A stretch of 64,000 bases of DNA from Falciphora oryzae. Taxonomy: Eukaryota; Ascomycota; Sordariomycetes; Magnaporthales; Magnaporthaceae. Positions 1-64,000 of this stretch are shown here, one piece after another (positions within the stretch are counted from its first letter, which is position 1; each line of letters opens with the position of its first letter). The translations under genes were made by a program, and so were the position numbers. The notes under the pieces were generated by a model. It ran no database searches, had not been told where the DNA came from, and saw only the letters and a program-made list of their open reading frames with translations. Location: NCBI GenBank assembly GCA_000733355.1, contig JNVV01000057.1, forward strand, positions 62,001 through 126,000, given 5' to 3'.

Positions 1-3000
1 GGGTTTTATCCATACCCATATATCCAGCGACTTTTATATCATATTCGGACTCAAAAACTTCCTTTTGCAAGGCTTCTATTAGCACCTACAATCTTTCCTT
101 ATAATAAAGGAGGCCATCCTCAACTTTTTCACCCTTTTCAAACTTTTAAAAGCGGCCCTGGTATTCGGAATCCGATATACCAGCTTATTTAACTTTGTCA
201 ATAAATTCCGTAGCCCATTTTAAAACTGGAATACTACAAAGCCGGCCTAGGGATAGGAGGAAAAAAGGTGCTCCTTGCGGCAAAACTTTTTCCATAAGGT
301 TATTTCCTTATCCTTCCAAGGCCGAAATTCTTGCTAGGAAGTGTTTTTTTTGCAAAATCGTCGTAATCGGCTAATCCTCACTCCCCTCTTTTTTAAGCTT
401 GTGCTGGGGTAATTTCGACAGCATATCGGCCTTTTCATTTTGCTTTCCTGGCCGGTAGTTAATCATAAACCAATAACCAGCTAGCTGTTATGCCCATTTA
501 GCTTGCCTTCGATTAAAAACTTTAGCCGTTAGGAAATATTCGAGGTTCCGGTGATCCGTATAAACCTTTATCCGGTGCTTCGCCCCTTCGAAGTAATGCC
601 TCCACCTAGCGAAACAGTCGACGACCGCCAAAAGTTCCTTATCGTAAATTTTATAATTGATTTCGGCGGGCGACATTTTGCGTGAATGGAAAGCAACGGG
701 GTGCAGTTTATTGGTTTCGGGGTCCCTTTGGGATAGCACCTTTCCAAAGGCAAAGTCCGAAGCGTTTACCTCGACTTACGCCGGGAGAAACGGATCGAAA
801 TGCCAAAGTATCGGAGGCGAAACGAAAGCGATTTTAAAAGCTTCGAAGGCCTGGTCCATTTCGGGGGTCCATCGCTATTGGTTTTTAGGCAGGGCGTTAG
901 CCGTCGTTATAGGCCTAACGATTCCTAAAAACCCTTTAATAAACCTCCTGTAAAAGTTGGCAAAGCCAATGAACGACTGGGAGTCTTTAAGGCAGTTAGG
1001 GGCCTCCCATTGGATAATAGCATCAACCTTGTCTTTAAATATTGCGATGCCTTCGGGTCCTATTATGTGACTAAAGAACTCGACCTCGTGCACCCCCCAA
1101 ACGCATTTGCAAAGGGCCACGGCCAGGTTGTGTTTGGTAAAGCGGCGAAGCACCTCCTTTACTAAGTTATCGTATTGTTCCTTAGTTTCGGCGTATATTA
1201 AAAGGTTATCTAAATATACAAAAAGCCCGGCATCGATAAGGTCTATAAAGATATGGTTCATTATGCTTTGGAAGGTGGCGGGGGCGTTGATAAGGCTTAT
1301 GGGCATAACCGTGAATTCGAAGATTCCGTATTTGTAACGAAAGGCTGTAAGCCACTCGTGGCCTTTTTTTTATCCAAATTAGGTTAAACTCGGTTTTAAG
1401 GTTAATTTTCGTTTTCCATTTGGCATTCCGAAATCGATTTTGGAGTTCCGTAATAAACGGGATAAAGCACCGAATCGGGATCGTTTTAGCGTTAACGTCC
1501 CTATAGTCGACTACCACCTTTAAAGGATTAAGGGGGTTTTTTTTATGCGAATATAAAAGGCGAACTGTTAGCAGTTTTGCATAGCCTAACCTTGCCGGTT
1601 CGCATATGCTTTTCCAGCTAAGGTTTTAAAACGTCCAGCTCCCTTTGGCTCATTTGGTATAGGGGGCCATGGGTTAATTAAACTCCTTCCTTTAGGTGAA
1701 TTTCGTTGTCCTAAGGCTAATAATCGGGAAAACGGGTAGCGGCCGCTTCCGTTATAATAGGAAGGAACTTTTTAAACTCCTTTAGTACTAATTTGAAACC
1801 GTCCAAATCTGCTTTAGCTATTTCCTTAAGGGAAGGAATGCCGTACCCGTATTTAATAGCCGCAATAATTGCGGGTTCGACCGTTTTTATATCCTCCCGA
1901 AGGCGTAAGCCTTTTAGGAGCCGTAAATCCTATATCTTCCAGGCCCGGGGTTTATTGCATTTCCGGCACTTGTCCGAATCCATGCGGATATCCCGAAGGT
2001 CGCGATCTAATAAACCTAACGGTAGGTGTTGCCTTTGCTATGCGAAAAGTAGGATAACGTCGCAATTTAAATCCGTAGGATTAACTTCGAACGTTTCCGT
2101 AAAATAGTGCGTTTTGTGCCAGAAGGTAACGTTAACCACTAGTTGCTTTCCGGCTTTTAGTTCGACCGCCCCTAAAAAGGTAGTTATAATGCGGGAAATA
2201 GCTTTGTCAACCAAATGCCCTAGAAGCTGTTTGGCTATTTTGTTTAAAATAACCTTCGTATCGCTACCTCCGTCCAAAAGGACCCGAACAGGTATCTCCT
2301 TCGATCCCTTTGCCCGTATATACATACGGAAGATCGGCTTTGCGAGCTCCTTATCCGTTAAAGGCCTTCGGGCAGCAGCGATGGTCGATGGTTGTTAACA
2401 GTCATCGTCCGATTCCAAATTTAATAGTTCGAAAATTCGGGATTTGGTAAGGGCGTTTCCTTCCAGGGCTTTCGAAACGAAGCCGGCGATTTTGGCCTTT
2501 TTAGCCTGTAGCTGTTCCTTTTATTCGTCCGTTGTAAGGCGTTTAGGGATGGATTTAGCTCCGGCCGTTTTTGTAGGTGCAAAAGGAAGTTCTTTGCCGT
2601 TGGTGTCCTTTTTGGCGTAGCATTTTAACATATAGTGCCCTTTTTTTCCGCAGCGCCAGCAGTCGGCTTTAGCCAACTTTCGTGCGTCGATATCGCGTTA
2701 TTCGACCCTTTCGAGTGCCAGTTTGGTCGTAATCCAAACGTTACTTTTTTTATCGGCCTTATCGTTAGCCTTTTTTCCAAAACGGGAGCTTAAGGATGGA
2801 TTTTGGCTTTTGTTTTTAGAGCCTTTACTTTAGCGACGGCCCGCGTTCGAACGCTCCGAAATCGAAACGGGCTCGTTTTTTTCCTTACCCTTCGGGGTTA
2901 GCCCAGGGTCCTGGAGCATAACCTCGTGGATTTTGCCGGCTTCCTGGATTGCAGCAAGGAATTTTTCGTCCGTATCAAGGACTCCTCCGCAACGGGAATA

Positions 3001-5000
3001 TACTAATTTGGTAATTTCTTTTGGAAAGGTGCGGGAAATATGCTCCCTGAATATGACGCCGGACCATTGGACCGCTTCGTTAAGGTTAAGGAGCTTAGTA
3101 AGGTACTGAACGGTATCTCTTTTATATTTAAGCTCCCGCATTTTTTTAGCGTTACGGTGGTGTTCGGTGGCGTCCCGGAAGCGTTCTTGTAGGGCCGCCG
3201 AATAGGCCTGCCAGTTGTTTTCGAATTGTGCGTTTCGAAGGGACCGAAGGCGTTAATAGTGCCAAACTTGTGCGTTTTCCGTAAGTAAGGACCCGACCCA
3301 GTTGACTTTAACTGTATCGTTAGGAAAGCTTTCGACGTAGGTTTCCATATAGGAGGTAACGCGAAGCCACCATGGCCTAAATTTAGCCAGGTCCTTGCCG
3401 TCGTAACTGGGTGGCTTGTTAAGCTGGACTGGGTTGATGACGGCCGTAGGGATCGGACCACGCGGGCGAGCAGTTCCCTATTGGATGGCTTTAATAAGGT
3501 CCCGCAAATCGGGGTCCTTGGAGGCCCGTCCGTTATTTTCGGGGGCATCGTTTTCCGAGGAGGAGTCCGAAGGTTTTGAAGGTTCCGAAGGAATAGCAAT
3601 ATGCTTGGGAGGTTCGTTAGGTGGCCCCTGAAGAGGCCCCTAAAAAAGTTCTCCGAAGCTTCCGGAATGCTTGGGACTTGCCGTTGCGGCTTTGTACTGT
3701 TGTTAGGCAGCGGAAACAATAGCCCAAACTTGTTGCCGTCGGAAGTTATCGGATAATAGGAGGTCCTAAAAACCTTAGCGTAATGATGCCGACGTTTTAA
3801 ACGCCGATTGGGGTAGTGGTTTTTCCGTAAAAAGGACGGGTTCTTCCCTTTTTAAAATGCTTTAACGTGAGCCCGGTGGAAAGGACGACCTTTGGAGGGC
3901 CGAAAGTACCGTAGCTAATTTAAACCGCCTTTTTTATGCCGCAAGTCGCCGGCTTTCCCGTACGGCGTCCTTAACGAGCTGATGCGTTTGGGCTAATATG
4001 CGCCGTTCGGCATTAGTAAAGGCTTTAGGCGATACGTGCTCCTTAGTTAAGAGATTTTGGATTTAGGCATCTTTATTAACAGCCCAATTAGTAACTCCTT
4101 CCTCGAAGGTGGAAAGTCGTGCTTATAGGTTTTGCAAGTGGTTTTATTAAGCCTAAATAACGTCCCGGAGCTAAACTAAAGCCTCCGAACGGATTTGTTG
4201 CTTTTCGGCCAAAATGGCGACCGTGGCCTAAATTTGTTATGCAAATGCCTAACTTTTTCCGATAATCCGTTGCTGGAATGCCTTTTATTAGTCGGCGGAA
4301 GCGATTAAACCTTCTTTATATAAGGAGATGACGGTATTATATGCGTGGGTAATGTGGTCGTAATGGTTCCTAATTTCGCGGATTTATTCCCGATTAGCGA
4401 GGATTTCCTAGCTCACATTTCGGGATAAGGCCGAAATTGCTTCGTACGTACTAATAAATTCCCGCTAGATTTCGGTCATCCAGCCCGGGGGATCTTAAAA
4501 GCGTCCCACGGATATAAAGGCTTATTGTTCAAAGGCTATGCTAAAAGGGGGTGCCGAATACAGGATAAATGCCCCTTAATTGTTAAGCATAGGGGTATTT
4601 TAACGTTTTTCCGGTGCAGACCGGGAGGGGCCTTCGGGGGCTTTTCCGGCCGCTTTTTCAAATTGGGCCGGCATAGTATCGGCAGGTATATCGGAATCGC
4701 TAGGCAAAAAAGGGGATTCCATAGCCGGCATGCTAAAATCGCTTGGTAAGGAAGGAGATGTCGTTACAAACGAGATAAAGGGGTCCGGTTCCTTGTATTC
4801 CTAGGCAAAGTAAAATCCCAAAGGTACAAAAGAGAATTTCCGGCCTCTTTTGGAATCCCGTGGTTTCTCCAAAGCGACTAAAAGGGTAAAACAACCCTCC
4901 TGTATATTCTTTTCGCTTTTACCCGTTCGAAAACTCCGGTAACAATCAAAATGTTTGTAGTATGGCCCCAGGGTTTTATTCGCTAAAGAAAGTAACAGTT
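1..5000 (-). pseudogene. gag-pol of chromovirus copy 2, disrupted
   Basis: Encoded a gag-pol polyprotein for retrotransposition. Visible pieces run right to left. There is a gag region (about 4750-2400) with a CCHC zinc knuckle of the form CWRCGKKGHYMLKC near 2625-2690. A retropepsin-like segment with LLDGGSDTKVI lies at 2038-2325, and reverse transcriptase at about 1520-875. RNase H with the [15 protein letters not shown] block follows at 739-488. The reverse transcriptase active site reads YLDN instead of YxDD, so it is dead. One extra A in an A-run near 1367 shifts the frame between the two halves of the reverse transcriptase. Many in-frame stops are present. The true gag start cannot be fixed because no convincing ATG survives. 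Confidence 0.9.
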
Positions 5001-5094
5001 AGGGCTTGGGGGTACCGATTAACAGGGCCTTTCCAAAGCTTAGGAGGAAAGATAGTAAAGCTTCCGTTAGGGGGCAGAGCGTAAAAAGATTATT

Positions 5095-5389
5095 TGTAAC
5101 AAAGGGTTAAAAACGGCTTAGAAAAAAAATCTCTAAATTGCAGATAATCTTTCTATAGGCTCAAAAGATGCTTAAGGAGGAAGGAATCTTTCGTAAAGGA
5201 TATAGGAGATGGCAGGGTTTATATAAACCTTTTGTAATCCGTGCGAAGTATTAAGTACATGATTCACACTGCCTTTCGACCTTCACCGCTTAGCCTTAGG
5301 GCCGTTAACCGCCTATGCGGGTCTTCGAACCTCCGTGAGGCCGACTCGTGATGCCGACTAGTTAGGTCCACGGGTTCTTCCGTGTGACA
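5095..5389 (-). repeat. 5' LTR of chromovirus copy 2 (295 bp)
   Basis: On the + strand this begins TGTAACA and ends CCGTGTGACA. It is therefore the reverse complement of the TGTTACA...TGTTACA LTR seen at 6646-6940, with the same 295-bp length. It contains the TATATAAA-type promoter core in reverse. Confidence 0.93.
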
Positions 5390-6645
5390 ACGGGTGAAAG
5401 CGAAAAGAATATACAAAAGGGTCGTTTCACCCTCTCAATCGCCCTAAAGAAACTACGAGATTCCAAAAAAGGCCGGAAATTCTCCCTTATACCTTTAGGA
5501 TTTTACGCTGCCCAAAAATACAAAGAACCGAACCCCCTCATCTCGTTTGCAACGATATCTCCTTCCCTACCAAGCGATTTTAGCATGCCGGCTATAAAAT
5601 CCCCTTTTTTACCTAGCGATTCCGGTATACCTGCTGATACCATACCGGCTTAATTTGAAAAAGCGGCCGGAAAAGCCCCCGAAAGCCCCTCCCGGTTTGC
5701 ACCGGAAAAACGTTAAAATACCCCTATGCTCGACGATTAAAAGGTATTTATCCTGTATTTGGCACCCCCTTTCAATATAGCCTTCGAACAACAAGCCCTT
5801 ATATCCGTAAAACGCTTTTAAAATCCCCCGGGCTAGATGATTGAAATCCAACAGGAATTTATCAATACGCACGAAGCAATTTCGGCCCTATCCCGAAATA
5901 TAAGCCAGGAAATCCTCGCCGATCGGGAATAAATCCGCGAAATCAGGACCTATTACGACCACATCACCCACGCATACAATACCGTCGTTTTTTTATATAA
6001 GGAAAGCTTAATCGCTTCCGCCGATTAACAAAAGGCATTCCGGTAACGGATTATCGGAAAAAGCTAGGCATTTGCATAATAAATCTAGGCCACGGTTGCC
6101 ACTTTGGCCGAAAAGTAACAAACCCGTTCGGAGGCTTTAATTTAGCTTTAGGACGTTACTTGGGCTTAACAAAACCACCTGCAAAACCTACAGGCACGAC
6201 TTTCCACCTTCGAAAAAAGAGTTTCCAACTAGGCCGTTAATAAAAATGCCCAAATCTAAAATCTCCTAACCAAAAAGCATATTTCGCCCGAAACCTTTAC
6301 TAAAGCCAAACGACGCATATTAGCCCAAACTTACCAGTTTGTTAAGGACGCCGTACGGGAAAGTTGGCGATTTGCGGCATAAAAAAAGCGGCTTAGATTA
6401 GTTACGGTACTTTCAGCCTTCCAAAAGTCGTCCCTTCCACCGGGCTCCCGTTAAAGCATTCCAAAAAGGGAAGAACCCGTCCTTTCCACGGAAAAACCCT
6501 TGCCCCAATCGGCGCTTAAAACGTCAGCATTATTACGCTAGGGCTTTTAAAACCTCCTATCGTTTAATAATTTCCAACGGCAACAAATTCGAGCTATTGC
6601 CTTCGCTGCCTAACAACAGTACAAGGCCGCTACGGCAAATCCTAG
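5390..6645 (+). mobile_element. Chromovirus copy 1 (oldest), left fragment: gag region
   Basis: Sequence colinear with 7109-8370 of the complete copy. It encodes the N-terminal gag part, including the coiled-coil-like stretch beginning MTEIQREF, here with stops. It starts abruptly in mid gag because copy 2 is inserted on its left. It stops at CCTAG (6641-6645), where copy 3 is inserted. The element continues at 13629. Its 5' LTR must lie left of the window. Confidence 0.88.
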
Positions 6646-6940
6646 TGTTACACGGAAGAACCCGTGGACCTAACTAGTCGGCATCACGAGTCGGCCTCAC
6701 GGAGGGTCGAAGACCCGCATAGGCGGTTAACGGCTTTAAGGCCAAGCGGTAAAGGTCGGAAGGCAGTGTGAATCATGTACTCGATACTTCGCACGGATCA
6801 CAAAAGGTCTATATAAACCCTGCCATCTCCTATGTCCTTTACGAAAGATTCCTTCCTCCTCAAGCATCTTTTGAGCCCATAGAAAGATTATCTGCAATCT
6901 AGAGATTCTTTTTCCAAACCGTTTTTAACCCTTTGTTACA
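6646..6940 (+). repeat. 5' LTR of copy 3
   Basis: 295 bp, TGTTACACGG...CCCTTTGTTACA, matching the 3' LTR at 13334-13628 in length and termini. It carries the retroelement promoter: a TATATAAA-like box at about 6820-6827. It also carries the short segment TAGAAAGATTAT (6880-6891), which is complementary to the sequence just after the LTR. Confidence 0.95.
6820..6827 (+). promoter_or_regulatory. LTR TATA box
   Basis: TATATAAA-type box conserved in the copies of this LTR (for example GTTTATATAAACC), with the expected position upstream of a short R-U5. It is the probable core promoter of the retroelement. Confidence 0.6.
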
Positions 6941-6956
6941 AATAATCTTTCTACGC
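6941..6956 (+). promoter_or_regulatory. Primer binding site, apparently self-primed
   Basis: The bases directly after the 5' LTR read AATAATCTTTCTACGC. Twelve of them (ATAATCTTTCTA) are the exact reverse complement of TAGAAAGATTAT at 6880-6891 inside the LTR. In Tf1/sushi-type chromoviruses the 5' end of the element's own RNA, instead of a tRNA, folds onto this site to prime minus-strand DNA. The match fits that mechanism, with a transcription start near 6880, about 60 bases after the TATA box. The same site is intact beside the 5' LTR of the copy at 21975-28971 and altered by one base in copy 2. Confidence 0.7.
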
Positions 6957-7039
6957 TTTGCCCCCTAACGGAAGCCTCACTATCTTTCCTCCTAAGCTTT
7001 GGAAAGGCCCTGTTAATCGGTACCCCTAAGCCCCAACTG

Positions 7040-10000
7040 TTGCTTTTTTTAGCGAATAAAACCCTGGGGCCACACCACAAACATTTTAACTGTTACCGGT
7101 GTTTTCGAACGGGTAAAAGCGAAAAGAATATACAGGAAGGTCGTTTTACCCTTTTAATCGCCCTGGAGAAACCACGGGATTCCAAAAGAGGCCGGAAATT
7201 CTCCCTTATACCTTTGGGATTTTACGCTGCCTAGGAATATAAGGAACCGGATTTTTTCATTTCGTCAGTAACGATATCTTTTTCTTTACGAAGCGATTTT
7301 AGCATGCCGGTTGTGGAATCCCTTTTTTTGCCTAGCGATTCCGATATACCTGCCGATACTATGCCGGCCCAATTTGAAAAAGCGGCCGGAAAAGCCCCCG
7401 AAGGTTCCTCCCGGTCTGCACCGAGAGAACGTTAAGATACACCTATGCTCGACGATTAAGGGGCACTTATCCTGTATTCGGCACCCCCTTTTAGCATGGC
7501 CCTCGAATAACAAGCCCTTATATCCGTAGGACGCCTTCAGGATCCCCCGGGCTGGATGACTGAAATCCAGCGGGAATTTATTAGTACGTACGAAGCAATT
7601 TCGGCCCTATCCCGAAATGTGAGCCAGGAAATCCTCGCCGATTGGGAACAAATCCGCGAAATTAGGACCTATTACGACCACATCACCCACGCGTACAATA
7701 CCATCGTTTCTTTATATAAGAAAGGCCTAATCGCTTCCGCCAACCAACAAAAGGCATTCCGGCAACGGATTATCGGAAAAAGCCAGGCATTTGCATAATA
7801 AGTTTGGGTTACGATTGCCACTTTGGCCGAAGAGCAACAAACCCGTTCGGAGGCCTTAGTTCAGCTCCGGGACGTTACTCGGGCTTAATAAAACCATTTG
7901 CAAAACCTATAAGTACGACTTTCCACTTTCGAAGAGGGAGTTACTAATTGGGCCGTCGATAAGGATGCCCAGATCCAGGATTTCTTAACCAAAGAGCACG
8001 TATTGCCCGAAGCTTTTACTAATGCCGAACGACGCATATTGGCTTAAACTTACTAGCTTGTTAAGGACGCCGTACGGGAAAGCCGGCGATTTGCGGCACA
8101 AAGAAAGCGGCTTAAATCAGCCACGATACTTTCGGCCCTCCAAAGGTCGTCCTTTCCACCGGGCTTACGTCAAAGCACTCCAGTAAAGGACGAACCCGTT
8201 CCTTCCACGGAGAAACCGCTACCCCAATCGGCGTTTAAAACGTCGGCATTATCACGCCAGGGCCTTTAGGACCCCCTATCGTCCGATAACCTCCGACGGC
8301 AACAAGTTCGGGCTACTGCCTTCGCTGCCTAACAATAGTACAGGGCCGCAACGGCAGGTCCTAGGCACTCCGGAAGCTTCGGAGAACTTCCTTAGGGGCT
8401 TTCCCAGGGGCCACTTAACGAAACCCCCGAGCATATTGCTTTAGAACCTTTAGAACCCTCGGACTCCTCCTCGGACGGCGATGCCCCCGAAAATAACAAA
8501 CGGACCCCTAAGGACCCCGATTTGCGGGATTTTATTAAAGCCATCCAATAGGGAACTGCTCGCCCGCGTGGTCCGATCCCTACAGCCGTTATCAACCCAG
8601 TCCAGCTTAATAAGCCCCCCAGTTACGACGGCAAGGACCTGGCCAAATTTAGGCTATGGTGGCTTCGCGTTACCTCCTATATAAAAACCTACGTCGAAAG
8701 CTTTCCTAACGATACCGTTAAAATTAACTGGGTCGGGTCCCTACTTACGGAAAACGCACAAGTTTGGCACCATCAACGCCTTCGGTCCCTTCGAAGCGCG
8801 CAATTTGAAAATAACTAACGGGCCTATTCGGCGGCCCTATAGGAACGCTTCCGGGACGCCACCAAACACCACCGCAACGCCAAAAAGATAAGGGAGTTTA
8901 GGTATAAAGGAGACACCGTTTAGTACCTTACTGAACTTTTCAACCTTAACGAAGCGGTGTAATAGTCGGGCGTTATGTTTAAAAAGCACATTTCCCGCAC
9001 CCTCCCAAAAAAAATTACCAAATTGGTATATTCCCGTTGCGAAGGAGTTCTTAATACGGACGAAAAATTCCTCGCCGCAATTTAAGAAACCGGCAAAATC
9101 TACGAGGTTATGCTCCAAAACCCTGGGCTAACCCCGAAGGATAAAGGAAAAAACGAGCCCGTTTCGACTTCGGAGCGCTCGAACGCGGGCCGTCGCCAAA
9201 GCAAAGGCTCCAAAAACAAAAGCCAAAATCCATCCTTAAGCTCCCGTTCCGGAAAGAAAGCTAACGATAAAGCCGACAAAAAGAGTAACGTTTGGACTAC
9301 GACCAAACTAGCACTTGAAGGGGTTAAATAACGCGATATCGACGCACGAAAGTTGGCTAAAGCCGACTGCTGGCGCTGCGGAAAAGAAGGGCACCATACG
9401 TTAGAATGCTACGCCAAAAAGGACACCAACGGCAAGGAACTTCCTCTTACACCTGCAAAAACGGCCGGTGCCAAATCTATCCTTAAACGCCCGGCAACGG
9501 ACGAATAGGAGGAACAGCTACAGGCAAAAAGGGCTAAAATCGCCGGCTTCGCTTCGGAAGCCCCGAGCGAACCCCGAATCTTTAAATTATCAGATTCGGA
9601 ATCGGACGACGACTGTTGACAACCATCGACCATCGCTGCCACCCGGATTAGAAGGCCCCTAACAGATAGGGAGCTCGCAAAGCCGATTTTCCGTATGTAT
9701 ATACGAGCGAAGGGATCGAAAGAGATACCTGTCCGGGTCCTTTTAAACGGAGGCAGCGATACGAAGGTCATATCGGACAAAATAGCCAAGCAACTCCCGG
9801 GTCACCTGGTTGACAGAGCTATCCCTCGCGTGATGACCTCCTTTTTAAGGAAAATCGAACCAGAGGCCGGAAAGCAACTAGTTGTCGACGTTACCCTCCG
9901 GCACAAAACGCACTATTCCATAAAAACGTTCGAAGTTAGTCCTACGGATCCAGATTGCGACGTTATCCTACCCTTCGCATAGCAAAGGCAACACCCACCG

Positions 10001-13000
10001 TTAGGTTTATTAGATCGCGACTTTCGGGATATCCGGATGGATTCGGACAAGTGCCGGAAGTGCAACAAGCCCCGGGCCCGAAAGCCGCCGGATTTACGGC
10101 CACTTAAAGGCTTACGCCTTCGGGAAAATATAAAAACAGTTGAGCTTGCGACTATTGCCGCCATTAAGTACGGGCATGGTATTCCTTCCCCTAAGGAAGT
10201 GGCTAAAGCAAATTCAAACGGCCTCGAATCGGTACCAAAGGAATTTAAGGAATTCCTTCCTATTATAACGGAAGCGGCCGCTATACGCTTTCCCGATCAT
10301 TAGCCCTAGGACCACGAAATTCACTTAAAAAAAGGAGCCCAATTAACCCATAAACCCTTATACCAAATAAGCTAAAAGGAGCTGGACGTTTTAAAGCTTT
10401 GGCTGGGAAAGCATATGCGAACCGGCAAAATTAGGCCATGCAAAACTGCCAATAGTTCGCCCCTTATATTCGCACAAAAAAAAAACCCCTTTAATCCTTT
10501 AAAGGTAGTGGTCGACTATAAGGACGTTAACGCTAAAACGATCCCGATTCGGTACCCCATCCCGCTCATTACGGAGCTTTAGGATCGATTTCGAAATGCC
10601 AAATGGATAACGAAAATCGACCTTAAAACCGGGTTTAACCTAATTCGAATAAAAGAAGGCCACGAATAGCTTACAGCCTTTCGTTACAAATACGGAATCT
10701 TCGAATTCACGGTTATGCCCATAAGCCTTATCAACGCCCCCGCCACCTTCCAAAGCATAATGAACCATATCTTTATGGACCTTATCGATGCCGGGCTCTT
10801 TGTATATTTGGATAACCTCCTAATATACGCCGAAACCAAAGAAAAACACGATAGCTTGGTGAAAGAGGTGCTTCGCCGCCTTACTAAGCATAACTTGGCC
10901 GTAGCCCCTCGCAAATGCGTTTAGGGGGTGCACGAAGTCGAATTCCTTAGTTACATAATAGGACCCGACGGCATCGCAATATCCAAAGATAAAGTGGACG
11001 CCATTGTGCAATAAAAAGCCCCCAAATGCCTTAAAAATTCCCAATCCTTTATTAGCTTTGCCAACTTTTACAAAAGGTTTATTAAAGGGTTTTTTAAAAT
11101 CGTTAAGCCTATAACGACGGCTAACGCCCTGCCAAAAAACCAATGGCGATGGACCCCCGAAATGGACCAGGCCTTCAAAGCTCTTAAAATCGCTTTCGTT
11201 TCGCCTCCGATACTCCGGCATTTCAATCCGTTTCTCCCGGCGCAAGTCGAGGTAAACGCTTCGGACTTTGCCTTTGGAAAGGTGCTATCCCAAAAGGACC
11301 CCGAAACCAACAAACTGCACCCCGTTGCCTTCCATTCGCGCAAAATGTCACCCGCCGAAATCAATTATAAAATCCACGATAAAAAACTTTTGGCGGTCGT
11401 CAACTATTTCGCTAAGTAAAAGCATTACCTCGAAAGGGCAAAGCACCGGATAAAGGTTTATACGGATTACCGGAACCTCGAATATTTCCTAACGGCTAAA
11501 ATCTTTAATCAAAAGCAAGCCAAATAGGCACAACAGCTGGCTAGTTATTGGTTTATAATTAATTACCGGCCAAAAAAGCAAAATAAAAAGGCTAATATAC
11601 TATCGAAATTACCCCAGCACAAACCTAAAAAAGGGGGGAATAAAAATTAGCCAATTACAACGATCCTGCAAAAAAAACACTTCCTAACAAAAATTTCGGC
11701 CCTGGAAGGACAAAAAAATAACCCTATAAAAGAAGCTTTGCCGCAAAGAGCACCTTCTTTCCTCCTATCCCTAAGCCGGCTTTGCAATATTCCAATCTAA
11801 AATGGGCTACGGAATTTACTAACAAAGTTAAACAAACTGGTATATCGGATTCCGAATACTAGGGCCGCTTCCAAAAGCCCGAAAAGGGTGAAAAAGTTAA
11901 GGATAGCCTCCTTTATCATAAAGAAAAACTGTGGGTGCCAACGGAGGCCCTGCAAAAAAAAATCCTCGAGTCTAAACATGATACAAAAGTCGCTAGACAT
12001 ATAGGTATGGATAAAACCCTCGAATTAATTACTCGGCACTTTTAATGGCCCAATATCGAAGCAAAAATCCGGGAATACGTAAGGGGATACCTGGAGTGCT
12101 AACGCAATAAGGCCCTAAAGCATGCCCCCTTTGGACCCCTACAACCTATAAAGCTGCATTACCAGCCCTGGAAAACGGTAGCCATAAACTTCATTACGGA
12201 CCTCCCTTTAAGCGATAGGTGCGATTCAATCTAAGTAATGGTAAACCCCTTTACCAAAATGGCGCATTTCGTCCCCCTTAAAATCGAAGGTAAAAAATCG
12301 GATAATCTTATCCGCATTTTCGCCAAAAAATACTAGCGACTGCACGGTATGCCCCTAAATATCATCTTTAATAAGGATTCCAAATTTACAAGCCATTTGT
12401 GGAAAGATTTCCTCCGTCTGGTAAGCATAAAACTAAAAATAAACACTACCTTCCATCCCCAAACGGATAAACAAACCGAAAAGCTTAACTAAAACCTAAA
12501 AACCTACCTTAAGTCCTTTGTAAACTACGAAATAACCGATTAGGTTAAACTGTTACCTACGGCGGAATTTGCTTATAATAATACATCCTCGGCAAATACT
12601 TCCATTACCCCCTTTTTCGCCAACTACGGGTATCACCCAGCTTCCAATAATCCCCCTTTCCCAAAACAAATACGCAATCCAACAAGCCAACTTTACCGGC
12701 ACTAAATAACCCAAATGCACGAAAAAGCTAAACGGCACCTCGAAAAAGCCCGGGAACGGATAAAGCATTAGGCCGACAAAAAAAAAAGCCCTTCGCCGGT
12801 CTTTACCAAAAAACAGCTTGTTATACTAAACGCCCGGCACATAAAAACCCGTCGCCCTACTAAAAAACTCGATGCCAAAATGCTCGGGCCCTTCCAAATC
12901 CTTAAAGTTATTTCTCCCACGGCGGTACGGCTAGCTTTGCTTAAAACCTGGAAAATCTATAACGCTTTCCACATATCCCTTATCGAGCCCTACCGCTCTA

Positions 13001-13315
13001 GCATTTAGGCACGACCTAACCCTAACCAGGTACTGCAAGAAGCCCTTTCGGTTGTAGGAAATTTCGTTATAAAAAAGGTTATGGGTTCTATAGATATAGG
13101 AGGAAAGGTTCGTTACTTTGTCCGGTGGGAGGATTACTTACGCAAAAAGGACTGGACGTAAAAACCTTAGGAGCATTTCGATACCGACGGATTTAAGCAG
13201 CACGTTATTACTTTTTATCGGCTTAACCCCGATAAACCTAGGGACCCCCGCGTGCCATAAGATATAGGTACGGCCGCATCCCTTAAACGGGCCTCGGAAG
13301 GTTTCGAAACGCGCC
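7040..13315 (+). pseudogene. gag-pol polyprotein of copy 3, disrupted
   Basis: One continuous reading frame carries all domains, broken only by RIP stops. Gag runs from about 7040 to 9610, with a coiled-coil-like block starting MTEIQREF (7556) and an intact CCHC knuckle CWRCGKEGHHTLEC near 9367. A retropepsin-like segment (9695-9982) has LLNGGSDTKVI, the first Asp now Asn. Reverse transcriptase (about 10490-11080) has YLDN for YxDD. RNase H is at 11160-11560. Integrase (about 11960-12900) has its first catalytic Asp changed (INFITDLP) and one zinc-ligand Cys turned to Tyr. The C-terminal chromodomain (about 13050-13195) reads VRYFVRWEDYL. Gag and pol in one frame implies processing without a frameshift. 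The true start codon is unresolved. Confidence 0.92.
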
Positions 13316-13317
13316 TT

Positions 13318-13333
13318 AGGAAAAGGAGGATAG
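13318..13333 (+). other. Polypurine tract of copy 3
   Basis: AGGAAAAGGAGGATAG immediately before the 3' LTR. Purine-rich runs in this position prime plus-strand DNA synthesis in LTR retrotransposons. Confidence 0.75.
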
Positions 13334-13628
13334 TGTTACACGGAAGAACCCGTGGACCTAACTAATCGGCATCACGAGTCGGCCTCACGAAGGGTCGAAA
13401 ACCCGCATAAGCGGTCAACGGCCTTAAGGCTAAACGGTAAAGGTCGGAAGGCAGTGTAAATCATGTACTCGATACTTCGCACGGATTATAAAGGGTTTAT
13501 GTAAACCCTGCCATCTCCTATGTCCTTCACGAAAGATTCCTTCCTCCTTAAGCATCTTTTAAGCCCATAAAAAGATTATCTGCAATCTAGAGATTCTTTC
13601 TCCAAGCCGTCTTTGACCCCTTGTTACA
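13334..13628 (+). repeat. 3' LTR of copy 3
   Basis: 295 bp with the same termini as 6646-6940, followed directly by the CCTAG target duplication. Confidence 0.95.
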
Positions 13629-14951
13629 CCTAGGCACTCTGGAAGCTTCGGAGGACTCGCTTAAGGGCCTCCCCAAAGGCTACCTAACGAACCTCCCAAG
13701 CATATTGCTATTTTTTCGGAACCTTTAAAACCTTCAAACTTTTCCTCGGAAAACGATGCCCCCGAAAATAACGGACGGGCTTCTAAAGACCCCGATTTGC
13801 AGGACCTTATTAAAGCCATCTAATAGGGAAATGCTTACCCGCATAATCCGACCCTTACGGCTGTTATTAACCCAATCCAGCTTAACAAGCCACCTAGTTA
13901 CGACGGCAAAAACTTGGCTAAATTTAGGCTATAGTAGCTTCGCGTTACCTCTTATATGGAAACTTACGTCGAAAGCTTTTTTAACGATATAGTTAAAATT
14001 AACTGGGTCGGGTTCCTACTTACGGAAAACGCACAAATTTGGCATTATTAACGCCTTCGGTCCCTTTAAAGCGCGCAATTCAAAAACAACTGGCGGGCCT
14101 ATTCGGCGGCCCTATAGGAACGCTTCCGGAACGCCACCGAACACTACCGCAACGCTAAAAAAATGCGGGAGCTTAAGTACAAGGGAAATACCGTTCAGTA
14201 CCTTACTAAGCTTTTTAACTTTAACGAAGCGGTCCAATAATCTGGCGTTATATTTAGGGAGCACATTTCCCGCACCCTTCTAAAGGAAATTACCAAATTG
14301 GTATATTCCCGTTGCGGAAAAGTTCCTAATACGGACGAAAAATTCCTTGCTGCAATTTAAAAGGCCGGCAAAATTTACGAAGTTATGCTCCAAAACCCTG
14401 GGCTAACCCCGAAAGATAAGGGAAAAGACGAGCCCGCTTCGACCCCGGAGCGTTCGAACGCGAGCCGTCGCCGCGGCAAAAGCTCCAAAAATAAGAACCC
14501 AAATCCATCCTTAAGCTCCCGTTCCGGAAAGAAGGCTAACGATAAAAAGGCCGCCGATAAAAAGAACAACATTTGGATTACCACCAAATTGGCACTCGAA
14601 GGAATCGAATAACGCGATATCGACGTACGAAAGTTGGCCAAAGCCGACTGCTAGCACTGTGGAAAAAAAGGGCACCATACGTTAAAATGCTACGCCAAAA
14701 AGGATATTAACGGTAAGGAACTCCCTCCTATACCAGCAAAAACGGCCGGTGCCAAATCCATCCTTAAACGCCCTGCAACGGACGAATAGGAGGAATAGCT
14801 ACAAGCCAAAAAGGCTAAAATCGCTGGCTTCACCTTAGAAGCCCCGAGCGAACCACGAATTTTTAAACTATCAGATTCGGAATCGGACGATAACTGTTGA
14901 CAACCATCGACTATCGCCGCCAACCGGTCACGAAAGCCCCTAACGGATAAA
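13629..14951 (+). mobile_element. Chromovirus copy 1, right fragment: gag to protease start
   Basis: Continues copy 1 after copy 3. It is colinear with about 8363-9670 of copy 3 and encodes the second half of gag. A damaged zinc knuckle lies near 14646-14690, with the second Trp/Cys position broken by a stop. The lysine-rich linker and the start of the protease region follow. It stops abruptly near 14951, where unrelated sequence begins, so most of pol and the 3' LTR are missing. Confidence 0.88.
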
Positions 14952-14952
14952 G

Positions 14953-15050
14953 ACGGGGTGCCCCTGGCACGGATCCGCAAACCAAAAAACAAGCGGTTTT
15001 CAAAAATAGTATGGAAAAAACAAAAAACACCTTTACCACCAAACCTGCCT
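14953..15050. repeat. Degenerate PIF/Harbinger-type terminal sequence
   Basis: About 75 bases from 14956 match the right end of the large Harbinger element (43632-43705). Shared blocks include CGGATCCGCAAACC, AAGCGGTTTTC and AATAGTATGGAAAAA. This copy is more AT-rich. It abuts the truncated gypsy copy, so it is probably the remnant of a second Harbinger element whose body was lost. Confidence 0.6.
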
Positions 15051-15092
15051 TAAAAAACTAGAAATCAAAAAACCGGCGGAACCAAACACGCC

Positions 15093-15594
15093 TCAAATCG
15101 ATGAGACCTCCCCCTCTTCGCCCTCATTTACCTCACCCCCTTCCTTCCCCTTTTCCTTCTCTCCGCCGCCGTCCTTGGCTTTGCAGTTATCTTCTCCAAG
15201 ATTCTTGGCGGCCTGCCTAACGCGGTAGTAGTCGATGAGGTCGGCCTGGTCTGCGGTGCCCTGCCGCCGCGCGGCCTGACAGCTGTCCGCGTTCTCGCTG
15301 TCCTCGTCGTCGGAATCATCGCCGTCCCCGCTGCCATCTATAACGGGCAAAGCAAAAAAAAAAAGCCAGGCGTCCGAGGTGGAATATAATGTGCTTCTGC
15401 ATTTCGGCAACGCTTTCGAAACCCATCGGGCAGAAGGGGCAATCTCGGTGCGGCTGCCGCGAAGGGCCGATTACGGTGGCGAGAAGCTCCGAGGAGTGCG
15501 TCCCCGATATTCGCAACTTTAGGCTATTACGGAGAACCTCGAGGTCTATGTCGCTACCTGCCCACTTACCGAAGTTTCTCCGTAGCTTTTCCAT
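15093..15594 (-). pseudogene. Fragment of a fungal C2H2-finger protein, frameshifted
   Basis: The minus strand reads MEKLRRNFGKWAGSD and, further on, CPFCPMGFESVAEMQKHIIF followed by HLGRLAFF. This is a C-x2-C...H-x3-4-H finger of the type found at the C-terminal end of fungal ankyrin/NACHT-like proteins, where HLERLALFALP usually follows. Here a run of 11 A (15354-15364) puts the next codons out of frame. The expected continuation FFALPVIDGSGDGDD plus an acidic tail (to 15093) is found in the next frame. A run of 9 or 12 would restore it, so this is either a real frameshift or a homopolymer sequencing error. The upstream part of the gene is absent. Confidence 0.5.
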
Positions 15595-15741
15595 GTCACC
15601 ACCCCTACGATATCGTGATGTCCTGGACCAGCCAATGCGGACGCAGGGGAGTCATCAGGAATGATGGCTGCCTCAGCCGCAGGAAACTCCGAAACGCGTC
15701 AAAGCTCCTATTGGGCTGAGCCACCCAGGTTAGTAATCGTA

Positions 15742-15781
15742 NNNNNNNNNNNNNNNNNNNNNNNNNNNNNNNNNNNNNNNN
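15742..15781. other. Assembly gap (40 N)
   Basis: Unknown bases between the C2H2 fragment and the HET gene. The true distance is unknown. Confidence 0.99.
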
Positions 15782-15868
15782 GAAAATATCCACATTTCTG
15801 ACGCGGGAATAAGAGCAATATTCGATATTCCTTACCCGCCCGTCTCTTCCATCGTTTCCAGGGAACAC

Positions 15869-17971
15869 ATGCCGACCGTTTCCAGACCAGAGACGGGAGC
15901 CTCAGGAGGCGAAACGCCTCAAAGCCCACATGAGCGCATATACGGCAGGCTCACTGACGGTTTCTTCATTCGCCTCCTGACTCTTCCCCCAGGGGAACCG
16001 ACGGATCCCATCTCGGTGACCCTGATCGCCGTCGAGCTCGACGACGCCCCGCCCTTTGCGGCCCTTTCCTACGTATGGGGCAGGGTCGAGTCGCGGGCGG
16101 ATCTCGTCCCCATCATCTGCAACGGACACAGCTTCGACGTGACGCCCAACCTTGCCGCCGCGCTCCGTCGGATTCGCCCGAGGGAGGAGTCGCGACTAGT
16201 CTGGGCGGACGCGATATGCATCAACCAGCGAGACATGGTCGAGCGGGCGCACCACGTCAGCTTCATGGGGCGCATCTACAGCCGAGCGGACAGCGTGCTG
16301 GTCCACCTGGGTCCGGCGCCGGATGGGGATGCTGGCGACGCGGCGGCTCTCGTCGCAGAGGTGAGGGGGATCTTGGCCCAATATGGTGGGGATATCGCCA
16401 AGGCCCCGGTTCTCACTCCTTCGGATCCGTTCCTGTCGGATCCCCGATGGGCGAGCCTGGAGAGCCTGCTCTCCGTACCGTGGTTCACGCGCGCCTGGGT
16501 GATACAGGAGGTTGGGCTGGCGCGCGACCCCGTCGTCCTGTACGGCGACCACGGCGACGGCGGCGTCGAGTTCTCGTACCGCGACCTGCTGCGGCTGGCC
16601 GCCTGGCACGAGCGCTGCGCGCCGACGCTCACGAGCCGCTGGGGCGTCGAGTTCAGCGGTATCCACAGCGAGTGGTTGGACTGGACCGTCGCTGGCGCGG
16701 ACGCCTGGAACGGACGTCTTGACCGAACGTTCCTGGATCTGGTATGCCAGGCGAGCTGGCTCGGGTGCGCGGACCACAGGGATCACATCTACTCTCTGCT
16801 GGGCCATCCGTTGGCTTTGGTCGATGTGATAAAGGAAAACAAGGACGGCGGTGGAAAGGGTTCCAGTCGAACCCAGCCCACTGACCAGTCAGCAGTGACG
16901 GAGATGGGCGAGAAGAAGCTCATCGTCACGCCGGACTACCACAAAAGCGTCGAGGACGTCTATTTCGAGCTGGCGACGGAGCTCATGCGCCAGCCGCGTC
17001 GCCTGCGGGTGCTCAGTGCAACCGAGCATGTCAGTGACGCCGCTATCGACAATAAGAGCGATACACCCAGCTGGGTGCCTATGTGGACGCAGTTCACGAC
17101 CATATGCAACCTGGGTATCTTCTCGGGCTTCTACTACAACGCCTCAGGTGGCCTTGACGAGCAGCAATCGCCTGCAACCGTGATCCAAGTAGCGCCATCC
17201 GCAGCTTCGGCGGACCTGCAAGCCTCGCTTTTACAACCAGAACGACTGCTTCGTGTCGGCGTCGTTTTTCTCGACGCGGTGGACGAGGTCATCGCATTCG
17301 ACAACAAACATTTCGAGCTCCCGTGGTCCGCCGCCAACTCCCCTAGCCTCCTGAGAGACACGATGCAGCGCATCTGGCACGCCACGGTGGAACCGAGTTC
17401 AAGCCCCAAAGGATGCTCCCTTTACGGCGCCAGGGGCAATGCCACCAGCAGCAGCGACGGGCGCATCGACGCGCTGTCTCTGACTCTCACGTGCGGGCTG
17501 ACTGGATACGATCCCGCTGAGAGCCCTGAGCACATCGCTGAACATCGCGCCAACTTCCACGCCTACCGTGCTATATCTAGGCTGGGTGGAACATACACAG
17601 GATCCGAACCAGACAGGGAATCCGGTCTCGGAGCCGTGGACGCGGACGCCGCAGCGTCGAGTTCGGCGTCCCCTGGGGATGCGGAGAAGTTCTGGCTGGA
17701 GATGCGTTTCATGTCGTTTGGCCGCAGCTTCTTCATCACCAAGAAGGGATACTTCGGACTGGGACCACGTATTGTGCGTCCGGACGACCAATGCGCCGTG
17801 CTCCTGGGGGCAAAGGTTCCGTTCGTGCTCAGGTCCGGGATAAGGAGGAGGGAGGGCGAAGAGCGATGGAGGCTAGTCGGGGAGTGCTATATTCATGGCG
17901 TGATGCACGGGGAGGCGGCAGAGCTTTGCCGGGGTGGGGCCGCCGAAATTGAAGATATTTTGATACATTGA
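15869..17971 (+). CDS. HET-domain (heterokaryon incompatibility) protein
   Basis: Intact single-exon gene of 700 residues. The HET domain (PF06985 type) occupies about residues 55-215 with its three hallmark blocks: PFAALSYVWG (about 62-71), WADAICINQRD (112-122) and RAWVIQEV (207-214). Proteins of this family trigger growth arrest or cell death when genetically different hyphae fuse, and some act in NLR-like pathways. The partner is not identifiable here. The long C-terminal part (about 220-700) shows no domain I recognise. The ATG at 15869 is the first in frame and gives a normal N-terminus. The gene is GC-rich and free of RIP damage, although transposons lie within 1-3 kb on both sides and an N gap lies 87 bases upstream. 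Confidence 0.93.
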   Translation: MPTVSRPETGASGGETPQSPHERIYGRLTDGFFIRLLTLPPGEPTDPISVTLIAVELDDAPPFAALSYVWGRVESRADLVPIICNGHSFDVTPNLAAALRRIRPREESRLVWADAICINQRDMVERAHHVSFMGRIYSRADSVLVHLGPAPDGDAGDAAALVAEVRGILAQYGGDIAKAPVLTPSDPFLSDPRWASLESLLSVPWFTRAWVIQEVGLARDPVVLYGDHGDGGVEFSYRDLLRLAAWHERCAPTLTSRWGVEFSGIHSEWLDWTVAGADAWNGRLDRTFLDLVCQASWLGCADHRDHIYSLLGHPLALVDVIKENKDGGGKGSSRTQPTDQSAVTEMGEKKLIVTPDYHKSVEDVYFELATELMRQPRRLRVLSATEHVSDAAIDNKSDTPSWVPMWTQFTTICNLGIFSGFYYNASGGLDEQQSPATVIQVAPSAASADLQASLLQPERLLRVGVVFLDAVDEVIAFDNKHFELPWSAANSPSLLRDTMQRIWHATVEPSSSPKGCSLYGARGNATSSSDGRIDALSLTLTCGLTGYDPAESPEHIAEHRANFHAYRAISRLGGTYTGSEPDRESGLGAVDADAAASSSASPGDAEKFWLEMRFMSFGRSFFITKKGYFGLGPRIVRPDDQCAVLLGAKVPFVLRSGIRRREGEERWRLVGECYIHGVMHGEAAELCRGGAAEIEDILIH

Positions 17972-18062
17972 ACCTCCGAAGCATCACACCCGTTCTTTCC
18001 CACCTCCCTAGGGACGCCGAGCTAGAATCCTACCCAGAGACGATTCAGGGCGACATGCGGAA
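17972..18062 (+). other. 3' flank of the HET gene
   Basis: Short spacer between the HET stop codon and the next weak open frame. No clear signal is visible. Confidence 0.4.
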
Positions 18063-18593
18063 ATGGATAACTTCCCCGGTGATGATCCGACGAGCTCGAC
18101 CCAACCCCCACGCGCTGCCTCGCCACCTAGACAACCCGGCTTAGCTCAAGCATTCCGCCTCGGCGACGGCGAAGCCGGCGGCGGGCGACACCGCGGCCTT
18201 TTTAACAGCTTAGTGTTTACGCCACCGCTTCACGGCGTTCATACAGGACCCTTATCAGATTCGTTAGCTATGTCAACAGGATCTTTTACGCCGCCGCTAT
18301 CCGCTGCCGTACCACACCGCCCGTCGCAGACTTTCCAAACAACAGGTGACATGTGCTTTCTATCCCCTTGGGCTTCATGCGTTATTATTTCCTCTAGCAT
18401 GCTCCATCTCCACGAACTGCAGGACACGCTTCTTCCTCCACCGCCCACTCCCAGGAAGGCTGGTGGTCGCGCCCTGCGACAGCCGTCGAGCATACAACAT
18501 TCCCCAAACGGCAAAACGCTGCGCAGAGCCCCATGTCCGCAGCCGCTCGGTTTAGGCTGCTACGGTGCTAGTAGGGACGGCCAAAACCCATAG
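18063..18593 (+). CDS. Hypothetical protein, low confidence
   Basis: Open frame of 176 codons, Pro/Ser-rich, with FNSLVFTPPLHGVHTGPL and STGSFTPPLS repeating the FTPPL motif. I do not recognise the family. It runs into the ACCCAAA-rich fold-back element at its 3' end (its last codons, GASRDGQNP, are at the repeat border). It could be the truncated 5' end of a larger gene or chance. No intron signals or TATA box are clear. Confidence 0.25.
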   Translation: MDNFPGDDPTSSTQPPRAASPPRQPGLAQAFRLGDGEAGGGRHRGLFNSLVFTPPLHGVHTGPLSDSLAMSTGSFTPPLSAAVPHRPSQTFQTTGDMCFLSPWASCVIISSSMLHLHELQDTLLPPPPTPRKAGGRALRQPSSIQHSPNGKTLRRAPCPQPLGLGCYGASRDGQNP

Positions 18594-18898
18594 GACCCAT
18601 AAAGGACCCAAACCCATTGGACCCAAACCCAAAACGGGTACCCATTGGGTACCCGCTGTGGGTTTTGGGTTTTGGGTTTTGGGTTTTTCACGGGTCCAAA
18701 AAATGTGCAACCAATAAAAACACCTACTGCAGCCCCGCTCCCTTTTTTTTGTATGCTTTTCTGTTTTTTTGGGTTACCCGTGGGTACCCAAAAAAAACCC
18801 AAAACCCAAAACCCAAATGGGTACCCATTTTTTGGGTTTGGGTCCAAATTTTTGGGTCGACCCACGGGTTGAAATGGGTACCCATGGGTGGTGTTCGC
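18590..18898. repeat. Fold-back element rich in ACCCAAA and GGGTACCC
   Basis: Two arms are inverted relative to each other, both made of GGACCCAAACCCAAAA, GGGTACCCATT and runs of TGGGTTTTGGG. The left arm is about 18594-18698 and the right about 18771-18890. They flank a central segment that is not repetitive and contains T-runs. The structure resembles a short non-autonomous inverted-repeat element. The GGGTTTT units look like telomere repeats but are not the fungal TTAGGG. Confidence 0.7.
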
Positions 18899-19724
18899 CT
18901 GGCCTAGGCTGGGCCGCGCTAGCGCCCACGCAAGATCATGATGCGCCGCTACTTTCGCTGTCGTGATGATTGTCAGGGCCACGTTCATCTGACATCGCAC
19001 CTGGGCGTGGAACCTGTGCGTCCCCTTTCGACTCGCTGGCAGCGCCATTACGAAACTCTTCCATCACCGCCACTGCCTCGTTTCCCCTGCTCTGATTCTC
19101 TCCACCCCCGTCCCGCAGCTGCTGTGCAAGGGTGACCCCGCTACCCTGATTGGTGTCAAATGCTTACGGCGTTTGCGTGGGGAAGCCGCTCTAGCGCAGG
19201 CTGGAATATGATATAAGTTTGCCCACGAGCTAATTGCAGGCGGTAGGCTGCCCGTCTACATCAAAACCAAATCTCCTATTTAGGCGGCTCCCACCGCGCT
19301 GCCGGCAGTATAACCCAACCTGCTCGCCGTCAACCATCCCACGCTTTCCCCGTTTCCTTTGCCGGCCATGATTACGGCACAACTTTAGGTTGTTCGCCTT
19401 ATAGCGCCCCCGGCTGTCCGCTTGTAAGCGCCTCTTGCTTTCGAGCTCGAAAATGTTAGACCCCTCGAGGGCGTTCGGGACTGAAGCAGCTGGCTAGCTC
19501 CGGAGACCGAGAGTTTTCGGTCCAGATCTAAACGGGCTGGCTTAGAAGCGCGGACGCAAAGCCACGCCCCTACCTCACACCTCCCTCCAGGGCCGCCGAC
19601 GCGGTGCTGCAGACGCTGTTTCCTTGAGACCAAAGCCATTGCAAAGTGAAGGGTAGGCAGTAAGCCTAACGGATTGGTCTGTATGTCTGTCTTATGGAAA
19701 CGAAGGTGCTAGTGGGTCGGAGAC
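18899..19724. other. Intergenic, no supported gene
   Basis: Mixed-composition DNA with only short open frames. I see no domain, RNA gene or repeat. It ends at the GAGAC target site of the solo LTR. Confidence 0.6.
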
Positions 19725-20000
19725 TGTTGGTAGGAGCAGGTACTCCCGTAGGCACGGAGATCTCCAAATGGGGTGAACAACGATCCTTTATATCAGAGGA
19801 TCGATCTATTATTGTGCACGAAGAAGGAAAGGAATCTATCTGCTAGAGAGGGAGGGCAACTAAGCCCTTATATACATTGCCAATAGGGCTTAGCTCTCCA
19901 GGTCACGGGGCCCCGTAGGCTCCTGGGCTTCCTGGCTTCTAATCCTTCAAGTGCATGCGCCAAAATAATGTTGCAATAATGCCGGAATAATAACCCAACA
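19725..20000. repeat. Solo LTR, 276 bp, TGTTGG...CCAACA
   Basis: Begins TGTTGG and ends CCAACA (perfect 6-bp inverted termini) and is flanked by perfect 5-bp duplications GAGAC (19720-19724 and 20001-20005). It contains TTTATAT and TTATATAC boxes. TGTTGG/CCAACA ends are common in Ty1/copia LTRs, so a copia origin is likely. It is unrelated to the 295-bp chromovirus LTR. No internal region remains, as expected after LTR-LTR recombination. RIP damage is slight. Confidence 0.88.
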
Positions 20001-20005
20001 GAGAC

Positions 20006-20932
20006 CTTTGAGATTTTATACACGATGCGCCGAAGCATGCGGAGGAGCCGCCCTGGGTGCTGTATATCTTGCATGGAGCATTTGCAACGTAGGCGAAGCC
20101 CGTGATACCGTCGAGGATAGAGTAGCCTTGCCGTATCCACTCTTTTTGTGACAGAAGAGATATATACCGCCGAGGAATCTGCCCCTTGTGTCAGAATGTA
20201 AGGCGATGATAACACGGAGAGACGCAGCCACTGTCAGGCGATGAGCGGCGGAGGTAGAGTCAGTAGAGGAGAGCAAGAGCCACGCGAGGAGGGCAGCGAG
20301 TTCGCTGTACGGAAAAAGTTGCTAGAGCCCTCAGCCCTTGATAGACGTGTCGAGGCGGTGGGGCCGCTTGGCGGAGCGCGGCGTCGTCGGTCTTCTCGTC
20401 AATATACCCGTTATAAGGCTACCCTGTGTGAAATGCAGCGGTCAGCGCACGGTCGAACTCGTCGAGCTATCCGAAAGGGAATCAAACACGAAGAGCTGGC
20501 TATCAGGAATTGACAGATGAGAATGCTGGAACAACTGGTACCGGCACACGAGCGGAATGCCAGCCCGAACGGACCGACGTTGCTGGCCGGCGACAAGGCC
20601 CAGGAGGCAAGATGGTCCTCGACCAGTAGCCAATCCCTGATTCTGGCAAGCGTACCTCAAGAAACGGCTCGCCAAGAGGGCGCCGGACGGGAGGAACAGA
20701 ACCGACTGCGATTCAGTAGCTAAGACGGCAGTTGACATTGGGATCGTGGGGGCCAAATAGGGCTGGTACATTCCGGGGCGGCTTAAGCAGCTCCGATAAC
20801 GGCTGCGAGCTACAGCTAGGTTTGGGAATTGCCGAGGAAGAGCTGGCGGTTGATGTAGTCGGCTGCGGTGTGAGCTTGTTGTGGCAGCGCACCCAGCCTT
20901 CACGGAAGCGGGCTTCGGCGCTGAAAAGCTTG
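20006..20932. other. Intergenic, unassigned open frames only
   Basis: Several open frames of 60-115 codons exist on both strands but none shows a domain or intron structure I can defend. The right border is the TTG duplication of the Harbinger element. Confidence 0.55.
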
Positions 20933-20968
20933 GGGGCTGTTCTAGGCTATTGGTTTTTTGGTTTTTTG
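20933..20968 (+). repeat. Left terminal inverted repeat of the Harbinger element
   Basis: GGGGCTGTTCTAGG then GGTTTTTTGGTTTTTT after a short variable stretch. It pairs with 43681-43716 in reverse orientation. Confidence 0.8.
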
Positions 20969-21974
20969 GACCCCCTGCCGGTTTTTTGACCTGATTTAAG
21001 CTTAATTCTCGACGTGGAAACAACGTCCGGGGTCGCCCTGTGACCGTTCATATATATTTGGGCCTGATTTTCAGTGGATTCCCATCCAGTAGATACAGGG
21101 AACGTCTATCTATAAAAAGCAAAGGGCACAAACGCTCAAAATAAAAGCTATTCCCAAAAATAATAACGACCCATGCAAAGTCGTAATCCAGGGCCAAAGC
21201 AGGCCAGAATAGCCTCATGTTCTGGCGGATCCAGAGGGTCCCTGGGGCCGGTGGTAGGCTCGTTCGAAAGCCCAAAAGCCAGGGAATCTCGTAGTATATA
21301 AGGGGAGGCTCCTGGCAAGTCGGATTCAAGTACAGAACGAGCAACACAAAAACTAATATACTCTAATTACATTACCTATAACCCTTCTTTTTTACCTACC
21401 AACCCTACTTCTAATACCATGCCTCGTCAACTGTCCCTCCGTCTCCGGCGCCGGCGCCAGGAAAACGAAAATCGCGCCCTATCTTTGCCCCCCTCGTCTC
21501 CCGTAACCTCTGCCGGGGAAAAGGAGGGTCTTCCAGCCACCCAAATCACGTTGGGAACCCCGGCAGCCTCGCTGGAAGGCCAGGAAGCCGGCAATCTTAA
21601 CGATTTTTACGACCCCTTTGAGGCCCCGGAGGCCCCGGAGGTCCCGGAAGTCCCGAAGTCGTCCCCTCCGCCTTCCCCTATACCCTTTACGGCCCTTTCC
21701 TTTGCTACAGCCTCGCAAACGACCCAGGGCACCTACGTGGAAGGCTCCCAAACCTCCCAGGAGGGCGGCAAACGATCCGATTGGACCGCCGATCAGCTCT
21801 TGGCCTTCCTCGAAACCCTCGCGAAGGCCGGCCGGCAAGGGGAAATAAATCCGGCGATCTCTAGCTGGCTTAACAAATGCCTCAAAAAGGCTGCAAAGGT
21901 TTTAGCAGATCAATGGCCCTATATCCGATGGTTAAAAGGGTCAAAAACAAATACAACAGCCTTAAAGCGCAATA

Positions 21975-22269
21975 TGTAACAAGGGGTCAAAGACGGCTTG
22001 GAGAAAGAATCTCTAGATTGCAGATAATCTTTCTATGGGCTCAAGAGATGCTTGAGGAGGAAGGAATCTTTCGTGAAGGACATAGGAGATGGCAGGGTTT
22101 ATATAAACCCTTTGTGATCCGTGCGAAGTATCGAGTACATGATTTACACTGCCTTCCGACCTTCACCGCTTGGCCTTAGGGCCGTTGACCGCCTATGCGG
22201 GTTTTCGACCCTCCGTAAAGCCGACTCGTAATGCCAACTAGTTAAGTCCACGGGTTCTTCCGTATAACA
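21975..22269 (-). repeat. 3' LTR of chromovirus copy 4
   Basis: 295 bp, TGTAACA...ATAACA on the + strand. It is followed on the right by the reverse of the polypurine tract (CTATCCTCCTTTTCCT at 22270-22285). Confidence 0.93.
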
Positions 22270-22289
22270 CTATCCTCCTTTTCCTAAAG

Positions 22290-25200
22290 CGCGTTTCGAA
22301 ACCTTCCGAAGCCCGCTTAAAGGATGCGGCCGTACCTATGTCTTGTAGCACGCGGGGGTCTTTAGGCTTATCGGGGTTAAGCCGATAAAAAGCAATAACG
22401 TGCTACTTAAATTCGTCGGTATCAAAATGCTCCCAAAATTCCTACGTCTAATCCTTTTTGCGTAAGTAATCCTCCTACCGGACAAAATAACGAACCTTTC
22501 CTCCTATATTTATAAAGTTTATAACTTTTTTTACAACGAAATCTCTTACAACCGAAAGGGCCTTCTATAGTACCTGGTTAAGGTCAGGTTGTGCTTAAAT
22601 GCTAAAGCGGTAGGGTTTAATAAAGGATACGTGGAAAGCGTTATAAATTTTCCAAGCTTTAAGCAAAGCTAGCCGTACCGCCGTAGGAAAGATAACCTTA
22701 AAGATTTAGAAGGGCCCGAGCATTTTGGCATCGAGTTTTTTGGTAGGGCGACGGGTTTTTATGTGCCGGGCGTTTAGCATAACAAGCTGTCCTTTGGTAA
22801 GGACCGGCGAAAGGCTTCTCTTTTTGTCGGCCTAATGCTTTATCCGTTCCCGGGCTTTTTCGAAGTACCGTTTGGCTTTTTCGTGCACCTAGGTTATCTA
22901 GTGCCGGTAAAATTGGCTTATTGGATTGCGTACTCGTTTTGGGAAAGGGGGATTATTAGAAGCTGGGTAATACCCGTAGTTGGCGAAAAAGGGGGTAATG
23001 GAAGTATTTGCCGAAAATGTATTATTATAAGCAAATTCCGCCGTAGGTAACAGCTTAACCCAATCGGTTATTTCGTAGTTTACGAAGGATTTAAAGTAGG
23101 CTTTTAAGCTTTAGTTAAGCCTTTCGGTTTATCCATCCGTTTAGGGATGGAAGGCAGTGCTCATTTTTAGCTTTATACCTACCAGACGGAAGAAATCTTT
23201 CCACAAATGGCTTGTAAATCTGGAATCCCTATTAAAGATGATATCTAGGGGCACACCGTGCAATCGCTAGTATTTTTTGGCGAAAATGCGGATAAAATCA
23301 TCCGACTTTTTACCCTCGATTTTAAAAGGGACGAAATGCGCTATTTTGGTAAAAGGGTCTACCATTACCCAAATTAAATCGCATTTATCACTTAAAGGGA
23401 GGTCCGTAATGAAATCCATGGCCACCGTTTTCCAAGGCTGGTAATGCAGCTCCATAGGTTGTAAGGGTCTAAAGGGGGCATGCCTTAAGGCCTTATTGCG
23501 TTAGCACTCCAGGTATCCCCTTACGTATTCCCGGACTTTTGCCTTAATATTGGGCTACCAAAAGTGCCTAGTAATTAATTCGAAGGTTTTATCCATACCT
23601 ATATATCCAGCGACTTTTGTGTTATATTCGGACTTAAAAACTTCCTTTTGTAGGGCTTCCGTTAGCACCTACAATCTTTCCTTATAATAAAAAAAGCCAT
23701 CCTTAATTTCTTTACCCTTTTCGGGCTTCTAAAAGCGGCCTTAGTATTCGGAATCCGATATACCAGCTTGTTTAACTTTGTTAGTAAATTCCGTAGCCCA
23801 TTTTAAAACTGGAATACTGCAAAGCCGGCCTAGGGATAGGAGGAAAGAAGGTGCTCCTTGCGGCAAAACTTCTTCCATAAGGTTATCTCCTTATCCTTCC
23901 AAAGCCGAAATTCTTGCTGGGAAGTGTTTTTCTTGCAAAATCGTCGTAATCGGCTAATCCTCACTCCCCCCTTTTTTAAACTTGTGCTAGGGTAATTTCG
24001 ATAGCACATCGGCCTTTTCATTTTGCTTTTTTAGCCGGTAATTGATTATAAACTAATAACCAGCCAGCTATTGTGCCCATTTAGCTTGCCTTCGATTAAA
24101 GATTTTAGCCGTTAAGAAATATTCGAGGTTCCGGTAATTCGTATAAACCTTTATCTGGTGCTTTGCCCTTTCGAGGTAATGCCTCCACCTAGCGAAATAG
24201 TCGACGACCGCTAAAAGTTCCTTATCGTAAATTTTATAGTTAATTTCGGCGGGTGACATTTTGCGCGAATGGAAGGCAACGGGGTGCAGTTTGTTGGTTT
24301 CGGGGTCCCTTTGGGATAGCACCCTTCCAAGGGCAAAGTCCGAAGCGTTTACCTCGATTTGCGCCGGGAAAAACGGATCGAAATGCCGGAGTATCGGAAG
24401 CGAAACGAAAGCGACTTTAAAAGCCTCGAAGGCCTGGTCCATTTCGGAGGTCCATCGCCATTGGTTTTTTGGCAGGGCGTTAGCCGTCGTTATAGGCCTA
24501 ACGATTCCGGAAAACCCTTTGATAAACCTTTTATAAAAGTTAGCGAAGCCAATAAAGGATTGGGAGTCCTTAAGGCATTTGGGGGCTTCCCATTGCACAA
24601 TGGCGTCCATTTTATCCTTAAATATTGCGATGCCGTTAGGTCCTATTATATAACCAAGGAATTCGACTTCGTGCACCCCCCAAACGCATTTGCGAAGGGC
24701 TACGGCTAAATTATGCTTGGTAAAGCGGCGAAGCACTTCCTTTACCAAATTATCGTATTGTTCTTTAATCTCGGCGTATATCAAAAGGTCATTTAGATAT
24801 ACAAGGAGCCCGGTATCGATAAGGTTTATAAAAATATAGTTCATTATGCTTTGGAAGGTGGCGGGGGCGTTGATAAGGCCTATAGGCATAACCGTAAATT
24901 CGAAAACTCCGTATTTGCAACGAAAAACTATAAACTATTCGTGGCCTTTTTTTATTCGAATTAAGTTAAACCCGGTTTTAAGGTCGATTTTCGTTATCCA
25001 TTTGGCATTTCGAAATCGATCCTAAAGCTCCGTAATAAACGGGATAGGGTACCGAATCGGGATCGTTTTAGCGTTAACGTCCTTATAGTCGACCACTACC
25101 TTTAAAAAATTAAAGGGGTTTTTTTTATACGAACATAAGGGGCGAACTATTAGCAGTTTTGCATAGCCTAACTTTGCCGGTTCGCATATGCTTTCCCAAC

Positions 25201-28200
25201 CAAAGCTTTAAAACGTCCAGCTCCCTTTGGCTCATTTGGTATAGGGGTTTATAGGTTAATTAAGCTCCTTCTTTTAAGTGAATTTCGTAATCCTAGGGCT
25301 GATGATTGGGAAAGCGTGTAGCGGCCGCTTCCGTCATAATAGGAAGAAATTCCCTAAACTCCTTTAATACCGATTCGAGGCCGTTTAAATCTGCTTTGGC
25401 CACTTCTTTAGGGGAAGGAATACCATACCCGTACTTAATGGCGGCAATAGTCGCAGGCTCGACTATTTTTATATTTTCCCGAAAGCGTAAGCCTTTAGGT
25501 GGCCGTAAATCCGGCGGCTTTCGGGCCCGGGGCTTGTTGCACTTCCGGCATTTGTCCAAATCCATACGGATATCCCGAAGGTCGCGATCTAATAAACTTA
25601 ACGGTAGGTATTACCTTTGCCATGCGAAAAGTAGGATAACGTCGCAATCTGGATCCGTAAAACTAATTTCGAACGTTTTTATGGAATAGTGCGTTTTATG
25701 CCGGAGGGTAACGTCGACCACTAGTTGCTTTCCGGCCCTTAGTTCGACCGCCCCTAAAAAAGTAGTTATAATGCGGGGAATAGCTTTGTCGACCAAATGC
25801 CCTAGAAGCTACTTGGCTATTTTGTCCGAAATAACCTTCGTATCGCTGCCTCCGTTTAAAAAAACCCGAACAGGTATCTCCTTCGATCCTTTTGCCCGTA
25901 TATACATACGGAAAATCGGCCTTACGAGCTTTTTATCCGTTAGGGGCCTTCGGGCAGCAGCGACGGTCGATGGTTGTTAACAGTTATCGTCCGATTCCGA
26001 ATTTGACAGCTCGAAGATTCGGGATCCGGTAAAGGCGTTTCCTTCTAAGGCTTCCGAAACGAGGCCGGCGATTTTAGCCTTTTTAGCTTGTGGCTGTTCC
26101 TCCTGTTCGTCCGTTGCAGGGCGTTTAGAGATGGATTTAGCTCCGGCCGTTTTTGCAGGTGCAAAAGGAAATTCCTTGCCGTTAGTGTCCTTTTTGGCGT
26201 AGCATTCCAACGTATGGTGCCCTTCTCTTCCGCAGCGCTAGCAGTTGGCTTTGGCCAACTTTTGTGCGTTGATATCGCGTTGTTCGACCCTTTCGAATGC
26301 CAGTTTGGTCGTAGTTTAAACGTTACTTTTTTTGTCGGCTTTATCGTTAACCTTCTTTCCGGAACGGGAGCTTGAGGATGGATTTTGGCTTTTGTTTTTG
26401 GAGCTTTTGCTTTGGCGACGGCCCGCGTTCGAGCGTTCCGAAATTGAAACGGGCTCGTTTTTTCCCTTATCTTTCGGGGTTAGCCCAAGGTTTTGGAGCA
26501 TAACCTCGTAGATTTTGCCGGCCTCCTAGATTGCAGCAAGGAATTCTTCGTCCGTATTAAGGACTCTTTCGTAACGGGAATATACCAATTTGGTAATTTT
26601 TTTTGGAAGGGTGCGGGAAATGTGCTTTTTGAATATGACGCCGGACCATTGGATTATTTCGTTAAGGTTAAGGAGCTTAGTAAGGTATTGAACGGTATCT
26701 TTTTTGTATTTAAGCTCCCGCATTTTTTTAGCGTTGCGGTGGTGTTTGGTGGCGTTCCGGAAGCGTTTTTGTAGTGCCGCCGAATAGGCCCGCCAGTTGT
26801 TTTCGAGTTGCGCGCTTTGAAGGGACCGAAGGCGTTAATGGTGCTAAATTTGTGCGTTTTGCGTAAATAGGGACCCGACCCAGTTGATTTTAACTGTATC
26901 GTTAGGAAAGTTTTCGACGTAGGTTTTTATATAGGAGGTAACGCGAAGCTATTATGGCCTAAATTTAGCCAGGTCCTTGCCGTTGTAATTGGGTGGCTTG
27001 TTAAGCTGGACTGGGTTGATAACGGCCGTAGGGATCGGACCACGCGGGCGAGCAGTTCCTTGTTGGATGGCTTTGATGAGGTCCCGCAAATCGGGGTTTT
27101 TGGAGGCCCGTCCGTTATTTTCGGGGGCATCGTTTTCCGAGGAGGTGTTCGAAGGTTCCGAAGGTTCCGAAGGAATAGCAATATGCTCGGGAGGTTCGTT
27201 AGGTGGCTTTTGGGGAGGCCTTTAAAGAAGTTCTTCAAAGCTTCCGGAGTGTTTGGGACCTGCCGTTGCGGCTTTGTACTGTTATTGGGCAGCGGAGGCA
27301 GTAGCCCGAATTTGTTGCCGTCGGAGGTTATCGGATGATAGGGGGTCTTGAAGACCTTGGCGTGATGATGCCGACGTTTTAAGCGCCGATTGGGGTAGCG
27401 GTTTCTCCGTAAAAGGGACGGGTTCTTCCCTTTTTGGAGTGCTTTGACGTGAGCCCGGTGGAAGGGACGACCTTTGGAAGGCCGAAAGTACCGTAGCTGA
27501 TTTAGGCCGCCTTTTTTATGCCGCAAATCGCCGGCTTTCCCGTACGGCGTCCTTAACGAGCTGATGCGTTTGGGCTAATATGCGCCGTTCGGCATTAGTG
27601 AGGGCTTCGGGCGATACGTGCTTTTTAGTTAGGAGATCCTGGATCTGGGCATCCTTATTGACGGCCCAGTTAGTGACTCCTTTTTCGAAGGTGGAAAGTC
27701 GTGCTTGTAGGTCCTGCAAATGGTTTTGTTAGGCCCGAGTAACGTCCCGGAGTTAAATTAGGGCTTCCGAACGGATTTGTTGCTCTTTGGCCAAAGTGGC
27801 GACTGTGGCCCAAACTTGTTATGCAAATGCCTAGCTTTTTCCGATAATCCGTTGCCGGAATGCCTTTTGTTGGTTGGCGGAAGCGATTAGGCCTTTTTTA
27901 TATAAAGAAACGACGGTATGGTACGCGTGGGTGATGCGGTCGTAATGGGTCCTAATTTCGCGGATTTGTTCCCGATCGGCGAGGATTTCCTGGCTCATAC
28001 CTCGGGATAGGGCCGAAATTGCTTCGTGCGTATTGATGAATTCCCGCTGGATTTCGGTCATCCAGCCCGGGGGGTTTTAAAAGCGTCCTACGGATATAAA
28101 GGCTTGTTGTTCGAGGGCTATGTCGAAGGGGGGTGCCGAATATAGGATAAGTGCCTTTTAATCGTTGAGCATAGGTGTATTTTGACGTTCTTTCGGTGCA

Positions 28201-28590
28201 AACCGGGAGGGGCTTTCGGGGGCTTTTCCGGCCGCTTTTTTAAATTGGGCCGGCATAGTATCGGTAGGTATACCGGAATCGTTAGGTAAAGAAGGGGATT
28301 TTATAGCCGGCATGCTAAAGTCGTTTGGTAAGGAAGGAGATGTCGTTGCAGACGAGATAAGGGGGTCCGGTTCCTTGTATTCCTGGGCAGAGTAAAATCC
28401 CAAGGGTATAAGGGAGAATTTCCGGCCTTTTTTAGAGTCCCGTGGTTTTTTTAGGGCGATTGAGAGGGTAAAACGACCCTTTTGTATATTTTTTTCGCTT
28501 TTACCCGTTTGAGAACACCAGTGACAGTTAAAATGTTTGTGGTGTGGCCTTAGGGTTTTATTCGCTAAAGAAGGCAACAGTTGGAGCTTG
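22290..28590 (-). pseudogene. gag-pol of chromovirus copy 4, disrupted
   Basis: Read right to left. Gag (about 28577-25980) has the MTEIQREFINTHEAISALSR coiled-coil-like block at 28061 and a damaged zinc knuckle near 26250 (its first cysteine is now a stop). Protease region is near 25900-25615, RT and RNase H at 24889-24068, integrase near 23600-22650 with AMDFITDLPLS (23455-23267), and the chromodomain near 22560-22400. The RT active site is YLND, a different RIP hit from the YLDN of copies 2 and 3, so the copies were mutated at least partly independently. Gag through protease is one frame. A one-base indel between about 25290 and 24890 puts RT and integrase in another. Confidence 0.9.
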
Positions 28591-28676
28591 GGGGTGCCGA
28601 CTGACAGGGCTTTTCCAGAGCTTAGGAGGAAAGATAGTGAGGCTTCCGTTAGGGGGCAGAGCGTAGAAAGATTATT

Positions 28677-28971
28677 TGTAACAAGGGGTTAAAGACGGTT
28701 TGGAGAAAGAATTTTTAGATTGCAGATAATCTTTTTATGGGCTTAAGAGATGCTTGAGGAGGAAGGAATCTTTCGTGAAGGATATAGGAGATGGCAGGGT
28801 TTATATAGACCCTTTGTGATCCGTGCGAAGTATCGAGTACATGATTCACACTGCCTTCCGACCTTTACCGCTTGGCCTTAGGGCCGTTGACCGCTTATGC
28901 GGGTCTTCGACCTTCCGTGAGGCCGACTCGTGATGCCGACTAGTTAGGTCCACGGGTTCTTCCGTGTGATA
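28677..28971 (-). repeat. 5' LTR of chromovirus copy 4
   Basis: 295 bp in reverse orientation. The adjoining internal sequence (28661-28676) is the reverse complement of the primer-binding site AATAATCTTTCTACGC, unmutated. Confidence 0.93.
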
Positions 28972-29949
28972 TAATATAAGGACTGGCTGGACTTTGGAAA
29001 ACGGTTAGGGGTTACCGTTAACCCGGTTACGAGGCTATATTTCGCCAGCGATTAAGCCTAGGAGGCGTTCCTTTCGATCCGGCCTGCCGCCCGTTAAATG
29101 CGCAAAAGGCCTTTTTTCCGCCCGGACTTCCACGAGGCCGCATTTGCCGGCAATTAGGCAATAGGGGAACAAATCGCTACGGCCGCCCAACGCCTATACG
29201 ACGTCCGGCAAACCAGGGAAGGCCGCGGAAAACGGCCCTCTAGTAGGGCCGGGCACCTTACGGTAGCGGAAGCCCAACTCCACGTCGGAAATCGCCTTTT
29301 AGAAACTGCACAAACGTTAGCCCGGGCCGGATCCGGATTTAACTGGGGCTTAACCCCTTCGAGTACGAAGTCCTCCCCGGCCGGCCGGACGCCTTGTAGG
29401 CGTTGGTTAAAGCACGAGCCCTAGATACAAGCCGCAAAGGAGCTGCGAAAGTACCCCTAAGACAATTTATCAGGCGAAATCAAACGGAAATTAATCCGGA
29501 CCTTTAAAAAAGACGAAGGGATAGCTTACTAATGGTTAAACGACGTTAAAGACAGGGAAATAATAGTAAATTTGGTGCAAAGCGACGAGCTGGATTTGTA
29601 GTAGCGATTAAACGGTTCAAATAAAGGTATTCTCGTAATCGGGCGGCTTGTCTTAATGGAGTTATAAAAAAATATTATTGTTAGTTTTTCTTTTAAATAA
29701 CGTGGTTCATTAGTGAGTGACGCACATTAGCGAGTAACGCACCCAACCCCCAACCATTCGACAATCGACGCGCATACCAACCCAATAACGCCAGGAATCT
29801 ATTCAAACTACTCGGAACTGTATACATCAGATATCTTTACTTCTTCCTGACAGGTGCGCGCATTGTGTCCGGTTTTGCCGCAAATGCTACATCGCCGTCG
29901 AGTCGTCGTCGCCCTCCTTTTTTAACCCCCATAATCGCGCATTTTTTAC

Positions 29950-31846
29950 TATAACTATCCATCTAGCTCCTTCTGGTCTAAAACATTTCGTACCTCGTCG
30001 ATAGTAAGTGACCCTTTAAATCGGACACGTGTTTTTTTGGCCCTCCGGCGTTTGCTTAATGCTTCGTTCGCCTTTCGTAATTTGGAGCACTTTTCCTCCA
30101 AAAGGTTAACCCGATGTATAATTGCCCTAGCCCCTTTCGCAAACTGGTCCACAACCGCTAGCATAAATGTCGGAAAGCTGCTTTAATAATTGGAAATTCG
30201 AGTTTTAATATATTTAAATTGCGAAATTGCTTCCCTAACTGTTTTAAGCGTTTTAAAGGTCCAAGGTTCGGGGTCGTTTAAAGGCGTTTTCGGGGGAGTT
30301 GGAATTCGTAGCTTTATATCCAGCTTTTTTAAAACCGAATTTAGATTAAAAGGAGCAAAACCAGCCCCTCTAAAGCCTTTTTAAATATTTCCTTCGGTTA
30401 TAAAGTTAAAAAATGCCGTTTTAAACGCTAAAAAGAACTCGACCTTAGTTACGTAGCTAACGTGTAACCTTATTAGGTTTTCGATTTATCGACCGTACGC
30501 CTGCTTTATTAGGCCGAAACACCCAACATCAAGCGGCTAAAAAAAGTAAAACGAATGCGAAAATATGCAAAGCGTAATAATGTTGTGTTTTTAGCAATAA
30601 AGCTCGAAATCCGTCAAATGGTGGCTTTCGTAGCCGTCTAATACTAACAAACGATAGGACCCCGTAAAACGAACTGTAATGTGTTGTCACACGGAAGAAC
30701 CTGTGGACTCACCTAATCGGCCCCACAGAAGGTCCGGGAACCGGTATAGGTGCCCAACGGCCCCGAGGCCCAAAGGCCGAAAGCCGGAAGGGCAGTGTGA
30801 ATCATGTACTTAATACTTTGCACGGATCACAGGGTGGTTTATATAAACCCTGCTATTTCCTATGTCCTCCATGAAAGATTCCTTCTTCCTCAAGCATCTC
30901 TTGAGCCCATAGAAAGATTATCTGCAATATAGAGATCCTTCTCCAAGCCGTCTTTGACCCCTTGTTACAGATTCCTTCTTCCTCAAGCATCTCTTGAGCC
31001 CATAGAAAGATTATCTGCAATATAGAGATCCTTCTCCAAGCCGTCTTTAACCCCTTGTTACATGTGTTTATCGAAATACTGGATCCATTCCAAACCGAGT
31101 TCGTTCGTAATCCACCCGTTAGCGCTTGTTGCGATAACTTAATTACGTAAAAAGTCGGTTTCCGAATACTAATTGGCTAAATGGTATTGCCTTTTAACGA
31201 TAATAAAAGGAAAGACCGCTTAACCGCAACAGTTAACCTTTTAAATAACTGTAACCCATTCCCGGTTACCAAATTAAACCAGCTTTGCTTTACTACGGCC
31301 TTCCGATGTTATAATAACTATAACGGCGGCAATTATGCTCATAAAAAAGCCGGTTTCGTCGAAGTTATAAATGTCGTTATCCTGGATGCCATATTTGGCT
31401 ATAATGTTCTATATAAAATCGAACTACGCAAAAACGAGCTTGGGATTTTCGCATTTGGCCCTTTAATAGTCGTACTTTCGAATCTAACGCGTGCCGAGCT
31501 TTGCGCGGCGCTTAACGAACTTATCAACCCAGCACTTGCTAACAGTGCCCGCGTCGCGTTCGGCAAGCAATCGGTTGGCCATAGCTTCAACACCAAAAGG
31601 CCGGGGAGGAAATGCGCGAAAATCCAATTCGAATATGTATTTAACAAGCGCCTCCTTTTCGGATTCCGTTAATTTCCGTAATTTGGGCATGCAGTCGCGT
31701 CGAGGAGGTTGGCCAGCACGTCGGCGACGCAGCGTGGCTTTAAGGACGTTGTAGATTTTAGCGGCCGAACGCATGCTCAATTGCGCATTAGATTGCATTG
31801 CCCGTATGGCAAAAACAATTCTAGCTTCGTTGGATGTAGATGCCAT
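29950..31846 (-). pseudogene. Fot1/pogo transposase, disrupted
   Basis: Starts at 31846 with MASTSNEARIVFAIRAMQSN, the psq-type helix-turn-helix typical of fungal pogo transposases. A CENP-B-like segment with FPPRPFGVEAMANRLLAERD follows. The DDE part follows in other frames: FDETGF near 31345, and RLLVLDGYESH near 30640 on the far side of the inserted LTR. Removing the LTR and one TGTGT copy restores the frame across YFDKHITVRFTGSYRLLVLD. Frameshifts near 31490 and several stops kill the gene. The enzyme cuts and pastes the element at TA sites. Confidence 0.82.
30685..31062. repeat. Solo chromovirus-type LTR with an internal 93-bp duplication
   Basis: TGTCACACGG...CCCCTTGTTACA, flanked by perfect TGTGT duplications (30680-30684 and 31063-31067). 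The last 93 bases are doubled in tandem (30877-30969 and 30970-31062), the copies differing by about one transition. The single-unit length is 285 bp. The sequence diverges from the 295-bp LTR in its first third, so it is a related subfamily. Confidence 0.9.
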
Positions 31847-31946
31847 TTGTAGTTGTTAAGCAATTGAGGTTGGAAATGGGAGACGCGAGTCGCGATAGAA
31901 AACGCGTTATTCGCTAATATGCGTCACTTACTAATAAACCACGTTA

Positions 31947-32485
31947 TCGTTAGAGTCGAAGGTTTAAATACCACGGAGATTACTATTAGGCAGGTTACTA
32001 TAAACACCACCACTCGCTTTTAAATAAATAAAATTAACGTTAATCCGGCCGCAGGTTACAGCATTTAATTGGCTTCGAAAAAGCGATTAAAATGCACCAA
32101 GTCTCGATAAAAACAAACGCCGGAATTATCGTAAAAAATTACCGCAAATTAGCCGGTAAAGCTCAAAGGGTGCCGCCTTTGGAATGCGATACCTACTTGG
32201 ACCCAAAAAACCTATAACATAAACGATCGCTACAGCATTTGTTACCTAAATAAACAACGCTTACATACGCCTAATACGATCCCTTAATTCAATCGCCGGC
32301 CGCCACTTTAATTTTTATCCGTTCCTTTCGAAAAAGGTACCATTCGACTCGCTTTAACGAAAGCAATCGAACGCTACCTTTGGTGCATGGAATTGGTCAT
32401 TTTTCGCTACGCTAAACCTGTTAATCCTACTATAAAAACCACTACCACGTCGCCGTTTTCAACTAACCTCCTTTTTAAACCAATA
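31947..32485. other. Harbinger internal spacer
   Basis: RIP-affected sequence between the Fot1 element and the MITE. A + strand frame with stops reads HLIGFEKAIKMHQVS and onward for about 130 codons, but I recognise nothing in it. Confidence 0.4.
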
Positions 32486-32496
32486 ACGTGGTTCAC

Positions 32497-32547
32497 AAGC
32501 GAGCGACACACACAAGCGAGCGACACACACAAGCGAGCGACACACTT
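32497..32547 (+). repeat. Tandem 17-bp subterminal repeats
   Basis: Three back-to-back copies of ACAAGCGAGCGACACAC in the left arm of the MITE. The right arm (about 41723-41757) has two. They are likely transposase-binding sites. Confidence 0.8.
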
Positions 32548-32908
32548 GAAAAATGCATATTAAACAGCGTTTTTTTACAATTAAATAATTCGCTCAATTT
32601 AACGCCAAATTTAACAAGAATTTATATATATTCATACTACCGTTATGTCTATATAAGACCTCGGTGCCTCTACTATGTAATATTTACATGTAAAAACCCT
32701 TGAACTCGTCCTCGGGTGCGTATCGCCCCCGCTCCGGAGCCTGGGAGTAAAAACTATATCTGCTCTTCGTATACGGTCCTACTGTGTTGAACAGTGGTAC
32801 CGTCTGCTTATCTTCATGCGACTGCTCGTAAGGGTTCCGTCGTGGAAGCGTCCTTGTAATCAGTAGAACAAAAGGAAAATACGTAAGGGAATAAAGGTAT
32901 GTTGCGCC

Positions 32909-33154
32909 GGGGCAGCGTCTCGGTGCCGGGTTTCGCCCTCGTAGCGAAACGGCTGTATTGGTACTCGTATTGTGGCGTCCTAGTGTAGCTTTTCCGCGTA
33001 AATTGGCCCGGTTCCGCTCCGGGTCCCAACCGGGGCAGCGCTTTAGTGTCGGGTTTCGCCCTCGTAGCGGAATGTTTGTATTGGTACTCGTATTATAGCG
33101 CCCTAATGTGGCTTTTTCGCGTAAATTGGCCCGGCTCTACTCCGGGTCCCAGCC
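32909..33154 (+). repeat. Two 123-bp tandem repeats
   Basis: Units at 32909-33031 and 33032-33154. They share GGGTTTCGCCCTCGTAGCG, TTGGTACTCGTATT and CGCGTAAATTGGCCCGG, and differ mainly by transitions. They are GC-richer than the surroundings. Confidence 0.8.
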
Positions 33155-33591
33155 GCGGGCGGGCCCTCCGGGTTTAGCGTTTTGCTTCGTGACTTTAGGT
33201 GATTCAGTTTTTAGTAGGTGCCCGCTTCCGGGGCCGTTGCTCCGCGTGCGGTTCGGGTCCGCCTTTATAGCTTGCATTTAATTTTTCTGTTGGTTGCTTC
33301 CCTTTTTTTGGATCGCGTTATTTAGGTAACTCTTTTTTATTGCTGCGTTATCGTACGTTATAGTTTCTGGTAGTAACTTCCCTTTGTTTCCTTCCGGATC
33401 CGGGTTTCTACCGGCCTTTTTTTTCCCAATTACAAAAGGCCCTCTTTCCTTCCTTCCTTTCTCCCTTTCGCTCTTTTTTTACCACCGTTTCCGGTCCTGC
33501 CCTTTTGCCCGCGCTTCCTTTTTTCCTGCCTGCATTTAAGTTCCTGCTCGCTCGCGCCTCGTTTCCCCTCCGTTTCCTATTTTTTTGCAGC

Positions 33592-34800
33592 ATAGCTCCC
33601 AAAAATAAAGCTTTTAAATCTCCCCGCGGTGGTGGTGGTGGCGGTCGCGGTGGCAATCCCGGCAACGGAGCCACAGGCGGTGGCCGCGCCGTTCCCGCCG
33701 CTGCAGCTAGTGGCAATAGTGGTAGTGGTAGTAGCGGTAGCAATCGTTTTCGCAATCGCCCTCCGTTTGCGGACGAAAACAACGGCAGCGGTTTAAACGA
33801 CGGCAGCTTAGGCGACGGCGTCCAGGACCCTCGTATTAAAACTGTAGGTGCGGCTTTGCTCCGTTCCTTTCCCTATTTTGTTATTAATTTCCTCTTTTCC
33901 TCCCAACCCTACCGCTTATACAATTAATCGGAGTATTTGCCGGCGGTCGAAGTCCCCGACAACTGCGTCTCTTACGACGATATGGTATATATTTGCCGCC
34001 CCGCTATCCTTCCTATTCCGCCTCTTTAATTTCCCAATCCCTCGTATAAAATATGCGTTAGCTATTTTTAACGTTTCGCTAACGGCATTAACGGTACCGG
34101 TACTATACGCTGGTGCTATTACAAAGCTTGTATGTAACGCTCCTTATCCTGCTTTTTTCCGCTCCGTTTCCGGTTTTACTAACATAATAATTCCAATTAC
34201 TAAAGGCTTTATTTGTGTGGGCTGCATTTAATCGCGTAGTGCTTGCGTTTAGGTTAATCGCTCCCTTTTAGTATCCGTTCGCGATTTCGTCGCTAACGTT
34301 TCGTTCCCGTCGCGGTAGCTTCCTACTAATTCTAAGGACCAGGTTGCCGCTATTTTTTGTACCTACTATCGCTATATGCAATCCCTGCCTAAAATTAGTG
34401 CGGACCGCGATATTGCGTTTACGGATGTCTATGCTATTGCTAAAATATATACCGCTTTTATTCCGGGCCGCTATTTATCCTATCCTAACATTTCTTTTTT
34501 TTCCAAGTTCGCTATACTGGTTTAAAGCATGCGATCGCCGGGTATTACCGTATTTCGAAGGATATCCTTAAACGGTCCGGTATTTTTTCCGGCGCCGGGT
34601 TTAACCGCTTGTTCCTTACCAATTTTAGGAATGCCTTCGCTATTGTGGCTGCTTTTAATGGTTCGGGTTTAGTCCGCTCCCCCTTCGGTAACATAATGCC
34701 CCCGGGCTAAGCTATATTGGGCTGGGCCGAAAGGATCGTTATTAAATAGAGCACGGAAAATCGCACTCGGATGGAAAAGCTGGCTTTTAAGCGGGCTAAA
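33592..34800 (+). pseudogene. Degenerate + strand ORF with Gly-rich start, family unknown
   Basis: After an ATA that may be a RIP-altered ATG, the + strand reads APKNKAFKSPRGGGGGGRGG, then a Gly/Ser/Asn-rich stretch and GDGVQDPRIKTVGAALLRSF. It then continues with many CAA/CAG-type stops to ERIVIK and TRMEKLAFKRAKIRVG just before the MITE at 34814. The start resembles the low-complexity head of a gag-like protein. The frame is opposite to the LINE genes. I cannot name the family, and the coding nature of the second half is uncertain. Confidence 0.35.
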
Positions 34801-34813
34801 ATACGGGTAGGTA

Positions 34814-35253
34814 ACGTGGTTCACAAGCGAGCCGCGCACACAAGCGAGTCGCGCACTTTAAAATCCTATATTAAACGGCGTTTTTTTTCAATTAAATAAC
34901 TCGCTCGATTTGGAGCTAAATTCCACCAAAATTAAAACAGTTATATTTAATTGTATAAAGATTATAATTTGAATTTTCCGCATTTTTATTATTACCCCTT
35001 TTAGGTTAGTTTGCAACACTGTGTATTATACTGTGTAAAATATGCAAAATATGCAAACTAACCTAAAAGGGTTAATAATAAAAATGCGGAAAATTCAAAT
35101 TATAATCTTTATAAAGTTAAATATAACTGTTTTAATTTTAGTAGAATTTAGCCTTAAATTGAGCGAGTTATTTAATCGAAAAAAAACGCTGTTTAATATG
35201 GGATTTTGAAGTGCGCGACTCGCTTGTGTGCGCGGCTCGCTTGTGAACCACGT
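34814..35253. mobile_element. Intact 440-bp fold-back MITE
   Basis: An almost complete palindrome with arms of roughly 200 bp. Ends ACGTGGTTCACAAGCGAGCC and its reverse are flanked by TA (34812-34813 and 35254-35255). The inner arms share ACCCCTTTTAGGTTAGTTTG / CAAACTAACCTAAAAGGG. It is the same family as the split MITE at 32486-41766, but its subterminal repeats are variants (ACAAGCGAGTCGCGCAC). Confidence 0.93.
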
Positions 35254-35600
35254 TATTTATTTTTTCGCTTTTACTATCCGCTTCCAATCCGCTAACTCCA
35301 CGGTATTTTTCAAATTTCCCTTCGGCAAAACGTTACCGAAAACGTTTTCGACAAAATACTATCGGAATGCCGGAAGGACGTTTTTAATAAAATAAAACGG
35401 GATATAAACAATAATAGCCTCCGTCGTCGTTTTCCTGCCAACCCCTTTTAATAATTTCCTCGGTTTTCCTTTTATAACGACTCGGTTACGTAGCGCCGGT
35501 GTTTGCGTGGTTTTTTTTTCCTTTTCGCTTTTCGGGTATGGTGCTTTCGTTTGCTTTTTTATAGTTTTTTTTGGTTCGGTTCGTTTTCGGCTCGGTAGCG

Positions 35601-38600
35601 TTAATTTTCCTTTTCTCTCCTTATACGTTTTTTCTTTGCCTTTTTAACCGCCCTAAAATTTAATAATCTTCTTATGCGAAACATTATGCGTATTACTTTT
35701 TTAAACGGTATGCCCCCTATTTCTTACAGCTTAAAATACGCTTTCCGGCTATTTGTTTGCGCTAGCCCGGTACCTTCCCGCTGTTTATCCTATCGGGCGC
35801 ATTGGGTTAATACGTGCCACGTTATTTCCCTTTATCCGCTGCCACACTCGCACAATAGCGTCGCCGCGTCGGGTACGCCCTTACTAAATAGGAACGAATT
35901 TAACCCTAATTTTTCCGTTTTAACTTAAATTGCTACCAAATTGTGTGCTTTTAGCATCTTTTCGTGGTATTCGACCATCTTTTCCGTAAATAGGGGGTTG
36001 TCCGCTAGGTACGCGGTCTTATACCGGTTCGCTTTCTTCGCTATTGCCGTTATATTAGCTATTTTCAACTTTTATTCCATTGTTACGTTAAAGTTCCAGC
36101 GCTTTACGTGCTTATGTTTGGATTTCCAATCTTTTCCGTGGGGGGCAAGTACTCGTTTCGGTTTTGGCGCTATTTCAAACCGGTTCTATCGTATTACCCA
36201 CTTTTTTTTCGCTTATCCGCTTTAAGAGTGGGGCCTTTTTTTTCGTTCTTTATAGCCGAATTTTTAAAAACGGTCCGCTATTTTCGCTATTATTTCGTTA
36301 ATGCGCTACGTTATCCCGGTTTTTTCTTATTTATTTTCCGTATTTATAACCCTTTCGTTTAAATATAAGTTTAAAAGCGGCACGTAGGTTTTTATTTCAA
36401 AGTATACCAGCGAGGTTGCTTTATAAACTCCAGCCACCACTTTAAAATATGCTTTTTATTTTTTCGCCATTTCTTTAGCTGCGCCCCGGGGCCGACCTCG
36501 GGGTTCCGTTAATAAATGGTAAGCTGTCGCTTTATAAACTAATGCATTGCGGCACACGACCGCGTACAGCTACCTCGCGCGTACGAAGCTGCTTCCCCAC
36601 GTTACCGCCGCAAGTTTTATTATTGCAAATTACTATCTTTTTTATTTGCCCTTTGCTTATTTGGTGTAGGCGTTAAAATTTAGCTTATGGTTTAGCCAAA
36701 CTCTTAAAAATCTCGCCGATAGCGTTGGTTGCACCTGTGTATTTCCGGTGCGGACCTGGGTCCGGTTTAAGGTTTTAATAAAATGGAGCAGCTCGGTTTT
36801 GGCCGCGTTAAACGTTATTCCTGTCTTTTTTGCCCATATCTGGCACGTATCCCAAACCTGTTTTAACAGCCGGGCCGTTTCCGCTATAATTCCCCCTATT
36901 GCTATAAGGTTGGTGTCGTTAGCGAAACCGATTACCGTTATCCCTGGTATTTTTTCCAATTTGTTGTAAAGCAACGCAATGTATAGGATAAATAGTATAA
37001 ATGAAAGTGGTAAGCTTTATAGTACTTTTGCTATTATTTATATAAACGTAAACGTATTTCCATCAAACCGGAGCCGGGCCGTCCTACCTATTAGCCAGCT
37101 TTTAATCCACTTAATTGTTTTTAGCGGAAATTTTTGTTTTCGTAAAGTATTGAAAAGTTTAATGTGGTTAACGTTATCGAATGCTTTTAATAGGTCGAAC
37201 TACAACAGCGAAACTGTAACGCCGTAATTCCACGCCGTTATTACGGTATTTGTCACTTGTCTAATAGCAAACTCGGTATTGCGTTTCCTTTTATTGCCCA
37301 TTTGCCTTTCCGGTAACAGTCCTCTTTTTTCCGCTTCGGTTGCGATCCGTATTCCTACGATCGCTTTTATAACTTTAGATATAAACAAAAAGAATACGAT
37401 CGGTCGCTACCCTTTTATTGTTTTTCTATTTTCCGTATTTTTCCCCGGCTTAAGGAGCATTACCGTTAGTGCGTTTCGGAAGCGTTTCAGGAAGTATTCG
37501 AATTCGAAGCTAGCGTTAGCTATTTTGGATATAGCTTCCTAGCATGGTTCCCCGCACGCTTTTAATAGTCCGTTCGGTAGGTTATCCGCTCCCGGAGCTT
37601 TTTAATTCCGGGTTCTTTTCAAAACCGCTAATATTTCATTTCCTTTAGGGTCCATTCGGTAATTAATTGGAAATGGGTTAATAAAAGTGTAATTTTCGAA
37701 CGTGGTATCCCCGACGTTTGTTAGGTCCGTTTCCGGGTTAAGGTAGAATTTGGCTGCTAGAACTGTAGCCTTATTAGCGTGGGAGTTCGCTAGCCTTTGG
37801 TTTCCTTCTTTAAACCGGTTCAGGTCCGGTAACCTGGTTAGGTCCCGTTTTTTATAGCTCCGTAATCTCGCCCATCGTTCGATGTTCCAAAAAACAAACT
37901 TTAAATCCTGTTTTTTTAACGCTTCCCTAATAAACTCCCTCCAGTATGCGTTAGAAGCTTTCCTTTTTTCCCTAATAAAAGCTTTATCAGCTGCTTTCAA
38001 TTCCTCGTAGCTTTTTTGTATTTTTAACCGTATATATGCGCGTCGGCACCGCTTCGTTTCTTTAGCTAATTTCGTAAGCGTTAAATTCTAATACGGTATT
38101 AGCTTAAAACTTGTTGTAATTTTTCGTTTCGCTGCTAGCTCGTTAGCGATTTGGGTTAGTTGGTCTATTAATGTATCCACCTGGTTATTTATATCGTTTA
38201 GCGTTTCTATATCCTCGATTTCGATATATTATTTAGCCAGTTACAACGCTTTTTTTTTGTCGTTTCTAAGGTCGGTATTAACCTCTTTCCACACCCATCC
38301 TTCTGCCTTTTTTTTACGAAGCGGCTCCGCTCCGCAATCGATCGAAATCATTTAAAAGTAATGGCCCGACCCCCTTATCTCGTCGTCCCTGCCCTCGTAT
38401 CTAACAGCTAAAGTATCAGATACCCACGCGTAATTGATAGTGCTTTTTCGTTCGCCGAACCTTTCTTTTATTATTTCCCCGTAAAACGTTGTTAGTTCGA
38501 GCCGCTACCGGTGCGCTAGCGCGAATAATAGCTCGAACCTGGCGTCTTCCCGATTGTGCATATCCCATATTGGGTGGTACATGTTAAAATCCCCTACTAA

Positions 38601-39600
38601 TACGGCGTGGTTCCGAAGCGGTGTTATTTCGATTTCGGTTAAGGGGGTATGCCATTCTCCTAATACCCGGGGGTTTAGCGAATATATTAAGTAAATGTCG
38701 ATATTCCCTATTGGGGTTTATAATATAATTGCTACCTGTTAAAAGAACTAATGTATTTAGCTTAGGTTGAGTGCATAGGCCCAACCTACCATGTACTACT
38801 TTTATTAGATTATCTACCCTGTACTGTTGTGGAGTTGTGCACAGGAGTAGCGGGCAGGGCTTATAGCGTACCCGGGGGTGGCTTACAGCATTTATAGCGC
38901 TTACTGAAAGCTTGAAGGTGGCCTGTAGCCCCTGTAGGATGCCTAAGCACCCAAGTCAGCCGTTGTGGGTCGCACTGACTCGCCTACCCTGCACATCTAC
39001 CCTATACAGAATTGGTCAGGAGTCAATTTGCATAAGTCAGAATTGGAGGCTCAACGCGGAGATGGGTTTGGTGGTCGTGGGTCGATTTTTTGGAAACCCT
39101 ATACAAAATAATTTTTCGGAAAATCGTTTGCGGCACCGGAAGCCCCTACGGCGGAGAACCCGCGGGATCAATGTCGGTAGGTATATGAGGGAAGCGATTG
39201 TTGGCGCCCCTCACCTGCAATACAAGCCTGTTCCACCCACTAAGCTTAAGGCCCCGACAGCGCTATTTATAGCGCCTGTTAGGGCCCAATCCAACTAACC
39301 GAAACCCTGCTAGCCACTGTGACTGCGCTGCAAATCCCCGATTTGACCTCCCAATATCAATACTACCCAATCGTATCCGCTCCGGCTTCTCCACGTTGCC
39401 GGGTTTAATCGTTAGTGGACATATAGTACTGCGTTCGATCTTGTGTCTGCTTAGTAATATACCAGCTCGTAATTGCATCCGGCTGGTCTTTTCGGGTCTC
39501 CGTGCTGGTCCAGCTCCGGTTTTTATATAACTATTATATCGTATTCCTTTTTACTAAAAAGCGGTATATCTCCTTTTCCGTTTCCTTTTCCCATATTTTA
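35601..39600 (-). pseudogene. LINE ORF2 (Tad1-type endonuclease/reverse transcriptase), disrupted
   Basis: Endonuclease pieces are KEYDIIVI near 39560 and GYDWVAIIL...TPIGNIDIYLIYSLNP (interrupted by the insert at 38737-39362), then GDFNMYHPIWDMHNRE near 38580. Reverse transcriptase follows: LPERQMGNKRKRNTEFAIRQ (about 37310), a LLKAFDNVNH block (about 37180) and the active site FANDTNLI (about 36910), where FADD is expected. A C-terminal CCHC-type finger has CECGSG...WHVLTQC (about 35815-35860), typical of Tad1-like elements. The frame ends at a TAA at 35601-35603. Stops and Asp-to-Asn changes are RIP-like. Confidence 0.85.
38737..39362. repeat. 626-bp insertion in the LINE endonuclease, probable solo LTR
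   Basis: Starts TGTTAAAAG, ends ATCAATA, with 5-bp duplications CTACC (38732-38736 and 39363-39367). Removing it restores GYDWVAIIL in the LINE frame. The final ATA would be ACA before a C-to-T change, giving the TGT...ACA ends of an LTR. Its composition is less AT-rich than the LINE around it, so it is younger or escaped RIP. No coding content. Confidence 0.75.
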
Positions 39601-39699
39601 ATATAGGATTGTTATTACCATAAGGATTTTAATAGGCGTTTTTATACGTCGAACGGAATTGTGCTATCTCTAATCGGTAGCGGCTCGGATAAAGGTAAC

Positions 39700-41160
39700 G
39701 GCTTTAACGGGGCCGGTGTTCGTCCTTATCCTCCGGCTGCTTCTGCTTGGATTTGTTCGTCTGCCGTAATTGGGGGTTAAGCTAGCCGGGAGCTCGCTTT
39801 AAAGGCGTGGTTTGTTGTAAGTGGCGGTCGTGTGGCGGTCCGGCCCCTGGGTGGCTGCGAATTCTTACGGGGTTTGCCGGGTTTTCGGCGGCCGGGGGAC
39901 CGGATTAAGGAGTCGTTATTTGTGTCCGAATTTTATTTGCGCCTTTTGCTAAGGCTCGGTAGTCCTCCGATACCGGGGGGTATACGCGTTTAAAAGATGG
40001 GGAAGGTGGTGGTGGCTTTTGTTTGTTTAGGGGCTAATCTTTCCAGCATAAATCTCCTTAGCCGGTTCTGGTATGCTTTTTTCGCTTTCCCGATCGCCCG
40101 TTGCGCTATTTCGCAGCCCCGGTTAAACGCCGGGTGCGGTTCGCCGCAGTTTGCGCATTTGGGTGTAGCTTTGTTATGTTAGGGGTGGGCGTCGCATTAA
40201 CTTTTTTTTTTTTAATATTGCGGTTTTCCGTAATGCGGGCAGCGGCCCGGTTTTTTGCAAAACTTTTATCGGTGCCCCCATTCGTAACAGTTATAATACT
40301 AGATGGCTTTAGCGTTTGGTATAAACGGCTCGCATTTGAATAGTTCCGCTTATATTACCAGTCCTTGCTTGTAAGCTTGGTCCGCGGCGGTTGCGGACCC
40401 GATTCGTGCTAATATTATAGCGTATCCGTAAAGGGTGCGGGCTAGCCATACGTGCACTAATTTAACTTCCGCGTTTCGGTTTTTAGCGTTTAGGTTACGA
40501 ATAAGTTGGTTTAGGTCCTTCGGTAGTGTTGTTTATTTTACTCCTTTAATTATTACGTCGTATGTCCGTTCCCGGATCGTTACCTGGTTTCCAAACACCT
40601 TTTTTACCCATTCGTCCCTTTTCCTATATTCGTTTGCGTTTGCGTAAAAGCATACTACCACGTTTCCGCTTTAAAGCCGCTTCGTTACCCGTACCGCCGT
40701 ACCGAATTGGTTATTTAATACCCGCTAGGTATCGATTTGCGATCGGTTTTTAATTGCTTTCGGGGCTTTTTTTACGGCTACGATTATTTCGCGTTCGATT
40801 TTTAACGGTATGAATCGCGGGGGGGGATGCGTCGTATTCGGGTATTGTTGTCGCGTTCGGTTCGGCGCATTTCCGTCCGGTATTAGGACCGGTAGGTCCG
40901 TGGCGAAGGCAAAAGCGTAGGACTTTTTGGTGTTAATTAGTGCATTTTTAACCTTTATAAGTATTTCTGCTTTCAATTCCTGTAGTGTCGCTTTGGTTAC
41001 CGGTCCGTTTTCGGTGGCGTCGCGCTTGCGAGCCGTTTCCGCGTCGACCTTTAGCTTCGTCAATTCCGATACCAATTGCAGAACTTCCAGCAACTTTCCA
41101 CTAATTACAAAGGGTTTTAGTTTGTTAATGATTTCGTCTTCTTTTTCCTCCTAACGGCCG
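39700..41160 (-). pseudogene. LINE ORF1 (gag-like) with zinc knuckles, disrupted
   Basis: Minus-strand frame from about 41154 includes VTKATLQELKAEILIKVKNA (coiled-coil-like). Further on it contains YYNCYEWGHR...KFC (first knuckle, its first Cys now Tyr, near 40290) and CANCGEPHPAFNRGC (second knuckle, near 40112-40160). ORF1 proteins of Tad1-like LINEs coat the RNA. Many stops. Confidence 0.7.
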
Positions 41161-41768
41161 CGCGCCGGTCTTTTGTCGGTGTCGGCATTCCCTCGCGCGT
41201 CCGGAGGCGCGTTGGGGGGATCCACCGTCGAGGCGTGTCGACTGGCCGCGAGCCCGGAATCGACTTCTATCGATTCTAGGCCCGCGCCGTCGGCGCGCGC
41301 CCGATGCGGCATCGATCCTGGGTCAAGTCGGGTGCGAGGAGTTCGATTCCGGTGTCAAAATTGAATTATCTCGGAGGGCTGTCCGGCTGCGCGATTTCAA
41401 GCTCGCAACGTTTTTGTCCACGTTATATAATTATTTAACAAGAATTTAAACAGTTATATTTAGCTATATAGTGAAGTTAAATTAATTTTTTCAAATTTTT
41501 ATTTTTACTTTTTTAGGGTTAGTTTTACAAAATTGTAAAAAATTCACAGTATTTTACATAGTGTTTAAAACTAACCCTAAAAAGGTAATAATAAAAATCG
41601 GAAAAAATGAATTTAAATTTATTACATAGTTGAATATAACTGTTTAAATTTTTGTTAAATTTGGCGTTAAATTGGGCGAATTATTTAATTGTAAAAAAGC
41701 GCTGTTTAATATGCATTTTTCAGGTGTGTCGCTCGCTTGTGTGTGTCGCTCGCTTGTGAACCACGTTA

Positions 41769-42194
41769 ACCTAATTAACAAATCGTAACTTTTTTCCGAT
41801 TGCCTTCGTCGAAGTAAATCGAACGCAAGTTACGGGGTCTCCTTACGAGCCCTATAAACCTGGTAATCGACCTATAACCTATCGGTTATTAATACCCGGT
41901 ATTAACCCCAAAACGCTTACGTTATGCCCATTTTTTGCCCTCGCTTTACTGCCTCCCTTTCAATTTAAACCCTTTAAAATGCATTTTCTCCCTCAATTTT
42001 AGCTTGTCCTAAACCAGGATTAGATGCTAAATGTTATGGCACGTAGCCTTGGTAGGGTTCGGTGCCAGGCTCGGCCACCTGTCGCACGGGCGCCTGGCAG
42101 ATCCGTGCGACAAGTGGAGCTCGGCTCGATTGCCCTAAGGCAATCGATCCGAACAGGTGCAACGCACAAACTCTTCCTTTTTTGTTCCTTAACT
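41769..42194. other. Harbinger internal spacer with two hairpins
   Basis: Between the MITE and the end of the transposase gene. Perfect inverted repeats TGTCGCACGG/CCGTGCGACA lie at 42080-42089 and 42103-42112. TCGATTGCC-CTAA-GGCAATCGA lies at 42126-42147. This stretch is more GC-rich than its surroundings. Confidence 0.7.
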
Positions 42195-43322
42195 TTAAAT
42201 AGCCAAATCAACCTGAGGGTTTGTTGCAGCTCGGCCTCTTCGCCCTCGTTGGTGCCGTGACACTAAAAATACTTTGGCTTCCTTTTTTAAAATAAAATTA
42301 TGCAAACCCGTAACGGCCAACACAATATCGACTTGTAAACGGATACGGTAATCGGGCGGCGTGCCCCTAATAATTTTCTAACGGCCTTTAAAATCACTAA
42401 AGGCCCTTTTAACAACAACGCGCATTTTCGCATAATGCAAGTTAAAAAGCTCGGCAGGGGTTTCCGGCCGGGCAAGGCTTTATTTTTGGAAGTAATACCT
42501 CGTCGCGATAAAAGGCGTTATTACCCCGGTGCCCTGGAAAAAGCCGGCATCCCCAAAGTAAAAATAACTCCGGGGGACTCGAAATCCGGCTTGTTAGGCC
42601 TCCTTAAGCAATTTGGAGTCGTACATCGAGCCTTCAGCGCCTGCCATAACGAAAACGAACCGCCCGCCGTAATTTACGGCCGCCAAAACGTTTTATGCAA
42701 TAGGCCCCTTCCGACTCCTCCACGCAACTCCCGCATCTGCGCTAACTTTAGCGTTGATCAAGGTCCCGTCGACGGCTCCCAGGCAGCCAGCGAAGGCCTC
42801 CCGGACCTCCTGACGCCTGCAATCAGGCCAGGAGACGTTAAAAACCTCCGGCAACGTTACAAACGCGACGTGGAAGGCCAGCATGGCTTGCAATACCTCG
42901 TGGAAATACCGGTGCGTTATCAAGGGACTGCGGCCGAAAAGGTGGGCCACGACTCTAAGGGAGACTCCCTGCCCACAGGTGTACAGGAAAAAGGCTACTT
43001 TTTCGCCTAACGAAACGCCTCTCGACCCCGTTAGCCCTGTATTCCTGTTCAGCCAGTCGCAAAGGGCCTGGAAAGTGCTTTGGTCGACTCGGAAAAGCTC
43101 CTTAAAGGCCGGGGCGGCCTCGGGTTTTTGCCAGTACCGGAAAAGGTTGTTACCGGAAAAGATCGTCGTATACACGGTCCGAAGGCCTCCGCCTAAGCCG
43201 TAGATAGATCCGGTAATGCAGGTGGCCGTGATGGCCCGCATATAAAGAAGGAAGATCTGACGGACTTTGCGCCGCGACAGGGCCTGGGAGGTAACGAAAG
43301 AGGTATCCATTGGATAGAGCAA
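42195..43322 (-). pseudogene. PIF/Harbinger DDE transposase, disrupted
   Basis: A single 376-codon frame from ATG (43322) to TAA (42195-42197) with four internal stops, each explained by CAA-to-TAA or TGG-to-TAG. Landmarks: FHEVLQAMLAFH, then GCLGAVDGTLI (first Asp), MAGAEGSMYDSKLL (second Asp), YFGDAGF, and NLHYAKMRVVVKRAFSDFKG where the third catalytic residue should be Glu (ERAF). It reads Lys, another G-to-A change. The protein would cut and insert the element as a complex with the Myb-like partner. It converges with the Myb-like ORF. Confidence 0.87.
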
Positions 43323-43680
43323 AAAAAGGCGAGTCGAACGGTATATTTGGTGTACTCAACGGGCAAAGATTGCGGTCAAAATGAACGAGTTAACTTGGTG
43401 CACCCTACTCCCTTCACTTGATCCGGATCCCCTCGATCTTCTATACTGGGAGGCCGGCCGGCCCTGTCCCTCTTTGACCCTCCCAGACCCTCCCAGACCC
43501 TCCCTGATCAAGGGTCACACGTGGCTTACAGGGCCTCTATCTACGCGACTCGTTGGCCTGGTCAAAAGGGTACTTCTGGCGGGCCTTGAGCTATATTTAT
43601 TAGGCTTTTTACAAGGGCCAGGGAGCCCCTGGCCCGGATCCGCAAACCGGTTTTCAAGCGGTTTTCGAAAATAGTATGGA

Positions 43681-43716
43681 AAAACCAAAAAACCCGATTA
43701 CCCTAGAACAGCCCCT
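43681..43716 (-). repeat. Right terminal inverted repeat of the Harbinger element
   Basis: Reverse complement reads GGGGCTGTTCTAGG, then GGGTTTTTTGGTTTTT. Subterminally (43615-43635) there is a near-perfect palindrome, GGGCCAGGG-AG-CCCCTGGCCC, perhaps a protein-binding site. Confidence 0.8.
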
Positions 43717-46515
43717 TGGTCTCGGTGGGTTAGGGGGAGGTTTGTGTGTAGGAGGAGAACAACTCATTGCCACTGGCTCGCGCGTGCCTGTTTTCGGCTG
43801 CAGGTCGTTGACGGTGTGGGAGTGACTTTCATTGGCAGAAAGTGCATCAAGTGCCGCGTCCTTGCCAGCATAACTGATGAACGCATCTCCGCCGCGGCGT
43901 CTTAGCTCCGCGAACTCCAAAGTGCGGGAGCCACGGGCGCGGTGATACCAGTGAGGAGCCCTGGGGAGGCCCCAGCGCCATCGCCTCGCAGATGCCGCCT
44001 CGCAGATGTCGATGCCGTGGCCTGCAGGCGATCTCGATGGCTACAGCGATGGGCCCTCACGCGGCTTCTTGGAGATAGTGGGTGGGCGCTGGGGGAAGTC
44101 GGCGTCGTCTCCGGGTTGTCGAGCTCGTCAAGCCGTCGCGGGGCTGTCCAGTTCCGCCACTTGTCACGCCAGTGATGGCAGGCGTGGAGTGAAAAGACTG
44201 GGCGCGGGCGCTGGAGGGGTCAGATGGCCGGGATACCGTGGGTGGTCAAGGCCTTCTCGATACTTGAATAGCTCAGTGGGAGGCGTCTCCAGCCTGTGGT
44301 TGAGCTCATCGAAGGCAGAGCCGGAAGGTCGCCCGGTGCAACCTCGGCAGCTTGTCTATCAAGGCTCGGCACTGCTCCTAGAGCAGGCTGTGGTTGAGCG
44401 CTGGCGGCACCTGGACACTGTCTCCGGGTATGTTGTTGATGTTTTGCCGCGTTTGGTAGAACCATATCGATTTGAGCTGCGGATTGCCGCTCTAATGGAG
44501 GAAGGTCCGCGTGGTTACGCGACGGCGGTCGTGGCTGATGGAGCGGAAGAGCACGGGGCCTCTGGATGAGCCCTGAACGTGCATGGTCGGTCCGACTGAC
44601 AGCACGGTGTGCTGATGACGGTCTTGGGGCATGCGTGGAGTTCTACAGTTGCCGAGCGACGTAGGGTTAGTGTTATCTGGGATGTAATATAGAGCCAATG
44701 GGGAGAAGGATACGAAAGCTCCGCGTTGCCTTTGCTCAGCGAGACTTTCCCGCCAGCCTCCCGAGGACCCTCGTCATGGAGTTGGTGCGTGGTCTACCGA
44801 CCCCCGAATTCCCTGATCGGGCCGAAGTGTGGTCAGTTCCAAGACTTCACGAAGCCTGCGTGACTGGCTGGCTAGCCACGCTCGATAAGCAGCCCCGTGC
44901 CCGGAAACCCAGCTCGTCATTGTGTCTGTGGTTGAATAGCCCACTGCCGCGTCCGTAAATCCCAGGCTTGCAGATGTTGATATACTGCAAAGCTGTAACG
45001 AGGATATCAGCCTCCCCCGTCGCGCCATGGTCGCTGCAGGAGCTCCAGGCCCGATCATGGTGGCTGGGCTGGGCTGCCCTTCCCACGGCACTCTCACCTC
45101 CCGCAGTGTCCTGGTAGAGCGGCTTGCGAGGGCCGACGAGTCCGCGCCTGTGTCTTTGGAGGGCTGGTCCATCGCGAGGCCAGGGTGTCGCTTGGTCCGT
45201 GCGGCAATCCTCCGCCTCAGGGGATTGTCTCGCTTGCATCTCGGCGCTGGGTTGCTTCTTTTCATTGTGCTGAGTTCGTGACGGCTGCATCTTCTCGTAG
45301 ATGGCGTGCTCAAAACCGGCACTGTTGTGGTATTGCACCTCTTGGGCACGGTATGCTCTCTTGGGCTCGATGTCGCCATCCCCCTTGCCGGCCGAATGGT
45401 CCCTTTGTCCCGGGCGCTCGGCCGGTACTGGCGATGGATGGCTCGGCCATCGTTTGCTTGCAGGAACTCCGTCTTGGCTGCTTCGTTTAAGAGGGTTCTG
45501 GTTCCGGACGCGGCTATGCCTTTAATAGATTGTGGACAAACAGGGGTTGACAAAGAAAGCTGGAGGCAGAGGGGTGCTGAAGGGTGGCTCTTGGGCGGCA
45601 TCTCTCGCGGGTTGGATCAAACGACACCTAGTCAGTCTACCCGAGAAAGATGGAATGCGAATGTCTATTTATTCGTTTATATCAAGGCTGCCTTGGGTGC
45701 ACAGCACGCGCTGCCAGAGTGTTCTTGGATGCGCCAGCACGCTAGTTGCGTACTGCGCGGTGCTCCACACCCATTGTGACTGTTTCAAGCCTCCTCGTTG
45801 GCTGCTAGACGGAGCACGGCTGTTGGTGGGTGGTCTGTCATGTGGATATGTGTGCTGCCGGCGGGTATGGCTTCTTTGTTCGAAGACCAAATCAGCTCTT
45901 TGTCTAGTGTGCAAAGGGAATAAGGACTAGCCAGTGAATCTCTACTCCCGCCAGCCTTTATCCAGGCGAGCTAGGGTCACGGCAACAAAGGTTAGTGGGC
46001 GGGTAGAAACTCTTAGCTGTACGCGCTGCTGAATCCGAGTTGGTGGTTGCATGCTTGGCGCTGCATCGACCTCACCGGTCGCGGCGTTCAACCTAGTTTT
46101 CAACCCTGTTGCAAACTCCGACTCCCTCTACGCCAGGAAACAGGCTCTGCAGAGAACCTTGGCGGATGTAAGCGCGATGCGACGCGGCCTGGCTGGGCGT
46201 GTGGTTGTGGGGCGGTGTGTCGTCTCAGTGCTGGTGCGAGAGATGTCTAAAAAGAGTGCTTGCAAACCGACGAGGCCCACTTATTGCTCTTCGTTGCCCT
46301 GCCCACAGAGAGCATGTGAAAATCCCACTGCGCCACACAGGCTAAAAGTGAAGCCCCACTTACCAACCAGGTGGCTGACAAGTAGGTCAAATGTCCTTTG
46401 CGACAGGAAGCATGCCGGGGTTGTCTGTTGACACACTAATATCAAGCCGGTGGCTGCTGGCGGCTTGTCGTCAGGCGGGCATGGATGCTGGGAGGTCGCA
46501 CCGAGGTCCTACGGT

Positions 46516-46615
46516 GGAATCCTGCCAAAAGTGAATTCACTGTGCTCTTTATACCGTGCAACAGGGAATCCTAAAAGTGAATTCACAGTGCACCAACACT
46601 GCTCTTGTACCGTGC
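46516..46615 (+). repeat. Diverged direct repeat with palindromic GTGAATTCAC
   Basis: Two units share AATCCT, AAAAGTGAATTCAC, GTG and CTCTT..TACCGTGC. The perfect 10-bp palindrome GTGAATTCAC is at 46531-46540 and 46577-46586. Confidence 0.75.
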
Positions 46616-48430
46616 TGCAGCAGAGGTGAGAGTCTGCCGGCACGAGGTCGAACATGCCCCACGAGTGTACGGCGGCCAAGACAGCCCCTACGGCCGTTGG
46701 GCTCGCCATGCTCCGAGCCGTCTGCTAAAAGGGTTTCGTCTGATCGAAAACCCGAGTGTAGACACCGTGTGAATTGGCACATACGCACATACTTGCTCGA
46801 ACTCATCTCACATCCTCCTCAGAATGGCTTTACAGGGAGGGATCAACAGAGCTCTACTCCACTTTTTCTGTTCCTGCCTCTTTTTGCACCCAGTTCCACG
46901 GCAGCCAGGCAAGTCTTTGCATGCCCACGCCCCGCGAGCCGCCCGGAACCACGTCAAGCACGCGCAAACCCGCTGTCGAGCCCGCCTCGGGACCTGCCAC
47001 CCCCACGCGCGTCAAGCTTGCTTCCCGAATCCAAGACGCCTTCCCAGAGCCAGCGGCCCAGACAGGCAGCCCGCCTTCATGGGAGTCGACAAGGACGGGA
47101 GCTGCCTGTGCGAGAAGCACATCATCTGGATGACGGACCAGACTACGCAGACCAAAGATGGTGAAGTTTCCGAGGTGGCGGAGGCAATACGCTGCTGGAG
47201 CGAGCCCGCAAGATGCCGAGAAGCGGCTCCAGGCGAGACGAGGAGGCGAGGAGCGCGGCACAACTAACGGTGGTCGGCCCATGACCCTTCACAACTGGAT
47301 TCCACTGCTAGCTACAACCGGACAGGCTTGACCTCGGTCTCAGGCTGCTATCAACTCTCTCATCCTCGGTCATTGCTCGGGCTAACACCTTTGCGATTGC
47401 CTCGGCCACAGCAACGTCCTCTCCAGAGCAAGACCAAGCCGCCACGCGAGGGACCCCGTGCACCGAGACAAGCCAAGGCCACAAGCAGGAGACAAGAAGG
47501 CGTCGGTACCGGCGCTGGGGGCCAGGCGGTGGGCTGGTTCGAGCAAGACCATCGACAGCAGACAGTCAGCACGAAGCACATTGGGTCCTGGCCGTCGAGT
47601 CGACCACAGCAGGGGTCTTCGCCAGGAGCAGCTGGGTAACGTGCTGAGTGCATGGTTCCGGTCCAGCATGTGCGTGGCAAGCCGGATCGAGTCTGCACGA
47701 GTGCATTCCACATTCCAATGCTAGCCACGTTTTTCTCTCCTTTTTCCTTTCTCCTCGAGACAAGAATCCCCACCAGCTCAGCAAAGCTAACTCCTGGAGA
47801 AACATAGACCCGTCGACAGCCACCGCCGGTATCGACACCGCAAGCCGCATCCGCCACGCCCAAGTCCCACAGCCAAGCGTCAAGCACCCGTTCCACGCCT
47901 CAAACAGCCAGCGGTGGCACCATAAGCCGAGGAAGTCGGGTCGGAGTCGGATGACGGAATCGGGAGGTCGGGGTAGCGCACGTGCGGGCACCTGTCAAGA
48001 AAGCAAATCCCGCTAGCCAGGTCCACGGCAAATTCCTCGTGGTCATGTGTCCCTGACGCACTCCGCTCCCCGCAATGCCAAGCGGAGAATGCGGAGATGA
48101 CCCCAAAGAATTGTTCTGGACCCATATATGGGGGAGCATGGCGCTTTCCGGGGCAACGCTGCGGATCTTTTTACCAACGGCATCCCCAGGAGCGAACCAA
48201 CGGGCTGGGAAAAGGCCCGACTCGGCCTTGGGCGAGCTGACAGAAGGCCCGAGAGCCGACGATTACCCGGATGGGGACGGCACGGTTTTCGGCAACATGG
48301 CTGTCGTGACAGGAGACGGTGAGGCGACGGATCCTGGTTTTCGGGCTGGTTGTCGGGTGGTGACGGCGTGTAGGATTCGGCGTTGGTGGTCAGGGTGACT
48401 CGCTGGTGACGGGACCAGGATCTCGGTGCA

Positions 48431-48506
48431 TATAAAGACGTCACCAGCGGACAGTTACCTCTGCCAGACAGCAGCTCAGCAGCACCTCTGCCAGACAGCA
48501 GTCAAT
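48431..48506 (+). promoter_or_regulatory. Core promoter and 5' UTR of the GH3 gene
   Basis: TATAAA at 48431-48436, about 75 bases before the ATG. The leader contains a direct repeat, ACCTCTGCCAGACAGCAG, at 48457-48474 and 48484-48501. Confidence 0.55.
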
Positions 48507-51010
48507 ATGAGGCTCCCAACACTCCCCTTCCTCCTGGCGTGCGTCGCGGCCCAGGACGTCATCAAGGACGACACGTACTTTTACGGCCAGTCGGAGGCGG
48601 TCTATCCAACGCGTGAGTGCCTCCTCGGTCTTCACCAGCCTTTAGCATGCTAATGTCCACAGCAAACAACCATGGGACTGGACCCTGGGCCGAGGCGGTG
48701 GCCAAAGCCAAGAAGCTGGTGGGCCAGATGACCATAGAGGAAAAGGTCAACCTGACGGCGGGCGTCCCGTCGGCTACAGGCTGCAGCGGCTTCGTCCCGG
48801 GCGTCAGCCGGCTCGGGTTCCCAGGGCTGTGCCTAGCCGACGCCGGCAACGGAGTGCGCGACACCGACTTTGTCAACGCGTACCCGTCGGGCCTGCATGT
48901 GGGTGCCAGCTGGAACCGCAAGCTGGCGCACGCGCGCGCCAGCTTCATGGGCGGCGAGGCGCGCAAGAAGGGCGTAAACGTGCTGCTAGGCCCGTTCGTC
49001 GGACCTATCGGCCGCGTGGTCGAGGGCGGGCGCAACTGGGAGGGCTTCTCGGTCGACCCGTACCTCACGGGCCAGCTGGTGTACGAGACGGTGCAGGGCA
49101 CACAGAGCCAGGGCGTCATGACCAGCACCAAGCACTTTATCGCGCAGGAGCAGGAGACGCACCGGCTGCACAACCCGTCGGGGCCGGACGCGGCGGGGAA
49201 GGCGTTCGTGGCGGAGGCAGTGTCGTCCAACATGGACGACCGCACGCTGCACGAGCTGTACATGTGGCCGTTCGCGGACGCGGTGCGGGCGGGCACGGGC
49301 AACGTCATGTGCTCGTTCAACCGGCTCAACAACACGTACGCGTGCCACAGCAGCAAGGCGCAGAACGGGCTGCTCAAGGGCGAGCTCGGGTTCCAGGGCT
49401 GGATCGTGTCGGACTGGGGCGCGCAGCGGGCGGGCGTGGCGTCGGCGCTGGGCGGGCTGGACGTGGCCATGCCCAACAGCAACGGCAAATGGGGCCCGCT
49501 GCTGGTGCAGGCCGTCAACAACGGGTCGGTGCCCGCGGCGCAGCTCGACAACATGGCGACGCGCATCCTGGCGTCGTGGTACCGCATGGGCCAGGACGAG
49601 GGCTTCCCGGCGCCGGGGCACGGCATGCCGGCGAACCTGCTGCAGCCGCATGAGATTGTGGACGCGCGGGATCCCGAAGCAGCATCAACGCTGTGGGACG
49701 GTGCCGTCGAGGGCCACGTGCTGGTCAAGAACGAGGGGGCGCTGCCACTCAAGGAGGGCCTAAAGACGGTGTCGCTGTTTGGCTACTCGATGCGGGCGCC
49801 GAGCCGCAACAACCGCGAGCGCGCGGCGCCTGGCAACCGCTTCCAGTCGTGGAGCATCGGCGCGCAGCCGGCCAACATTACGGAAGTCAGCATCGGCTGG
49901 AGCGACAGCCTGGCGCCGGTGCCGTCCGACATTGCGCCCAACGGGACGATGATCTCTGGCGGCGGGTCAGGGGCTGCGGCTTGGAGCACCTTCAGCGCGC
50001 CGTACGACGCGTTTGTGCAGCGGGCCAAAAGGGAGGGCACGTCGCTGTTCTGGGACTTTGACACGGGCAACCCGCTCGTCGTGGCCACGTCCGAGGCCTG
50101 CGTCGTGGCCGGCAACGTGTGGGCGACCGAGGGCTACGACCGGCCGAACCTGCGGGACAAGTACACGGACGACATGATCCTGTCAGTCGCGTCGCAGTGC
50201 GCCAACACCATCGTCGTCTTCCACAACGCCGGCACGCGCCTCGTCGACGCCTTCGCCGACCACCCCAACGTGACCGCCATCGTGTTCGCCCACCTCCCCG
50301 GCCAGGACAGCGGCGACGCGCTCGTGTCGCTGCTGTACGGCGACGAGAACCCGTCGGGCCGCCTGCCGTACTCGGTGGCGCGCGACGAGGCCGACTACGG
50401 CGACCTGCTCAAGCCGCACAAGACGGTGGCGCCGCACCGGTTCCAGCACTACCCGCAGTCCGACTTCAAGGAGGGCGTGTACCTGGACTACCGGCGGTTC
50501 GACGCGCTCAACGTGACGCCGCGGTACGAGTTTGGCTTTGGGCTGAGCTACACGACGTTTGGGTATGGCAACCTGCGGGTGTCGCGCACCGATGCTGCCG
50601 CCCAGCCGCTGCCTACCAGGGCTGTGGTCGAGGGCGGACGCGCGGACCTGTGGGACGTCGTGGCCGTCGTCGAGGCGGACGTGACCAACACCGGCGCCCG
50701 CGACGGCAAGGAGGTGGCCCAGCTGTACGTGGGGATCCCGACGCTGGGCGGGGGCGCCGCCATGGAGGACAAGCAGCCGGTGCGGCAGCTGCGCGGGTTC
50801 GAGAAGCCCCTGATCAAGGCCGGCGAGACGGCCACGGTCAAGTTTGAGCTGACGCGCCGCGACCTGAGCGTGTGGGACGTCGCCGCGCAGGAGTGGCGGC
50901 TGCAGCCGGGGCCGTACACCGTGTCGGTTGGCCGGAGCAGCCGGGATCTGCCTCTGTCGGGCACGCTGAGCCTGGCAGCCGTGCGGAGGTCTTGCAAGTG
51001 GAGGATGTAA
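48507..51010 (+). CDS. Secreted GH3 beta-glucosidase
   Basis: Two exons (48507-48612 and 48663-51010) with a 50-base intron GTGAGT...CTAATG...ACAG. The joined protein has 817 residues, usual for fungal GH3 enzymes, which release glucose from cellobiose and other beta-glucosides. The ATG at 48507 gives a signal peptide (MRLPTLPFLLACVAA), so the enzyme is exported. The N-terminal barrel contains GFPGLCLADAGNGVRDTDFV, KHFIAQEQETHR and the nucleophile in GWIVSDWGAQ (Asp 286). The second alpha/beta domain follows with AIVFAHLPGQDSGDALVSLL and DENPSGRLPYSVA. The C-terminal fibronectin-III-like domain has VTNTGARDGKEVAQLYV. No damage is visible. Its substrate preference cannot be read from sequence. 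Confidence 0.95.
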
Positions 51011-51061
51011 TGTATTGACAGCAAGTAATGATTCAATGTTAATGAGTACCGATATTCTACA

Positions 51062-53273
51062 CTACTGCGGCCGCAATGCACCGCCCTCAAAGACGGCACA
51101 GCGCCCAGGGAGATACTGACGCAGCCCCTTGCCCCAAAAGGCGATGGGGATGCCCAGCCCGCCAGCGACCAGGATGGCGGCCGCGATCTCGACGTTCATG
51201 CGCAGGTGCCCCTGGCTCGCAAGCCACTGGGGAGCGCCGAAGCCCAGCAGACAGCTGAACATGAAGCTGAGCCCGTTGACGGCCGCCAGCGCCCCTGCTG
51301 CCCACTGCGGGAAGGCCTCGGTCACCCACAGCGTCGACACCACCGCCTCGCCCGTGAAGGCCACCTGCGCCAGCACCCAGGCCGTAGACACAAAGCCCCA
51401 GTGGTGAATCCCATCTACGTACCCGTCGCCGCCCGGAGGCACGGCCGTCAGCCCCAGCAGCACGTTGGCCAGGGCGCCGCACAGGACGGGGAGGATGAAG
51501 CCGGGCAGGTAAAAGGTGGCCTTTCTGACACCGGCATTGCGACGCGTCAGCCTGCCCACCGTCGTCGTGGTCACCGCGTACATGATGGGCAGCGCGACGA
51601 AGCAGCCCAGGGCGGCCGCCAGGTCGACCAGGTCGGCCGACGCGACCGACAGGTTGTAGGGCTCCTGGTGCAGCGTCTTGGGCACCAGGCTGCGGATGAC
51701 CACGGTGCCGAGGACCAGGACGCCCTTGTGCAGAGCCACCCAGAAGATGAGCGGGTTGGCCAGGCAGAGCAGCATCTGCGGGAGGCACATCCAGGCGCCG
51801 CGCCAGTCTGCGCACGCGGCGCGTCGGACAGTGAGGGCGTCGAGCCGGCTGCGTTTCCGGGGGCGGGGAGGCAGGGCTGGGGGTGCGTATGTGGGCCGCT
51901 CCGTCTGCTTACCCAGCCACTCTGTCCGCTTCTCTCTAGGCCGCTCCTTCTTGGGGCCCCTCTCGAGATCCTTCCAGGAGGCGCTGCGCCGCTCGTTGAC
52001 CATCTCGCCGGTCTCGACGTCCTTCCAGACGGCGCGGCGCTCGTCGATTGTCTTGGGCCGATCACGGTCTCTTTGCTTCTCGGGTGTGCTGGGCTCGAGG
52101 GAGACCGCCGGCTTCTCAGCCCAGTCTTCCCACACGGCACGCCACTCGTCGATGGTTTTAGGACGATCGCCCGTCCTTTGCTTCTTGAATGCCTTGGTTG
52201 CCATTGGCTCGTCAACCCAGGGGCGCTCGTCGATGGTCTTGGGCCCCTCGACAGTGTCCTTTTGCCTGTCGACCGTCTTGGGCCGCTCACGGTCCCCTTC
52301 CTCGGCCTTCACCTCAGCTAGATGCGCCCACTCGTCTTTCCAGCCCCGGCGCTCGTCAATGGTCTTGGGCCGGCGCTCCGCCCTAAGGGCTGGCTCCTCA
52401 AACAGCTGGCTGTGATCAATGTAGTAAGGATTGTCCCGTCCGACAGTCTCAGCACCGCCCCGCCCGACACCAGACGGCGCAGCCCCCGGCACCTGGCTCC
52501 AGTCGTCATATATGCGCACCTTCTCCGACCCGCTCTGCACCAGCACCCGGCCGTCAAAGGCCACAGGCGGCCGCAAAAAGTACGTCTCCGGGCAGAAGAA
52601 GAAGACCAGCGCCAGGGCGAGTGCGCAGACGACGGTGGCGATCAGGTAGAACGACCTCCAGTGCGTCTCGATGGGCAGCACCGTCGGCGTGAGGGAGAGC
52701 ACGACGAACGTGAAGCCCCGGCCGACCGACCACAGGATGGCGATGGACAGCGGCCGCTGGTGGATGTAGGTGATGTCAATGACCATGAGGATGCCCTGTG
52801 TGTGTCAGCCCATGTCGCTGCTGTATCGCTTCTGCCGACACTTACTGCGGTCGGGATCCCCCCGCATGCCAGCCCCTGAAAGGCAATGGCGGCGATCATG
52901 ACGTTGAGCGACGGGGCCAACCCTGCGGCCGCCAGCGCGACCAAGAGAATGACAGCATTGAGCAGCAGGACCGGCCGGCGCCCCAGCCCGATGCACAGGC
53001 AGCCGCCGTGTCGAAGCCGCCGAGCTGGTCCTCGCCAAACTCGAGGCCAAGGGCGTGGCGCATCACCGGCGGAGCGTTCAGCTGGGTGACTCCGACACCG
53101 CCAAGTATTGCCAACGACACCAGCATCATGACGCGGGTGCGCTGGCTCCAGTTCAGCGGGCCGTTGGGCGAGTCGCTCGGGATCGGGAGGCTCAGCGTCC
53201 TGCCATCGGACGAGATCAGGTAGACGCTGCTCGACAGGTCGGCCGAGGCCCGTCGGGGGGTCAGGTCGGCCAT
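51062..53273 (-). pseudogene. MFS transporter with a repetitive central loop; N-terminal half damaged
   Basis: Exons 53273-52846 and 52795-51062 around a 50-base intron (52796-52845, GTAAGT...ACACAG). The N-terminus (SDSPNGPLNWSQR) is typical of fungal DHA-type drug/metabolite MFS pumps. Near 52990-53010 the frame must shift to join EDQLGGFDTA to GRRPVLLLNAVILL. There is no room for an intron, and the whole second membrane span expected before GRRP is missing. This means a real deletion with frameshift or an assembly error. The rest is clean: spans 4-6, a cytoplasmic loop of about 250 residues with five PKT(I/V)D repeats, and spans 7-12 ending FEGGALRPQ. I mark it as a pseudogene. If the defect is an assembly error it is a normal gene. 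Confidence 0.7.
52041..52372 (-). repeat. Five RPKTIDE-type repeats in the MFS loop
   Basis: Coding repeats at about 52353-52372, 52266-52284, 52227-52246, 52146-52165 and 52041-52060, reading RPKTIDERRGWKDEW, RPKTVDRQ, GPKTIDERP, RPKTIDEWRAVWEDW and RPKTIDERRAVWKD. Spacings (87, 39, 81, 105) are all multiples of three, so the reading frame is kept. The loop is charged and would face the cytoplasm. Confidence 0.85.
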
Positions 53274-55062
53274 TGTTGGAGTTGAGGACGAAAAGAGTAG
53301 CTCGTATGATTCAGGGCTCCTTTTAATGGCCGCGGGTCCCTGGCGCAGTTCGTCCCCGGCGGCCTTTGTCCGATGCCGTCTTGGGCTGCAGCGTGGTTTC
53401 TCTACAGTTTGGGCAGGATGCCATAGCGAGACGAACCCGAGCGGCCGTGCTCGGGGCGGAATCCGACACTACATGCAGTCTCGACCTCGGGATCTTGCGC
53501 ACGGCTGATGGGTTGAGGCACCGAGGGCGGCACCGTGGTATCTCGCCATCTGTGGCATGGCCGTAATCGAGTCTGTGTGCGACGCCTGCCAGAGTGCCAC
53601 CAGTGCGGCTCAGTTTCCGCGATGACAGCTATCACTATCCCGAGGCGCCAGGTCTTCCGGCCAGACCGCGGAAAGGGCCGGATTCCTAACCCATCCCCTC
53701 CGAAAACCTACCCATCTGCCGCGCATCTTTATCACGAACCGATGACCCTGATCCTGGCCCTAACTCGAACCTAACCACTAACCCATACCTCAACCGCCAG
53801 CCCCTTGAAAGAATCTCCTGCTTCCGGCGAATCCAGTGGTATAAATAACATGTCGCAAACCTGTGTCGCGCAGTTGCCCGTTGAAATGCGTGTTTGGGCC
53901 GGCCCTTCATGTGGTCGTCCGCCGGTCCGCGCTCGAGATTCTGTCGGCCACAGGATACATAGCCCGGCCGAGATGATCTCCAAGACGATTCCGAGAATCC
54001 GAGCGGGCGTCCGCGCACGTGGGCTGGCGGTAGCGGCGGACGCCACCAGGATCATTGGGCGTCATCAAATCCATTCCCAGCCATCTTCAAATCCTGCCGA
54101 CCAGTGCGCAGACCGTCGGACCAGAGTCACCCCGATGGCGCCAGTCTCCCCGCCTCGTGGCGACAGATGGCGTCTAGCTCGTGGAGCTGAGCTTAGTCTA
54201 GATGGGCGTTCCGGCGGAAGAGTTTTCAGTTAGCTCCGCTGCAGGTGGCTGTTGGCGTCTGGGCGGACCTGGCACTGGCCTCGCTACGGCCCGGATGGCC
54301 CCGGCACCTTGCCACGCACGTCCAGCGGGGGTGGGCCAGTGGAGGCCGCGAGCAGGGGGCTCCTCGCCGTGGGTGAAGTCCGGACGGTTGGAAACGCGAC
54401 GGGTTTCGAGATATCAGGAACTGTGTTGGGTTTAATTTGATATACGCGAGAGGCAGTATTGCGACGGCAAAGGTGCACACGTGGTGACTGCATGTGTCCT
54501 AGCATGTGTCTATCGATGCAGGGGCTTTGCTTAGGGGCTGCGTCTCGGCATCGTTCATTTCGCACAATATTCGTATCCCGTCTGCCCGCCGCTGCTCGTA
54601 TGTTTGCTGTCTGTTACTGTCTGTTTGCTTGTCCTTTGTTTGTCCTTTGCTCTTCTCTCCCAGGCCCAGCCCCTTGAATGCAACGCTGCAATGTCGTCCT
54701 CATTTCCAGCTTGCGGCTTCCACACGACTTGGCTGCAGCGCCTAAATTCGAGTGGATTCGCTCCCTGCTCGATAGTTCCTTGTTCTCTGCCCGCTCAGCC
54801 AATGTTCCCCAGGCCGCCCGCTTCCCCGTCCCCACACCCCCTTGACGCGTGATATCAGTCGCCAATAACATCGCATCAGGTTATTCTGGCCGCGCCCCGT
54901 CCCCTTCTGGGAATGAGCCGTGGTGGAGCGTGGACGAATGGGCCGCAGCGCAGCTGTATATGAAGGGCTGTTTGCTGTTTGCCGTTGGTTTTTGACCGTA
55001 GCATGTAGCGTTCCACTCCGGTCTGCATAGCGTGCAATACAATGTTCAAAGAACCCATCACA
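53274..55062. other. Intergenic region between divergent MFS genes
   Basis: 1.8 kb shared upstream region. No gene, RNA or transposon is recognised. A stretch near 53755-53790 has a few CCTAAC units but is not a telomere repeat. Confidence 0.55.
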
Positions 55063-56896
55063 ATGACGTCCGAAAGGGGCGTCAAGGCGAAGCTCGAGCT
55101 CGAGGAGGATGCGCACAGGGCGGCCCTCGAGGACAACCCCAGCGAGGTGCACGTCGGATGGAAGACGTGGGCGGCGGTGCTCGTAAGTGCCAACCTGGGG
55201 GTCTTCAACCTCATACCCGCTGACAGCCCAGTCCATGGCCATCTCGTTCGGCCCTCCCATAGGCATCGCGTTCGGGTCGGTCGCGGCCGTCGTGGCCCCG
55301 GTGACGCAGGAGCTCGGCGGCTTCGACAAGCTGGCGTGGGTGGTCGGCGCCTGGTCGCTGGCCACAGCCTGCTCCTTCTCCGTGTCGGGCGCGCTGAGCG
55401 ACACGTTCGGCCGGCGCAACCCGATCCTGCTGGGCCAGGTCCTGTCGATTGTCGGCTTCATCATGGGCGGCGTGGCGCGCAACGTCGAGACGCTGATCGC
55501 GGCCGAGGCCTTCATCGGCTTCAGCACGGGCCTGATTTTTGTCAGTTACGCGGGCGTGCCCGAGATGCTGCCCAACAAGTACCGCTCGCTGGGGCTGGGC
55601 GTTTTGGACGGCGGGATTGCGCTGCCGTGGTGAGTGCGAAGCCCTGGACGGTTTCGTTGGCAGCATCAGACTAACATCTGCAGGGGCATCATTGCCGTCA
55701 TCCTCGGCCAGGCCCTCCTCAAATACGCCTCCTGGCGCTGGATCTTCTGGATCGCGCTCATCGTCGAGGCCGTCGGACTCGCAGGCACGGCTGCCTTCTA
55801 CTGGCCGGCGTCGCGCCCCCGGGACAGGTCTCGGCTGCAGCAGCTCAAGGAGATCGACTGGGTTGGACTCACCGCCTTCATCGGAGGCCTGGCCGTGCTG
55901 CTGGTCGGACTCACCTGGGGCGGACAGGAAGGCCACCCGTGGGCCGGCGCCTCGGTCATCGCGCCCATCGTGGTCGGCTTCGTCACCGTGGTGGCCGCCT
56001 TCGCCTACGACTTCACCATCGCCGCCAACCCCATCTTCCCGCTCAGCCTGTTCCGGCAGTTCCGCGAGTACACGGTGCTGCTAATCGTCATGTTCGTGTC
56101 GGGCATGCTGTACAACGCGCTGCTGCCGCTCCTGACGCAGGGGTCGTCGTACATGTTCACGCAGGACGGCATCCGGGTCGGGCTCATGTCGCTGCCGTAC
56201 ACGACCATGACGCTCATCGTCGGTTGCTTCGTGCCCATGCTGGCGCACAAGATCGGGCACATGAAGTGGCAGGTGGTGGCGGCCGTGACGCTGCAGACGA
56301 CCTTCATCGCGGCCACGGCCGGCGCCGTCAACCCGCGCAACTACTGGGGCTGGATCTTCCTGCCGGCGTTTGGCATCCCCATGTTCACGTGGCTGACGAT
56401 CCTGACGTACGCCATCGCGTCGCTGCACGTGCCGCACTCGAAGCTGGGCGTGGCCGTCGGGCTGCTTGGGACGTTCCGGGCGGCCGGGGGCGCCGTCGGC
56501 AACGCCATCTTCTCGACCATCCTCAGCAACAAGTTCAACGAGTACGTGGGCGAAGAGATTGTGCCGCTGGTGTTTATGAACGGCTACAACGCTACTGATA
56601 TCGGGCCCATCATCGGTGGTGCCATCCAGCATAATCTGGGCGTTCCGTTTGCCCTGGCTGCGTACCCGCCGGCGTCGTTTGCCGATGCGCTGATGGAGGC
56701 CGTGCGGACGGCGTACGGGCGGGCTTTCTACGTGGTGTTTCTGTGTACGATTCCGTTCAGTGCCGTGGCCCTAGCATTTTCGTTCTTTGTCGAGGATCCG
56801 ACCAGGTACATGACCAACCACGTGCAGATGGCCATGGACGAGAAGCTGCAGGATGAGGAGGCTGAGCCGGAGCCCAAGCCTGCCGAAGCCAAGTAG
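55063..56896 (+). CDS. TRI12-like MFS efflux pump
   Basis: Three exons: 55063-55182, 55232-55629 and 55684-56896. Introns are 49 bases (GTAAGT...CCCAG) and 54 bases (GTGAGT...TGCAG), giving 576 residues. A second in-frame ATG at 55042 is possible; 55063 has the better context (CACAATGAC). Fungal trichothecene-efflux-pump family members have 14 spans and export toxic metabolites or drugs. Here SGALSDTFGRRNPILLGQ is the conserved motif after span 2. NKYRSLGLGVLDGGIALPWG lies between spans, and WRWIFWIALIVEAVGLAG is in the first half. The tail is Glu/Pro-rich (EEAEPEPKPAEAK). No biosynthetic genes adjoin it, so the cargo is unknown. The family name does not imply trichothecene transport here. 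Confidence 0.9.
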
Positions 56897-57165
56897 AGTA
56901 ACTTATCAAAGGATGTGATGCTGTTATGTCAAAACTCTGTGCTGAGCGCTGTGATAGGACGCTGGGGGTCGAGGCACAGACGTGTGGAATCAAGCCGATG
57001 TGGAATCACAACCAAAGATTTGTCACGTCCAGCAGCATAAATGCAGCCAGATGCAGCGCAAACCCGAAAGCGAACGTTTCAGTCGCCACAACTAACGCAA
57101 TTTAAACCCCGCCCGCCACCAGCCTGGAACACTCCCGTGCTCTGCAGGATCAACCACACACCACC

Positions 57166-57777
57166 ATGGCAATGCCCTCGTTCATCTCCCGCCTGACCCG
57201 GCCCTTTATGACGGCGACCCGGCTGGGCGTGGCCGACACCAGCGGCGCCGCCCTGCCCGACGGGGCGCAGAAAGCGACCTTTGCCGCCGGCTGCTTCTGG
57301 GGCGTCGAGCACATCTTCCGGCAGCACTTTGACGGCGGGCGCGGCCTGCACGACGCGCGCGTGGGCTACATCGGCGGCGACGCCGAGTCCCCGTCCTACC
57401 GGGCGGTTTGCAGCGGCGCGACGGGCCACGCCGAGGCCACGCAGGTCGTTTTCGACCCGGCCAAGGTGTCGTACCGCCAGCTGGTCGAGTTCTTCTACAA
57501 GACGCACGACCCCACCACCAAGAACCAGCAGGGCAACGACCGCGGCACCCAGTACCGCAGCGCCATCTTCTTCCACGACGCCGAGCAGGAGAGGATCGCG
57601 CGCGAGGTCACGAAGCAGGCAAACGAGCAGTGGTGGAACGGCAAGATCGTGACCGAGATCCTCGAGGCGGGCAAGTGGTGGGACGCCGAGGACTATCACC
57701 AGCTGTATCTGCACAACAACCCGGAAGGGTACCAGTGCGCGAGCCATCACTTGAGGGATTTTCCAGAGCTGAAGTAG
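57166..57777 (+). CDS. msrA: Peptide methionine sulfoxide reductase MsrA
   Basis: Intronless, 203 residues. It reduces the S form of methionine sulfoxide in proteins and free methionine, repairing oxidative damage. The catalytic motif GCFWG (Cys 43) is intact, and GYIGGDAESPSYRAVCSG, GHAEATQVVFDP, FYKTHDPTTKNQQGNDRGTQ and YRSAIF follow as in the family. The first 20 residues (MAMPSFISRLTRPFMTATRL) are basic and could direct part of the protein to mitochondria. It converges with the Bax-inhibitor-like gene, stop codons about 140 bases apart. Confidence 0.96.
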   Translation: MAMPSFISRLTRPFMTATRLGVADTSGAALPDGAQKATFAAGCFWGVEHIFRQHFDGGRGLHDARVGYIGGDAESPSYRAVCSGATGHAEATQVVFDPAKVSYRQLVEFFYKTHDPTTKNQQGNDRGTQYRSAIFFHDAEQERIAREVTKQANEQWWNGKIVTEILEAGKWWDAEDYHQLYLHNNPEGYQCASHHLRDFPELK

Positions 57778-57867
57778 TTACTGAGCGTGTTCTACATAGT
57801 GGCGGACCAAGGGATTTATTTGATACTATCGTACACGTCCTGCTCACTTCTGTGCTGCTACTTCCCC

Positions 57868-57924
57868 TTTGCTGCCTACTTTGTGCTGCTTACTTTGTGC
57901 TGCCTACTTTGTGCCGCCTACTTC
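57868..57924 (+). repeat. Short tandem repeat in the convergent 3' region
   Basis: About four copies of a 14-bp unit, CTGCCTACTTTGTG, between the MsrA and Bax-inhibitor-like stop codons, probably within the 3' UTRs. Confidence 0.7.
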
Positions 57925-58946
57925 CTCCTGTTCTGCATCGTCAGAATCTGAACCATACGGATGAAAATGTTGATAAAGTCCAGCTCCAGCGAAATGCTCT
58001 CGTTGACGGGATCCCGCTTGATGACGCCGTGCTGGGCCAGGCGCGCGTGGTGCAGCACCTTTTGCACGTCGTAGAGAGTAAAGCCGCCAAACACGGCCAG
58101 ACCACCATACACCCAGATCTTCTCCGTCATGGCCAGCGTGCGCACCGCCGTCACGGGCAGCACCAGCGGCGCCAGCCCCGAGGCCAGCACGACGGCGCCG
58201 CCGGCCAGCAGCGGGCCGCCGATGTAGAGGTACTTCTCCTGCTTGGCCGTGGCCCCGACGAAAGCCAGCGTGCCCATCATGGCGACGGTGTAGAGGCCGG
58301 CGCGGGCCAGGATCGGGACGGGCACGAAAGCCATCATGGGGGCGACGAGGGCGGCCTGGGTGGCGTTGAAGGCGGTCCAGAGGGCGTACTTGGGAAGGTA
58401 GCTGCGTCTGTTAGTATGCTGCCGTGAAGAGGGGAAGAGCAGGAGAGCGGCTTACTTGTCTGCGTCAACCGACCGCGCGCCGATCATGGTCGCAAAGCTC
58501 ATGCCCAGCCCGCCGATGGCAAACACCCACGGGTTCGTCGCCATCAGCCGGAACACGAAGCCGGACCGCACCATCTGGCGCACCGACAGGGCGATGATGC
58601 CGATGCCGGCGCCCGTGTGCAGGAAAGTCGAGTTGAGGTACGAGCGCTCGTACGATGGCATGCCGCCGTCCTCGCGCGTCTCGCGGTTGAAGACCAGGTT
58701 GGTGGCAACCAGCGTGCCGCCAAAGACGGCGCCGCCGACGAGAAGCTTGCGCATGAGGCCTGCCTGGTCGGGGACGGCCTGCGACTGGTACCCGCGGGAT
58801 AGACGGGAGAGGATGGCGCTCGGCTGCGTCGGCCTCGTCCTGGACGTGAAGAAGCTGTTCTTTGTGGTGTGGAGGGCCCGCATCGCGGGGGCTTTGGCCA
58901 GCGGCCTGGCCAGGCGGGGAGCCTGTCGTAGTGTGATAGTGAACAT
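57918..58946 (-). CDS. Mitochondrial Bax-inhibitor-1 family protein (GHITM/MICS1-like)
   Basis: Two exons (58946-58456 and 58401-57918) with a 54-base intron GTAAGC...CTAAC...GCAG, coding 324 residues. The N-terminus (MFTITLRQAPRLARPLAKAP, Arg-rich, no acidic residues) is a clear mitochondrial presequence. It is followed by about seven membrane spans, among them LLVGGAVFGGTLVATNLVF, WVFAIGGLGMSFATMIGA, LYTVAMMGTLAFVGATA and IWVYGGLAVFGGFTLYDVQK. The tail SISLELDFINIFIRMVQIL is the conserved TMBIM end. Relatives in the inner mitochondrial membrane maintain cristae and ion balance. Complete and undamaged. Confidence 0.92.
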
Positions 58947-59617
58947 TGTGTTACCGGCGGCTGTCGAGGTTGCCGTTGATCGTAGGTGTCGATGCCCGAT
59001 GGCGATGAGGGGAAGAAATCAAATAGATGGAAGCAACCCTGCACCGGTGACGTGCATCGAATCAGGGCTTTCCAGGCCATTCCAGCGGCGTTAGGAAGCC
59101 GGTGGAACTAAGTCCGAGGTCACGTGAGTTGATCAGTCACGTGCATCCCTGGCGCTGACCACTCACGAGAACATGGTCAGGCCCAGAAGCAAACCTGTGC
59201 TGCGGGCACTCTGCGCTGATTGGGGTTCAAAAGAGACAGCCGTGAAGCTGTCCTGCTTGGCGGCAGTGGATTCTTGTTCTCTGCAGCGTCTGCCGCTGAC
59301 GGGTAATATCGCGGCTAATGGAGCTACTCTGCGGCTCACGGCGGGCTGGAGCTCCGGCGTGCCTATCCGCATATGAGGCCGGATCCGGTCACAATATCCG
59401 GCTATCAAGGACTCGTATCAAGAGACCACTGATCCGATCAACTGGCTGCTTCCCCATCTTCGGTAAATGGCGCCTCCGCTTCCCCGCCTCGCTCAAGTGC
59501 CGCGGATACCACCCTGGCTGAGCTGCGGGCATATAAATGAGGGACGCTGCTCGCAGGTGATATTCATGCTCGCCAGCATCGACGGATACACTCGTCTTCG
59601 ATAACCGCGTAACCATC
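58947..59617. promoter_or_regulatory. Divergent promoter region with paired CACGTG sites
   Basis: Between the Bax-inhibitor-like gene (-) and the small secreted protein gene (+). CACGTG boxes lie at 59121-59126 and 59138-59143, 17 bases apart; such boxes bind bHLH or bZIP factors in fungi. A TATA-like ATATAAAT is at 59531-59538, about 80 bases before the ATG of the secreted protein. Confidence 0.5.
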
Positions 59618-59881
59618 ATGAGGCCCCTCCTACTGCTGGCCACGCTGGCCATTGCTACGGCCCTCCCCACAAACCTGCCACTACGACTCCAAAACTCCCA
59701 GCTGATAGCGTCCAACACCCCCGTGCGGGAACCGACCGACCGCCTCTCGTCGTGGTTCTTGAGATTCATCTTCTCCAAGCAAGAGAGCACGACCCGGAGC
59801 CCGTGCTTCTGCGCCGGCGGCTCTCTCTACTGCCATGACGCCGCGGGTGAGCTCGAGAGCAAGGGCATGTGCGGCATATAG
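59618..59881 (+). CDS. Small secreted protein
   Basis: Single-exon gene of 87 residues. MRPLLLLATLAIATALP is a strong signal peptide, and no membrane span follows. The C-terminal third holds the four cysteines of the mature protein (SPCFCAGGSLYCHDAAGELE then KGMCGI), which could form two disulfides. No known family is evident. A TATA-like box about 80 bases upstream and the clean signal peptide argue that it is real. Small cysteine-bearing secreted proteins can be effectors, antimicrobials or wall proteins; nothing here decides among these. Confidence 0.7.
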   Translation: MRPLLLLATLAIATALPTNLPLRLQNSQLIASNTPVREPTDRLSSWFLRFIFSKQESTTRSPCFCAGGSLYCHDAAGELESKGMCGI

Positions 59882-60082
59882 GCGCAAGTAACTCGAGTGC
59901 GACGACAAAACGCCACGCGCTGGCACAAGCTTGGTGATTTGATGGAAGGAGTCCGGTCTGGCTGCAAACGGGGTTGGATTGGAGTCTTCACGGGTCAACG
60001 GAACATTTGGCGGGTCGCGATACCCTGATTTCTCTTGATTGTTCAACTGGCTGCTGATTACCATTGCTCTCAAACTGCTTCC

Positions 60083-61203
60083 CTACGCATATCTGACCGG
60101 CTGGCTAGACCCCGGCTGTATCGTCACCGGCTCCCCGTACATCGGCTCGTACTGCTGTCCATGCCCATAACTCCCATACCCCGGCATGGGTACCTGATGC
60201 CCCGGGATCTGCTTGTCGTAAGCCCGCTGCATCGGCCGCATCGGCACCGGCACCGGCACGTAGACCGGCTGGTACGTCACCAACCCGCTCTGCATCAGCT
60301 CTCGGGTCTTGCGCTGGCGGCGGGCATAATAGTCGATGCCCGCCCAGATGCAAAGCGCGAGGTGGCAGATGCCGGCTACGACTAGCATGGCGGCGACCAC
60401 GATGGCCAATGCCAGACGGGCGGGCTTCTGCTTCCACGCAGCGTTGACGGCGGCATCCTGGGCTGCGCAGTCGACAAAGGTCGGAGTGCATCCGCGGCTA
60501 GTCCGGCCATCGTAGACCCAGACGCCGTTGCCGTCCTGTCTGTACGGCCCTTCGGTCGTGCCACCCCGCCAGATTCGCAGCCAGTTCGGGTCGTCGCCGA
60601 ACCGCTGGACGGACAGGACGGAGGCGACGACCAGGGTGATCAGGTACCAAAGGACGGTGCAGAAGCCAAAGTCGACGCAGAGGACGAGCAGCGGGTGGAG
60701 CGGCTTGGAGTAGTGGCGGAGGAAGCGGACGAGCAGCTCGGCGGCGCCCCAGGCGAACGAAATGGCAAACTAGACGAGTTAGCTTGGGCCGTCACTAGCC
60801 GTCCACTGGCTGTGGCACGTACAAACGCGATGAATAGCTCGTTGGCGGCGTTGTTCCTCCCAAGCCAGGCCAGCCTGTCAAAGTCGGCCATGTTGGCGAG
60901 CACCCAGCCGGCGCAGGCCATGCCAACGACGGCGGCGACGCATTGTAGCAGGCGGATGGCGACCTTCCACGGCCCCCGCTTGTCGCTCAGTCGCAAACGC
61001 TCCCACGGTGGAGGGCGGCGCGGAGGGGACAGAGGGCGTGGGCCATCGGCGGGAGCGGCGGTTTGCGTGCCTTGCTGTGCAGGCGTCGCTGCAGTCCCTG
61101 CTGGTGCGGCGGGTGGCGTGCTTGGCGCGCGTGCCCCTGACGCAGGTGCCCCTGGCGCGGACTCGGCCGGGAGCGTTTCTGCGGGGGTTTCCGGGGCGGG
61201 CAT
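60083..61203 (-). CDS. Four-span MARVEL-like membrane protein
   Basis: Two exons (61203-60823 and 60769-60083) with a 53-base intron GTACGT...TCTAG that keeps the frame, coding 355 residues. A Pro/Ala/Thr-rich N-terminal tail of about 70 residues precedes span 1 (VAIRLLQCVAAVVGMACAGWV). Span 2 is LFIAFFAISFAWGAAELLV, made only by splicing. Span 3 is LLVLCVDFGFCTVLWYLITL. A loop with several Cys and Trp residues comes before span 4 (LALAIVVAAMLVVAGICHLA). The C-terminal tail is rich in Pro, Gln, Tyr and Gly. The span pattern and the Asp in span 3 (CVDFGFCTVLWYL) match fungal MARVEL-like proteins of unknown function, probably in the plasma membrane. Confidence 0.8.
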
Positions 61204-62370
61204 TGCGTGTGGTTGACGTGGGAAGTGACTGGCAGACGGGCAAACGCCAGACGGGGAGGACGCCGCTTTAACTCATCTCGACAGATCGGCCCGTTTGCTG
61301 CTGCCTGGGTAGGCTGAGCACAGCCTGGGGCCACCAACGCCCGCCAAGCGCTGCAGGGTGCCCATTAGGTGTTGTCAGCGGAGATTTCATCTCACGTGCC
61401 GCCGCCCTTGGCTGGGGCAGGGCTGGAGACAGGGGTTCTGTTCTTGGAAGCGCGGGCCAGCCCAGCAGCCGCCGCCCGCAAGTCATTCAAACCTAATCGC
61501 CTGCCACGTGAGGTGGCGGACAGTCGGCGATGCCGTGCGTGTGCTGGCGTAGATGATACCAGAACAGGGCGTTGACGCGATGTGACATGGTGATTACTTG
61601 TTGTGATGGGCTCGAGGGACGCCCCGTGCGAGGAGCGAGCTTCTAGAAGGTGTCGGAGCTTTGGCCGGGATGAGCTCTGGGGAGGGCACGAGACCAAGAC
61701 TAGGAAGCAGACAGCCGCTTGAGAACAGCCCGCCAGAGAGCAGCCCGCCACACCAGTGCTGCCAGCGACATTGCTAGGAACAAATTAAATCTGTGCTTCC
61801 AACTGTCGGCCAAAACTTCCCAGTCGGCTCGTCATGAAATTGCAGGCCATCTGTGCCACACCCAAAAAAAAATAAAAATAAAAAAAACCCCAGCTCGGCC
61901 GTGCCCGCCCACTAAGGTTTGCGGCGCAGAGCCCGCCCCACGTTCTCCCGCTCTCATGCTCAAAACCCGGCCAACCCAGCGTAGCACTGGCAGCTGCACT
62001 CGCCGGCATCGCCACCGACCCTGCGACGTTGCCCTCGGGAAGACGCAGCGCTCTGCCTGGCCAGAGAGCAGGAAGCGAGCCGTCATCTGTGGCCAGCCAA
62101 CCCCGCAGCAATCGTAGGTCCAGTGCTCTCTCCTCGCCATTGGCTTAACTGGCTAGGTATCTTTGCCATTGGCCTGACTGACCGAGGCCCAGAACCAACG
62201 GTAGATCAATGAAGCACTAGACCAGACGCTACGTTTGAAGCATCGCGAGCAGATCGCCGGCGATTGGCTCGGCGCTTGCGGTCAAGGACGGGTCTCGACG
62301 GCCTCGACGACCACCAGACTCACTTCACGACACCACCCATCCACGATAGCCCTCCTCCCCGACAGGCACC
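61204..62370. promoter_or_regulatory. Divergent intergenic region
   Basis: 1.2 kb between the MARVEL-like gene (-) and the cyclic-nucleotide-binding gene (+). CACGTG boxes are at 61393-61398 and 61505-61510, and an A-rich tract at 61864-61888. No gene is seen. Confidence 0.45.
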
Positions 62371-64000
62371 ATGCGCCGCCGCGCCTCCGCTCCATACCGG
62401 CACTCGGCCCCTCCCCAGCCGACGCCGTCACACCTCATCCGCTCCTTCAATGTCGAGACGAATCCCACCCGCCCCATGCGGCCCAGCCCGCTGACGGCCT
62501 CGGCCATCCGTGACATGCCCCTAGACCTCGTCGACCGCATCCGCTCGTTCCCCCTCTTCATGTCCGCCCCCGACGAGTTCCTGGCCGCCATCGGCAAGCA
62601 CCTGCGCCCCCAGGTCCACAGCCCGCACGACCACATCCTCACAGAAGGCGACGAGGCCCGCGCCATGTACTGGCTGGTGCGCGGCGTCGTGGCCGTCACG
62701 TCGCGCGACGGGGAGGCCGTCTACGCCGAGCTCAAGCCTGGCGCCTTCTTTGGCGAGATCGGCGTGCTCATGGNNNNNNNNNNNNNNNNNNNNNNNNNNN
62801 NNNNNNNNNNNNNNNNNNNNNNNNNNNNNNNNNNNNNNNNNNNNNNNNNNNNNNNNNNNNNNNNNNNNNNNNNNNNNNNNNNNNNNNNNNNNNNNNNNNN
62901 NNNNNNNNNNNNNNNNNNNNNNNNNNNNNNNNNNNNNNNNNNNNNNNNNNNNNNNNNNNNNNNNNNNNNNNNNNNNNNNNNNNNNNNNNNNNNNNNNNNN
63001 NNNNNNNNNNNNNNNNNNNNNNNNNNNCGCCATGTACTGGCTGGTGCGCGGCGTCGTGGCCGTCACGTCGCGCGACGGGGAGGCCGTCTACGCCGAGCTC
63101 AAGCCTGGCGCCTTCTTTGGCGAGATCGGCGTGCTCATGGACATGCCGCGCACCGCCACCATCATCGCGCGCTCCAAGTGCTTGTTGGTGGTGCTCAAGA
63201 AGGAGGACCTACACGCTGAGCTGCCCGGATTCCCCGACATGGAAAAGGCCATCCGCCACGAGGCCCAGGAGCGTCTGACCATCCTCAAGCGCAAGCAGCA
63301 GGAGCGTGGCCAGGAGCGCGAGTCGGCAAAACCCAGAGATGCGGCCCCTGGCGAGGTCTCGACAGGCGAGAGCGGCGTCATTGCCGAGGGCGCCGTCATC
63401 AACAGCAAGAAGCGCAAGTCCCCAAGCCCCGGCGTGATCGAGGATCCGGCAGTGGGTGGCAGTGCGCTGGGCAGCGGCTACGTCAACGTGCGGCGGACAC
63501 TGCGCGAGCTGCCGCTCTTCTCGACCCTGCCGCCCGACATCCTACACTTTCTGGGCCTCAGCGCCATCCCCCGCACGTTCCCGCCCTTTGCCGACATCGT
63601 GCAGCAGGGCAGCCGCGGCAACGAGATCTACTTTATCGTGCGCGGCGAGGCCGAGGTCATGCACGAGCAGACAGAACCACAGCACCCGGCCAGGCCGCTC
63701 TCCTACGCGAAACCGAGGCTGCACGCCGGCCAGTACTTTGGCGAGGTGGCCAGCCTGGGCCTGTCGGAACAGCGCACGGCCACGGTGCGGTCCATCACCA
63801 CGGTCGAGTGCCTGGTCATCAGCGGCCAGGCGCTCGAGGAGCTGTGGAGGAGGTGTCCGCCAGAGCTCAAGACGCAGGTCGAGGAGACGGCGAGGATGCG
63901 CTACCGGGACAAGATGGCCGACGCGGACGTCGAGATGCAAGACACCCAGCCGCAGTTCCCTCTCCCCCAGGTGCAGCTCCCTCAGACGCCCACAAAGCAG
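62371..64000 (+). CDS. Protein with two cyclic-nucleotide-binding domains, 3' end beyond window
   Basis: Partial gene, broken by an N gap at 62774-63027. The N-terminal tail is Ser/Pro-rich. The first cNMP-binding fold begins FPLFMSAPDEFLAAIGKHLR, with YWLVRGVVAV and PGAFFGEIGVLMDMPRTATI (phosphate-binding cassette). The second starts LRELPLFSTLPPDILHFLGL and has YFIVRGEAEVM, HAGQYFGEVASLGLSEQRTATV. In many fungi proteins of this layout continue into an F-box/leucine-rich-repeat region, which would lie beyond the window. After the gap the first 113 bases repeat those before it, so the protein is probably continuous and the gap artificial. Ligand binding is not certain: the cassettes lack a clear conserved Arg contact in the second domain. 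Confidence 0.85.
62774..63027. other. Assembly gap (254 N) flanked by a 113-bp exact repeat
   Basis: 62661-62773 and 63028-63140 are identical over 113 bases (CGCCATGTACTGG...GTGCTCATGG). Two contig ends that overlap appear to have been placed apart. Collapsing them gives one intact cNMP-binding domain. Confidence 0.92.

What the first reader, a model, noticed from the sequence alone, without database searches (positions are those of the whole stretch)
20933..43716. A 22.8-kb transposon matryoshka inside one PIF/Harbinger element
Inverted ends GGGGCTGTTCTAGG with TTG on both outer sides enclose a Myb/SANT-like ORF and a convergent DDE transposase 13 kb away. Removing three first-order insertions leaves about 4.25 kb, a standard Harbinger size. 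Each insertion has its own target duplication: CAATA/TAATA, TA, TA, then TGTGT, ATTTAACAAGAATTTA, TA and CTACC inside those. This gives a relative order of activity for gypsy, Fot1, MITE, LINE and solo LTRs in one locus.
Basis: partly seen in the sequence, partly recalled or inferred. Interest (0 to 1): 0.75.

Follow-up and report, generated by a model that had tools for sequence, protein, structure and literature searches.

The report
Nested transposons inside one Harbinger-type element
One 4-kb cut-and-paste transposon in a fungal-type genome has been blown up to 22.8 kb by eight later transposon insertions stacked up to three deep; an uninterrupted sister copy in the same genome confirms it, and such nesting is ordinary, though well resolved here.

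Summary
Confirmed, with corrections. 20933-43715 is one PIF/Harbinger-type (PHIS) element with inverted GGGGCTGTTCTAGG ends and TTG on both sides. All seven listed target duplications are present. A fourth first-order insertion (231 bp, CTAAA/CTAAA) was missed: the host is 4,015 bp, not 4.25 kb, with eight insertions in all. Nesting does not order the four first-order insertions among themselves.

New: 248 of 269 differences from the sister are C>T/G>A in the window, RIP-like, rare at the ends (2%) and dense in the centre (22% of C/G sites); four of eight copies examined show such a rise. TA numbers rose in the host core, and two of three TA insertions here sit at TAs that are TG in some or all sister copies; a wider check shows no preference. 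By its duplication it is PHIS with a loose 3-bp site, not strictly TWA. Ordinary kind; modest interest.

The parts
20933..43715 (+). PHIS (PIF/Harbinger-type) host element, 22,783 bp with insertions, 4,015 bp of its own
   Evidence: TIR and TTG; five collinear pieces to C20:554015-558028
20930..20932 (.). outer target duplication TTG, left copy
43716..43718 (.). outer target duplication TTG, right copy
20933..20946 (+). left inverted terminal repeat GGGGCTGTTCTAGG
43702..43715 (-). right inverted terminal repeat
21302..21979 (+). remaining 5' part of the Myb/SANT-like ORF, cut by insertion I1
   Evidence: ORF; no Pfam hit by itself; the sister's whole ORF (413 aa) hits PF12776 at 6.6e-6
28977..29532 (+). 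stretch homologous to the rest of the sister's Myb/SANT ORF
   Evidence: position inferred from the alignment and the ORF limits
42693..43355 (-). open frame at the start of the convergent transposase gene
   Evidence: no Pfam hit by itself; homologous C20 frame L009:2376-2921
42297..42773 (-). DDE_Tnp_4 domain of the window copy, 56.2 bits, with 4 stops inside
   Evidence: G000:C57:104297-104773, converted to window coordinates
21975..28971 (-). I1: LTR retrotransposon of Ty3/gypsy type, LTRs 21975-22269 and 28677-28971, TSD CAATA/TAATA
   Evidence: RVT_1, RT_RNaseH and RT_RNaseH_2; boundaries; 12 other full-length collinear matches to its interior
29700..31944 (-). I2: Fot1-like Tc1/mariner-type element, TSD TA
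   Evidence: HTH_Tnp_Tc5 and HTH_psq; TIR 27/30, TA; paralogs
30685..31062 (.). solo LTR inside I2, with a 93-bp tandem duplication, TSD TGTGT
   Evidence: uninterrupted in L051
32486..41766 (.). I3: MITE with the Fot1-type terminal repeat, TSD TA, interrupted by a LINE
   Evidence: TIR 30/30; uninterrupted in C20
32625..41432 (-). LINE inside I3, TSD ATTTAACAAGAATTTA at 32609-32624 and 41433-41448
   Evidence: paralog L053 carries RVT_1 and Exo_endo_phos_2
34814..35253 (.). 440-bp MITE inside the LINE, TSD TA; the target is TG in the LINE paralogs read
38737..39362 (.). 626-bp solo LTR inside the LINE, TSD CTACC
   Evidence: uninterrupted in L053
42032..42262 (.).

Best explanation
A two-gene PHIS element (Myb/SANT protein plus DDE transposase) inserted with a 3-bp duplication, then died. 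Its core gained many C>T/G>A changes of the repeat-induced point mutation (RIP) type, while its ends were nearly spared. Eight other elements inserted into it and into one another, each with its own duplication: a gypsy-type LTR element, a Fot1-like element (later hit by a solo LTR), a MITE (later hit by a LINE, itself hit by a MITE and a solo LTR), and a 231-bp element. Shown: boundaries, duplications, sister copies, mutation pattern. Inferred: that RIP, rather than another cytosine-directed process, made the changes, and that the solo LTRs arose by LTR-LTR recombination.
For: Collinear uninterrupted sister with both genes. Duplications with uninterrupted paralogs for seven of eight insertions. 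3-bp matching flanks in 11 of 12 family copies whose two ends were both located (read). 248 of 269 substitutions are C>T/G>A in the window copy. Strong TCA/TCT context. Two loci with DNA_methylase matches in the genome.
Against: No empty site for the outer TTG. One of 12 family copies has unmatched flanks. The rise of changes towards the centre is seen in four of eight copies examined and not in the gypsy-type element. RIP activity itself was not tested, and the methylase hits were not assigned to RID or DIM-2.
Confidence: 0.94

Rival explanations
1. The Myb-like ORF and the DDE gene belong to two unrelated elements that happen to lie between similar ends.
For: In the window the last Myb-homologous stretch and the DDE domain lie about 13 kb apart.
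Against: The 4,014-bp C20 copy has both between the same ends. A 3,948-bp copy on C35 also has both ends and a DDE_Tnp_4 match without stops.
Confidence: 0.01
2. The nested structure is real but the C>T excess is ordinary decay or deamination of methylated cytosines, not RIP.
For: The context is TC[A/T], not CpA alone.
Against: Only 5 transversions and 16 reverse transitions against 248 directed transitions. CpG, the usual methyl-deamination context (recalled), is the least mutated (0.046). The load falls to zero in the last bins at the right end.
Confidence: 0.12
3. The clean ends reflect selection: only copies with intact ends could still be moved by transposase from elsewhere.
For: Ends are what transposase needs (recalled). 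The gypsy-type element, which does not move by its ends in this way, shows no dome.
Against: The slope runs over 1-1.5 kb, far beyond the terminal repeats. The window copy's changes need not predate its insertion.
Confidence: 0.2

Closest known systems
PIF/Harbinger group of the PHIS superfamily (PMC4482050: find passages and sections 5 and 8 read)
   Same: DDE_Tnp_4 transposase, Myb/SANT second ORF, short TIR starting with G, about 4.1 kb mean length, 3-bp duplication
   Different: The duplication is TTG here and TWA in only 4 of 11 copies with matching flanks
NuwaI / NuwaII groups of PHIS (same paper, same parts)
   Same: Two ORFs; TIR starting GG and 13-46 bp (NuwaII); 3-bp duplication
   Different: CWG found in 1 of 11 copies; C|TNA|G is not met by the window's TTG
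Transposase GGTG_05145 and Myb protein GGTG_13703 of Gaeumannomyces tritici
   Same: 71% and 55% identical relatives
   Different: Not examined in their genomic context
RIP of Magnaporthe grisea as described in RIPCAL (PMC2621366, passages read)
   Same: CpT changes accompany CpA changes
   Different: Here TpC is also preferred at the 5' side; organism not identified

Membership tests
PHIS superfamily / PIF-Harbinger in the wide sense | DDE_Tnp_4-type transposase | tested here: met
   Window copy 56.2 bits with 4 stops; C115 sister E 1.5e-23
PHIS superfamily / PIF-Harbinger in the wide sense | second ORF with Myb/SANT domain | tested here: met
   C20 sister PF12776 E 6.6e-6, over cut-off; the broken window ORF alone had no hit
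PHIS superfamily / PIF-Harbinger in the wide sense | short TIR beginning A or G, 3-bp duplication | tested here: met
   14-bp identical TIR; 11 of 12 copies with both ends located have matching 3-bp flanks
PIF/Harbinger group, narrow sense | duplication 5'-TWA-3' | tested here: not met
   TTG in the window; TWA in 4 of 11 copies; rule from PMC4482050 section 5
NuwaII group | target C|TNA|G | tested here: not met
   TTG in the window; rule
PHIS groups | place of the transposase in a tree of PHIS groups | not tested
Fot1-like Tc1/mariner (I2) | TA duplication and Tc5/Psq DNA-binding domains | tested here: met
   TA/TA also in 31 of 31 MITE copies and 10 of 10 Fot1-like copies fetched. DDE domain of I2 not tested
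Ty3/gypsy LTR retrotransposon (I1) | two LTRs, 5-bp duplication, RT with RNase H | tested here: met
   domain order against copia not tested, so Ty3/gypsy rests on the RT_RNaseH families (recalled)
RIP | C>T/G>A in repeated DNA, both strands, context bias | tested here: met
RIP | occurs premeiotically and depends on RID or DIM-2 | not testable with these tools
   Only two DNA_methylase loci seen

The most novel reading that the evidence does not exclude
The genome's own anti-transposon mutation feeds the nesting. RIP turns TG and CA into TA, multiplying landing sites for TA-inserting Tc1/mariner elements inside dead transposons, so that RIP-hit elements become growing sinks. Against C20, TA counts are 53 against 29 and 27 against 12 in two host core pieces, and two of three TA insertions in the window lie at TAs that are TG in some or all sister copies. 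The evidence shows supply, not preference.
Probability: 0.35. Interest if true: 0.5.

Novelty: new member of a known kind. Interest (0 to 1): 0.3.

Why it matters
It is a cleanly solved locus: eight insertions, seven of them checked against uninterrupted sister copies, so it can calibrate nested-repeat annotation. It also makes a simple question testable: does RIP, by making TA sites, steer later transposons into already dead ones and so spare genes? The dome-shaped mutation profile gives a natural measure of how RIP treats the edges of dispersed repeats.

Tried and rejected
Two different families joined by chance: rejected by the C20 sister. Paralogous empty site for the outer TTG: none.

RIP-like load as a clock for I1-I4: rejected as unreliable. 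Per C/G site against a paralog, the load is about 11% in the host (247/2210), 13% in I1, 18% in the LINE and 21% in I2 (my sums of the bins, leaving out I2's LTR bin). It is 1-3% in I4 (four paralogs) and 5% in the LTR of I2, 5% in the MITE of the LINE and 5% in the solo LTR of the LINE (17/329). The short, older I3 MITE shows more (5-12 of 44-49 on the left part, 13-16 of 82-86 on the right), but against paralogs only 76-85% identical. Length, age and choice of paralog are confounded.

Preference for RIP-made TA: 44 TA junctions tried (31 MITE, 10 Fot1-like, 3 in the window). MITE loci were left out as possible hosts and hits under 75% identity dropped. 29 had no usable paralog. Of 15 informative, 8 show TA in all paralogs, 2 only TG or CA, 4 are mixed, 1 shows TC. 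This is no excess over the share of RIP-made TAs among all TAs in the LINE and host pieces, 0.21-0.52 by piece and paralog. F_L077 and M_L123 may lie in MITE-like hosts and are weak. Against the supply idea: the LINE has no more TAs than paralog L052 (498 against 504), though more than L053 and L054.

Edge effect: a circular-shift test of the dome in the window copy alone is modest (73 of 2,209 shifts reach it). A rise inward is seen in four of eight copies whose own changes were looked at (window, C4, C20 against C115, C18). It is absent in C115 and in two C35 copies (L021, L026) and weak in C53 (L025), the last three being more diverged. I2 looks dome-like, I1 does not, and the LINE's ends were not covered.

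TSD pairs: ends with 3 mismatches in L012, L014, L018 and L058 that had no partner, and copies with one end in view (L008/L015, L002/L011, L018, L022, L057), were left out of the count of 12. Two of the 12 are short copies (about 230 bp) whose ends differ at 3 of 14 bases (L007, L024).

No solved structure matched the transposase at E 0.01. Paper searches for an edge effect or RIP-made TA targets showed no paper on these points in the titles and abstract starts listed; only passages of PMC4858203, PMC12543289 and PMC2621366 were read. The last mentions stronger RIP in the centre of non-tandem S. nodorum rDNA-type repeats and, for another repeat, slightly more towards the ends.

Full report
Observation. 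The inverted 14-mer and the TTG on both sides are present as stated. The window is contig C57:62001-126000 of a 50.2-Mb genome in 123 contigs. The two runs of N in the window (15742-15781 and 62774-63027) lie outside the structure.

Sister copy. The 14-mer occurs at 13 places in the genome, its backward control at 1. Two of the places bound a 4,014-bp element at C20:554015-558028 with CTA on both sides. It matches the window in five pieces, in order and on one strand: 20933-21975, 28973-29703, 31945-32487, 41767-42031 and 42263-43715, at 95, 90, 89, 86 and 95% identity. It has a 413-aa ORF with a Myb/SANT domain (PF12776) and, convergent to it, two DDE_Tnp_4 pieces; its DDE domain has two stops. 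A further sister on C115 has the whole DDE domain in one frame (E 1.5e-23). The two genes therefore belong to one family.

Insertions. Inside I2 lies a solo LTR (30685-31062, TGTGT). Inside I3 lies a LINE (32625-41432, 16-bp duplication). Inside the LINE lie a 440-bp MITE (34814-35253, TA) and a 626-bp solo LTR (38737-39362, CTACC). The interior of I1 is matched over its full length by 12 other places, so no large insertion lies in it (where 25 of 295 candidates were scored). After subtraction the host has 4,015 bp. Domain support: RT and RNase H in I1, Tc5 and Psq DNA-binding domains in I2, RVT_1 and Exo_endo_phos_2 in a LINE paralog.

Mutation pattern. Across the five host pieces (which overlap by a few bases at the duplications) the window differs from C20 by 269 substitutions: 248 are C>T or G>A in the window, 16 the reverse, 5 transversions. 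Per C/G site of C20 the rate is 0.02 within 250 bp of an end, 0.024 at 250-500, 0.067 at 500-1000, 0.141 at 1000-1500 and 0.223 beyond. A rise inward is also seen in the C4 copy (only its outer 1 kb read), in C20's own changes against C115, and in the C18 copy; C115's own changes are flat, the two C35 copies are flat and the C53 copy rises weakly. Pooled over host, gypsy-type, LINE and Fot1-like comparisons, TCA and TCT are mutated at 0.55 and 0.52, GCG at 0.007, and CpG overall at 0.046. This is RIP-like. RIPCAL's text (PMC2621366, passages) notes CpT with CpA changes in Magnaporthe grisea. The closest named relatives of both proteins are from Gaeumannomyces tritici. The genome has two loci matching DNA_methylase, not further assigned.

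Order. Nesting fixes two chains only. The CTAAA duplication of I4 carries a G>A change (CTGAA in C20 and C115) in both copies, so that change most simply preceded I4. The I1 duplication is CAATA/TAATA, with CAATA in C20, so one copy changed C>T afterwards. The two LTRs of I1 differ by 10 and 8 such changes in 289 aligned bases.

RIP-made targets. In three core pieces the window has 55, 53 and 27 TA dinucleotides against 30, 29 and 12 in C20; in the LINE 595 against 446 in L053 but 498 against 504 in L052. The MITE in the LINE sits at a TA that is TG in every LINE paralog read (four loci, two of which overlap, so three places). I3 sits at a TA that is TG in C115 and one C35 copy but TA in C20 and C18. 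Among 44 junctions, 15 had an informative paralog and showed no excess of RIP-made TA. So the claim is supply, not preference.

Family. Of 12 copies with both ends located, 11 have matching 3-bp flanks: TTG, CTA, TAA, CTG, TAA, CCA, TTC, TTA, CTA, TCG, TAA; one (C42, L007:743-1514) has TAA against CTA (paired by eye). By PMC4482050 (sections 5 and 8), PIF/Harbinger in the narrow sense has TWA. This family is looser, so I file it under PHIS and leave the group open.

Verdict. Nested transposons with RIP are a well-known kind of structure in filamentous fungi (established knowledge, recalled; several papers listed treat transposons and RIP, seen there as listing and start of abstract only). Interest is modest.

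Noticed in passing
G000:C4:707138-767647 (L023, L065, L066, L010): A second and larger nest: the same element spans 60.5 kb between TAA duplications, with a 49.6-kb insertion bounded by LTR-like ends and a CTCCT duplication, holding among other things a LINE copy at C4:748318-756027.
   Followed up: partly
G000:C53:248895-260237 (L025, L056): Another copy of the element, 11.3 kb between CTG duplications, so probably also interrupted.
   Followed up: no
G000:C58:146947-147634; C57:16913-18122; C12:610954-612779: MITEs of the I3 family inserted into or abutting one another; on C58 a full copy lies between two 130-base end pieces.
   Followed up: no
window 30876-31061: The solo LTR in I2 carries a near-perfect 93-bp tandem duplication; a related LTR on C17 matches at 98%.
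   Followed up: no
window 14956-15037: A short remnant 84% like the right end of the same PHIS element.
   Followed up: no
window 1-5094: A second copy of the I1 gypsy-type interior (C57:60687-67094, 88%) runs into the left end of the window.
   Followed up: no
window 43716-64000: G+C is 0.49 left of the element (1-20932) and 0.63 right of it; the element sits at a composition border.
   Followed up: no
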